Positions 1 through 64,000 of a stretch of 64,000 nucleotides of DNA are shown here, piece by piece. The stretch comes from Mytilus galloprovincialis. Taxonomy: Eukaryota; Mollusca; Bivalvia; Mytilida; Mytilidae. Each line of letters opens with the position of its first letter. Position 1 is the first letter of the stretch. Both the position numbers and the translations under genes were made by a program. The notes beneath the pieces are model-generated. The model saw nothing but the letters and a program-made list of their open reading frames with translations, was not told where the DNA came from and made no database searches. The stretch spans positions 65,253,261 to 65,317,260 of the forward strand of contig NC_134845.1 of the NCBI RefSeq assembly GCF_965363235.1. The letters are read 5' to 3'.

Positions 1-936
1 TTGAAAAGAACTGTTCATTTTATGGTTTTTTCATGGGTCCATTTTAAACCATATAGATTTAAATAAAAATTAAGCAAAGACAAACAACAGAATAAGAATT
101 TAAAATCTTTCCACCAAAAAACATGTCTTCAAATATGAAAGAAGTAAAATTAGGTTTAAAATGTCATTTCAATCATCAAATGATAGCTTATTGTACACTG
201 ATTAAAAAAAAATATGGTTTCTTTTCAATATTTTTTTAAATAAGGGAGATAATTTGTTACTTCCAGTCTGAAAAATGTTACTTCCGATACTATATGAATA
301 TTTACTTGACACTGATTCCAAAAATATCTGATTCTATATACTTTTATTTTAATAATGTATGAAAAATAGCTACTTCTGGTTTACATAAAGTCACTTTCGG
401 TTGTTTTTTCCAACATTAAATGGTTTACGAAAAATCCCATGGTCTTAATTATATTTTGAAAAGTAAAATGAATGTTATATCAAACGAAAACACTACATCT
501 AAATATTTTACTATTGTGACAGATTGATAACCTGTAAGCATGGTAAGACGAGGTTTATTCAAAGGATTAATGAGTTTACAAGGATAATATTTAAATTCAT
601 GGACTAGCTTGAACCTGTGAACCAACATCACTGTGAAAAAACATTAAAAAAAAAAGACCCACCCCCCCTCCACCCAATATAGCCATGACAGTTGATCATG
701 CAATCAATCATTGAAAATTGGGAACTTATCTCAACTCAATCCTATGTTCTGTTGTCCCAGTTCTGATTTGCCTAAATGAGTCTTATGGCACAGGTTTAAA
801 AGAACTGAGTTTCTGTGTCATCCATGTTGCACATGTATCTTTTATCTGCCCAGAGGATAATGTGTAAAATAAATAGTTGATCAGGATTGATTTTCCAAAG
901 TGTCCAAGACATTGGGCCATAAAAAAGAATAGGAAT
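1..936. other. Left flank, no gene
   Basis: This is AT-rich non-coding sequence. Open frames are short and lack splice or homology support. A GGGAGATAA motif near 243, seen again near 17743, 30088, 39067 and 43818, suggests old dispersed repeat fragments. I see nothing else. Confidence 0.6.
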
Positions 937-1140
937 GTTTGCCCAAACGCTACCTACCCAGAAAAAAGCTGCCTACTCAAATTATTTTTTTGTCCTGATT
1001 TGAAGAAGTTTTTTTTTTATCAGATAGGCATTAAGACTAATAGACACCCGATGCTTCAATTTCTCTTTTAAAAAAAAAAAAAAAAAAATGCCTACCTACC
1101 TACCCACTGTCTCAACCTTTTGGTAGGGTTTGGGCAAACC
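937..1140. repeat. Small inverted-repeat element (MITE-like)
   Basis: The ends are inverted copies of GTTTGCCCAAACnCTACC (about 17 bp), enclosing roughly 200 bp with two T/A homopolymer stretches and tandem CTAC units beside the right end. There is no coding capacity and no clear target duplication, so the class is unknown. It looks like a non-autonomous DNA element or a foldback repeat. Confidence 0.45.
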
Positions 1141-1928
1141 AAAATATTTTTAATTGTGGCCTTGCTAATCATGCTAATACTGTATAAATGTTTCATAAAA
1201 ACCTGGCAAGAATTGTACATATATATGAGCACTTTATGCAATTTAATTTTCCATACAGACATTTTAAGATTTCCAAAAACATTATATACATTTACATGTA
1301 TTAAACTCTTTTAAGAAAGTTGATCATCACTGATTTTCCAATTTGTCCAATACACTGTTGCTGCAAACTTCTGATATGATTCTGGCAAGAATTGTTAACT
1401 TTAGAGTGCTTACAATGCAATTTTACAGTACATAACAAATATTTCAATATAAGTTATATGAACATGGCAAAAAAAAAAACAAGTGCAAACAAGACCAGAG
1501 GGACAGAGCTTGAGATTAAGTCTATGTCCCTGTAAAAACAAGCATGGGAGGCAATAAGTCAGTTGTAACTTCAGCATGTTCAGTTACATGTGAAATGTCT
1601 TGAGTCAAAATCATACCGCACTAAGTGATTTCTGTCATGACTATAAGTTTGTTTGTTGTATTAGTCAGTTTTAATATCTGAAGATATCATGTATAAAGTC
1701 ATTTTAAATCAAACTTCTTGTCATAAAGATTTGAACATGTATTTGTCATTCCTAAAAACATTGATAATGTTTAGTCTCTCACTATAAATATATATTACTT
1801 TTTTTATTAGGTTCTCTTATATTGTTAATCTTTTTGTCATGTTTTGAAGTGTTTCATTTTGCTAAAGATGTTTTGTTTTTCACTATTTCCATATACTGGT
1901 ACCAAGTTCAAATAATTATGATGTAAGG
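1141..1928. other. No gene seen
   Basis: AT-rich non-coding sequence with short random open frames only. Confidence 0.55.
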
Positions 1929-1939
1929 CCTCATTATTA

Positions 1940-4633
1940 GAATCCGGGTCAGTTCGCGCCCATTCACGTTTGCACCCAGTCTTGTTCGCACCCTACACGT
2001 TCGCACCTAAAGTCCATTCGCAACCTACACGTTCGCGCCCAATTTTTTATTTGTTTTGTGTTTAATGACTTTCTAATCAAGTTTTGGCAAGTGTATTCCT
2101 GTAAGTATAATTTGTTGTCATTGTCTCAAAATAAATTGAGACAACGTTTTTTTTTTTTTTGAATAAATCTTAATCATGTTTTGGATTGTGTATAACTATT
2201 GCAAGGATTTGTAAAGTGACATGTCACTATCTGAATCTTTGTGTATTGTTAAAAAAACAATAATAATCAGTTTCTAAATAAAGTGAGATTCTGTCAACGG
2301 TTTTTTTTTTTGTAATGTACGTTGAATAACTCTTAATCATATTTTGGTTAGTGTATTGCTATGACTTTATTTCATTGTTTCAAAATAAAGTGAGATTCTG
2401 ACAACATTTTTTTTTAAGCTATCGCAGTAAAAACAATTATCTTTTGTTTTTCATTTATAATCTTCAATTTTTAATCATACCAAGCTTAAAATATGGACCA
2501 TAATTTGGTATTCGGCCTTTGGTTTCTTTTTGTATCCTTTTTTATAAGTTCTAAAATTTTAACTTTTATTTTGTGGGTTGTGTTGGTGTTAGAATAGTAT
2601 GAATGGAACAATTGAGTTTTTCGAGAAAAAATTAATACATTTTGATTCACCGTTTACGTGACAGGAAACCAAACAGGAAACCAATCTTTATTTTCTTTAT
2701 TTTGCACAATATAATTCAAAAGGCATAAATAAACACCATTACTAGTGTTACTTGCTTCATGTTTATATTTAAAATCTATTTTCAATGTTATATTAAAGTT
2801 TTTTTAAAACGTGACAGGAAACCATAAGAAACCGAAAGCATTTTTTTAGTTTTATTTTATTGCAAAATCTGCTTAAAATAATCTGAACAGTATACTTTTT
2901 CTTAAAATCCATCTTAAATGTAACAGTATTATAAAACTCCTAAACATGTGCTTGTTTTGAAAACAATTAGTACAATTTATTCAGAATTTTCCATATTTTC
3001 TTCATTGATACAGGATACCATAATCGTTGTATCTTGATGTTTTGGCCAAAAAAAAATATTTTTATTTGGTTTTGAAATTCCAGTTATATAAAATTTATTC
3101 CAAATCATTGGCAATGTAAAATTCTTTAAATCCAGTAAAGAAAAAAACTTTTAACTTGGAATTAAAATCTTTAAAATAGGCACCATGTGATATTTGTGAC
3201 CTGTACACCATCTACATGGTTTCCACATTTTAACCTACTTTAGTGGGCTAAAATCAATCAAGTACTTCCTTTCAAGTCATGCCTGGTAAAAGTTTACTTT
3301 TCCTTTGACAAGTTTATTGCGTTTCTGAAAAGTGTTTGCAGAACATGAATAAAAAAAAAATAATTAAAAATTGTGACAAAGTTACCAACTTTGTGCATTC
3401 CAAGTGTAACGGTATATTGACATGAATTTTTCATTTAATTATCTTTATTCACCTAAAATATCCAGTAATATTTACTGCTGAAGCAAAATCAATCCAACGA
3501 ACATCGGCACCATGGTAAGAGACATAATTTCGATTGAATTTTCCAAGGACCCTTTACATCGTTATTGGGAAACGTAGTGTGTTTAAACGTCGGTCAAATC
3601 TGAAATCGATTTTGTCAAGTCATTGGGCATTTATTTTCAACCAAGATCGTATGTAACATTATGCACATAGGAAAAATAATAGACCCCCGGCGCAATCTCT
3701 TTGAAAATTGTATTTTCCTTTTTTAAACAAGTCGAAACAAGTCTACAGATTATGTTTGTTAACATCCCGTTGGAAACAAAAACAATGTTTAGAATCAGTA
3801 TATCGTATGTCCGGCTGTAAGGGCGTGATCACATGTTAGTCACATGTTTCACTTATGACCGGAAATGATCAGAACTTAAGGACAAAAACAATTTTAATAA
3901 ATAACTGGACTTCTGTTTCGTGTGAAATGTAACGCATAACGATAACGTCATTTTCTTACTTAATTATTACGAAGATCAAAACAAGAATGTAAATCATCTC
4001 TGATTTACCTGTTCGAACATCTCGCGAGAGTTCATATTTGCATATTGTTTTTAAGAATTCTATTACAACAAAACAGATTACATCATCTAAAATTTGCGTT
4101 ACGAAATCGGACACAAAAATCACGCCACTGTTCTTACATCTGCTACATAAATACTTATAGTTCTCGGCATTTTCTTCTCACTATTCTTATTGGTCGATGT
4201 TCTTTGTTATTTGAAAGCAAAAGTTACGAATTTGCCGGTGACGATTATCTATAAATCAGTCAGCGTTATGCTCTTCGGAAGCAAAAAGTAACGCGAGAAA
4301 TGACACAAAAATACGGTTGTAGAATCTTTGAAATTCGTATATTTCAATTTTTTTTCTAGGGAAGAGTAGCATACACTTGTATGTTGATAAAAATAATGGC
4401 ATCTTTAGATGTAGTTACAACTTTTCTTACAGTAATTCACATTTTATCACTTTTCTATAGTTATAGGAAACGGAGCCCAATAGCAAATTATGGTCCATAT
4501 GCAGAATTTACATCAAATTTGAAAGCAATTTAAACAACAATCATGATTTTCTAATTATTCAACTATAATTTGTTTTAAATTGGGTGCGAACGTGTAGGGT
4601 GCAAAAGTGTATTGGGCGTGAACAGACCTGATA
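1940..4633. mobile_element. Non-autonomous DNA transposon, ~2.7 kb, 11-bp TSD
   Basis: Both sides carry the same 11 bases, CCTCATTATTA (1929-1939 and 4634-4644). Just inside lie inverted, imperfect ends rich in the motif CACGTTCGCRCC: about 1945-2045 on the left and about 4580-4633 on the right. The motif is iterated at the left end (CACCCTACACGTTCGCACC and variants), so the termini themselves are internally repetitive. The interior has no supported gene. A 9-11 bp duplication is the range known for Mutator-like elements, but no transposase is present, so that class is only an inference. Confidence 0.65.
2055..2412. repeat. Three diverged tandem copies, ~110-150 bp
   Basis: The motif series TCAAAATAAATTGAGA/ATAAAGTGAGATTCTG, then CAACG/CAACA, then a poly-T run, then AATCATGTTTTGG recurs three times inside the DNA element above. 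The copies differ in length and carry separate T runs. No coding content. Confidence 0.55.
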
Positions 4634-4644
4634 CCTCATTATTA

Positions 4645-5590
4645 TTTGGACTAACAGTAACAGTAACACGTACAGTAACAGGTACCCTGAGGTGAGAGAA
4701 ATTCACAAATATCTAGGGAGAACACTGAACATTGCAAACTGGAAAAAAAAATGAATATTTTAACAAATGTACACAAACGTAGCGCTGAAAGACGGTACTA
4801 TAACTAATGTTGATCACATGTTCACTGTACTGAGAATAATAACTCGTGCAACACGCTTAGTCCTTCTAAATTGATTCTATGAGGTGCGACCCACACATAT
4901 CTAATGCATTTGTTACCCTATGCCTATCATTTCGATGTGTTCAATAATTACCTGTTTGTTTTCAACCTGAAGACATATTATAAGTATTTACATGATTCAA
5001 AAAATGAATTGTTTTGATGTTGCCATGAATAGACTCAGGGGGAGTAACTCTGTACACATTTCCCGTTCCCGGATTACACAAGAAAAAATTCCGAACGTTT
5101 CAACTCATTTGCATTTTTTTTCTTCTTCAAAAATATAAGGTCCGTGAGATAAAATATTCTTATCTATATTAATTTTCCATTTGATCGGTTCCGAATCATG
5201 AGATAGCAATCATAGATATCTGTTATGCCAACAAAAAGAAAAGAAAAAAAAAACAAAAAAACCAACATAAGCCTACTGTAATGTAGCAAAGAAGTAATAA
5301 TTTTATAAGAAATAAACACATGGAAAAAATTATAAGGCTTCTGCTCTCAGTTTTAATGAATGTTTTGTAAAGGAGCCAATATGTTTACATGTTCCATGAT
5401 AGAGGATCAGAGAGGGGTTTTAACATTTCTTTTGCCATTTATTCTTGGGTAAGAAACATTATATTGGTTTATGAGAAGGAAAACAATTTCCAAAACGATT
5501 ATACACAATGAATTTATAAGTTAAATAAAATAAGCTTGAATAATTAGAACGAAGAATTCAATTTAAAAGTCCGAGAAACCGCTGAGATTG
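4645..5590. other. No gene seen
   Basis: AT-rich non-coding sequence between the DNA element and the LINE remnant. No convincing coding frame, RNA gene or terminal repeat was found. Confidence 0.55.
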
Positions 5591-5599
5591 CACACAAAC

Positions 5600-6302
5600 T
5601 AAGAAATCATATCCTTAGTAATAGTTCTGAAATATTGATCACATTCCTTCAAAATTGCGGTTAGAAATTCTCTCTTATCGTTTAGAACATAATGCTACAA
5701 TTGCCAAACTTAATTAAAAGATCAGTTAGGGACACCCAAACTCGTATGTCGATGATGGCAAGCCGCCTAGAGACTGGACGATTTGAGAGGCTACCCGTGC
5801 AACAACGGACTTGCGAAACTTGTAAAAACATTGTTGAAACTGAGGAACATGTCTTGTTAGAGTGTCCGTTGTACGATGATCTGCGAAATGAACTTTTTAA
5901 AATTATTCTGTAAGAACACTCAAACTTTTTAAATTTTTCCAACCTGGATAAATTGTCTATTGTTCTAGCCAGTAACTGTGATAGTATTATTATTTATAGT
6001 GCCAAAATCTGCAAATTTATTTTAGATAGAAGACGTCGATTTTTATATCGTTAAACTTTTTTTTTTTTAACTTTTTTTTAAAATGTAAATATAAAAAGTA
6101 AATTTTTAATCTAGCTGTACAGTGATATTTATAATTATTAATTTTCAATATATATACATATATATATTTTAATCCCGTCTCTCATAATTCTTTTTAGAAT
6201 GGCATTAATATTTTATATTATTATATGTATTCGTGTATTATGTTATGTATTGTAATATTAATGGTGAGACGTAAATAAACTTTGTATTGTATTATTGTAT
6301 TG
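5600..6302 (+). pseudogene. 5'-truncated LINE (non-LTR retrotransposon) remnant
   Basis: The 73-codon open frame at 5692-5913 has the pattern of the extreme C-terminus of non-LTR reverse transcriptases: ...RLETGRFERLP...QRTCETC..., then ETEEHVLLEC. This makes a C-x2-C-x8-H-x4-C zinc knuckle, followed by CPLYDDLRNELF. Upstream sequence is broken by stops. Downstream is an AT-rich 3' UTR with AATAAA near 6273, ending in a TGTATTGTATTATTGTATT tail, typical of LINEs that end in short repeats rather than poly(A). RT and endonuclease are absent. The clade cannot be assigned from this fragment. Confidence 0.7.
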
Positions 6303-6810
6303 ATGGCAAAAAGTAACTGATAGGAAAAACGAACATGAAAACGATGACAACTCAATAAAGACAGTATTATAAAACACAACATCGAATTGAAAATAAGTAA
6401 CACAAACCCCAAAACTATCCTGGGATGATCTCCAAGTTCAAGTTTTAAACGATCTTTTTGATACAAAAAGTGTTTTTAAAACCTATAGCTGTAAATACAA
6501 ATATATATTAACCTTTGGTACTGTGAATTTTATTTAGAAATAAATTAAGCGATCGAATCTATTTGTAATAAATTCAGTAAAAATTTGCCATATATCTTCT
6601 TTTACTAGACAAGTTTTTAACATAATTTTTGCCAAGTTCTTTTTTTAGTTATATACAAATATTATTATCCAGTACAACCTTGGATCACTTCTCCTAATCT
6701 GGCCTGTTGAATTTTTATGGTTCAATATGCTTTCATTTTGCTCTGCAGCTACTTTTATAGTGGAAAACGGAATATTTTATTTCGTACTGAATTTTCATAG
6801 TAAATCAACG
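6303..6810. other. No gene; flank of the Gypsy insertion
   Basis: AT-rich sequence without supported genes. The last bases before the LTR (ATCAACG) do not match the bases after the 3' LTR (TAGATATG). Confidence 0.6.
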
Positions 6811-8014
6811 GGTAGAGTGTTTAGCATTAATATTTATTTTCTTTTAGAATAATTAATATTAATAAGTAGTTTTATTATATGTTTATTAAGAGTTCATCAA
6901 TTCTTCTATTCTCTTATATCTTCTTAGTACATTTCTACTCTATTTTTCTGGTTCATTAGTCAGTCAGTCATGTGTCATATTATCTTGTCTACTATTGGTC
7001 ACAGTCATTAAGTTCATAGTTTTTGCCACTCTTTTTGATATACCTTGAGAGAAAGCTTTACATGTAGCAGCCATATTTAAAATAGTTGTATAGTTAAATA
7101 TTCTGGACACTTATTCCATATTAATCAGGTCAGTTACTAATATTTCTAAGTCTTTAATATTTGCACAGTATTCCTTTAGTTTGAATCTGAGAGAAAATGT
7201 ATTTTGAATAAGTCAGAATGATTGTGCATGGATGATAGATATTTTATTTTAAAGAAGTATTTTCATGAACTCAGAGCAATAATATATCATAGATATATTA
7301 ATGATACATGTATTGGTACAGTTATTTTATTATTATAAAAGGTCCAAAGTAATGTTTTCTGAACATTAAACTTATTGTTTATATAAATGCTATGCTGATA
7401 TAGTTAGTTCATTAGACTTATGTAGGTTATATTTGTATTTTTAACAGGACCAGAATATCTTCATATTCTATTGATCTGGTGATGTTTCCAAATACGGAGA
7501 TAGACCTTTGTACCATATACATGGTAAGATCAGTGTTACATGTATTTTTAGTTTACTGTATTGTCTGTGTTTGCCTATTTAATTTTAGTTCAGTATATGT
7601 ATTGTTTGTGTCTTGTGAATAGTAGTTACCTGTATGTCAATTATTACATGTAAACATTATAGTAAGAAATTGTAGTTCATTCATAAATCTATGAATGAGT
7701 AGCGTAATACAATTGGACATATGTAGTAATTAATCCTGACTTGGTTTATAATTGAGTTTGATTGAATTCATATAATTATAATATACACTTAAATAGTATT
7801 GGTTGTATTCTTACAGAAAAGAGCTAGTTTATCGTATTTTATACATGTACTTTCCGTTTTATGATTTAGAGTTATATCCCTTTGTACACTGTACTGTCTA
7901 TGTATTTACGTTTTGTTATTTGTGTACTTTCAGGGTTGATTTATTTATGTCGTATGAATAAATGAATAATTAAACTTGACGAATCCTTTTATTCGCCACA
8001 AGAACCCTATTACA
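6811..8014 (+). repeat. 5' LTR of the Gypsy element
   Basis: This matches 47709-48912 with no difference noticed by eye and equal length. It ends in ...CCCTATTACA, directly before the primer-binding site. A polyadenylation signal AATAAA lies at 7957-7962, 52 bases from the LTR end. The 3' copy begins TGTGGTAGAG, but here the bases before GGTAGAG are ACG, so the canonical TG is lost or replaced. Several TATA-like stretches occur, and I cannot choose the promoter. Confidence 0.95.
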
Positions 8015-8016
8015 TT

Positions 8017-8033
8017 TGGCGCCCACTAGTAGG
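8017..8033 (+). other. Primer-binding site
   Basis: TGGCGCCC starts two bases after the LTR end, the expected place for a tRNA primer to anneal. The first eight bases match the 3' end used by lysine-tRNA primers, but the following ACTAGTAGG does not continue that match. The tRNA identity is therefore open. Confidence 0.75.
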
Positions 8034-10427
8034 TTAGACGTTCAACGACATATTTCCTGTTGGAGCCTCACTGAAGGTCAGGATCTAGGACGTGACATCC
8101 ATCGGAAGATTGGAAAAATCAGTCGAAAATATTCAACACGTTGGTGAAAATCGTTTATTGTACAGACTATTTGCTGTTGTATACATTGTTTATGTAATGA
8201 AATGGTGAGAATATACACATAGTTTACACTCTATATAAATATTTTGTAAATATTTGGTATCAGAAAGCCACTATTGAAGAAAAACATTGACTTTGAAAAC
8301 ATCCAAAATTTGAAATTGGCCATTATCATGCATGTTTTGTGTTGATATTGTATATTATTGTACTGTTTATAAATTTTCTTTGTTTGAATAATACTGACAA
8401 CTGGTCTGCTTGTCCAAACTTAGAAATTTTTTGAAAATCCAGCTGGTATTTACACTTGACTTTTGTGTTTTGTACTTAGCCATTTTTTTTTTTTATTTGT
8501 TTACATTGTGTACTATTGATTGGTAGGTGTTACATATCTGTTTGTGTTTGTTCTTGTCATTCACTTACACTTTGTTAACACGCATACACATCAATAGTGA
8601 GATACTGTTGTACTGATTTGGTATTATTTATGAGAAAGTGTACTTAGATTATTTTTCATATTTGAAAAAAAAAAATACTTTGATTTGGTATTAGCTTAGT
8701 ACGTGTGTACTTAGTATTTATTGACATAGTGTATTGCTATACAGGGTAGTCACATATACATTTGTACTTGTACTTAGTATATAAGGGTATAGGTGTATTT
8801 ATTTTATTTGTATGTCTACGTGTGCGTATGTATGATTGAATGTTGATATGAACCTGTGATTGACCTTGACCTTTCACATTTTAATAAATTTTCCCTTGCC
8901 TTGCCCGACACTTACCCTACTTTGTGCATTGCAGTGCATGTAAATTAATACACTTTTATACACATTTAAAAGCATACAGTCATACACTTGATAGTCTATA
9001 AGCGAAGCAGATATAGATAGCGATATATAGATACATTTGAGTGAACTCATAGATTGAGACGAGAAGACATATTTGGTATATGATTTGATGTAAGTAACCC
9101 AAGCCCATACATATAAAACTTACATTACACAGTAGGCTTCGGTTACACAGTAAAACTTAGTATAGTTGTGTTGTGGTCCAACCTTAGTTGTATTTGTTGT
9201 CACTGTTGCTTATACTTATACTTGTACTTTAACTTTACTTTATATTCTATCTACTTTACTTTGATCTATTGATGAACTAATCTTTACTTTAGTTTTGTTC
9301 ATATTTATTTATACATAGTACTGGTGTCATATTTGTATATATTCATACTTGTGTTTAGATATTTACATACTTGATATACTTATTCATTACTTTTCATCAG
9401 GGTAGATAATCTTCACTATTATTGAGTTGTCTTTCTTTGCATATTGTGTTTATCATACTTAGGTTATTATTTTTTTTTTGAAATTAATTGTACTTTATAA
9501 TTTCAGATTACTATACTATTAGATAGCTGACTTTATTTTTTTTTCTTTCTGTATTTTGATACTTGTATTTAATCATTATACATAACTTCTTTTACAGTTA
9601 GTTTAGTTCCTTGGTACCAGATTTAATACTAAACTTTGATATTTCAGATCTATTAATTATTATTTAATTTCAGATTTTGATATTTTGTTTCATATTTGGA
9701 CTTTAACTAATCTTTACTTGAATTTTCAGTGCTACATATTTATCATATAGTATATATATTATTTTGTTTTCTTTATCCATCATAGATTACTGGTGATACA
9801 TATAGTTATATCATATTGCATTGTGTTTTAGGATATACTTACCAGATATTTGTTTTCATTTTGACTAATTTGAGTACGAGATAAATTTATATAGATTTAC
9901 CAGATAGATTTATATAGGTTTGTCAAATACATTTGTATTGATTTCAGCTATTCATTATCTTAATTTTTGTATTCATTGAAGGTACTTAACAAATTCTTGT
10001 ATTCATTGAAGGTACTTAACAAATTCTTGTATTCATTGAAGGTACTTAACAAATTCTTGTATTCATTGAAGGTACTTAACAAATTCTTGTATTCATTGAA
10101 GGTACTTAATAAATTTTTGTATTCATTGAAGGTACTTAACATTGCTTATATTCATTTTAGGTATTTAATATTATTTCTTATTCATTGTAGGTAATTAATT
10201 CTATTTTCATATTAATTTTAGGTACTTAATATATACATTTGATATTCATTTTAGGAATTTAATCACATTCTTTATTGTAGGTGATTAACATTCATTTGCT
10301 ATTTCTTGTAGGATACTTATTTTCTTTATTTATTGTAGATACTTTGTTTTTTTGTAGGTGCTAATATTTATTATATTTCTTGTAGATATAGGATATCTTA
10401 TTATACATTCATTCATATTTTGACATC
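8034..10427 (+). other. Long non-coding leader of the Gypsy element
   Basis: About 2.4 kb separates the primer-binding site from the gag start, long for a Gypsy leader. It is T-rich with many short stops, has no coding frame, and ends with the 30-bp repeat array. It may hold packaging or splicing signals; no specific one is demonstrated. Confidence 0.7.
9969..10140 (+). repeat. 30-bp minisatellite in the leader, 6 copies
   Basis: The unit starts GTATTCATTGAAGGTACTTA and recurs at 9969, 9999, 10029, 10059, 10089 and 10119 with a strict 30-base period; only the fifth spacer differs slightly. Degenerate relatives (TTCATTTTAGGTATTTAAT, TTCATTGTAGGTAATTAAT and others) continue to about 10395, so this is the fresh end of an older array. 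Open frames on both strands here are artefacts of a stop-free 30-base unit. Confidence 0.92.
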
Positions 10428-11576
10428 ATGGCCGACGAGGAATATCAACAGCTTGTCGACACCTTAAAGGAAATGCATATAAAACCAAAGGCTGATACAC
10501 CTGAGGCATTACAACAATGGATTGAGTCTTACGCAGTAGAAACACTACAGATGGGAAAACAGACGCAACCTATTAAGAAGGAACCATCAACAACAACGTC
10601 ATCCCATTATACTCAGCCTCCTAGAATCAACCTTTTCTCTGGTAGTGGTGAAAAGAAAGGAGGTGAAACAACATACGAACTTTGGAAATATGAAGTACTT
10701 GGACTCATGAAGGATAAGATCCACTCAGAGGAAGCTATTATCCAAGCCATACGTAGAGCTTTGCGTGGGGAAGCAGGATTAGTAGCAATGCGTTTAGGAA
10801 CAGATGCATCATTAACTGAGATCATGACCAAGATGGAAAGCCTTTTTGGCAATGTAGATGAACTTGAAACTATCATGGGTGACTTTTACAATGCAAAGCA
10901 GAAGGAAACCGAGGATGTTTCAGCATGGAGTTGTCGCTTGGAAGGAATACTTGATAAAGCCATCCATTCAGGGAAAGTCAGTAAGCCACAAGCAGATACC
11001 ATGATGCATGACATGCTTTGGAAAGGACTTAGACCAGATATAAAGCATATTAGCCACTATGAGAAGGAACGCTTTAAGACATTTGATCATTTGCGTGTAG
11101 CTTTGAGAAAGATTGAGAAAGAACATAATCTGGATGAACTACCGAAGGTGAAAGCAACATCAAAACAAGCCATTGCTAATGACATGAATGAGAAAGAGGA
11201 GGAATCTGAACTTGTTACAACACTGAAGCAGATAAACACACGCCTTGAACACTTAGAATCTAGACAACATAATAAGCAACAATTTGAAGATCAACCAAAT
11301 CAACAACAACAAGACACACAACCACAACCGTACCAAGAGACTTTTAATCAGTTTAGAGGTAGAGGATATAATAGAGGTGGTAGAGGAAGTAGAGGTTATG
11401 ATAGAGGTTATGGAAGAGGTTATGGCAGAGGTTATGGTAGAGGTAATGGAAGAGGTTTTGGTCAGAATCAACATCAGTCTGCTCAACCGATTACATGTTA
11501 CCGTTGTGGAAGAGACTCGCACATTGCCAGAGGATGCCGAGCCAACACTGATGTCAACGGCAAACCTTTAAACTAG
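10428..11576 (+). CDS. gag: Gag polyprotein (PNMA-like), 382 aa
   Basis: This is the structural capsid/nucleocapsid protein of the Gypsy element. The start ATGG is preceded by CATC, a fair context, and no upstream in-frame ATG competes. Residues ~60-250 (FSGSGEKKGGETTYELWKYE through LRPDIKHISHYEKE) resemble the Gag-derived fold of the PNMA (paraneoplastic Ma antigen) family. A Gln-rich stretch leads into an Arg/Gly-rich segment (about 309-345, repeated GRGYGRGYGRG) that should bind RNA. It ends in one zinc knuckle, C357-x2-C-x4-H-x4-C370. The stop TAG directly follows the frameshift heptamer. The frame is intact. Confidence 0.93.
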   Translation: MADEEYQQLVDTLKEMHIKPKADTPEALQQWIESYAVETLQMGKQTQPIKKEPSTTTSSHYTQPPRINLFSGSGEKKGGETTYELWKYEVLGLMKDKIHSEEAIIQAIRRALRGEAGLVAMRLGTDASLTEIMTKMESLFGNVDELETIMGDFYNAKQKETEDVSAWSCRLEGILDKAIHSGKVSKPQADTMMHDMLWKGLRPDIKHISHYEKERFKTFDHLRVALRKIEKEHNLDELPKVKATSKQAIANDMNEKEEESELVTTLKQINTRLEHLESRQHNKQQFEDQPNQQQQDTQPQPYQETFNQFRGRGYNRGGRGSRGYDRGYGRGYGRGYGRGNGRGFGQNQHQSAQPITCYRCGRDSHIARGCRANTDVNGKPLN

Positions 11577-11626
11577 ATGATGTCATCGACAAGGGGCAGC
11601 CGATCGACATGAACATACAAAGCCCT
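11567..11626 (+). promoter_or_regulatory. -1 ribosomal frameshift signal (gag-pol)
   Basis: T TTA AAC (11567-11573) lies in the gag frame and abuts the gag stop TAG. The pol frame is -1 relative to gag and is open from 11552, so the two overlap by 25 bases. Six bases after the heptamer a stem can form: ATGTCATCG (11580-11588) with CGATCGACAT (11601-11610), 9 pairs with one bulged C and a 12-base loop. Loop bases GGGGC (11593-11597) can pair with GCCCT (11622-11626), giving a possible H-type pseudoknot. Heptamer, spacing and stem are visible; function and pseudoknot are inference. Confidence 0.85.
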
Positions 11627-14026
11627 ATTCAACAGAATTTATGCAAATCAACAATACCACCAGGACTTTGTGGACAACCAACTGAATCAAAAATTATCAT
11701 CAATGGCATTGAAACTTCATCTCTTCTAGATACAGGGTCCACTGTTTCAACAATAGCTCATGAATTTTACACTCAGCACTTTACTGACACACCACTCAAA
11801 CCTTTAGAACAGATTATCAGCATTGAATGTGCAGATGGAAATTCATTGCCGTACCATGGATATATTGAGGCCAACATTCAACTGAAAGAAACCGATCAGC
11901 ATTTTCCAACAATACTACTTGTCGTACCAGATAGTCCGTATCACTCCAAAGTTCCAGTTCTGTTGGGAACAAATATACTGACAACCATCATGGATAATTA
12001 CAAAGATAGATTTGGCAACCGATTTCTTCAAACTTCAGATTTAACAACACCCTGGTATTCTTCATTTAGATGTATACTATTGAGAGAGAAAGAACTTAGA
12101 AAGATGAACAACAGATTAGCATTAATTAAATCAGCTGAATATGAAAGAGTCATTATACCACCAAACAGTCAGATATCCATCAAAGCCATGACAACCAAAG
12201 AACTACCTTACCACTCCACATCTGCTATCACGCAGCAAACAAAGTCATCTATATTACCATCAGATTTAGATATTGAACCATCACTGATAGATTATAAATA
12301 CCAGCATAATGACATGTTCAACCTCAGAATTTGTAACATCACTACAAGAACAGTCACCATTCAACCAAACGCCATAATTGCTGAACTACAACCTGTACTC
12401 ATACAAGATAAGCCTTTAAATAAAGAGAAAGAATTTGAACCACCATTATTACAGCAGGTAGACATATCCAACGACAACATAACATCAGATCAACTTCAAC
12501 GTGGAAAAGATTTCATTACATCATACCAGGATATATTTTCCAAAGATGATTACGACATTGGACATACCAACATAGTACAACATAAGATACTCTTAGAAGA
12601 TGATAGACCGTTCAAACAACGATACCGACACATACCGCCTTCAATGTATGAAGATGTTAAGAGCCACTTATACCAGATGCTCCGAGCAGGAATAATTAGA
12701 AAGTCTCATAGTCCGTATGCCTCCAACGTTGTTCTAGTTAAGAAGAAGAATGGCACACTAAGAATATGCGTAGATTACAGAGAATTGAATTTAAAGACAA
12801 AAAAGGACGCCTATGCTTTGCCAAGAATGGAGGATATGTTAGACTGCATGGCTGGAAACAAGTACTTCTCGACCGTAGACATGAAGTCTGGTTATCATCA
12901 GGTGGAGATACTTGAGGAACACAAGGAGAGGACAGCATTCACCGTAGGACCTCTTGGACTCTTCGAGTACAACCGTATGCCTTTCGGACTTGCTTGCGCC
13001 CCCGCCACTTATCAACGTCTTATGCAAGATTGTCTCAGAGATCTTCACATGCGTATATGTTGCGTATTCATAGACGATGTCATCATATTTGCTAAAACGT
13101 ACGAGGAACACCTAGAGCGACTTGAGATGGTCTTTGACAGATTTCGACAAGCCAACTTGAAGCTTTCGCCATCAAAATGTTCTTTCTTCCAGCCAAAAGT
13201 CAAATATGTAGGACATATTGTATCTGAGGAGGGAGTAGAGACAGACCCAGAGAAAGTTGAGAAAGTAATGAATTGGCCTACTCCAAAGTCACCTGAAGAA
13301 GTACGTAGATTCATCGGATTCGTAGGTTACTACCGCAAGTTCATCCGTAACTTCAGTCAGATAGCAAAGCCACTTACATCCATCATGCCAACTTCAAATA
13401 TAAAGAAAGGAAAAAAAAAGACTAAGAAACAACAACAAGAAGCATTTCAGTGGACTGATAAGCAAGAAACAGCTTTCACAACATTAAAGCAACACTTATC
13501 ATCAGCACCGATACTTGGATATGTCGATTACTCCAAACCATTTGAACTACACACCGATGCCAGTGGTCAAGGACTTGGTGCCGTACTATATCAAGAGCAA
13601 GACGGACATCAACGTGTAATCGCATATGCTAGCAGAGGTTTAACAAAAGCGGAACAGAACTATCCAGCACATAAGATGGAATTTCTTGCGCTAAAGTGGT
13701 CCATAACCGACAAGTTCCATGATTACCTCTATGGCCACAAGTTTAGAGTACTCACAGACAACAACCCACTCACATATGTACTCACGTCTGCAAAACTAGA
13801 TGCTACTGGACACCGTTGGCTCGCTGCACTAGCCGCTTACGATTTCGACATCATCTATCGTCCAGGCAAGACCAATGCAGATGCAGATGGACTATCCAGA
13901 TTGACAACTACACTACAAAAGTCCAAAAGTCTGAAAAGACCAGTTTTTGTCTCGATTTGCATGAACTTTTACTCGACAATCTCAAAAAGAATGAATTATG
14001 TCTTAATTTTTCTTGACAAATTCTGA
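11609..14026 (+). CDS. pol: Pol, 5' part: protease-RT-RNase H, cut by the CACTA insertion
   Basis: Only 11609-13910 (767 codons) is retrotransposon sequence; the last ~38 codons are read from the CACTA left end, then a stop. The shown start is the first Met, but translation probably enters by frameshift upstream. The aspartic protease has LLDTGST with D41. The reverse transcriptase (about 330-510) has VDYRELN, the ...STVDMKSGYHQVEI block and the catalytic FIDD box at 487-490. RNase H has HTDASGQGLGAVLY (D650) and TDNNPLTYVL, and ends with LSRL. No internal stops or frameshifts are seen. Integrase lies 31.6 kb downstream in the matching frame, so this half cannot make complete Pol. Confidence 0.95.
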   Translation: MNIQSPIQQNLCKSTIPPGLCGQPTESKIIINGIETSSLLDTGSTVSTIAHEFYTQHFTDTPLKPLEQIISIECADGNSLPYHGYIEANIQLKETDQHFPTILLVVPDSPYHSKVPVLLGTNILTTIMDNYKDRFGNRFLQTSDLTTPWYSSFRCILLREKELRKMNNRLALIKSAEYERVIIPPNSQISIKAMTTKELPYHSTSAITQQTKSSILPSDLDIEPSLIDYKYQHNDMFNLRICNITTRTVTIQPNAIIAELQPVLIQDKPLNKEKEFEPPLLQQVDISNDNITSDQLQRGKDFITSYQDIFSKDDYDIGHTNIVQHKILLEDDRPFKQRYRHIPPSMYEDVKSHLYQMLRAGIIRKSHSPYASNVVLVKKKNGTLRICVDYRELNLKTKKDAYALPRMEDMLDCMAGNKYFSTVDMKSGYHQVEILEEHKERTAFTVGPLGLFEYNRMPFGLACAPATYQRLMQDCLRDLHMRICCVFIDDVIIFAKTYEEHLERLEMVFDRFRQANLKLSPSKCSFFQPKVKYVGHIVSEEGVETDPEKVEKVMNWPTPKSPEEVRRFIGFVGYYRKFIRNFSQIAKPLTSIMPTSNIKKGKKKTKKQQQEAFQWTDKQETAFTTLKQHLSSAPILGYVDYSKPFELHTDASGQGLGAVLYQEQDGHQRVIAYASRGLTKAEQNYPAHKMEFLALKWSITDKFHDYLYGHKFRVLTDNNPLTYVLTSAKLDATGHRWLAALAAYDFDIIYRPGKTNADADGLSRLTTTLQKSKSLKRPVFVSICMNFYSTISKRMNYVLIFLDKF
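13911..13983 (+). repeat. CACTA left terminal inverted repeat
   Basis: Seventy-three bases match the reverse complement of 45439-45511 except at positions 11 (G versus T) and 69 (A versus T). It starts CACTACAAAA and contains TCTCGATTTGCATGAAC before the first CTCGACA motif. Confidence 0.96.
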
Positions 14027-14039
14027 CTTGTATTAAATA

Positions 14040-14335
14040 AGTATGAAATTTACTCGACATATTCTCGACATTCTGAATAATTTCTAAAAAATTCTTGACA
14101 AATTCTCGACATTTGAATACTGTCTTAAAATTTCTCGACAGATTCTCGACATTCTTTTTTTTCCTCATTATTTCTCGACGGATTCTCGATATTCTTTTTT
14201 TTTTCTCATTATGTCTCGACGGATTCTCGACATTCTTTTTTTTCCTCATTATGTCTCGACACATTCTTAACATTTTGAATTGTGTCTTAATTTTTCTTGA
14301 TATATTCTTGACATGCTAAAATCTGTCTTGAATGT
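14040..14335 (+). repeat. Left subterminal array, ~41-bp period
   Basis: ATTCTCGACATTCT-type motifs recur at about 14060, 14101, 14142, 14182, 14223 and 14264, spaced 40-41 bases, with a second CTCGAC between most of them. The reverse complement of the right-hand unit aligns with these units, so the two ends carry one repeat family in inverted orientation. In maize En/Spm such subterminal motifs bind TnpA; that role here is inferred. The 121-aa minus and 74-aa plus open frames across this stretch are repeat artefacts. Confidence 0.88.
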
Positions 14336-15594
14336 ACTTAACACTAGGTCAAACTAGTTTTCCAATTGTTAAGTTAGAGTTATTCCCCTTAATGAATTAA
14401 AGCAGATTATTTTTTCTTTGGAAGTGTAAGTGTAGATAGTAATATGTAAATCTATATAAACATTTTTTCTGCATTTGTTAATCCTTCGTATAATAAATAA
14501 AACAAAACTCTAGGTATAAGTTTAGTTGCTAGCAATAACATTTCTCTTTTCTAGCTAGCAATTTTAATCATGTTAATAACATTATAAATAAACATATATA
14601 TTATAACAACAATATTCAAACAAAACAAATTACAAAATGTCCAATACATTATTTAAATGGACTGAAGTCATATTTGATATTGTAAATCATACATTCTGTG
14701 AAAAAATAATATAACATAACTGAACCCCACCTTTTGAACCGCCAAAGTACGTCTTTGCATATTTTACCTATATATATCTTTTTCCCAAAACAAGAACCTA
14801 TTATACAACTTCTCTCACTAACCATTTTTGAACTTATAAATACTACTAGTATAACAATAACACAGGGAAAACCCAAAGTCTCGACAAAAAGAAATTTAAT
14901 TTTTTCCTGCAAGATGACAAACAGTAAAGTGACAATTCAACATTCAAAACATATTTGCCTGTTAACAATAAAAATACAAGACAACTAAGTTCAACAATAA
15001 ACAAAGTATTTTTTGTGTTTCTTATCTCCTTAATTTAACATGTTGAAGGGTATTTTCTACTCAGTGTAAAAATAACCAGCTTTTTACAATACTATTACAA
15101 ATTGATTTAATATAAATAAAGGGACTGAAAAAGCAGAAAACAAATAATTGGTCTGTGTGCATTTTTTCAAGATAAATACATGTATTGAAAATTTGTCAGA
15201 AAATAAATATTGTGTTCAACTTTCCTACACTTAACATTGGCACATTTTTTCTTTCAAAACCCATGAAAATATAACCAAAATTTCTATAGTTTTGTAAACA
15301 TGACATTTTTAACTCTACGTGATACATTTAAGGGAAAAAAGTCGGAGTTAGTGTGCAAAATTTTTAAATGGTAGTTCATGGATAAACTTAAAACAAAGCT
15401 ATAGGATTCCCAATTACTGGCAAGTTTTTTAAGATAGAAGAGAAGAGAACAGTCTTAAATGAATTAAATATATTTTTATTCAATGAGTATTTTATATTAT
15501 ATATCTTAATTGAAACCTGAAATATTTACATAAATATATACAAAAAAACAATCAGCTAGCTTAACCTATAATCAAAACTGTTAACTTATAGATA
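14336..15594. other. CACTA spacer, no gene seen
   Basis: AT-rich sequence between the left array and the 3' end of the minus-strand gene. The final part may be its 3' UTR: on the minus strand an AATAAA signal is at 15475-15480. Short open frames near 14650-14990 lack support. Confidence 0.55.
15475..15480 (-). terminator. Candidate poly(A) signal of the minus-strand CACTA gene
   Basis: The plus-strand TTTATT reads AATAAA on the minus strand, about 340 bases beyond the stop codon at 15821. Other AT-rich alternatives exist, so this is a candidate only. Confidence 0.35.
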
Positions 15595-15597
15595 TAG

Positions 15598-15715
15598 GAA
15601 GATGTGGTGTGAGTGTCAATGAGACAACTCTCCATCCAAATAACAATTTAAAAAAGTAAACAATTATTAGTCAATGAAAAGCCTTCAACACGAAGCCTCG
15701 GTTCATAAAGGGCCC
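15598..15715 (-). repeat. Dispersed mussel-type repeat copy
   Basis: GATGTGGTGTGAGTGTCAATGAGACAACTCTCC followed by GCCTTCAACACGAAGCCTCGGTTCATAAAGGGCCC is the reverse orientation of the family described at 17968. It would lie in the 3' UTR of the minus-strand gene. Confidence 0.75.
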
Positions 15716-15820
15716 TTAAATTACTAGTAAATTTTGATAAAATCTGAAAATAAAATTTCAATGACAATAAGATAACATATTTCAAAAGTCAAACTTTACA
15801 TGTTTTTACAAAATTGTCTA

Positions 15821-16373
15821 CTAAAAAAGACTATTTAGTTTTTTCTTTATTGTCTGCATTAGCTGACCCTCTACTAGATCTACTTTGCCCAAGCAATGAA
15901 AGACACTGTTCTTATGAATACTGTCTTTGTAAAGTTTACCACTACCCAACTTCCATGTTGAAAGCTTAGGCCCAGCTTTTTTTAGGTAGGTAATGTCGAC
16001 TCTTGAGGTCCATATCTTTTCCACAGTTGCAAAGTCATAAGTCTTGCCGCCACTTGCAATGCAGACATTGTCTCCTACTTTAAAATGAACTCCTAAACTG
16101 TTTGTTTGTGGAAGCTGTTCTGGGGTATGAGAAGAGACTGACAAAGCAGGAGAAATCATTGGAGGTTGAGTGGGTGAAGTTTGTGGAGAATTTGATGGAG
16201 TAGATACCGGAGACACAGCAGGAGAAGATATGGGTGATGTTGTTGCGGAACTCACAATTGAAATATTCCTTTGTTTGAAGGATGCCCTGGCTTGTTTTGG
16301 TGGTATTACTGCCTCTCTGGCTTTCTTCCACTGCAATTTTCTAACACTACCGCCAGTTGCTATGGCTAACTCT
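15821..16373 (-). CDS. Minus-strand CACTA gene, exon 4 (last)
   Basis: The acceptor TTTATTTCAG precedes AGAGTTAGCC. Entering in phase 2 from exon 3, the frame runs 183 codons to TAG at 15823-15821. It encodes a basic lead-in, the Ser/Pro linker and the C-terminal ~90-residue domain. A leucine codon (TTG) at 16336 is not the start, because the frame is open upstream to the splice site. Confidence 0.82.
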
Positions 16374-19300
16374 CTGAAATAAAAAAATAAATAATTAGTA
16401 TCTCTGTACTTCTATAAACCTAAGTTTGTAAATATTTATACAGATTTTCTTTTTATAAGTAATTTGTTTTTTATATAGTTAACTCGGCAACTGAAATGTT
16501 ATTATTTGTTTTAGCTGTTATGACTAATGCATCAATATTTCAGAATATGCTGCATTATAACACACATCTTTCACTAGTATATAACTTAAAATATTGAATT
16601 GTTAACAACAACAAAGGTGTTTAAAATAACAATAATAATAACTGTTATCATATTGCATAAAAGATTCAATTATCTCCATTTTTTAGTTGGTGTCCAATGT
16701 TAGCCACAATGGGGAAATATTAACATCAGAGGGTGAAAGGGTCTTTTTTAATTTTTCATAATAAAACCATTTAATTTTATAGAAATTTGGGAATAATAAG
16801 CAAGTTCACAAGTCTTCCAGACTTCTTCATTCTATTATTAGGATCAGGAACTGACATTTCATAAACAGAATTCTTAATTTGATTAACTGAAAGATTTTTT
16901 TTTACTTCTATATCTCATATATATTGCGTACACCTTTAATTCACGGTTTGCATGAAAGCCAGTACCGGAAACATGGAATGTAACAACTGAACAAGAAATC
17001 TCAGAAGACCTCTAAGAAGTAAAAAGAAACTGGTATCATCATCTCATTCTGTAAGGTAAGTTTATTTGCCAGTATTTGTTTCCTGTTTCTTTAATTGTTT
17101 ATATAGAACAGAAGTGGCAAAGATTCACTGAAGATATATCTATCAACAACTGTTAATTTTATTAACATTTTCATATCAACTCCCTGAGTAAACTATGTCA
17201 CTTATTCACTTGTCTAAAGTAATCGAGAGCATGCAATTCTGTGATTTATATACATGTCATTTGTTTTCAATTTTAAAATTTATTCAGACCATTTATTGGA
17301 TTGTTAAACAGGTGTTACTCTTGGTCTTCTTATAACTTGCAATGTAGCCTGGCTTATATATAACCTGATTAAGGGGGCTCTTGGGTCTAAAACATTTTTA
17401 TTTATATGATATAGGATTTCGCTATATTTTTCTATTTATAAATGAACTTTATCTTATTCTTAATAGATAAATAAAAAAATTTGGTCACCATTCATTTCGG
17501 CTCACAATCTTCAAAAAAAAGCATACATTTTTTGTAAATGTCCTTTTTTTCTGTCAAACTTATAATAAGAGAAACAGTAATATCAAAATAGAAAGAAAAA
17601 AATTACAGAAATCAATTAAACTTATACAATTATTTAATTTATGAACAGCTTATTCGAAAAAAAAACAATAAAAATATAGTTCACCTATGATTTAAAAAAA
17701 ATATTTCAATTTTAATGCCAAAAAATGGCATTTTTGCATCAAAGGGAGATAATTTAGTGCTTTTTCAATGATATTTACATTTTAAATGTCACCTGGGGCC
17801 AACACAGAAAGATTTTTTGGAATGATTTTTGTACCATATGATAAAGTAACAATTACTAAGGATAATTAATAAAATTTGTAATAAAAAATATATGTTTAAT
17901 TTTTTTCTGAAAATCTTACACCCTCGAGCCTCCTTAAAGAACATGTATGTGCTTGTCCCAAGTCAGGAGCCTGTAATTCAGTGGTTGTCGTTTGTTTGTG
18001 TGTTACATATTTGTTTTTCGTTCATTTTTTTACATAACTAAGGCGGTTAGTCTTCTTGTTTGAATTGTTTTACATTGTCTTATCGGGCCTTTTATAGCTG
18101 ACTATGCGGTATGGGCTTTGCTCATTGTTAAAGCTGTACTATGACCTATAGTTGTTAATGTTTGTGTCATTTTGGTCTTTTGTGGATAGTTGTCTCATTG
18201 GCAATCATACCACATCTTCTATTTTATATAACTCAAGAATGTTGTATGCTACGCCCCATTATTTTTTAAACACATTACAGACAAACATATACTGACATTC
18301 TTAAGGACAAAGGTAAACAACACCCTTTTGACCTGGTGGCAGGAGCATGAATTATGCATACACTTCTTAAAACAAAATTATACTCACTTGGTTTTTTCAT
18401 ATCCCTTTTGGTTGTACATTCTTTTTCTGAACCTTGTTCTAACTTTTTCTCTGGTTCTAGGTGTATCTGGTAGATCATTAATGAAGTTGATTACTTCTGA
18501 AACACTGTCCTCAAAAGTTTTGTCAGATGTGCTGCTCAGTTTGGTTGTATGGAGGACACTGGTTATCTGGTTCTACAATGATGAATAAATATGATAAAAT
18601 GAATGATAATATTACAGAAAGAAATTAAGGAATAAGTTCTACAGTACAGTTCTGATGTACTGACATTCACTTAGTGTGACACACTATATTTTCAATGTCC
18701 AATAAACCATGAAATTTGGTCAGAACACTAATTTGACTTACAACTAATAAGGATCAGGAGCCTGTAATTCAGTGGTTGTGGTTTGTTAATGTGTTACATA
18801 TTTATTTTTCGTTCATTTTTTTACATAAATAAGGCCGTTAGTTTTCTTGTTTGAATGGTTTTACATTGTCTCATCCGGGCCTTTTATAGCTGACTAAGCG
18901 GTATGGGCTTTGCTCATTGCTGAAGGCCATACATTTACCTATATTTGTTAATGTTTGTATCATTTTGGTCTTTTGTGGATAGTTGTCTCATTGGCAATCA
19001 TACCACATCTTCTTTTTTATATGTCCTAAAAGTTTAAAGTAGCTGTGACTTAAACGTCATTGAAATCTACCTTGACCGGAAACTTTAACAAGAAAAGATG
19101 CAACAATCTTTACTGACAGAAAGATCTAGGAACATGGAAAATAGAGAACATAGAAATAGCAGATCATGGACATTTATTTTAAAACAACAAGAATTATCCA
19201 TTTTGCCCTTAAAGGTCCATTTAAGGCCATAATTACATGCCCAGGTTCATCTTGCAATTTTCAGTGTTTGTATCCAATTTTTTTTTTTTTAGATGTGACC

Positions 19301-22300
19301 ATAAGTGATAAATTGTCAGAAGTGATGTTGTAATATTAAAAATTTGCGACAATCTTATCATTTTCTTGCAATAAATTGAAAAAACTTCATGAGACTTTCT
19401 ATGAATTATTACTTAAACTCTTATATCAGTTTTAAAATTGAGAAAGAAAATGGGGAATGTGTCGAAGCGACAACAACCTAACCATAGAGCAGACAACAGT
19501 TTTGTATAATATGAGATTTAAATCTAATGAGTAATTATGACGTATGAAAGTTTTTACTCCAATTTTATGGTTCACTGACCTGACCCCTATTTCTGTTTAC
19601 AGTTATATATATAGTCATTGTGCTGTCAGTTTATTTTTGATATATGAGTTTGGATATCCCTTTGGTACCTTTCCCCTCTCTATTCAGGTGCAGATCCAGC
19701 TATTTTTTTGCTCCCAGGGGGGTCGAAAACCAAGAAATATGTCTGGGCCTTTTATAGCGGACTATGTGTGTGGGCTTTGCCCATTGTTGAAGGCCATACA
19801 GTGAACTGTAGATGTTAATTTCTGTGTCATTTGGTCCTTTTGAGAGTTGTCTCATTGGCAATCATACCACACCTTCTTTTTTTCTATTAAGGGGGCTTGC
19901 AAGTCTAAATAATTATTTTTTTTCAATCAAAGGATTTCACTATTTTTCTATAAATAAATTATCCTGTTCTTAATGGAAATAAATAAATAAAAATATGGGG
20001 TCACTGTTTATTTCAGCTCACAATCTACCTTTGAAAGCAGCATGCATTTTTTTTAGGTACTTTAAATACAGAAATTATTGTGAGGTTTTTATTATTGCGA
20101 TTAATGCGACAGAGTTGTAAACGTAATAATTAAAACTCACTTTTTGTAATATTTTAACTGAATAAAGCATGACTTATCTCAAAATCGTAAAAATCAAAAT
20201 CACATTTAAGTTTATAATGACAAAATCGCAATCATACACGCGCAATAATTTCTGAATTTACAGTACTTTTCTGTTGAACTAATAGGAGAAAAAAAGGGTA
20301 AAATTGAAACAAAAAAAGAATCAAACTACAGAAATGGTTTAAATCTTACAATATTAAGTTTAAGATCAGTTCATTTGAAAAAAATATAGGTCACTAATGA
20401 GGTAAAAAAGTTATTTTAATTTCTATGCAAAATAATGGCATTTTTTACCAACGAGGGAGCTTTTTTAATTATCTAAAAATTTTAAAAGTCATCTGGGGCC
20501 AAAACAACTGTTTTAAAGTAACAATTAATTTTAGATGTAATAAATGAAATGTTTAATGAAAAAACAAATGTTTCAATTTTTGCAGATTTTTTTGTACCGT
20601 TGCATGAGCCTCCTTAAGAACAAATTCCTAAACTGAATAATGAATATGTCATAAAAAGACAATATTTAAAGATCTTGCTTTTATATATTTAAATTATACA
20701 ATCTTCTGTCATTTTTGTCATTTAAGCATTTTGAAATAAATATGTTCACTGCAATTATTTTCATTTTTTTCTGTGACTTTAAGTCCTTAGACTTCTTCCT
20801 GCTTACCTAAAAGTCACATAGTAACATTTGAGTTTCCTTGATAAATTTTGAATCTTATTTTGAATCTTTTTAATTTTATTTCAAATTAACTATTAGGAGA
20901 TGCTCATACAATTTTACCAAAAAACCTGTTGAAAAAAAGTCACAGGACATAAAGTCACAAATTTGGTAGGACAAAAAGTCACAGGACAAAAAGTCACAAA
21001 TTATTTGTTGACAATTGTTTGAATATATAAGAGAAATATCTTGAAATATTTACTTTTTAACACATAAATGCATATTAAAGTTTAGGAAATGAGTCATTAA
21101 AAAAAATGAGTCTTGAAAAATCAAGATTTATTTAATTTTAATCATGCAAAAGATATATTTCTTGGCATCATGAAGCCAATTAAGGGCAAAGCCATTTTGA
21201 CATTTTGTTTTTTTTAACAATTATTTGATCATCTTTGATATTTTTTGGATAAATTTTGTTAACAAAGTTGGTTTATTTACAATAGTTCAAGAAAAATACA
21301 AAAATATTTTTCTAGAAATAAGCAGTTTTTATTCAAAGAAAATAATCAGAAAAAATGAATTGTGACTTTTAGTCCTGTGACTTTTTGTCCGTGACTTTTT
21401 GTCTGTGACTTTTTGTCCTGTGACTTTCTGTCCTACATTCGTATATTACACCTATTTATTCATAATCATAATGAAATGTATTCCTATTCTTCATTATTAA
21501 CAAAAGCTAGGAGTAAATTTTTATCAACGAGTTCAATACTTTACAAATAGCGTACAAGGTTAAGCTGAAAAAAAGTTGTTTTTTTTTGTATGTGGAAAGA
21601 AAATTTCAGGTGTATTAATTTTCTCTGACCCAATACATTTGTAGTTTCATATCTTCATGCCGTAGGCAAACATTATCCATTTGAACCATAATCTTTATAA
21701 AAAAACTTAGTATTGTTTAAAGTTTTCAAGAAATAAAATTAATTCATGGGCCAAACAATTTTATTTCAAATATCATTCATTAAGTTATAATTCAAAATTA
21801 AGTGAAACCTTAATGGCATGTAAAGAATAAACAGATTTATTTAAAACTAAGAAAAATTTCTCCTTAAATACAAAATATCAAAGTACCCTATCATTAAGTG
21901 TTTTAAGCATTTAAAATAGTGATCCTCAGTATAATAATAATGATAGTCCCAGAAGTGTAATATGCATTAAAAGAAAGGCTTTATTATTTTTTCATAATTT
22001 CATCATAATTTTTCCAATTCATTTTATTTTACTTTAATTACAATTTAATTCACTCGTTTGTAATTTTCACACCTTTAAATGATCAGTGTACAATTGATGA
22101 AGGTAAGAGTTTAATCTTATCATTTTGATCTTAATTTACATCCACAACCTTGACATCTTTATTGCACAATATATTAGATCTTTAAATTTTTTCACACCTT
22201 TCGTGTATTACCTATAGTTAAAACTTTTTGCAAAATAAATTTTATTACTTCATCAACCTGATCAAAGGTAAATATTTTTTTAATCCTTTGATTGATGTTT

Positions 22301-25300
22301 TTTTATCAAATCATGAAACAGCATCATTTTACTTTTACCTATGTTTAAAAACTCATTGGCCAATCAGAAAGTCTTAAACACAAACATAAGCAATGCCATA
22401 TAAATATAACTTCAATTATTTAATTGAAATCCATATCTCATAATCCTGTCAGTGCATAAATGTTGTTAATCTTGTTTCTTGTATTAAACTATGGGTGTTG
22501 CAGTTCCTTTCAAATATGGTGAGTAGACTTAATTTTTTTAACTCATACTTGAATATAATTATACTGATTATTATATACACAGCAGAGACAAAACTAAATA
22601 GATTTTGATGTTAATTTATGGTTAAAAAATTAAACGATTAGTGAGATACCTTTGAAAAGGCTTTTAAAATATCTAAAGAATAAATAGGGTCACAGTTAAG
22701 GCTATTATACAAACAGCAAGATACACAAGTAAATTCCTTCAGAAAATGCCCTCTTTCAGAGTCGCTTCCCCTCAAAATGCATTTTCAAACAAAAAACATT
22801 GTGCTATATATATTATAATAATCCTTAAAAACTTGTAAAAATATGAATATACGAGTTAAAACTTTGGCAATTTTTCTTCTAAATGAAAATTCACATTTAA
22901 TTATCTTGAATTCTTGACATACTATGTATCAGTGTATGAAACAAACAGAAATACAATTTATTTCATCTTGATCATAATATAAGTTTTTTCATATTTAAAT
23001 TGCAGTCACCCCCACAAGTGTCAAATATCAGGAAAATGAGTTCCATATATCATATCAATATTTTTAGTCTTTTTTTTCTGCAATAATGTTTCCAAATTTA
23101 TAGTATAAATTTTCTATTTAAGATTTTTCAAATTTCACTTTTGTACATATTTGTAAAGAATCAAAATTAAGTTCTTTCATATTTAAAAGCAGATGTGGTA
23201 TGATTCATTATTACCAATGTGACAATTCTCCAGAAGAGACCAAATGACACTTAACTAAATAATCACTGTACAGTCTACTACAATGAGCAAAGCCCATATT
23301 GCATAGACGGCTATAAAAGGCCCAGAATTGACAAACTTGTGTAAGTTACAGCATGTACAATTCAGTTTTATTTCATGGATTTAAAATATTTAAATATTCA
23401 AAGTTTTAAGTGCATGGTATCAGAACTGAAAATATATATATATTTGAAGGTCATAATACTGCCTGTTTTACCTAAATAGCTTATAATTTCTTCAATTACA
23501 ATTCAAAAAGTATTTAAAATTAGCAGGTCATTTAAATAAATATCAACACATAAACAAATAAAACATTTTTAGATATTAATTTGTATAAATGGGGCTTAAT
23601 GCTAAATTGAAGTATTTGATTATTGTTGAAGGCTAGGCAATGTCAGTCACAGTCACCTTCCCTATAAGAACAATTCTAATTGATAAATTTCTCATTATCA
23701 TGGCTTGTCCTGAATATGTATATGAACTACCACTGATTGTTTAAAGCTAATCCATAATTTGACCCCTATTGGATAACTTTAAAACTTAAATTATACTTTT
23801 TTAAATGCTAGAAAATGGGGGAAAAACAATAATAAATTTATATATTTATGATTGCTGAATGTTAAGATTTTCTGATTATGGTTTATTCAGGCTGATCATC
23901 ATCTTTTCAACTTTAAATGTGTTCTTTCTGTTGATATACAATGTACAAATTGTAGTATGCTTCTGAATGGTAGTTTTGATCATGCTAAATTAGTACCAGA
24001 CTAATACAGTATAATAGTATGTTACTTTCTTTCATTGAACACTCTCTATAACGAATGCATAGACCATTATCAATCATACTGATAACTTATTAGTTTGAAA
24101 ATATCACTTCTAAATGTATGAGAGAATATTTCTGATATGATAAGACTTGTTTTACTTTCTAATAGAAATAAATAATATTAAGATCACATCTGACAATATC
24201 TAATCCAACATTCTTTTGATTATAAATGTCTTTAATACAAATTTCCCTTTTTAAAATATTGGTTAGAATTTAGTTTAGAAAATAAAAGTACTTTTTTTTT
24301 AGAACAGACCCTTAATTTTTTATATTTTTTCAAAGTATGATAGTATTACTACATCTATCATGTCTATACTAGAATGCAATATTACTTTTATTATGTTCAA
24401 CTGATACTCTTAATTAAAGGTCTAGTAAAATATAAAATACATAATTGTCTTACCTGTAATAGCTTAAAGGCAGTTGTCTTTGGTTTGAAGTAGTCTTCAG
24501 TAGTCATGTTGAGAACTAAAATATCAGTCTGTGTACCAACACTTTCTTTGGTCAGATTACAGGCACACACTAGTCCAAAAGCCATTTGTACAGCACAGCA
24601 CTTGCATCTTAGATCACATTTTGGTGGCTGATCTCCTCTGTCAGATTGTGTATTAAAGTTCTGTAGTGTGGCCATAGTTATGTCTTGAGAGGAAGGATTC
24701 AGCATCTGAAAATTAAATAAGAAATTTGCAATGTAAATTAAATCACTTTTGTATGCATAATAAAATATTGAAACATGATAATAATTTCAGTGAACTCTTA
24801 AAAGATTCAGTAAATTAAGACTTGAGCATAGACATCCTTTTTGATAGACTATTTTATTATCTCAGTCATAGCAATTATTTGAGTATTTTGCCTTTGTAAT
24901 AGAACAATAATAATTAACTAAGAAATTGTTATTTGCCAAAGATGCGGAAAATGTACAGAAATATCAGTCAAGAGTACTACATACATGTACAAGTTACTTT
25001 TATTTTATTTATTTAAAGAATTTATTAGTAAGATACATGTACTTTTAAAAATATACATACAACTTTGATACAAGTGTATTTTATTTAATTTTTCTAATAT
25101 ATTATTTTATTGGCTAATTTAGTTACATGTATGTACCATAGACATTAAATTTTTTAACTTATACAAGTAAAAAAAGTCAAACTATCTAAATTTCTTTGAG
25201 ATTTTTTTATCAAACATGAGTGTCTGTCCTTTACCATATGTTTACAGATGTCATTATTCAACATGTATGTTTAATTTTATCGACAATGAAATTTGAATCT

Positions 25301-28300
25301 AACAAAATTTACTTATAAGTAGACACAAATAACTTGTACTAGAAGTACCCCTGTACTAGAAGTAACCATGACTGGTTTCTTGAAAACAAATGGTTGTTTT
25401 TATAATGACATATTATTGCAAAATGACTTATTAATTTTAGATATAAATGGTTAATATCAATGCTAGACCCTCACTTCTCACCATTTACACAGACACCAGT
25501 CTTTAGTGTAACCATCTTAACTGTTTTACCCTGGACAAAATAGTTTTAAGTTTATTTATCATGTTTATTTAGCTAATTAACTATATACATATATAAATAT
25601 ACTCTTTAAACAAAAAGTTCATATTTCCCCATCTCAGAGTTTTAATTTCATTCTTGTTAGTTGTTTGTATTAAGTAATTATCAACACAAATTATCATAAT
25701 ACATTGTTTGAAAATTAAAAAAAATCAGATTTATATAAAAAAAATAGGATGAGGTTAATAACAATAAAATTACAGATGGAAACAAGGAATGTCACAGAAA
25801 AACAACCCGACCAAAGAGTAAAAATTTATTTGTGAAAGAAAAAAGTAGCACAACATGTTTACCGGTACATGTATGCATTGGTAAAAGAGAAAGCTAATAA
25901 ATAATTATGACTTTTGAGAAAGATCTTTGGAAAAAGGGAGATGGTACAAATGGGATAATCTCTGTTAAAAAAATAAAAAGTACTAGATTTGGCAACACTA
26001 TATTTGTCTACTATAATGCCACTTCTGAATTTCATGTTTAATTGTCGACTTAATTCCACCATATGATAATACAATGTAGATACTACTTTTCGAAACACTA
26101 GTGTGATTTTGCTGGGAGCAAATAAAAAGAAAATTATGCCTGTCAATATTTATTATTAAAAAAAGTTCTCGCTTGGCTTTAATTAATGGGAAAAAAGTCC
26201 TTGCCCTGCTTAAAAAAAACTAAAGTACACATATGATATTTTTTTACGAAATCAATAATACATGTACATATCAGAGCTGGTATTTCAACTAAAATGCATA
26301 TATATTTCAATATTATAAAGACTTAATTTTTGTGAAGGAAGTCAACTTAGGAGCACTGTGATTGGATCCAAGGGTACAATATTTTTTTTATCTATCTATG
26401 AGTCATCTGTAGTTTGTATATTTCCAAATTCAATTTTAAAACCTATTGAAATATTATATAAATATTCATTAATTTGGTGTTAAATGACCGTGGGCATCAG
26501 ACTTCAGTTATGTTTTTACTTTTTTGAAGCTTAGTACATTTGATTTTTATCACAAAGTATAGAAATGTTTCACTGAGAACATTAATACTGTTTCGAGAAA
26601 AAAGTCCAAAGTCATCATAATACGTCAAATTGATGGGTAAATAATTAAACTGTATATTCGGATTTCAATATAAGCTATATTGTATAAACTGCACCAAACT
26701 ATTGTTCTTTTGTATTTGTTTTTACCTTTCACAATGATTAATTTAATTGGAAACTCAAAATTTCAAGTAGAAACAAATATTTTAACTGGGTTATTTGCCT
26801 TATATTTGCTTTGTAATTCCCTAAATGTATCACTTAGATATTTCTCTATAGCCATAATCTATTAAAATAAGAAATGTTAAATTGTCCATCTAAGAAAAAA
26901 AGAGACCAACCTGAGTTGAGGCTTAATTTGGATAGAATTTATATTCTCCTGTGCAAAGAATTGTTCACATTCTTGGCAATTCATTCAGCAAATATTTCAA
27001 TATCGCTTCATTTAGTAGTTTCTATCTTTTTTTTTTATATCAGGCATATATACATTTTTTTCATTTCAACTGTTTGCAAGGACTTTTGTTGGAGATTAAT
27101 ACTCCCAAGGGACATAATTCAGCTGTATCATAGATTACGTTGACATTCTTTTAATGCTCAAAAATTTAATTTTACACAGGTAACTTTTATCTAAAATAGG
27201 TGAATCTTCTGGAGTAAACAACAACTTTAAATGATAAATACTACTTCATAACGTTTGACCTCACGGGTGTAGTAAAATTTGTTGATTGATGCATGTGGCT
27301 ATTCTAGTAAATGAATTAATCTACTAAGCGAGAGCACTTAGCCCTTTTTGAAAGGCTAATGCTTGTTTATAATACAATTGAAATTATTTTCTGTTTACTT
27401 TAAGCATTTGTTTACCATACGTTATGCTATGTTTAATTCACATCATTTTTAGTTTTCTGATATTTTATTTATTACAGACAATGCTTAATAATAATGTACT
27501 ATAAGCAATTTAATATTATTTATGCCCCACCTACAATAAAAGAGGGGCATTTTGTTTTCTGGTCTGTGCCTCCGTTCCTTTGTCCGTCAGTTAGTATGTC
27601 TGTGAGTTTGCTCGCACCACTTCAGGTTAAAGTTTTTGATCAAGGTAGTTTTTTAAGGAAGCTGAACTTGATACTAAGTACACTTGTTGTTTATGATATG
27701 ATCTTTCCAATTTTAAAGCCAAAATAAACTTTTGATCACAATTTCATGGTCAACTGTTCAGAGAAAATGAAAGTGGGAGTTTAAGGTTTAAGTTTTTGGT
27801 CAAGGTAGTTTTTATTGAAGTTGATAACACAAAAACACACAAAAATGTATTGAAGCTCTGTATTAGGTTTTATTGGTTTACATTCAATTGTGCTTTTTTT
27901 TCTTTCATTTTTTTCACAGAAATAACAAATATGTGTATAATAAATAAGAACATTTAGACCTATAAACATAATGCATTCAGATAATGTATAAGTATATGAA
28001 CTAACAATCATCCTCAAGTCATTGATTTGTTAAAGTGCTGTTATTCAATTTGATTTTAAAAAATATAGTTTTAATCTTTTACACTCTTGATTTATGTGAT
28101 ATTGTGTTATAGAAATGTATTTGTATTTATTGCTCTGATAAGCATAATGTGCTTAAAGTTATAAAGAATTGAATAGAATTGAATTGATTTAATCAGTGGC
28201 GGATCCAGGGGGGGGGGGGGGTTCCGGGGGTGCGCACCCCCCCTTTATTTTTGCCGATCAATGCATTTGTATCGGGACATGTTTTCCACCCCCCCCCTGC

Positions 28301-31300
28301 ACTCCCCCTTTGCCCTGGGTTAGCACCCCCCCTTTCGAAAATTCCTGCATCCGCCCCTGATTTAATTGTTTTAAAATGCACACATGAAAGGGTTATTAAA
28401 AAGAGTGCACCCCCCATATGTTAGTTAATCAACTTTTCACCCCACTCATTATTCGCCTAAAAAAATTATGTGCCCCGTCCATGTTTGCACTAGCCCAACC
28501 CTCATATAAATATTGCACAGTCCCTTATAGGCGCTTTATTCAAATTAATTTTCTATATTCAACACTAACATTGTATATTAACGGCATGGGACAAACTGGC
28601 TTAAGAATATATTTTTTTGTCATCTGCTTGACCATGATAATTTTTTTAAGAAAAATCATCCCCCTCCCCCATCCTAGTGGATAGTCCCTCACATAATTAT
28701 CAGTGACTATAACAAATGAATATTGTCTACCTTTTTTGAAATAACTGAGTCCCATCTTATTATGCAAAAAGGTTAATAAACAGGAAATTTTGTCTGACAT
28801 CTTAGCTGCATGTCGTTCAGACGACAGAGCTAGAAGCTGATTCGAGGTGAAGGTTGAAACGTTGTATCATGTGACATTTTTTCTGTGTTTGCCAATCTCG
28901 TGAACATTGACAAACAGACAGATTGATTAGACAGATGGATAAATGTAGGATTTTTAGAGATTTTCTTCATTTGTTTTTCAAACAAAGCCTTTTCTAACTT
29001 TACCTCCTTATCCAGGTGAAAATAGAAATGGTAATGTTGCACTTAGGCCAACCATTTGATTAGGAGGGGGTGGTGGTTATAAGTTTGTTTACAGGTTTTG
29101 GAGAGAAAAAAATATTTGTTTTTGACCAGTAAATAGGATATGTATGTTGCATCCTCATGCAGCTGCCACTATGACTATGTGTAATATGATGCTAAAATTG
29201 AAAGAAAACAAATGGATTTTGGACTAGTCCCCAAAAATATAGATTGTTTTTGCCAAAGAAAAAAGATGTTTGTCTTGAATTGAAATCCCCCTCCCGATAA
29301 TCAAAAGGTTGCAGCCTCACAAAACACAGCATAGTTATTTATTTAGTCAATATTTATAGTGAAAAGAAATGTGTCCATTTCAGTAGCAGATCTAGAAATG
29401 TTCACAAGAGGGGGTCCACTGACTAACTAAGAGGGTCCCTGCATCAGTCATGCTTCAGTGATTTATATAAGCAATCAATTTTTCCCACAAAAAGGGGGGT
29501 TCCCTATGTAAAACCCGCTTAATCCACCCCTGCTTTTCAATGATTTTTTTATTTATACTTGTAGTGCATTTCTTATCAGGGTTCTCTCTAAGGCAAGTCA
29601 ATGAGTCCCAGACTCATCAAAATCAGTTAAGACTCATCATGTTCAAACTTGCAATTCCAAAGATGCATTAAAATTGTAAAATTTATTGTATATACTGCAG
29701 GATTGATCACAAATTTATCTCTAAAGTTTAAATTAATCTAAATTATGTGAATTTTCCTTGCTCTAGTATTATCAAGGGGACTGCAATTATGTATAATAAA
29801 AGTACAAGAAATTATATCACTGTGAAACTGGCTAGAGAAAGTTAAATGTGAAAAGAAGTATCTGTGACTATAAGTTTGTTTACAGAATATACAAAATAAT
29901 GAGAGGCATTATTGAATGGTTTGATTAAATGACATTCAAGTGAAAGTAACTTTCTACTAGTCTTGTTATATTAGTGATCTGAAAAGTATTGTTAGTTAAC
30001 TTAGTTCTCATTTTATGCTATTTCTTCAGTTTTTCACTGTTAGGCTATAAGGAGGCCCTAAAATTGTTCATTTGTATAACATAGCAGGGAGATAACTCTG
30101 ATAAAATCATTTGAATATTTAAATCACATTCAACACTTGTTTTAAACACAGAATACATATGTAATGTTAACTGGAAGAAAAACTAAGTCCATTCGAATGT
30201 AAAATATGGACATAATGGATTTATTTTTTACAAAATTTACTTCTGGATATTATCTTATGATCATAAATAAGCTTCTGTCCAATTCCTGTACAAACCAAGG
30301 ATAGTTTAAGAAAGTTATTAAAATTTTAAAAACTTTAACCACAGAGTGAATGTAATGTTTCCCCGCAGAAAAACTGAGTCCATTTACATGTAAAATATTG
30401 AAAAAATGGAATTTTATTTTTACAAAAGTTTCTTCTGGATACTATCTTATGATCATAAGGTCCAAGGACACAGTTATCTTCCTTTGGTTTTCGTTGTCTA
30501 CGAATATAGTCCCTAGTGTAAACAGTGTATAACTAACATGTTTTATTTAATACACTTTCCCAATTTATTTCTAAATTATATTAAATGCATGAAATATTAA
30601 GTAGGGGGATGTAATTCATGTCAAAAAAATTTTGGTGCTGAAACTTTTTGTTAAGTAGTGAATTGCAGGGATGATTCCAGGTTTTTACAAATGGGTCCCT
30701 TAAATATCAAATTGGGAATTTTTTTATGCATACAATATAAGACGAAATCATATATCATTTTCCTGTAAAAACGGAAAATGAATATTAAGTTAATTTCTTC
30801 TGTACACTGATTGAAGAAATTATTGGATTCAGACCAGGGAAGTTGTAATACATGAATATCATTGCATATGATGCACTATCATCTTAACTTTGGTAAACGA
30901 GGCCTATTACAAAAAAACATATATACCACAAGTACCAGCTAACATAAACCTATGGCAAGCCCTTTAGCTATTTATTCGAATTTCAAACTATCTCATAATA
31001 TATATTTCATATAATATATAAGATTTATTTAAGATATCTTAAAGTATATGAAATATCTTGTAAATATGTTTTGTATAAGATATCTTATTTAGTTCATTCA
31101 ATATCATATTGAGAAAATTATATGAGATATCTTATAAACTACATGTATAAGACATCTCATAAATTATTTCAGATATCTCGTGAACTATATAAGATATCTT
31201 ATAAACTTTATAAGATATCTTTCAAACTATATCAAATATCTAATGAACTATTATATAAGATATCTTATAAAGTTTATGAGATATCTTGAAGTTAGATTAA

Positions 31301-31398
31301 ATAGCAAAACGGCTTGCCATATTAACCAGTGAAAAAAATTTAAATATATTTCAAATAGAACTGGCCAATTGTTGAATTAAGAAAAGCAATTACAAAAG

Positions 31399-31429
<31 letters not shown>

Positions 31430-33588
31430 TTAATTGATAAGTTATTTAAAGCAATTGAACCAGTGAACTTTAAAATTATTTGGATCATTTTCATATCTTT
31501 TGAAACAGTTCCATAATGATGACATCGTATTTAATAAGGGGGGGGTCTCATTTCATGAATGGCACTAAAAATAATTTCACAATGATTTAAATTATATTAA
31601 ATTTTTATACGACCGCAAAAATAGAAATTTTTACGTCGTATATTGCTTTCACGTTTGCGTTGTCGTCTGTGGCGTCCGAATAATTTTAGTTTACGCATTC
31701 TAACTTTAGTAAAGGTGAATAGAAATCTATGAAATTTTAACACAAGGTTTATGACCATAAAATGAAGGTTGGGATTGGTTTTGGGAGTTTTGATCCAAAC
31801 ATTTTAGGAATAAGGGACCAAAAAGGGCCCTAATAAGCAATTTCTTGTTTTTCGTTCTATAACTTTAGTTTAAGTAAATAGAAATATATGAAATTTTGAC
31901 ATAAGGTTTGTGACCACAAAAGAAAGGTCGGGATTGTTTTTGGAAGTTTTGTTTCCAACAGTTAAGGAATTGGGGACCAAAAAGGGGCCCAAATAAGCTT
32001 TTTTCTTGATTTTAGCACCATAACTTTAGTATAAGTTTATAGAAATCTATGAAATTTAAACACAAGGTTTATGACCGTTAAAGGAAGGTTGGGATTGATT
32101 TAGGGAGTTTTGGTCCAAACAGTTTAGGAAAAAGGGGCCAAAAGGGTCCAAAGTTAAACCATTAGAAGATCAGATCATAATTTTTTGCACAGATGTTTCC
32201 AAAAGAAGCAAATGTGATATGATTGCCAATGAGACAACTCTCCAAAAGCTACCAAAATGACCAACTATAGGTCACTGTATGGCCTTCAACAATGAGCAAC
32301 ACCTATACTGAGATGAAATTGTTTTAATAAACATCAAAAAGGATATTTTATAATTTACAACCTATATTCATGGAATGCAAGAAACATGTTGAAAAATTAA
32401 TTATAATTACACAGAGAGTGTTCATTTAATAAATATCTGTTGGTCTATCAGCATGATATAAGTATCAAAAACATTTTGATATGAACTACCATCAGAATAT
32501 CATCAGTTAAGGATGTTTGCTGCTCAGATTCAAAATAAATAACTTTCCAAAAACTAGTATGTATTGATAGGGGTTAAGTTGAGGATTAAAAAAATCAAAA
32601 AGAATATAGGGGTCAATGTGATTGTTTTTGAGATATTAGCCATTGGAATTTTGGCCAGAAATGTTCTCTCTTGACTTTTCTAGCTTTACCATTGACCAGT
32701 TAAAAGTTCTCAAAAACTATTTAATATAATTAAGATTTATAAGACTGTCACAAATGGCTTATAATTATACATGTATAAGATTTATACAAAGAAAAAATGG
32801 GGGTTCATGGTCAAATTTTTTTAAGGCATTCAAATGGATAAAACCAGAGGATTTCAAAAGCTGACAAAATTTCCAAAACATGACAAGCAAACATCCTTAA
32901 ATATAATTGAAGACAATTTTGGTAAAAAAAATTTGTATCTCAAATTTGATACTAATGTTTAGGTTAATCATGGATCATAGTTAGACTATACAAATCATTG
33001 TTTAAATCAAATATTATACAATTATGTTAATTATCCAGATTTTTTATACTTAACAACATCAAATTGCAAAATAGGGCCTTGCTTATGCTCAGAAAAATAA
33101 AATATGATATATAAAGCAAAGCAACATTATCTGATTATTAGAAAATATGATAAAAAAAATAACTTTACTTTTAAAAATGCAATATTCATGTTCATATTCA
33201 TAAACAGGTGAGAAAATAATGAAACTAAAATGAGTTGAAATGGTTTATTGGGTCTATAATGGTTGTGTTTCAATATTATTATTTTATACAGAGTAATTAA
33301 CACTCCTCCCCTCTTTTTCTATCTGTCCTCCCAAATAAAAAACCGAAATAAGTAACTTTACTAGACAGATTTTGATGCCTTATATTAATTATTCACATGT
33401 TAATTATTTAAACTAATTACTATAGTGTATTTGCAACTCACCGTATTTTGCTGGTATGACATCTGACTTGTTGATCTACTACTAGTTGGCAGAGAATAAG
33501 TTGGCTGGTATTGATGCATTATCTGGTTGTTACTTCTCACATTGTTAAGATGTGTAAAGGTTGGCTGGTAGTGACGTTGATATTCCAT
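15821..33588 (-). CDS. CACTA second gene: unrecognised 378-aa protein, 4 exons
   Basis: Exons (minus strand) are 33588-33442, 24705-24454, 18572-18388 and 16373-15821. All three introns start GT(A/G)AG and end AG, and their phases (0, 0, 2) keep one frame for 378 codons, which chance would rarely give. I do not recognise the family. Residues 1-49 are rich in Gln, Ser and Tyr. Residues 50-133 hold a Cys cluster (CDLRCKCC...CAC). Residues ~134-230 are highly basic (RTREKVRTRFRKR, KQARASFKQR) and could bind DNA. Residues ~231-285 are a Ser/Pro/Thr linker. Residues ~288-378 form a conserved-looking end (FKVGDNVCIASGGKTYDFATVEKIW). Its place opposite the transposase suggests a TnpA-like partner; that role is inferred. 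Confidence 0.78.
17369..17937. repeat. TTAA-flanked MITE, copy A
   Basis: It starts TTAAGGGGGCTCTTGGGTC and ends ...CCCTCGAGCCTCCTTAA. The ends are inverted copies (TTAAGGrGGCTC) and TTAA flanks both sides, as with piggyBac-type targets. Inside is the AT-rich block GGCTCACAATC... shared with copy B at 19887-20617. It has no coding frame. Confidence 0.7.
17968..18232 (+). repeat. Dispersed mussel-type repeat, long copy
   Basis: The segments in order are GTAATTCAGTGGTTGTCGTT, CGTTCATTTTTTTACATAA, GGCCTTTTATAGCTGACTA, GGTATGGGCTTTGCTCATTG, a GTTGTTAATGTTTGTGTCAT block and GTTGTCTCATTGGCAATCAT, ending ACCACATCTTCT. The copy at 18749-19021 has the same order. Partial copies lie elsewhere in both orientations. 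No coding frame is shared, so it is a non-autonomous interspersed repeat of unknown mechanism. Confidence 0.85.
18388..18572 (-). CDS. Minus-strand CACTA gene, exon 3
   Basis: This 185-base exon runs from acceptor CATCATTGTAG to donor GTGAGTATAA. It encodes a 61-residue stretch plus two bases, rich in Lys/Arg near the end (RTREKVRTRFRKRM). It enters in phase 0 and leaves in phase 2, and the next exon restores the frame exactly. Confidence 0.8.
18749..19021 (+). repeat. Dispersed mussel-type repeat, second long copy
   Basis: Same segment order as 17968-18232, with point differences and small gaps. It lies only ~520 bases away in the same orientation, separated by exon 3 of the minus-strand gene. 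Confidence 0.85.
19738..19880 (+). repeat. Dispersed mussel-type repeat, partial copy
   Basis: It begins at TCTGGGCCTTTTATAGCGGA and runs to GTCTCATTGGCAATCATACC and ACACCTTCTTTT. The 5' third of the long copies is missing. It abuts the TTAA MITE that starts at 19887. Confidence 0.8.
19887..20617. repeat. TTAA-flanked MITE, copy B, with a nested MITE
   Basis: The ends and internal order match copy A (17369-17937). The extra length is mainly a second element at 20058-20275, whose ends are inverted copies of TACTnTAAATnCAGAAATTATTG. The insertion order is therefore copy B first, the nested element later. Confidence 0.68.
20058..20275. repeat. MITE nested in the TTAA element
   Basis: The ~23-bp terminal inverted repeats begin TACTTTAAATACAGAAATTA on the left; on the right the reverse complement reads TACTGTAAATTCAGAAATTA. 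A related end, TACTGTAAGTTCAGAAATTG, occurs at 38909 in the first transposase intron. No coding content. Confidence 0.68.
20939..21436. repeat. Foldback repeat with iterated AGTCACAGGAC arms
   Basis: The left arm (20939-21001) has AAAGTCACAGGACA-type units. The right arm (21360-21436) carries them inverted as TGTGACTTTTTGTCC several times, ending TCCTAC. The ~360-base middle is AT-rich and non-coding. The internally repetitive arms resemble foldback-type elements. Confidence 0.65.
23192..23326 (-). repeat. Dispersed mussel-type repeat, partial copy
   Basis: In reverse orientation: AGATGTGGTATGATTCATTA at the left and CAATGAGCAAAGCCCATATT...GCTATAAAAGGCCC at the right. Confidence 0.75.
24454..24705 (-). 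CDS. Minus-strand CACTA gene, exon 2
   Basis: This is an 84-codon, phase-0 exon between acceptor TTAATTTTCAG and donor GTAAGA. It encodes a Cys-rich cluster (PPKCDLRCKCC...VCACN) that could coordinate zinc, followed by SVGTQTD. It begins ATG, but the splice acceptor immediately before it and the in-frame exon 1 argue that the true start lies upstream. Confidence 0.8.
27522..27820 (+). repeat. Dispersed repeat beginning ATGCCCCACCTAC
   Basis: ATGCCCCACCTACAATAAAAG and GAGGGGCATTTTG form an inverted pair at the start. AGTTTTTGATCAAGGTAGTT and AAGTTTTTGGTCAAGGTAGT, about 160 bases apart, show an internal duplication. There is no gene. It resembles interspersed repeats I associate with bivalves. 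Confidence 0.5.
28194..28359. repeat. hAT-like MITE, CAGTGGCGGATCC type
   Basis: It starts CAGTGGCGGATCCAGG and ends CATCCGCCCCTG, which are inverted ends. GATTTAAT precedes it, and (G)ATTTAAT follows if the final G is shared, giving a 7-8 bp duplication as in hAT elements. The ~166-base body has poly-G and poly-C runs and is far more GC-rich than its surroundings. Confidence 0.75.
29381..29532. repeat. Second, diverged CAGTGGCGGATC-type MITE
   Basis: It starts CAGTAGCAGATCTAG and ends AATCCACCCCTG, with internal GGGGGTCC and GGGGGGTTCCC. Similar size and ends to 28194-28359 but more diverged; no target duplication is recognisable. Confidence 0.55.
29533..30442. other. Intronic, no gene seen
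   Basis: AT-rich sequence. Two related blocks, around 30150-30270 and 30340-30455 (each with AAAACT(A/G)AGTCCATT and TTCTGGATA, then TATCTTATGATCATAA), look like an old tandem duplication. No coding frame. Confidence 0.5.
30951..31321. repeat. MITE filled with an AAGATATCTTATAAA array
   Basis: The ends are ~23-bp inverted copies starting TATGGCAAGCC (left 30951-30973, right end at 31321). Between them, about ten degenerate copies of the palindromic core AAGATATCTTATAAACT, spaced roughly 25-35 bases, fill the body. There is no coding content. Confidence 0.72.
31399..31428. repeat. (TA)n microsatellite
   Basis: About 15 uninterrupted TA units. Confidence 0.9.
31603..32160. repeat. Dispersed repeat with three internal ~170-bp units
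   Basis: It starts ATACGACCGCAAAAATAGAA and GTCGTATATTG, a short inverted pair, followed by a CGTTTGCGTTGTCG stretch. The block TAACTTTAGT...ATAGAAATCTATGAAATTTT...AAGGTTTATGACC...GGGAAGTTTTG...GGACCAAAAAGGG then occurs three times (about 31695, 31857 and 32020). Non-coding. Confidence 0.7.
32208..32310 (-). repeat. Dispersed mussel-type repeat, partial copy
   Basis: ATGATTGCCAATGAGACAAC, TCTCCAAAAGC and GGCCTTCAACAATGAGCAAC, in reverse orientation to 17968. Confidence 0.8.
33442..33588 (-). CDS. Minus-strand CACTA gene, exon 1 (start)
   Basis: ATG at 33588-33586 opens 49 codons rich in Gln, Tyr, Ser and Thr (MEYQRHYQPTFTHLNN...SYQQNT), ending at the consensus donor ACG|GTGAGT. The frame is open four codons further up from a TTG, which is not a normal start. 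A TATA-like box lies 43-52 bases upstream of the ATG, so the 5' UTR would be very short. Confidence 0.78.
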
Positions 33589-33630
33589 GTTGACAAGCAA
33601 ACAATGATGTGCAAGAATTCAGTTTTACTT

Positions 33631-33640
33631 TTTATATAAG
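33631..33640 (-). promoter_or_regulatory. TATA-like box of the minus-strand CACTA gene
   Basis: On the minus strand this reads CTTATATAAA, about 45 bases before the ATG. Transcription starting ~30 bases downstream would leave a leader of under 20-25 bases. Confidence 0.5.
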
Positions 33641-35195
33641 GTTAAAAAGATGATAATTGATTGGTTAAACATCTACTTGTGTTTTCTATTTGAAGTTTTA
33701 CAGGTGTTATAATAACGATGAACATGGCTTCAATGCCAAGCTGACATGTGTATAGCTCTTGTAAATAGAAAATGCCATTTCTATTGTGTTTTTAATTTTA
33801 TGATTGGCTTTGTGAAGCCATTCAAATATATCCTGATAGGAAACTTCAAATGATGAAAGGTTTTTTGCAAATTCATTAAATGTTTGGATTGTTTTTCCTA
33901 ATTGCTATCAAAACAACATTTAAATTATTTTACTATGTATAATACATTTGAAATGTTGTGTACAAATATATTTGCAATGTTAATGATATACATTAATTAC
34001 AATCAGAAGTTTTATGTTTATAATACATTTATATTTATAATTAAAGTGTTTTTGAATAAATATAAATGTAAATTATTTATTTTCCTGCATCCTTGTGCAT
34101 TATATGTAAAGCGGTTTTGTGTTAACATTTTTAAATAGTACTATTAACTTTAAAGTTTATAGCCCTAACCAGTAATATTCTTTAATATATGATTATGTGA
34201 AACAATTTATTTGCAAAATTTGTCAAATAAAAATTAATTCAACAGAATCAAAAGACTTGGTAATCTATGAAAATCCACAGTCAGTCTGTGGATGATGAGA
34301 TTCACTTAATTTCATTATGTCCAAGAAAAGCTAGATTATAACTTAAATTTTACTTTCAAATTCTACACAAAATTAAAAAAGTATAAAATTTAAGCTTAAC
34401 CTTTAGAAAGCATATTTCCATAATTTTTACCTTGTTATATTCATATGGCACATAACCATGACAAGAGCACCAGAACTAGTATAGCAATTTAGTAGGTTGA
34501 TTTTTTTAATTTTGTTTCATAATTATTTATTTTTTATATCTTATCAAAATGACTTTTTTTCCTTGAGGTTTTGTGACTTTTTTTTGTTTATGTTTCTACT
34601 CTATATTAAACAAACCAGTACATGTATTATTAAATGTAACACTTCAATCCTTCATAATTAATAATTTACAAAAAAGTTCCAATTTTTTTTCACAAATGTT
34701 TTTAAAATTATAAACTTAAAATTTAAAAGCTCATTAATTGGTAACCGTATGTATACATAACAGCCACTAAAGAAAAAATATGTAAATGTTTGAAAAATTT
34801 ACATTAAGGCCATATTACAAATTTTCCACATTTTTAATGAAAAACAGGAAAATATCGGCTAGTTGTCTTCTCAAGAAACACTCAGATCTCATGCATCAAG
34901 GATTTGTATAGTTAGACTAACTATACAAATTCTTGAATGCATCAACAAAAAAATCTTTTGATATAATTTTTGTTTTTCAATTAAAATAATTGACAAGAAG
35001 ATTAAGATTGTTTAAAAACTGATACACTGTGGTCTTGATCCAAATGTGTTTTTAAATTATAAACTTTGTTTATAACTTGTATAAAAACACTAATCCTATC
35101 CTATCCACTGGAATTAATGGTTAAAGTTCAGTTTATAATTTTAGTTCAATTAGTCCAGTCAAATTAAATTTTAACCTCAAACTAATTGCAACAGA
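33641..35195. other. Region between the divergent CACTA genes
   Basis: No coding frame with support. This stretch, up to 37078, should hold the transposase promoter and one or more 5' UTR exons, but I cannot place them. A near-perfect palindrome lies at 34891-34942. Confidence 0.5.
34891..34942. repeat. Near-perfect palindrome with a 1-base loop
   Basis: The arms 34891-34915 and 34917-34942 (ATGCAT..CAAG.ATTTGTATAGTTAG and its complement) differ by about one substitution and one extra base, around a single A. Confidence 0.85.
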
Positions 35196-35201
35196 TTTTT
35201 T

Positions 35202-35430
35202 AGCTCACCTGGCCCGAAGGGCCAAGTGAGCTTTTCTCATCACCCGGCGTCCGGCGTCGTCCGGCGTCGTCGTCCAGCGTCCGGCGTCGTTAACTTTTAC
35301 AAAAATCTTCTCCTCTGAAACTGCTTGGCCAAATTAAACCAAACTTGGCCACAATCATCATTGGGGTATCTAGTTTAAAAATTGTGTCCGGTGTAAAAAG
35401 TGAAAATTCTTTGTATCAGACCATACTGTC
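35202..35430. repeat. GC-rich dispersed repeat with AGCTCACCTGGCCC hairpin
   Basis: The start is a tight hairpin, AGCTCACCTGGCCC / GAA / GGGCCAAGTGAGCT, with one mismatch. It is followed by iterated CCGGCGTCGTC units and CTTCTCCTCTGAAACTGCTT. The CpG-rich start stands out from AT-rich surroundings. It is a dispersed repeat type I associate with bivalve genomes; not a gene. Confidence 0.65.
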
Positions 35431-36131
35431 TGCTTAAACAGTTGAATGTAAGAGCCTTTTTGTGCTCAGATTTATTGCATCATGTCACCTGAGTATAGAA
35501 ATGATAGAAAAGACACAAATTTTTATTTCCTATAGCTCAAATATGCATTTTTAAATGTAAATATGTGCTACGGCCTAAATTGACCCTAAATTATTTTTAG
35601 TCTTACTTGGCCTAAGACCCTTTTAAATTAATATGATGTTATTTGTAAGTGTTCTGTCCATTTAAAGTACATTAAATACATATATAACATGTATAAGGAT
35701 TATTTCTAATCAAAAAGCTTGACAAATTTAAAATTGCTGGAAAATATTACATCTTTATATAAGGTCCCCCTTCATTGGAAAACCTCCATTTTTAGTCATA
35801 GGCTCATATAAAGTTGACTTTTGAATAATTATGCTAAGTCTGATGTATCAAATGAGTAATCTATTGCTTTAAATTACATGACATATTATATATATAGGCA
35901 TTTTGAAAGTATTTTTTTGCAATATTTAAATTTTAAAAGCCTCAAATGTTGATAGTTGAAATTTCTCAATTTTAACGTCTGAATTTAACACGTAAAGTTG
36001 AATATAGAATTAATCATAATGTCTTTAATATATATCCTATTGCTATGAAACTTTGTAAGCAGTCTTAGAATATATTAAGCTTTAGTTATACCAAGTTTTA
36101 TTAAGATTGGTAAACTTTTTCTATCCTATTA

Positions 36132-36588
36132 GGTCCGAGTACACAGTTATCGTCCTTTGATTTTCGTTGTCCACGAATATAGTCCTTATTGTGGACAGTG
36201 TGTTACTTGTCAATTTTTGTTATACCCCTTCCAAATTTATTTCTCCATGTTTTATGCCTCATATAGCAAGTTGGGGGATGAATTGACACTGTAAAAAAAT
36301 TTGGGTCATAAATATTAATGTAAAGTAGTGATAAGGTTCAGCTGAAAAGGTCACAAATTAGCACTTCGGAAGCTGTCAAAACATTTCAAGTCCCCTTAAC
36401 ATAAAATTGTCCATATTTTGAGTAAGAGCTGATGAAGTTTTCTATAATTTTGATATAATTTGTCCCAAAAGTAGTACAGCACACTGTAAAAATATTATTT
36501 AGAAAGCGCAGGTGGGATTTTTTTAATTTTTAATTTTTTATTTATTGTCCATAAGAAATGCACTACGAAATAACTGTGTACTCGGACC
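36132..36588. repeat. MITE with GGTCCGAGTACACAGTTAT ends
   Basis: Nineteen-base perfect inverted ends (36132-36150 and 36570-36588) enclose ~420 bases of non-coding sequence. A diverged relative starts around 30458 (GGTCCAAGGACACAGTTATC, then TTTTCGTTGTCTACGAATAT) and shares internal blocks such as the GGGGGATG stretch. No target duplication is clear. Confidence 0.75.
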
Positions 36589-37079
36589 ACTTGACATGTT
36601 GAAAAATTCAATAAATGGTAAAAAAATGAATTACAAAAATCTAGGTAAATTAGCTTGATAAAAGATATGAAAACACCTTTAGAGTTGTTTGTTATACTTT
36701 AAAGACCGCTAAAAAATCAAGAATCAATACATTCTGATGAATAGAAGCGGAAAAATTAACATTTTGTATCAATTTTTATTGATATTTCTACCATTTTTGT
36801 AAGAGTTTTTTAAGTCTTCCTTGAGTAAAATTTATGGGAATTTTTCTGTGTATATTTGGGGTATAATACTAAAGATTAAAAGTTCTAATCTTCTGTTGCA
36901 ATTACTTTCAGGTTTGGGTCAAATTTATGCTAGATTTACTGGACTAAATTGTTATTTTTGATCGGGTTGTTGTCACCTGGACACATTTTCCATTTAAATT
37001 CTCTATTTTATTCTCAAGTCATTTGCATGATCCATATACCACTGCAGTAGTTACAGTCATTTTTTTTCTCTATTGCAGG

Positions 37080-38864
37080 ATGACATCATCAACATCTTTG
37101 TCATATGAAGTATACAGCCATACCATCACCTTAATGGATAACTTGAAGAGACAATGCACATGTTCAAAGTGTAATGGAAAATTTGTCAACATTAAGACTT
37201 TCCGAGCTCATTCAAAGAAAATTCATAACACCCATGCTGAAATATCAGACACTCATAGAGAACAACCTGAGATTGTAAGAGAGTCTAAGGAACTTTTAAA
37301 AAAAACTTTAATTTTAAATCAGTCACTCCATGAAGGAACTAATAGAACTGTAAAAGATGCCATAGCCGAACATTTATTCATATTTTCATCTAATAACGGA
37401 ATGTCAAAGACAGCTTTGTCACAGTATCTTCACCACGAAAAGTGTGTTCTACCACAACCAAACAATCTGCCATCCACTTATTGTGAAGCTGTCACTATTA
37501 TTCAACCATACCTGATGCCAATAGAAAAATTTAAATGCTGTACAAATGACTGTAAAATTTTTCCTATCAGCAGTACCATTCTTGCCTGTCCAGACTGTAA
37601 TGAAAGTTTGGTGTTTTCAAACAACAGGAACAAAAAAACATTCCAATATATGCCTATAGTACCACGCATAGTTCGTTGGTATGGAACTAGGAACCTGGCA
37701 AAGATTCTTTATGCCAACAAGCTTAACACAACTGGCAGGCTAAGCAGCTACACAGATGGCAATATATTTCGACAACAGATGACAGATGGAGTCTTCAAAG
37801 ATCAGCAACAGCAGAACTGTGTGCCATTGGCTCTTTTTGCTGATGGTGTGAATCCAAATAAGAACCAAACAGTCCAGAAGTCAATATGGCCTCTCATCAT
37901 CACCTGGATAACACTCCCACAAGAAATGCGATATATTTTAGGACCAATGATGTTGGCAGGTATTGTTCCAGGCTATGGTAGAAAAGAACCAAAATCACTG
38001 GACCCTTATATTAACGTTTTAGTTGACGAACTTTTATCAAACATTGAATGTAACTTGTATGACGCCTACACAGATGCACCAGTAAATGTAAAGATTGCTT
38101 TATTACAGTATTTATGTGATATACCAGCTTTTTCTAAACTTTTACACTGTTCTGGTCAAGCAGCTATTCGTGCTTGTTTTTTCTGCAAAGATACAGGTGT
38201 CCATAGCAGTTCCGTGAATAAAGTATTGCACATATCAAACAGAGAGTTTTTACCCACAGATTCGCCATTTCGGAAAGACAAGACATTATTTGCCAAGAAA
38301 ACTGAAGAGGTTGCTCCCAAACCACAAGCATATTCAAGGGAAGAAGAAATGGAAATAAGAAAAGAATATGACAAAAAAAAAAACAATAACCAAAAATGTA
38401 AACTACAAAAAGAAACTGGATTTAAAGGGATACATCCACTTCATCGCCTACCATATTTTGACAGGGTGCATCAGATGCAACCAGATGGCATGCACACATT
38501 AGCAGATGTCATCAGCAACATTCTTGATCTGATAACAGGCAAATCTGATGGACCTAAAGTTCGCCAGTGCGAAAAAGATTATAATCGATTTAAAGAAACC
38601 TGGCCAAAAAGACCATCATTATCAACAACCGAATGTGAGAGACCATCCAAACAGGCAAAGAAATCATCTGTAGATACAGCTGTTCCTGAACCAACACCAA
38701 AAGCGCCTCCTTTACCAGCAGCTCCTTGGTTACTAACAAAACAGGATGTTAAATTAGCTGACAACAGAGCAAAGAGTGTTAAATACCCTAAAGGCTTTGA
38801 TTATACTCCTGCTGACCATTTTACCAGAGCATGGACACTGCGTACAATGCATGGCAAACAACAG
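37080..38864 (+). CDS. Transposase exon 1 (coding)
   Basis: It carries 595 codons from ATGACATC to the CAG before donor GTATTG. It holds the zinc finger, Cys cluster, Tnp2 core and a Lys/Pro-rich stretch (about 515-560). The longer open frame from 37023 reads through the upstream intron and is not a true start. Confidence 0.9.
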
Positions 38865-41800
38865 GTATTGATTATAAAAATATTTTATTTAATGAATTAG
38901 ATATGAATACTGTAAGTTCAGAAATTGTTGCTTGCATTTATTATTGCACCTTTTTTGGGGGACTAAAATGCAATTTAGATTTTAGCAATATTTAGAAAAA
39001 TCCCTGTTTAATTCATATATATACAAAATTTCCAAAATGCAAGGTTAAGGTGGTACCTGATACTACAGGGAGATAACTCTTTTAAATCGACGAAACATTT
39101 TAGAGTGTTGTGTTGTTAAAGGAATATTGAGCTTCTCAATGATCAAAATTAGTGTTTGTCAAAGCAACCATTCAGGGGAGGGAATAATAACTCATAATTA
39201 ATAATAATTTTAGATAATATTATAATTATTTGAAAGCTGGAAAAAAAGTATAACTTTTGTTTATTTCTGATATATATATATATATACTGAAAGTATGCCC
39301 TATATATCTAGTAATATATATCATTTCATCCAAATGCTTTGAATCTTTGTATTTTAACAAAATGCAGTTACCATGCACAAATGCTATGAAATATTCAATA
39401 AAGTGATCTAAAAAAAATGATTAACTTGAAGATAGAATTTAAAGGAAACCAATTACAAATATGTCAAGTTCCCTAAACTGAGAATTATTGAAAATATCAA
39501 TTATGACAATTATAAATGTCATTAAAGATAAAAAAACTATTTTGAACTTTTGATAAAAGTCAAATGTGTAAATATTGTATTGGGTTTATTAAAGTACAGT
39601 TAATTCAGTCATGACAGATACTTGTATGATATAAGTATTTTTTTTTTAGAACATTTGTTAATTCAAACTCAAATAATAGTGAATATTCTCCTTTTATTCA
39701 TATTTATATAGAAAAATACTTTATTTCAGTTCGTAACCAAGAATATTGCAGCATGGTGTATCAGAGGCCTCCTAGCAAAGCCACAAGAAGAAACCTTATT
39801 CAATTTATTTGAAGTGATCAAAAGACTGACACAACCATCCTACACAACTGAGCAGCTTCAAGGACTTATTGAAGACACAAGTACAGCATTGGTATTACTT
39901 GAAAGGGATTTTCCTTTGACCTTGCAGGTTAGTTTATCTACTTAGATGTATGAGTTCTATATTCATCCGTATTTGCAATTGAAAGAATCAAGTAAACAAT
40001 AATAATCTACTTTATCATTTTAATTATCTCACACAATTTACAGCAGGAGGCTTACAGTTAATATCCGTACACCCCTGATCAACCAAAATAAAGTTAATTC
40101 TTATAAGATTTCAAAACATTTTGTTGATGCCTCTCCTAGGAAATGTAAATGATAAAAAAACAACGAATTGAAACAAGATATTTTGTTTATTGATTAAAAA
40201 AGGCATGATTGTTTTAACCATTTAAATTAATTTAACAGTTTATAAAAAAAATTCTGCACATAATTAAAGATTGCTTACTACTACATGTACTAGCTGCTAA
40301 GGTAGATGGAGTTTTATTTACAGCCTTAATTGTAATTGTTCAATCAGATTGTAGATTTTTGCTTCATAAGAATTAGTATATTTTTATGATCTAATTTTCC
40401 AAAAGTATGCTTAGAGAGCTGAATAAAACAAATAATATCAGGCACTATTTATTTTAAGTACTTGGGGTGCTATCAACAGTTTTTTCTATGATGTCATATT
40501 TTGAGGGACCATGCATAAGTGACCCTTAGTGGTGGACTGATTTATAAAGATACCTGTATAAAACTAGATATCACTGGAATCAGAATGTTCTCTAGCTTCT
40601 TATAACCTTGATAGAAAGTGTACTTTTATCATATTAAAAAAGAAGCCTAATTTGAACATAAAAAACCTGAAATCAGGTTATGTTCATACCCATACAGACG
40701 TGCACATTTTATATAATCAAAACTGTATGAAATTTATAGGTTTTAACCAGGCCTTTGAAAAGTACGGTCTCCTGCTCCGAAAACAGCTTCAGTGGCTGCA
40801 AATATGTTTTAATTTTTCACTGCCTAAAAACAGGATGTTTACAGTGTTGTCTGCCTTCAAAACATGTATATTTAATATAATTTTAAAAATTATTTCAATA
40901 TTCAACCTTTTTTAATTGAAAGCTAATTACTTTAGCATTAATTGAGTAAATAAACAGGGGTTTCCCTCCATGGTTATTTTTAGTCAGGGAATAACCCCTG
41001 TTGTTTATATGAAACTGTTTATAGCACCCTTATAAATGTATACATAATTTAAAAAAAAACAATTAAAGGGCAGATAAATTGCGGAATGATATAAAAATGC
41101 AACGTAAGAAGATGTCACATAATTTCAAAAAGCCAACTCTCTCAGTGACCAATTAATGGACTTTCAGTCTGTGCCAAACTGTTTTAGGGTTTGTCTGACC
41201 GAAAGAGAAATCTGGGTTTTTGTACATATATATTCAAACAAAATATTTCAAAATTTCTGTCTGTCCGAATGATTTTTTATCTGCCATTTTGTCGTTCAGA
41301 CAGAGTTTGGGATACCCTTGACTTTGATGTTAATAATTAAACATGATGCTTGTTGAAATATCAATTAAAATAAGCACATTCAATTATTTCCCTTGCAATA
41401 ATTTCCTTCACACACATCCTGGAGTTGTGTATAGCTGATTTGTTAAGTTTCATCAGTAACATCATAACAGACAGACACTAAACGAGTGTCAGTACTGTAG
41501 TCAGAATTAAGGTTTATATAATTTTCTTTTCAGATGTAGTACTATATAATACCGAATGAATTTATAATTTTTCATTTGTTTAAAATATTTTTATTTGTAG
41601 AATATCACAACACACCTGCTACATCATATCCCAGAGGGTTATGAAGACTATGGACCATTGTATGATAGATGGCTTTATCCTTTGGAACGAGCAAACAGTT
41701 GGGTGACCAGACAAATTTTACAACATGGACATGAAGAATCAACAGTGATGCAGACATACCGGGTAAGTTAAAACAGAATTGAATAACATAAAAAAGAAGA

Positions 41801-43369
41801 TGTGGTATGATTGCCAATGAGACAACTGTCCACCAGAGACGAAAACATTAAAAACTATAAATCACCGTATGACCTTCAATAATGAGCCACAACGAGCAGA
41901 CCACAACATCTTATATATAGATGATAGTTTATAAAATGAAGGCGTTTTGAGTTGCATCAAATTTTCATTTTGGGATTAAAAATGTATTGAGAAAGATGAA
42001 TAATACTATGAAAACAATATGTGCAGAGTTATCGTCCTTGGACTTTGAAAATTCACTCAAATCATTACTTTCTACCTTTTTTTTTATCTTCTTTAAGATA
42101 TTGACTTGATATTTGTTTGTACTTTACACCTTGACAAGTGATAGTCAAAGCATTTTGTTGCAGTGTAATGAAATTTTATAAGTAGGGATCTATGTTTTGC
42201 CTTACAATACGCTCAAAATACTTGGTGAAATTTGAATCAAGGTTCATATTAGCAAGTTATATTGTGTGTTGCATTTTCATAATTATCACTAAAATTAAAC
42301 CATTAAAGACCAAAGAACGGTTTTCCACAAAAAACCTTAGCTCATACCAAACAACTTCTACTAAGGGCCCCAAAAAATGACTAGTGTAAAACCATTAAAA
42401 TAGGAAAACAACAGTCTAATTTTTATAAAAAACGAGAAATGAAAAGAAAAATGAACCACATCAACAAACGACAACAACTGAACACCAGGTACCTTATTTA
42501 AGACAGTTGTAAACAAATGCTTCAGGTTTAAAAGTCAACACATATGTTTTTAGTCTAACACAAGACAGACATGATTTATATGGTTGTCGCATTTTTCTTG
42601 AGATTCTGCATATGAGGGTTCACATGAGCACCCTATATGTGATGGTTTTCAGCATTTAACATTATCTATATACAATTTACTGATTTGGCTTTCAAGAGTT
42701 AAGGAATACAGCCTTGTTAAGATACAATTTATCACATCTCATTCACTTACTCTAGTATGCATAAATTAATTTCCTTAATTCATATTTCAGATATACGATT
42801 GGAGCTCTCACAATATTTTGAGTGGTGAAATTATAAATTACAGCAGACAAACAAGTCTGTGTCGCTTGGCAGAAAAAGTAAACTCCATTCACCATCAAGA
42901 TATATCTACAGCATCTACGAAAAGATTCATATTGCAAAGTGAGGATCTATCAATTCTAAAAGACAATTACAATAATATATATGACCAAAATTATGAGTTA
43001 TTTGACATAGACCCAGTGGTCACATATCTAAAGTTCAGCCAAAGACAGGATGCCGAGTTAAAAAGACAAATTTTCTTCTCAACAACAGAGCATCAGACGA
43101 CAGCATCACGCTCACATGACTATTGTGTTAGTGTTTCGCATAGGACAAACCGTCGCTTTGGCACAATTTCTAAGATTTTCAAACACAACCATCTAGATAA
43201 AGCTACCATGTGGGTAAAATTGGAGATGTTTCCCATTCCGGAACAATCTGGACTATTCTTGGTCACCGATGACAGAAAGATTGACACACATATATTTAGC
43301 TTTGATAAAATAAGCAATCCAGTTGTATTTGCTTCAGAAGACAATAAAATATGGTTTTTAAATGTTTAG
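37080..43369 (+). CDS. CACTA transposase (Tnp2 type), 907 aa, 4 coding exons
   Basis: Exons are 37080-38864, 39730-39927, 41601-41762 and 42791-43369, all phase 0 with GT...AG introns. The protein should bind and cut the element ends. A C2H2 finger (C28-x2-C31-x12-H44-x4-H49) is followed by a Cys cluster (C153-C173, ACPDC). The Tnp2 core has LFADGVNPNKN (D255), SIWPLIITWITLP, PGYGRKEPKSLDPYINVLVDEL, CFFC (366-369) and DRVHQMQPDGMHTLADVI (D469). Exon 3 has YDRWLYPLERANSWVTRQ, resembling the DUF4218 block downstream of Tnp2. No stops or frameshifts are seen. The start Met lies one base after an acceptor (CTCTATTGCAG), so a 5' UTR intron is likely. Confidence 0.9.
38865..39729 (+). other. Transposase intron 1
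   Basis: GTATTG to TTTCAG. It begins with an end like that of the MITE at 20058 (TACTGTAAGTTCAGAAATTG at 38909) and contains a short TA run near 39275. No coding content. Confidence 0.8.
39730..39927 (+). CDS. Transposase exon 2 (coding)
   Basis: Sixty-six codons in phase 0 (FVTKNIAAWCIRGLL...DFPLTLQ) between TTATTTCAG and GTTAGT. A single open frame joins exons 1 and 3 without adjustment. Confidence 0.87.
39928..41600 (+). other. Transposase intron 2
   Basis: GTTAGT to TTTGTAG, about 1.7 kb, AT-rich. The 87-aa open frame at 40652-40915 lies entirely inside and has no support. Confidence 0.75.
41601..41762 (+). CDS. Transposase exon 3 (coding)
   Basis: Fifty-four codons (NITTHLLHHIPEGYEDYGPL...QTYR), phase 0, ending at consensus GTAAGT. 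It carries the aromatic/Arg block YDRWLYPLER that makes the family assignment firmer. Confidence 0.87.
41796..41905 (-). repeat. Dispersed mussel-type repeat, partial copy
   Basis: GATGTGGTATGATTGCCAAT, GAGACAACTGTCC and GACCTTCAATAATGAGCC, in reverse orientation, 34 bases into transposase intron 3. Confidence 0.82.
42791..43369 (+). CDS. Transposase exon 4 (last)
   Basis: The acceptor CATATTTCAG is followed by 192 codons to TAG at 43367-43369. The first codons ATATACGATTGG (IYDW) precede the first ATG-like codon, so this is an internal frame and not a separate gene. The C-terminal part has no motif I can name. Confidence 0.87.
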   Translation: MYDWSSHNILSGEIINYSRQTSLCRLAEKVNSIHHQDISTASTKRFILQSEDLSILKDNYNNIYDQNYELFDIDPVVTYLKFSQRQDAELKRQIFFSTTEHQTTASRSHDYCVSVSHRTNRRFGTISKIFKHNHLDKATMWVKLEMFPIPEQSGLFLVTDDRKIDTHIFSFDKISNPVVFASEDNKIWFLNV

Positions 43370-44982
43370 GTATGCATTTATACATGTACATGTATTTTGT
43401 ATGAAGTAGATAAATAGTTTATATACTTGGAAAGGTACATTGTTATGTATTTTCTTGCTGTATATAGAACGAGTTGTTCAAAAGAAAAAAAGAAATGGAT
43501 AAAAAGAGATTTTTTAAATGGAAGTCAACTTTGCTTTTTTCTATGAGATATTCCTTTCAAAGGGTGTATTACGTTTCCAACATTTTTTTGCATTACTTTT
43601 CCAAAATAATAGTTGCACCTTAACGCATTTACCTGTATTTCACCTGTAAAAAATGGTATTAATAATATATAAGACTTAATATTATTATAGTATTTCTTAG
43701 TAATTTGTAATTAATGAGTTCCTTCAATAGGTAGATAATTATTGCATTATCCAAAATATTTAAACAAATACCATACATTTTGTGTTTTAGAGACATTTTT
43801 TTTCAACTGAGCCATTTAAGGGGAGATAACTCTTTTAGTAAAAAAAAGTTACTGGTCTGATTGGGATTTTTTTAAAATTTTACTTGTATCAAGAAAGCAG
43901 TTCAGTGACACCACTTTTTCTTTTTTTTTCTTTATACATATTATAAAACCTATCTTCTCACAATTTCTTTCAATGAAAGTTCTATCTCATAGATTTTTTT
44001 TGCACAAAAATGTGTTTTTGCATGATCCTACAATTTTTCAATGACTCATAGTTTTAAAAATAGCACAGAGGCCCATTCTTTCTATTATATTTTTTAAAAG
44101 AGCATATAAAAATCTTCAATTTAGCAAAGTATAAAAAAAATGAATCTCAGGAAACTTACATATGATCTGCCTTAACATTGTGAGTACTTTTTAAAAGTTA
44201 TCATGTAGAAAGTGGACCCATATTTGATGAATTCAGTTTTTTGTTATATCTTTTATATAAATTTGCATATGTTTGATTTATTTTTTGGACACTCAATTTT
44301 ATGTCCTGATTTGGTTTCGGTCAGTAATATCAATTTAAAAAGCAATGAGGATAACGACTTCTATAAAAATTCAGAAACGTAGTGTCAAAACATTTAAAAT
44401 GTGGAAACCAAAACACACATTTTACATCCTACTTTTTTTTGTAATTGAAAAAAAAAAAGTTCCGAGCTTTCAAATTACAACCATTGTACAGGATATTTAT
44501 TCTGCTTTATTTCTCTTTCTAGAATTTACTGTTCTTTTTCAAGTTACACTTAAATTATTACTACTGAAACAAAATTTTGGCAATTAAATATTTTGTATTA
44601 AAATGTTTATATGTAAATATTTTGATAAGAACATAAATTAATATTGGTATGAAAATGTTACAAATACAAATGTGAGTATGGTTAAATATAAACCTATTTA
44701 AATATGGGTTACAAATGTTAATTTATACATATGATAAATAAGTGCTTAATGATTGAAATCACTCATACTGTAGACCTATTTCATTTTACATGCATAATAT
44801 TCAATGTTTATATGGCTAATAAACAATTATTGACCAAATTGTTGTTTTTATAATTTGCATTGTGATATTGTATTCTAATTCTTTTAGTCTAGTTAAGCCA
44901 TAATAGAAATGAAAACAAATCAGCTCAAAAAAGTGTTTATGACTGTAAGACTGCGTCGATACACAATTCAGATGAAATTTAT
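43370..44982 (+). other. Transposase 3' UTR and spacer
   Basis: AT-rich and non-coding. A good poly(A) signal at 44818 suggests a ~1.45-kb 3' UTR ending just before the right subterminal array. The 80-aa open frame at 44345-44587 has no support. Confidence 0.6.
44818..44823 (+). terminator. Candidate poly(A) signal of the transposase gene
   Basis: AATAAA is followed within 20 bases by a T/GT-rich stretch (TTGTTGTTTTTA), the usual downstream element. It lies ~165 bases before the 41-bp array. Confidence 0.5.
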
Positions 44983-44987
44983 AGTTG

Positions 44988-45265
44988 AGAATGTGTCTAG
45001 ACATATTAAGACATCATTAAGAATGTCGAGATTGTGTCGAGACATATTCATACATCATTAAGAATGTCGAGAATGTGTCGAGACATATTCATACATCATT
45101 AAGAATGTCGAGAATGTGTCGAGACATATTCAGACATCATTAAGAATGTCGAGAATGTGTCGAGACATATTCAGACATCATTAAGAATGTCGAGAATGTG
45201 TCGAGACATATTCAGACATCATTAAGAATGTCGAGAATATGTCAAGACTTATCGAGACAAATTCA
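44988..45265 (+). repeat. Right subterminal array, 41-bp unit x 6
   Basis: AGAATGTCGAG starts at 45020, 45061, 45102, 45143, 45184 and 45225, an exact 41-base period with few substitutions. Each unit has two GTCGAGA-type motifs. The reverse complement aligns with the left array. Looser GTCGAGA copies continue to 45440, into the inverted repeat. Confidence 0.95.
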
Positions 45266-45438
45266 AGACAGTCGAGAATAGGTCAAGACAAATCAAGACA
45301 CATTTTAGACTGTCGAGAAAGTGTCGAGAAAAATCGAGAAACAATACAGATAGTCGAGAACAATGTCGAGAATATAAATACATATTTCAGACAAATTAAG
45401 ACTTTGTCGAGAATTTTTACAAAAATTTCATACAAAAC

Positions 45439-45511
45439 GAGAATGTCGAGTAAAAGTTCATGCAAATCGAGACAAAAACTGGTCTTTTCAGACTTTTGGA
45501 ATTTTGTAGTG
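45439..45511 (-). repeat. CACTA right terminal inverted repeat
   Basis: The inverted partner of 13911-13983, ending TTTTGTAGTG. The base after it begins the second CTA target copy. Confidence 0.96.
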
Positions 45512-47490
45512 CTATCAGCAAAGATTCCATTAAAGCGATATGCGGATGCATATATACACCATTGATTGACTCCTATGCCATATCACCAGATACCATCGAC
45601 ATTAGTAATTTGGATATGCACATAGAGGTTTCAACTGATACCAACTGGTCAGAAGTCCAAGCTATGGATCCACTACTCCACGCATGGAGAAAACAGCTGA
45701 AATCTGGACAGAAACCAGTAAAAGGAAAGATATTATCAAGTCCACTAAGTAAACAGTTTAACCATCTCAGACTTATAGATGATGTGCTTTACAGAGAGAT
45801 TACCATCGACGAAAAGATACATCATCAACTCATCATACCATCTTCACACATCAAATTAGCATTAGAAGCACTACATGACGAAATGGGACATCCAGGGAAA
45901 GACAGAACCACCAGTCTAATAAGAGAACGTTTTTACTGGCCTGGGATGAATAAAGATATTGAAGAATGGATTCAACGATGCGAAAGATGTATTAAGAGAA
46001 AGAAAGATCCAGGAAGAGCACCACTAGTCAACATCACAACAACTCAGCCAATGGACCTTATATGCATTGACTACCTTACTCTAGAACCATCAAAGGGAGG
46101 AATTCAAGACATCTTGGTAATCACCGACCACTTTACACGTTATGCACAGGCCATACCAACACGCAACCAGACTGCAAAGACAACTGCAGAAGCATTGCTC
46201 AACAACTTCATCGTGCATTATGGTTTACCTAACAGAATTCACTCAGATCAGGGTCCATCCTTTGAAAGTAACATCATTCAGGAACTTTGCCGTCTAACAG
46301 GGATAAAGAAGTCAAGAACCACACCATACCATCCGATGGGCAACGGCATGACTGAGAGGTTTAACCGTACATTACTGTCAATGCTTGGGACTTTACAGCC
46401 AAAAGATAAGATCAACTGGAAAGTGTACGTAGCTCCGTTAGTGCATGCGTACAACTGCACTCGTCATGAAGCAACAGGGCAATCACCTTACTTTCTGATG
46501 TTTGGCCGACAACCAAAGCTTCCCATCGATTTAGCATTTGGACTGGTAAAGGACAAAGATAGGAAACCACACACCAAGTACATACAAGAATTGAAGAACA
46601 GACTAGTGGATGCCTACAAGCTTGCTTCCGAATCAGCAAAGAAAGCGCATGAGAAACAAAAAGAACATTACGATCTGAAAGTTAGAGGAGCAGTGGTGGA
46701 AAAAGGCGACAAGGTATTAGTGAAGAAAGTTGCATTTGATGGAAAGCATAAGCTGAGTGATAAATGGGAGAACGATATTTATTTAGTATTATCACAACCT
46801 AATAAAGACATACCAGTGTACGTTGTACAAAAAGATAGTGGCGAGGGGCGTAAGCGTACATTACATAGGAATCTTCTATTACCTGTGGGATATATTTCAA
46901 GTCAACCACCAACGGCAGAACCATTACCTAGACCAGTCCCTAGACCAAGAACGAGATTGCAAAAGAAGATCAGCTCTAACACAGACTGTACTATGGAGGA
47001 TACCGATATCGAAAGTGATGATGATTATGAGATATTCGTACATCAACGACCAATGGTTGACAACACTTCATCCAGTGTTGATGATGATGAAACAGATAGT
47101 CTTGATGATCACGAAGAAGTACTACACACTCCGGAGTCAGATGGGGACGCCCATGATATAGATATAGAGGTACAGGAACTAGATTCCTTACACGAGGATG
47201 AAGAGCAGGAGCCGTCTTTAGAACCAGAGACGCTAGATCCAGCTCATGATGATGATATACCTCCAGTTGTGCCTCGTCGATCAGGCCGAGAGAGGACGCA
47301 ACCTAAGTGGTTACAGTCTGGTGATTTTGTGACGAAGTCTGCAGTTCCACCTATTGATACACCTGTATTGCCACCAGCTGAGTGGAGACAGAAGGCAGAT
47401 TACCTGTCTAGCTGTATTGCTAGAGGTTTATTTTCAGGGATAGAGCTAGAAGCAGGGAAGGCTTTATTAGCCATTTTGACCGATCATTGA
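45460..47490 (+). CDS. pol: Pol, 3' part: integrase, cut by the CACTA insertion
   Basis: The first ~18 codons come from the CACTA right end; retrotransposon sequence resumes at 45512-45515. An HHCC zinc domain (LHDEMGHPG...CERC) precedes the catalytic core with D204 (CIDYL), D263 (HSDQGPS) and E299 (GMTERFN). The D-35-E spacing is canonical. A C-terminal region (KGDKVLVKK...DKWENDIYLV) resembles the chromatin/DNA-binding tail of Gypsy integrases. A long acidic Asp/Glu stretch (about 510-600) and PRRSGRERTQPKWL follow. The frame matches the upstream pol half. On its own this half lacks a native start. Confidence 0.95.
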   Translation: MQIETKTGLFRLLEFCSAISKDSIKAICGCIYTPLIDSYAISPDTIDISNLDMHIEVSTDTNWSEVQAMDPLLHAWRKQLKSGQKPVKGKILSSPLSKQFNHLRLIDDVLYREITIDEKIHHQLIIPSSHIKLALEALHDEMGHPGKDRTTSLIRERFYWPGMNKDIEEWIQRCERCIKRKKDPGRAPLVNITTTQPMDLICIDYLTLEPSKGGIQDILVITDHFTRYAQAIPTRNQTAKTTAEALLNNFIVHYGLPNRIHSDQGPSFESNIIQELCRLTGIKKSRTTPYHPMGNGMTERFNRTLLSMLGTLQPKDKINWKVYVAPLVHAYNCTRHEATGQSPYFLMFGRQPKLPIDLAFGLVKDKDRKPHTKYIQELKNRLVDAYKLASESAKKAHEKQKEHYDLKVRGAVVEKGDKVLVKKVAFDGKHKLSDKWENDIYLVLSQPNKDIPVYVVQKDSGEGRKRTLHRNLLLPVGYISSQPPTAEPLPRPVPRPRTRLQKKISSNTDCTMEDTDIESDDDYEIFVHQRPMVDNTSSSVDDDETDSLDDHEEVLHTPESDGDAHDIDIEVQELDSLHEDEEQEPSLEPETLDPAHDDDIPPVVPRRSGRERTQPKWLQSGDFVTKSAVPPIDTPVLPPAEWRQKADYLSSCIARGLFSGIELEAGKALLAILTDH

Positions 47491-47668
47491 TGTTTTATAT
47501 TTTAGCTTTACTATTGATACTATTAATCTTATATTTGATAATATTTCAGTGGATTATCCTGATTGATTCCTACTGTATTTATTAGTGATTGCAGTATCAG
47601 TACATTGCAGCTTCAGATATAATACTATTTCATTTTTATTTTTCATAGATATTATGTTGTATACTCTG

Positions 47669-47688
47669 AAATGACGTGGACGTCATTT
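47669..47688. promoter_or_regulatory. Perfect palindrome with paired TGACGT sites
   Basis: AAATGACGT-GG-ACGTCATTT has nine-base arms. TGACGT is the half-site bound by CREB/ATF-type bZIP factors. A regulatory role is inferred from the sequence only. Confidence 0.5.
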
Positions 47689-47696
47689 TAGATGCC

Positions 47697-47703
47697 AGGG
47701 GAG
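47697..47703 (+). other. Polypurine tract
   Basis: AGGGGAG, two bases before the LTR start TGTGG, the expected position of the plus-strand primer. Confidence 0.75.
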
Positions 47704-47705
47704 TA

Positions 47706-48912
47706 TGTGGTAGAGTGTTTAGCATTAATATTTATTTTCTTTTAGAATAATTAATATTAATAAGTAGTTTTATTATATGTTTATTAAGAGTTCATCAATT
47801 CTTCTATTCTCTTATATCTTCTTAGTACATTTCTACTCTATTTTTCTGGTTCATTAGTCAGTCAGTCATGTGTCATATTATCTTGTCTACTATTGGTCAC
47901 AGTCATTAAGTTCATAGTTTTTGCCACTCTTTTTGATATACCTTGAGAGAAAGCTTTACATGTAGCAGCCATATTTAAAATAGTTGTATAGTTAAATATT
48001 CTGGACACTTATTCCATATTAATCAGGTCAGTTACTAATATTTCTAAGTCTTTAATATTTGCACAGTATTCCTTTAGTTTGAATCTGAGAGAAAATGTAT
48101 TTTGAATAAGTCAGAATGATTGTGCATGGATGATAGATATTTTATTTTAAAGAAGTATTTTCATGAACTCAGAGCAATAATATATCATAGATATATTAAT
48201 GATACATGTATTGGTACAGTTATTTTATTATTATAAAAGGTCCAAAGTAATGTTTTCTGAACATTAAACTTATTGTTTATATAAATGCTATGCTGATATA
48301 GTTAGTTCATTAGACTTATGTAGGTTATATTTGTATTTTTAACAGGACCAGAATATCTTCATATTCTATTGATCTGGTGATGTTTCCAAATACGGAGATA
48401 GACCTTTGTACCATATACATGGTAAGATCAGTGTTACATGTATTTTTAGTTTACTGTATTGTCTGTGTTTGCCTATTTAATTTTAGTTCAGTATATGTAT
48501 TGTTTGTGTCTTGTGAATAGTAGTTACCTGTATGTCAATTATTACATGTAAACATTATAGTAAGAAATTGTAGTTCATTCATAAATCTATGAATGAGTAG
48601 CGTAATACAATTGGACATATGTAGTAATTAATCCTGACTTGGTTTATAATTGAGTTTGATTGAATTCATATAATTATAATATACACTTAAATAGTATTGG
48701 TTGTATTCTTACAGAAAAGAGCTAGTTTATCGTATTTTATACATGTACTTTCCGTTTTATGATTTAGAGTTATATCCCTTTGTACACTGTACTGTCTATG
48801 TATTTACGTTTTGTTATTTGTGTACTTTCAGGGTTGATTTATTTATGTCGTATGAATAAATGAATAATTAAACTTGACGAATCCTTTTATTCGCCACAAG
48901 AACCCTATTACA
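47706..48912 (+). repeat. 3' LTR of the Gypsy element
   Basis: It runs from TGTGGTAGAG to CCCTATTACA. From 47709 it aligns to the 5' LTR end to end without a gap. AATAAA is at 48855-48860, matching 7957 in the 5' copy. It is followed by TAGATATGGG. Confidence 0.95.
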
Positions 48913-50209
48913 TAGATATGGGAAAAACATTTTGCACATGACACGCAGCCGATTTGTCTCACCTGGACTGTCAACATTTGTTGCATGAGATTCTTAACGT
49001 AAGCAGTAATATACAGCAGGAGTGAATATACAATCTATACCAATGTATGTAAGATGTGTGTGATAAGGATGATGACCGTTATAATTATAATAGATTTCTA
49101 ATCACCTATCAGTGTCACCAAACGGATATACAAATGAACTGAGTGTATGATATACATGTAGGACGAATAACTGAACTCTTCGTTCATGAGTTTATCCCGA
49201 AACACCTGTCTATAGATGGACTCACTGGTCATAAATAAGCGAACCGGTTAAACCCCGCCCAGTCAAGTGAAATAAATCAAGTAATATACATGTATATTCG
49301 ATAAAATTTATATAATTGTCTTAATCTATCGGGGAATATACATGACTTTTTGTTTACTTCTATAGTTAACCAGAGACATAAATGGTATACACAACTCCCA
49401 TTCCATAGGGACTTCCTTAGTGAAAATTCTGCATGGATGTTCATTAAATATTCATGCAGTGATTTTATTTATTTTCATTTTCACTTTTAATTTGATAAAA
49501 AAAAATGTCGGTACACAAAATCTAATTACACAAGTTCGAACCGTCAAGCTGTCCAATAACACCAATAACTCCATACTGCTAAAACTTTGATAGGTTTTTC
49601 CATATGAACTGCATTTTGAATAATTAAGCATATTCACCTGCGCCGGGAAAGGGTATATTCACCGCGCAGAACGTCGCGTGCTTTTACGTGTATAAATTTG
49701 GTAAAAGACGTTTTATGTACTATTGGTTTTGGTAAAAAAAAATCATTACATACATTTCTCTCGGAATATAACTGCCTTTTGTTTCGGTAAATATGTGGTT
49801 TAATTGACTTTTCAACCGTTGGCCTCAGTGGATATCAGTTTTTCACTGAAAACTTGAGTCAATAAAACCACACATTTAACTCATCAAAAGACAGTAATTG
49901 TATAATACTCATTCATCGATTTATATTATTGGTATTTATTTCTAACTGGTAAAAACCTAAAAAAAAATAATACTAAAAAAATCGAACAAATTAGGTAAAA
50001 TGGACAATTTCGTATTTTTTTCTGTACTGTGGGACAGGGACTTTCTATAGTATCATATCGTGTATTCGATTTCAAAATGAAGTGAGTTTTTAAATATTTT
50101 AATTGTTTTTTTTATTAGAATTTTAAACCGGAATTTATCTTTAACAAATATTTTTGTATTATTTTGTATATTTGCATTTTATATCCGTGTATTCGGTTCC
50201 AAAATGAAG
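48913..50209. other. Right flank, no gene seen
   Basis: Non-coding. From about 50055 the blocks ATCGTGTATTCGATTTCAAA and ATCCGTGTATTCGGTTCCAA, each followed by AATGAAGT, show a ~150-base tandem duplication, with a third relative near 53785. Confidence 0.6.
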
Positions 50210-50211
50210 TA

Positions 50212-53115
50212 CACTGCAAATATTGCGGACGCCTGACGCGTCTGGACGCGTTCCAATCTCAAACACAATATGTTCAGTTATTAACATTAGTGTTCCACAT
50301 TGAACGCCAGCGTTAAAAAATATAACACATTGTGTTCAGTCTTTTAACGCACATGTTCAAGACAAGTGTTCTAAATTGAACACTGAAAATGTTCTAATAT
50401 TGTAATGGGGAGTGAAAAAATATTTCATCGCTTCAGAGTCAAACAGACGATGAATAAGGGTGATTCGTATTACGTTTGACGATAAATGTATTTTAGCTTT
50501 ATCAACACAAGCAAATTATAGTTCGTTAAAAAAAATTGATACATGTTACAAGAGCGTATTTAAAAGCGTGCAAATGATTGATTTTTAATATAAATCTTTT
50601 TCCTTAACGACTTTAGTTCTATACTTATACTTTTTAAACAATTTAAATGCGCAAATGCTCATGAAAACGTTGCCATTGTAAAAGCGTTCTGGAGCCGAAC
50701 ATGATGCGTTCAAATTTACAATTTTTCCCGTACGCCATGTGTTCAATCATGTCCGCGTATATAACAGCGCGTGACGTATTTATGTACCGGAAGTTTGGTT
50801 TTTGATCGTGATTGAAGAAGCTTCACTGAAGAAAATTAACAACAAAACTTTATTTAACGGGTATGTTTATCGATATCAATAACACATTATACGAACATAA
50901 TTTTTTTTAGTATTAAATCAACAAATTTCTTCTTTGACAGGACACACTGAAGTATAAATGGAAGAAAAATTTATTTGAACACATAACTGTGCTATTATGC
51001 CGCCATAATTCGATTAAAAAGTAGGATGTTCTTTGAGAGAATACATTTAAATGATCATGTTATTAACAAAAAATTAACCAATGTAAATGTATACGTAAAT
51101 GTTAAATGATAACGTTAGTATTGTAACTGTGTTCTGGTCTCGAACATGATGCATTCCAGCTAATCGTTTTCTCTGAACGCCATGTGTTCCAAACATGACG
51201 CAACCATTGTGTATAGAAAGCAACAAGAAGATTTTGAACGATTATCTTCACTTTTGAGGATGTAAATTTGTTAATAAAATAAAACCAATGCAATTATAAG
51301 GATTTGTCCAAAAATACAAAAAAATGTCATGGCATTGCACTGTCAAGATAGAAGTTTGTAAAAAGGCATACTGGAACACAAATTAAATTTCTCATTTATA
51401 TGTTATTAATAGCTTTCTCATTCTTAAATACTTAATTCTTAGTAATTCATTTTAGAAAATGTCCACCGTTGTGCACTTGTTCATGTATTGTAATGCATTC
51501 CTATGTTACTTTTATAGGGTACAAACACAGTATTTAGGGGTAATTGTTCGTGCATACCTCGAGAATGAAGAGAAAATTTCGCAGTTCAAGAGATGACTAC
51601 TTATCCTGCACCATAAAAGTACTATATGTAAGTTTAAGAATTTTTAATAGGAGTGCCCATTGACTTCTGACAAGTTTTGTTATTGCAGATTTATCAATAA
51701 AATGTGCACCATTCACTTGTTTACATTAATCATAAAACTATTTGAGCTAAATTCGATATAATTAAATCAATTTAAAGTGGAATTATCCGTATACAGATCA
51801 TAAGTAAAATTACTACATATCTTCATATGTCTTTGCTGGACACTTTCTATCATCTTTTTTAAAAAGCTATAGAACACTTACTTGAAAATACATGTTTACC
51901 ACTTTTAATACATGCATCTTATCTAATAGTGCTGACAAGTATAATGGAATTACAAAAACAAATAAAAGTTTATAATTCTTAAGCAATATCGACATGATGA
52001 TTAATAATTTGTTTACTCATACACTTTATATTTTACATTCTAGAACTTACGGTTGATGGATAATAAAGTTAAAGAGTAGTTATAACCCAAGGAGACAAAT
52101 CCTCTAAAAAATGGAAGCTCAAAATCAGTTTTAGACGACTCAAATCATGTTTAAAAGTACCCAAGGTAGCAGTGTTACATGAACGTTGATTCGACCACTA
52201 GCAGCATATACACAGGGTATTTTATGTTTGATATTGACTATCTGAGTGCTATGCAGGCTGAGGATTATTGAAATTATTGGTGATAAACGGGCCATTGACA
52301 TCAGTATTTTGAAAAGAAATTCAGGACAGTGCTTGACTTAAGAAGTTGCAAACGATGAGTTAAACTGTGTTCATAACATAAGCCACTAGACATTGTGTCA
52401 CATAACAATTTTAAATATGATGAACATTTTGTTTATGATAAATATTTGGACACATTTTGCAAATTACAGATGTTATATTATTTAACTTGTCGAACTTGTC
52501 ATTTTAAAGTTGCTTTTCACATTGTATTGTACTTTTTTTTAATTCTACCTCTTTTAATCAATTAAAGACGTTTTTAATTAATTACATTATTTGTTTTACA
52601 AGACCACACTAATGTTTCAGAGAATAGAACACTTTTTTTCTGGAACATGTAAAATTGTGTTCCAGTAATATACACTATGTGTTCTGGATATTAACACATA
52701 TTTCTGGAACGCAGTCCGAGTGTTCCAGAAGTGTTACAAGGCTTGGAACGCGTAACGGCATACAAATTTGCTCACAAGGACATGTTCCAGATTCAAACAC
52801 TTGGCGTTCAAGGAGTACACACTATATGTTCAAGAATAACACACATAGCGTTCTAAAGATGCACACATGATGTTAAAAACTGGAACACCAAAGTTAATAT
52901 TTAGAACACTGTTATGCGTTCCAGATTCAAACACTAGGCGTTCAATGAGTACACACTATCCGTTCAAGAATAACACATAGCGTTCGAAAGATGCACACAT
53001 AATGTTAAAAACTGGAACACCAATGTTAATATTTAGAACACTGTTACGCGTTCCAGAAGTGTTACAAAAGAGCGTTCAAAAAGTGTTCAGATTCTTAACA
53101 CTTTTATTTACAGTG
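50212..53115. mobile_element. Non-autonomous CACTG-ended element, 2904 bp
   Basis: It begins CACTGCAAATA and ends TATTTACAGTG, so the inverted ends read CACTGyAAATA. TA flanks both sides. Both subterminal regions (about 50250-50400 and 52620-53100) are packed with GTGTTC/GAACAC, GTTCCAG and GCGTTC motifs; the right side includes two ~120-base near-identical units (about 52793 and 52920). No transposase frame is found. CACTR ends, a short TSD and subterminal repeats fit the CACTA/EnSpm group. Confidence 0.72.
52793..53045. repeat. Two ~125-bp tandem units in the right subterminal region
   Basis: TTCAAACACT.GGCGTTCAA...GTACACACTAT...GTTCAAGAATAACACA...GATGCACACAT.ATGTTAAAAACTGGAACACCAA...GTTAATATTTAGAACACTGTTA occurs twice, at about 52793 and 52922, with few differences. 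Confidence 0.85.
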
Positions 53116-53990
53116 TACATACATTTAAATATAAAAAAAATAATTTTAACCGGAACAGTGTCACTATTAAACTTTTCGCAGAAGCTTCGATCTTATTTGA
53201 TTGATAGTTAAATTTGATATCTTTCTGGTTATGCGTACAATATGTGTCACTAGATCATTTATATGGAAAGCCACAGTGAACCCCCCGATTATTTTTATTT
53301 TTCCCATTAGAAATGCATTAAAAATAATTATTCGGCGGCCTTCAAATTCACGGTTCAGTTAACAAGCAAGTTAACCAAACATCACTACCTTTACCTACAC
53401 ACTCAATGCAATCGGCTGTAGTTCTATGGATACAGTAAATTGTATTTATTTCCGATCAAACCACATCCTCGTTAATTTCATATCAGTCAAAATAAAAATT
53501 TCTACTAATTTTTCTGCTCATGTCCTTCTTTTGGTGCAATATGTTATTGTATATATTGTTTTGTTTTTAAAGTTGAATCCTTTAAATGTATGTTATTCTA
53601 TTTTTTTTTACAAATTCAAATCCTTATTGTCATAACACAAAATATTAATAGTATATGACACAACATATCAAAATAAAAATAAGCAATAACAAAAAGGTTA
53701 TTAATATACATACAGGAATTAATTTGATTTCAAAGGGGTATTTTATTTATGACATTTGTATTTTACTTTTATATATCCGTGTAAATAAGATTTCAAAATG
53801 TACCTGGAAACTTAATTATGTAATTCTAAACCGGAACATTACAGCTATAGATATATATATACAATGATATTTCACAGAACCTTCTTCTTCGATTGATAGT
53901 TTAAATTGATATCTTTCTACAATATATGTCACTATATTATGTGAATACCAAGTAAACGTACGTACATTTTATTACTGTATTAATACATAC
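53116..53990. repeat. Duplicated flanking segment
   Basis: The sequence around 53145-53260 (TTTAACCGGAACA..., TTTGATTGATAGTT, GATATCTTTCT) recurs diverged at 53828-53945. Upstream of the second copy, 53785-53815 resembles the sequence left of the CACTG element. The stretch has no gene. Confidence 0.6.
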
Positions 53991-55270
53991 ATGTTGTTTT
54001 TGTCTAAATTAATGTTTTATATTATATTATAATGTCCCTTCTTGATCCATGTAATAGAAATGATAAATTGCCGTCTTCTTCTTTTCCTTCCATTGAAAAT
54101 TCCGAAGCGCTACGTACCTGGATTAACCTCCTTAACGAGTCCCCCAACCATTTTCATCATTTCCAATATTTAAAACCAAGGATGCACAAGTATGAAAAAA
54201 AACGTGATCAGGTTTATATCTAGTTGTTATTATGACTTCTATCTTTTTGTTCTAAAGTTGCTTGAATTTTTCTTCTCCTTACGGCTGTTCCTTTCGTTGT
54301 ATCGCGTAATCATGGTAACCTAATCAAGAGAGAGTAAAAGACTGTGTTTGTATATATGGTTCGTATCTGTCATATTCATTAATTTGTCGTAAACCATTTG
54401 TTAAAAATTAGGTCGTTAGTTTTCTCAATTGAATTATATTTAAAAATTCTTTATTACAAGAAGTTTACAGTTCGATCATCGGTGTCATTACAAAATTGAA
54501 AGTATACTGTATACTATATAAACGCCTAAAAAAGTGTACACAACAACTCCAAATACAAAAAAAGGTAACTATAAATGTAATTATTTATAAATATTTCGGA
54601 TAACAGATATCCTTCGTCAGTCAGATTCTGATGTGAAATGAATCATCTTTGAGTCTCGTTAGATTAAACTTTTACTAAATCTTGAATTTTATACAATAAA
54701 AAAAGTCAAACCGAACATCAGTAAAGACGCTTGCACCATTCTAAAAAAATGTTAACATGACATAGGTTATATGGTTTATTACAGCAGAGAGCTCATATAT
54801 ATGCTTTAAATACAAATAATAATGTGCGATGTGAACTAGCACAATTCTAAAACTGTATCGGGAACGACAATTATGATGATATAACATGTATACGCATGAT
54901 AACGTCTGTAAAATTACCAAATAGACAGCACTGAACGATCTAAATATTTGAAATTGAGAGTAAAGTAGTTACAACAGAGTCTGAATATTTAAACATCGTG
55001 AACAAACGGCCATAAAAATGTAATAATATTTTTTTAATAAGTATAACTAGAAGAATGTGGCTAGGTACTTATACATCCCTCAAAAAATTAAGCAATTTAA
55101 ATTGGTATCTTCAACAAATGTATTTAACAAATGAAAAAGGTTGAGAAAAAGAAACAGAGACTGTAATAATAAGTAATATAACCTGAATGTGAAGCACTAC
55201 ACGGAGTCGAACTACATCTTTTCATTTATCCCATTTGGTGCCAAAGTTGTTAATTTTCGTATCCAAAATC
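53991..55270. other. No gene seen
   Basis: Non-coding, AT-rich. The 63-aa frame at 54032-54223 has an unremarkable composition and no support from splicing or neighbours. Confidence 0.55.
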
Positions 55271-55285
55271 CCGAGACGTTCTGTA

Positions 55286-55288
<3 letters not shown>

Positions 55289-55316
<28 letters not shown>

Positions 55317-55317
55317 G
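55289..55317. repeat. (TA)n microsatellite
   Basis: About 14 TA units. Confidence 0.9.
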
Positions 55318-55497
55318 CTATTAAACAGACAGAGAATGTTCATGTTATGATATTGTCTCTGATTTTAAATGCATTAAAAATGTATTTTCTTTAATTGGTC
55401 AACTGTTTGATGTTCTCAGTTTCAACTCAAAAGTATATTAAATTTCAAAACACTTGATCGACACTGAGACTACTATAACAGTTATAGAATAGACCGT

Positions 55498-55680
55498 CGG
55501 TTTTCCCGTTTGAATGGTTTTACACTAGTAATTTTGGGGCCCTTTATAGCTTTTTGTTCGATGTGAGCCAAGGCTCCGTGTTGAAGGCCGTACATTGACC
55601 TATAATGGTTTACTTTTATAAATTGTTATTTGGATGGAGAGTTGTCTCATTGGCACTCACACTACATCTCCCTATATCTA
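55498..55680 (+). repeat. Dispersed mussel-type repeat, variant copy
   Basis: CCCGTTTGAATGGTTTTACA, GGGGCCCTTTATAGC, GTGTTGAAGGCCGTACATTG and GGAGAGTTGTCTCATTGGCA. This variant ends ACTCACACTACATC and is closer to the copies at 15598 and 57428 than to 17968. A fragment (TGTCTCATTCGCAATCATAC) follows at 55965-56018. Confidence 0.8.
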
Positions 55681-57427
55681 TATAGTAGTAGTCTCAGATC
55701 GACACCAGTAATATTTCCTAAAAATCTTTACTCTAAGTTCTTTATATTTCGGACACACTAATATGAAATTGAATGCGTCTTCAATACAGTGACGGAAAAT
55801 TATACATATATACGAAGTGAAAACTCAATGCTTTGGTAGCGTCCAGTTGCAATTTAACTGCTATAACGAATAAGAAGAAAGTCTTATTTTTGAAATTTTT
55901 GAATTTCTCATGTCGAAAGTCGTACGGTTGTTCATAGTTGCTTACTTCCACTACATTTAAACTATGGTGGATAGTTGTCTCATTCGCAATCATACCATGC
56001 ATAATTTCTTGTTTTATATAGTTATTAGAAATACCTTTCAACAGGTATAAACACTTGGTCCAAGTAATCCGTTATCATAATCAAAGTTTTTCATCTATAA
56101 ATTGGTCAAAGAAAACAACTGTGCTGTGGTTAATAAATCCAGTCCTGTGACATCCAAGTTTACCAGAAAAAAAATAGAATGCAATTATTTTCCACTTTCT
56201 TTGATGGTTGTCACTATAAAAATACCCTCATAAATTTGACCGAGAAAATATGTACAAGAAAACTTTGATATTGACAACAGTCACAGTTGTCTTTCTTAGT
56301 ACATTTGGCTGTACAATATGTTATCTTACTTGGCCACTCTTATAATTTACGCAACTAGTTCTGTTTATTACAATTTTCGTTTAATAAATTGTAGGATTTT
56401 TTTTTTATATAACTCACTACTATATAGTTTGACCATTGATTTATGCTAATAATTGGTAGAATTAAAAGTGGGCAAACCAGGAGGATATCGTATTGAAAAT
56501 ATGTCAGTACAACAAATGTCCTTCGATCGTCATTCTCAACATGCAGACACATACATGTCTCAGTCTGGACACATACAATCTCACGTTGTCCCAAATGCAA
56601 TCTGAAAATCTTTCGTGTTTAGATGCACAGTTACTGTTGAAGTTTTTAACCATTATCTTTAAAGTTATACAATTTATAGCAAAATTTAATATTGCATAAA
56701 AAACTTGTTAACATGTTAAAAAATAACAAACGGTCGTACTATGTTTGCATGATACATGTACAGTGTGGTTGTCAAACATATCTTGAAAGTTTTGGAAAAT
56801 TTAACACCAGAACTTTAACTGATCTCCATCTTAAATTCTATCCATTTGCAATAGATGCTAAACAAAAGACCTGAGATGCGAGTAGTAATTTGGGTGCTTT
56901 CATGACGATTAACGTACGTTAAAAACTCTTGCAAAATGACGTTGACAATAATTTTTGGTGCATGAATATACAATGTACACTTTCTTTTACATGTTAGACG
57001 ATAAAAAAAATCGACTGATTTTACGCATCATGTTAAAATAAAAAAAAAATGACGCTAACGATAAATATTTGAGACCTCTGACGAATCACGATAAAATTTT
57101 ACTCAATTTGACGCTAACGGTAGCCGAAAATGACCGTTTAACACCGAATGCTAAAGGTCATTACTACCCTATAAGATTGTTTATATGAGAGGCAATTTAG
57201 CTAAAATTGATATAGATTTTTGAAACCGTTATCATGGTAATGCTCATATAAAATTAGTAATTTTGTGAAATTGAATAAAATCCCCTAAATTTCAGAAGAT
57301 TTTTATAAACACTGAATTGATTAGTGAAAAGAACATTTGTATTAACCAAGTAACAATAGTTTCCTTTCTTAATCATGTTAATGATTATAGGTAATTTTTT
57401 TTATATAGATAATTATACCGTAACAGT
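55681..57427. other. No gene seen
   Basis: Non-coding apart from the repeat fragment near 55965. The block 57208-57293 (ATATAGATTTTTGAAACCGTTATCATGG...) recurs at 59139-59225. Confidence 0.55.
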
Positions 57428-57905
57428 TGATTTTCCTGTTTGAATTATCACAGTTTACACACTATATAGGCCCTTTATATAGCTTCGGCTGTTTTGTGTA
57501 AACCAAGGCTCAGTGTTGAAGGCCGTACTTTGAACTACAAAGGTTTACTCTTCTTCTTCTTCTTCTTCTTCCAGGTAAGGAACCGAATTCAAATCTTGAA
57601 TGTATGAGGTCCCGCGAAAACTAACGCAATGTCGGACAACACAGAAAGTTTTCTCTTGGCTATTTGCAGGATAAAACGTTCTCTATATATACAAATAAAA
57701 CTATTTACAGGATGTTACTGTCTAAATTTTAACAAAGCATGCCTTCAGGGCAGCTCTGAATCCATCAACTGTGTCAGCTGATGTTGCGGATGTTGGCAGT
57801 TGGTTCCAGTCTCTAATGGTCCTTGGAATAACTCAGTTTACAAATTGTGGCTTGGATGGAGAGTTGTCTAATTGACACTCATACAACATCGCCTTATATC
57901 TATTT
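57428..57905 (+). repeat. Dispersed repeat copy split by a LINE insertion
   Basis: The left part (TTTTCCTGTTTGAATTATCA...GTGTTGAAGGCCGTACTTTG...GGTTTAC) and right part (GTTTACAAATTG...GGATGGAGAGTTGTCTAATT) join in the order seen at 55498-55680. The 287 bases between are foreign. Confidence 0.82.
57549..57835 (-). pseudogene. 5'-truncated LINE insertion with GAA tail
   Basis: It is flanked by GTTTAC on both sides (57543-57548, 57836-57841). On the minus strand the frame 57830-57722 ends in ...PRTIRDWNQLPTSATS, then DGFRAALKACF and a stop. This is the conserved tail seen after the reverse transcriptase in many animal LINEs. The 3' end is a (GAA)n tail, seen as (TCT)n at 57549. It is a dead, heavily truncated copy, but the host repeat dates it as the later insertion. 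Confidence 0.82.
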
Positions 57906-59138
57906 TTATTTTCGGTCAACTTTGCCAGGGAGTTTATTGAAATATCAAAATCATTTCATTCCTACTCCTATGATATATACATCAGCAGGGACATCTGTTG
58001 TAAATTGACGGTTTATATGTTTTATTCAGTGTATTTATTCTATTCCGTCCGCAACTGCTGTAATTATCAAAATGAAAAATATCTATATCTGGACCTAATC
58101 ATCTTTTGCTGCGTGAACGTTCAAGAAAGCACCCAGCACATGAAACGCGAACGTCCAAGACTGAATTAAGAAATCGTTCCTTTCTTCTTGATAAATAAAA
58201 TGTAATCTTTCTATTATTCATTTTAAGAAATAAAGTTACCTCCCTTCTCATCCAATAGAACGGAAAAGAGTTATTTTGGCAGACGATACCAGTCATTGTT
58301 TACGTGCTCCTGGGAAACAACAAAGCTTCAATTCAAAATAGCAGCGCGAGGACACATGCTATTTAAATAGAACTTTAGCAATATTAACATTATGTAGAGG
58401 TATAGTTATTAGTCAGTTCACTACATTTTTTGTTGAATGGTCAAAATTGGCGCATAAGTCGCAGAAATGTATTCGAAAAGCGATTTATACCACTAATTCA
58501 TGGCGTGTAGCTATAAATTATTTTGGCCGTGGGTATACATAATATTTATTGACCTCAGTTGGCTATTTATTATTATGTTGGCATTTTTCAATCAGACTAT
58601 TACTATACATGTATATACGTTTTGGAATGAAATAGAATTTATGCAACTGATATTTTGCACATAATATCATTTTATTTTCCCTCAAAATGTTATTTAGCTA
58701 CACGACATGTAAAATTTGATCTATTGTGGGCACAAAAAAATACTTATGGAAAATCTAATCTTGTACAATAAGAGTAAATGATATCACTGAACAATCAATT
58801 AAAATTGTACTTAAACATGTTAAAAGAGGTCAGTAATGGTGGTACCTTCATGATGTATAACAGTAATGTGATGCATTCCTGAGAGTGCGTCAAAACAATG
58901 GAAAAAAAAAGAATTTTTTAGTTATTATCTCAAGCCACAGACATATGAATACATGTACATGCACATGTCTCTGCTCAAGTACATATACATGTATCTTGAA
59001 TATTATTATAGATAGAGATAAACAGCAGTTGCGTTCAGCAAAGTAAGATCTACAAATAAATCAGCATGTCCAACATGGTCAGTTGACCCCTTAAGTAAAC
59101 AGTAATCTTACAAAAATGTTCTCCTGTGGAAAGCTTAA
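57906..59138. other. No gene seen
   Basis: Non-coding. The minus-strand frame at 58099-58296 has no supporting evidence. Confidence 0.55.
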
Positions 59139-59290
59139 CTTGATATAGATCTTTGAAAACGTTATCATGGTTATGCTCATATAAAATTAGTAATTTTGTG
59201 AAATTAAATAAAATCCCCTAAATAACCATGATAACTGAGACAATTTTAATTAAACTTAGCCACAAATATCATTAGGTTATCTTGTTTAAG

Positions 59291-59873
59291 AAAGGAGTAG
59301 GTCCGATAAGGACTCATTTTGGCCTCAAATTTCAGTTTCATCTGACGAAAGATTTTGACCACTTTTTAAACACTTTAGTGTCCATTTCACTTGATTCAAT
59401 TAGTTTATGTGAAAGATTTTAACTGATTAAGTTATTAAAAATGATCCGATTGAAGCTCAAATATGAAAAATCTCTCAAATATGCCAAAAAACGTCACTTT
59501 TCAGATTGTTTTTGTCAAAAATGAATGTGGCCGCATCCGTGTTCATCCACAATCTTTATATATGTTATGTATTATCATAAAATACAACTTACATTGCAAT
59601 ATTAAGGATGAACACGAATGCGGCCACTTTCGTTTTACACGGAAACCGTCTAAAATTTAACTAAAATGATAGAATTTTGAAGATTTCAGTAATTTAGCAT
59701 GACTTAATGGTGCTACAACCCGATATATGTGCACTGTATTGTCAAAAACAGCGCATATTTATGTAGCAGAAGCATTTAACTGTCCAAAAAATAACTAAAA
59801 GTTTACATTTTAACAATTTTGTAAAACTGTTATATTTTTGGGCCAAAAAGTGGCCTTACCCGACCTACTCCTT
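59291..59873. repeat. Foldback/MITE with AAAGGAGTAGGTC ends and nested palindrome
   Basis: The left end AAAGGAGTAGGTCCGATAAGG and the right end, reverse complement AAAGGAGTAGGTCGGGTAAGG, enclose ~580 bases. In the middle GTGGCCGCATCCGTGTTCAT (59527-59548) is inverted at 59606-59627 with one mismatch in 22. The element is therefore palindromic at two scales. The open frame across the centre is a by-product. Confidence 0.7.
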
Positions 59874-60461
59874 TGTAAGGAAGCGGAACCCTGCTTATGC
59901 TGTTGTTAATGTTTTCAGTGTGATAACTTTAGGTTGATCAACTACTACAAAATGTTGGATCGCTATGTCTGACTTTTGGGACAAAAGCTGCAGGCTCAAC
60001 AAAAATGGGACGAAAAATCAATAATTATTACTCTAAATACAAGTTTTGGATTGTAAGAACCTTCTATCCAAGTTTGGGTTAAAATCCAGGATGGTTTATT
60101 GAAAAACATTAACTGGCTAAACTGCAGACTGTAGTGTTAACCGATTGTTAACTGGAAGGAAAACTATGTCCATTTATCAAATGTTTATAAGTACTGTAAC
60201 CATGGTAATATACCAATAAAACGATTTTTTTTGTTTACAAATTTCCTTCTAGATCATTTAGATGTACTAAATGTAGCTTTTGATCATAAACAAGCTTGAC
60301 AAAAATGTCCCCAATGACCTGCCTGTCAAGTCGCTGTAGATCTCGTTTGTTATTACTATAAAACATTATGTACATGATGTATGATACTAGTGTACAATGC
60401 ACATATCATTATAAGAACAAATGCTTGTTTTCAATATTTATCTAACATTTTTCTAACTTTT

Positions 60462-60625
60462 TTTTCAAAAGTAATTTAAGTAATTAATTACAGTTGCATT
60501 TGGTAATTGGAAAGTAATTTTAAATTACATTGGAAAAAAGTCAAATTAATGTAATCTGTAATTTAATTGAAGATTTTGTAATTGTACATGTATGTAATTA
60601 ATTACTTTCAAAAGTAATTGTACCG
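60462..60625. repeat. GTAATTAATTAC-rich inverted repeat
   Basis: CAAAAGTAATTTAAGTAATTAATTAC at the left and GTAATTAATTACTTTCAAAAGTAATTG at the right form inverted ends around AT-rich sequence; MITE-like. Confidence 0.5.
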
Positions 60626-62294
60626 GTTTGCTGCTTAAAAAAAGCATCTAGCAGTAAAATGCAAGTTTTGTCTATAATTTTCAGAAAATTGTTGACAGAA
60701 TGAAAAGCTCTACCAATTGTCATGTTAAAACTGTTACACAAGTTCTTGAAGGACTAATTGTTCATACACTTAACAAATTTTACCATTTTTAAAAATTTTT
60801 GGCCTATTATCATTGATTATTACATGTATTATGAAAACGATGATATTTAGAGATTTTTTTTTTCGTTGTGCCTTATATCTGAGTGTATGATAGATAAATA
60901 AACACTTTTTGAAATCACAAAAATGATCAGCAAGGCGCCTAATTAAGATCTAAAAATGATACAAATTATTGCCGATATAATTAGTACACTGTCAATGCAC
61001 TATTCATAGAAGTGATCTAAAGCTAAAGAATATCTAGAGAGAAACTAAACAGACTAAACATCTAAAAGATCATTAATTTAAGATCGACAAAATGAGAATT
61101 TTGTCATGAAGTTGCTCGTCTACAATGTTTGTAAGTGTCCTTTTTTTGATGTGCACATAGACCAAGCCCTTATGAGCAACATAGGCTCTTAAGATCCTCT
61201 TGTTTCTGAAATAAAAACAAGGAATTATTTGAGTCTGGAATAATTTTGAATTCTTAAGAATTGAAGAGAAAAGTATGTTGAGAAAACTAACCCATCTAAC
61301 GCAGGTACCTTGCTAAGTAATGATGTTTTTATCCACAACACATTTTTTTTAAAAGATTTTTTAAAGATATAGACAATGTAACCTGCCGTAGTCTGACACC
61401 TGAGTATTCCAACATCCTACTTTAACCAACACATTTTTATAGTCCCAATATACATGAAATATGCATATCCTTGCAGAAAAAAAACTGACACCCTGCTTTA
61501 TCTGACATTTTTTTGTGGTTCCCCAGTGTGTCGGATTACACAGGTTGCACTGTACTTTTTCAATCTGCTGATAAAAAATTAAAATAACTAAAATAGCATT
61601 TAGTAAGAAAATCTTGCTATTCCATTGATCAAATGTTGATTGTGTGAAATAGCATTTAGTAAGAAAATCTTGCTATTCCATTGATTCTGTGTTCTAAAAA
61701 TATTTTATTATTCCAATTCTACCTTGCAACATTTATTATTAATGATGTATAGGTTTTTATTTATGCTCAAACATGCAAATGATTTACATGCATTGGTCAA
61801 ATTCTTTACAAAAAAACCCAAAACACTTCCAATTCAAAGATACAGTAATAAATCTATAACTATAACATGAATTAAGATTAAATCTATTTTATGTGTGAAA
61901 ATCAATATTCAGTATGTACAATTAAAAAAAAAATCCTACTTGATATAGCCTGATTAAACAGAAACTATCTAGAACATAAAAAGAATATTGATAAAACTAA
62001 GACATAGATATAATTTCCACCTTGTATAAGATGATAAGATGTAGGTGTATGATACATGTATGTCTTCTTCATGATATATATATAAATACTATTTAAGAGG
62101 GTTTTTAATATCATTTGACATTCAGTGGATAAAATGATGCTGTTATTTGCTCTTTGGGTGGGTTGTTGTCTCTTTGACATATTCTCCATTTCCATTCTCA
62201 ATTTCAATATCAGAATTATTAATGGATCAATAATAACAGATTACAGGAAAAAAAACCAATGATCTTCTATTAATAATGATTAAGTTCAGAGAAC
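60626..62294. other. No gene seen
   Basis: Non-coding. A 56-base tandem duplication sits at 61591-61687 (AATAGCATTTAGTAAGAAAA twice). Confidence 0.55.
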
Positions 62295-62653
62295 CTAGAA
62301 CAGGCTATTATTTGAATGTGGAATTATTTTTAATTATGGAATCTGCATAATTTCTTGTGTTTGAAATTTTTGATAAATTCCATGTTTATTCTGTATCATA
62401 ATCATGATAATGTTGTGAGCGCCAGCGGTGCATAACACTTTCCACACAATGTGTTTTGTATAGATAGTGTTGTGTGCAGCACAGTACATTCTTTTGAAAA
62501 TGTGCTATCTTCTTTGTACCAGAAAGTGCAGTGCGCCGCACAGAACATTATAATACAGAATAAACAGGGAATTCATTAAAAAATTCAAGCACAGGAAATT
62601 ATGCAAATTCCATAATTAAAAATAATTCCACATTCAAATAATAGCCTGTTCTA
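62295..62653. repeat. Long-armed palindromic MITE, 359 bp
   Basis: The ~100-base arms start CTAGAACAGGCTATTATTTG on the left and run to TTCTGTAT; the right arm is their inverse with roughly 90% identity, and the outer ~48 bases look identical. The unpaired centre (about 62400-62555) contains GTGCGCCGCAC and ATAGTGTTGTGTGCAGCAC motifs. It has no coding frame. Confidence 0.8.
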
Positions 62654-64000
62654 GATACAATAGCTTTATACTAGCCTTTGACATTTAATTTGATTCTACA
62701 ATTCAGTTAATCAACTTAATGCACAGGCTTGAAAAATATTATGAAATATGTAAGAATTTTACTTGCAAGCTTTAATTTATTTTTGTTACAGTACAGCCTG
62801 TGACATCCTCTTAGTTATGTCCACCCTCTTGCATGGTCAACATCCAATGGTGAACATTTATTGGGGTATTCAATCTCGAGATGTTGGCCATTTATTGGGG
62901 GTCATAAAACATATAGGTAGATTTTTTAACTCATTATGTTACCTGTTAAAATCAATCAGGGTTGAAGCTTTCAGCTGGTATGTTTCATTAAAATTTACCT
63001 GTACAGGTAACTCGGGTTTCTTTCAAAAATGAAATTTCACCTTTTTTTGAAAATGTAGAATAAAATATTGTTTTAGTCTGTTTAATTTATTATTTGTTTT
63101 TTTGTTTTAATGTTATTTAAAATTTTTATTTATTTATTTTTTTTTTCATTTTTGTATAGGTTTTTTTCATTACTTTTTGTTTCTTATTCTTTTAATTTCT
63201 TCTTGGTAAGAATCTTGAGTAGCAATGGCAAAAAGTCAAAGATAAAGTTATTGACTAGCATTTGAAATAAACACTTTTAATAATTGTTTTTTTAAGTAAA
63301 AGGTTTATATAAATGTACATGATGTACATTGTATTCAATTGTTTGTTAGCATTATTAAATGAGTTATTACTATTAATAATAACTAATAATCATGCAAATG
63401 ATATTTAAAAAAAAATATAGTATTAAACAAGTCGGTTTCTTAACAAAATAAGATGATCAATATCAATCCTTTTACAATAAATTTTGATAACATCTAATAT
63501 TATTCAGGAAAACTACAAGTTTCATTATATGGTTTAGGAAAAAAAATAATTTTGTTTATCTCAATTTTTTTCAAATCTCAAAACAAGAGTTGTGCACAAA
63601 CAATCACTGAAAAGACTTATTTTCCAAATGCCCACCTAGTTATCATCAAATTTTGATAAATGCATGCTCATTGAAAATGCTAATCACAATAAAAAATGTT
63701 CTTATCTCTGAATAAAGTGAATCTTATGAAAAGAAATTATTTTAAGAAATTGAAATTTATTAAATATTTTATTTTCAGTTTGGTTAATTTCTTTCAAAAT
63801 TTGTCTCCAGAAAAAATAATGTGCACTTCTAAAAATGGTGACACTTTTATGGTCTATTAATTAAATCATATTTTTTTTTCAGTGTATTATATTGTTGAAA
63901 GTGCTGGACTGGCATAATACATATTCTTGGTATACATTTGCAAAGAATATTTCACTCAACCTAGGCCTTTTAGATAAAGTTAATAATTGCAGGGACTTGA
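62654..64000. other. Right edge, no gene seen
   Basis: AT-rich and non-coding. The 89-aa frame at 62763-63032 begins after a ...TTTTTGTTACAG that could be a splice acceptor, but it shows no recognisable domain; an exon of a gene running beyond the window cannot be excluded. Confidence 0.45.

What the first reader, a model, noticed from the sequence alone, without database searches (positions are those of the whole stretch)
13908..45514. A complete 31.6-kb CACTA transposon nested in a Gypsy pol gene
The ends (CACTACAAAA...TTTTGTAGTG), 73-bp inverted repeats with two mismatches, and the CTA target duplication fix both boundaries to the base. The size is large for a CACTA element with both genes apparently intact. 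It splits pol between RNase H and integrase.
Basis: partly seen in the sequence, partly recalled or inferred. Interest (0 to 1): 0.9.

Follow-up and report, generated by a model that had tools for sequence, protein, structure and literature searches.

The report
Giant intact CACTA transposon in mussel
A very large (31.6-kb) but otherwise standard cut-and-paste jumping gene with two apparently intact genes has landed inside a retrotransposon in a mussel genome, and near-identical copies of the whole unit and unoccupied landing sites elsewhere in that genome show that it moved as one piece.

Summary
Confirmed. Window 13911-45511 (31,601 bp) is one complete CACTA/EnSpm transposon: CACTACAAAA...TTTTGTAGTG ends, 73-bp inverted repeats with 2 mismatches, CTA target duplication. 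It splits a Gypsy pol between RNase H and integrase. Two other copies of that Gypsy, the two read, show the uninterrupted site with a single CTA. Two more copies of the whole unit lie on C5 (32.7 kb, TTA duplications) and C12 (about 35 kb, damaged ends), 99.4% and 99.2% identical to this one. The large size therefore belongs to the family, though about 0.5 kb at 20936-21440 is a window-specific insert. Both genes are mapped: a 4-exon, 907-aa Tnp2 transposase with the CACTA/RAG1 motif set and a RAG1-like predicted fold, and a 4-exon, 378-aa second gene of no known family. Coding sequence is 12% of the length. Among the three copies, only the window's has both genes open and both ends intact. 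Ordinary in kind, unusual in size. The second gene's role as a TnpA-like partner is inference.

The parts
13908..13910 (.). target-site duplication CTA, left copy
13911..13983 (+). left 73-bp terminal inverted repeat, starts CACTACAAAA
13992..14314 (+). left subterminal array, 40-41 bp units with TCTCGACA on the + strand (6 exact)
15821..16373 (-). gene 2 exon 4 with stop codon
   Evidence: relatives P0043, P0052; splice sites and open frame; 3 near-identical copies in the genome
18388..18572 (-). gene 2 exon 3
24454..24705 (-). gene 2 exon 2 (Cys cluster, GTQTD motif)
33442..33588 (-). gene 2 exon 1 with ATG (inferred: no database protein aligns here; ATG, donor site and frame only)
20936..21440 (.). 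window-specific insert with inverted ends, absent from the C5 and C12 copies
37080..38864 (+). transposase exon 1 (Transposase_21/Tnp2 domain; D255, D347, C366, C369)
39730..39927 (+). transposase exon 2
41601..41762 (+). transposase exon 3 (H666, H670, E690)
42791..43369 (+). transposase exon 4 with stop codon (BAH-like domain in the model, weak)
44943..45412 (-). right subterminal array, 41-bp units with TCTCGACA on the - strand (15 exact)
45439..45511 (-). right 73-bp terminal inverted repeat, ends TTTTGTAGTG
45512..45514 (.). target-site duplication CTA, right copy
6811..8015 (+). Gypsy 5' LTR, stretch identical to the 3' one
10392..11573 (+). Gypsy gag ORF (PNMA-like, zinc knuckle)
11552..13907 (+). 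Gypsy pol, left part (weak protease matches below the Pfam cut-off, RT, RNase H)
45515..47487 (+). Gypsy pol, right part (H2C2, integrase core)
47709..48913 (+). Gypsy 3' LTR, 0 differences from the 5' one in 1,205 bp

Best explanation
A complete, possibly still autonomous CACTA/EnSpm DNA transposon of Mytilus galloprovincialis, 31.6 kb long, that inserted as one unit into the pol gene of a Gypsy LTR retrotransposon. Shown: ends, inverted repeats, 3-bp duplication, unoccupied sites, two further copies of the whole unit, open frames with GT-AG introns for both genes. Inferred: the 907-aa Tnp2 protein is a DDE transposase of the CACTA-Transib-RAG1 group (D255, D347, probably E690; C366/C369 and H666/H670 as zinc ligands) that cuts beside the terminal CAC and moves the element by cut and paste with a 3-bp stagger. 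Inferred, less surely: the 378-aa second protein binds the TCTCGACA subterminal arrays and helps to pair the ends, the part that TNPA plays in maize Spm. Short copies with the same ends (1.1-2.2 kb in the cases read) would be moved in trans by the few large copies.
Against: No evidence of expression or of movement was obtainable. Two of three large copies are damaged: C12 has altered outer bases at both ends and lacks 523 bp and 42 bp near the right end, C5 has a 2-bp insertion in gene 2 exon 4. Constraint is only suggested: exon against spacer differences 13/3861 v 136/26499 (p 0.17), 11/3861 v 169/25616 (p 0.004), 10/3861 v 143/25468 (p 0.012), three pairs that are not independent; in the transposase synonymous/non-synonymous counts are 5/7, 4/5 and 1/8, which does not by itself show constraint. 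Gene 2 matches no family (best Pfam E 0.096 or worse outside a low-complexity Extensin_1 hit), so its function rests on position and analogy. E690 is chosen over E707 (14 of 14 rows) by recalled RAG1 spacing.
Confidence: 0.75

Rival explanations
1. The mobile unit is a smaller CACTA element that was swollen in place by later insertions; 31.6 kb is not what moved.
For: A window-specific insert of about 0.5 kb at 20936-21440; dispersed mussel-type repeats in the introns; other copies have inserts of their own (203 bp, 607 bp, 938 bp, 3.8 kb).
Against: The C5 and C12 copies hold nearly all of the same interior, introns and spacer included, at 98.2-99.5% per aligned piece.
Confidence: 0.03
2. The nesting is an assembly join, or the three large copies are segmental duplications rather than transpositions.
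For: No reads were available; C12 has no recognised duplication.
Against: Exact 3-bp duplication at the window locus with single-CTA sites in two other Gypsy copies; C5 has different flanks and its own TTA duplications; Gypsy flanks and LTR do not occur in the other loci read.
Confidence: 0.02
3. Gene 2 is a passenger with no part in transposition; the Tnp2 protein alone would move the element.
For: No recognised domain; poor model, pLDDT 51; no relative outside Mytilus among named sources although transposase relatives reach oysters; frame broken in C5. SmTRC1 of Schistosoma is described with one transposase ORF (PMC1636069, passages).
Confidence: 0.2

Closest known systems
Large autonomous plant CACTA elements: soybean Tgmt* (20.5 kb, PMC2613891) and TgmR* (13 kb, PMC4219821), maize Spm/En
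   Same: CACTA ends, 3-bp duplication, subterminal repeat arrays, Tnp2 transposase plus a second product, introns; short derivatives with the same ends.
   Different: Animal host; 31.6 kb; 73-bp inverted repeats against 13 bp in Tgmt*; two separate genes on opposite strands; second protein not related by any search made here.
SmTRC1 of Schistosoma mansoni (animal CACTA, PMC1636069)
   Same: Animal CACTA with long inverted repeats (54 bp there, 73 here).
   Different: 4.5 kb with one main ORF there.
Enlarged En/Spm families of Chondrus crispus (16-20 kb, 4-5 ORFs; cited in PMC6431247, passage)
   Same: Unusually large CACTA.
   Different: There the size goes with extra ORFs; here with introns and spacer.
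Transib transposons and RAG1/ProtoRAG
   Same: Terminal CAC; C(2)C and H(3-4)H between second D and E (PMC12730594, passages); best structural match over model residues 82-744.
   Different: 3-bp and not 5-bp duplications; Tnp2 sequence family; a C-terminal part that resembles BAH domains weakly.

Membership tests
CACTA/EnSpm transposon | CACTA...TAGTG ends in inverted repeats | tested here: met
CACTA/EnSpm transposon | 3-bp target duplication | tested here: met
   CTA here with single-CTA unoccupied sites; TTA, TTA, ATA, TAG in four other copies
CACTA/EnSpm transposon | Tnp2-type (Transposase_21) transposase | tested here: met
   E 4e-22, 78.9 bits, cut-off 28.6
CACTA/EnSpm transposon | DDE with C(2)C and H(3-4)H between second D and E | tested here: met
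   D255 37/39, D347 40/40, C366 and C369 40/40, H666 14/14, H670 15/15, E690 13/14 rows with a residue there; which E is catalytic is inferred
CACTA/EnSpm transposon | subterminal repeat arrays at both ends | tested here: met
Autonomous CACTA element | open genes with splice sites | tested here: met
   both genes open in the window copy; transcripts not seen
Autonomous CACTA element | transposition activity | not testable with these tools
   needs an excision assay
Autonomous CACTA element | second protein that binds the subterminal repeats (TNPA-like) | not testable with these tools
   a second gene is present; binding unknown
Transib/RAG transposon | RAG1-like transposase fold | tested here: met
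Transib/RAG transposon | 5-bp target duplication | tested here: not met
   3 bp; so it is not filed there
Gypsy LTR retrotransposon (the host element) | pol order RT, RNase H, integrase | tested here: met
Gypsy LTR retrotransposon (the host element) | TG...CA LTR ends and a flanking target duplication | tested here: inconclusive
   the shared 1,205 bp start with GG and end with AT, and no equal 3-8 bp words flank them; exact LTR ends were not settled

The most novel reading that the evidence does not exclude
Probability: 0.12. Interest if true: 0.75.

Novelty: new member of a known kind. Interest (0 to 1): 0.45.

Why it matters
It documents an animal CACTA element that moved as a unit of over 31 kb, above the 4.5-20.5 kb of the elements in the papers seen (passages), with both genes mapped to the exon and unoccupied target sites as proof. 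A curated bivalve library (PMC10294476, passage) lists two CMC transposons, so elements of this length may escape routine annotation. Three large copies beside many short elements with the same ends are a clear natural case of few sources and many dependants, and give a defined pair of proteins for testing how CACTA enzymes, relatives of RAG1 in motifs and predicted fold, pair distant ends in animals.
Full report
Observation. The ends are as described: CACTACAAAA at 13911, TTTTGTAGTG ending at 45511, each once on the + strand, CTA on both sides, 73-bp inverted repeats with 2 mismatches. The element is 31,601 bp without its duplications. Both subterminal regions hold arrays of 40-41 bp units; the 8-mer TCTCGACA occurs 22 times in the window against 0.51 expected: 6 at the left end on +, 15 at the right end on -, 1 inside.

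Host. The nearest transposase in the protein collection is LOC143055256 of Mytilus galloprovincialis, 907 aa, on a contig of 81,349,889 bp. The window's own genome (1.385 Gb, 331 contigs) has a contig C12 of that length and a C5 of 102,992,780 bp, the contig length given for two more M. galloprovincialis proteins. The C12 copy encodes LOC143055256 letter for letter. The window is C8:65,253,261-65,317,260.

Target. The Gypsy has a gag ORF, RT and RNase H before the insertion and integrase after it, and two LTR stretches with 0 differences in 1,205 bp. The last 300 bp before the insertion gave 40 matches, 40 of 77 candidates being scored; the best others are on C6 (100%) and C13 (99%). I read 110 bp at each of these two. 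After the same base both go on with one CTA and then with the right flank: 0 and 1 mismatches of 50 on the left, 1 and 1 of 57 on the right. That is the unoccupied site; the insertion is exact. The reading phase of the two pol parts agrees across one CTA (coordinates only).

Other copies. The left 101 bp gave 574 candidates, 40 scored, 40 matched, the window's own included. Five loci were read over 40 kb each. Two hold the full unit: C5, 32,716 bp, TTA/TTA, and C12, about 35 kb, with the two outermost bases changed at each end, 523 bp and 42 bp missing near the right end, and no duplication that I recognised. One, C8:62,682,819, matches only the left 1.5 kb, at 88-93%; two are elements of 1,877 and 2,224 bp with TTA and ATA duplications. 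A 1,139-bp element with TAG duplications is in L007. Window and C5 differ at 177 of 30,993 aligned sites, window and C12 at 236 of 30,503, C5 and C12 at 448 of 31,003; the last figure includes unrelated inserts at window 22446 that the aligner set against each other, and after filtering it is 153 of 29,329. An insert with inverted ends at 20936-21440 is in the window copy only. So the great length is a feature of the family.

Genes. Transposase: exons 37080-38864, 39730-39927, 41601-41762, 42791-43369, GT-AG introns, 907 aa, 5 residues from LOC143055256; open in 3 of 3 large copies. Its first exon has three near-identical places in the genome, then 76% over 466 bp and 65-67% over 1.2-1.5 kb (31 matches, 29 of 29 candidates scored). 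Gene 2, other strand: exons 33588-33442, 24705-24454, 18572-18388, 16373-15821, 378 aa; exon 1 is inferred. It is open in the window and C12; C5 has a 2-bp insertion early in exon 4. Exon 4 has three near-identical places, the same three loci. Coding sequence is 3,861 nt, 12% of the element; gene 2 has about 16.6 kb of intron. Of the three copies only the window's has both genes open and both ends intact.

Age and constraint. Zero differences in 1,205 bp bound the Gypsy insertion at about 0.0012 substitutions per site and lineage (95%, Poisson, my arithmetic), and the CACTA insertion is younger, unless the LTRs were evened out by conversion; no mussel rate was used. Exon against spacer differences: window-C5 13/3861 v 136/26499 (p 0.17), window-C12 11/3861 v 169/25616 (p 0.004), C5-C12 10/3861 v 143/25468 (p 0.012), not independent. 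Synonymous/non-synonymous: transposase 5/7, 4/5, 1/8; gene 2 1/0, 2/0, 1/0. This hints at conservation of the genes but does not prove it for the transposase.

Literature. Searches of CACTA with bivalve/transposon, Mytilus, metazoa, mollusc, and of EnSpm with Mytilus listed nothing that I recognised as this element; only open-licence papers are held, and Repbase was not searched. Seen as passages: PMC1636069, PMC2613891, PMC4219821, PMC4158355, PMC6431247, PMC8289069, PMC8905726, PMC10137854, PMC10294476, PMC11183127, PMC11373642, PMC12730594. EnSpm/CACTA as a class is known in bivalves: 0.08% of M. chilensis, 0.13-0.15% of Mercenaria, 8.2% of Ctenoides. A four-exon ancestral CACTA transposase was proposed from plants (PMC4158355); the mussel gene has four coding exons.

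Verdict. It is a new, unusually large member of a known superfamily, with good proof of insertion as a unit. Whether it still moves, and what gene 2 does, is open.

Noticed in passing
window 6811-8015 and 47709-48913 with flanks: The Gypsy LTRs are identical over 1,205 bp, yet no equal 3-8 bp words flank them and the shared stretch starts with GG and ends with AT. This could mean recombination between copies, loss of a few terminal bases, or LTR ends that I did not settle.
   Followed up: partly
C12:22494047 and about C12:22529000 (L009, L012): The C12 copy has changed outermost bases at both ends although its transposase is the annotated LOC143055256. In ProtoRAG the first CAC is essential (PMC8289069, passage), so this copy may be a protein source that can no longer move.
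   Followed up: partly
window 22446; C5 and C12 copies: At the same point where the window has nothing, C5 carries 607 bp and C12 3.8 kb; the two inserts show no similarity to each other. An insertion hot spot or repeated loss.
   Followed up: no
C5:18382087, C13:1874019, C6:33137301, C6:25807976, C6:25788050 (L033-L037): Five places with a second CACTA transposase family, 66-67% identical to exon 1 over about 1.2 kb, near-equal scores among themselves; LOC143075311 may belong to it.
   Followed up: no
window 18130-19889, 32202-32257, 41790-41845, 15592-15647: A dispersed repeat with the core GTTGTCTCATTGGCAATCATACCACAT recurs in both orientations inside the element; I recall it as common in mussel DNA.
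   Followed up: no
window 9962-10263: About eight 30-bp tandem units just upstream of the Gypsy gag ORF.
   Followed up: no
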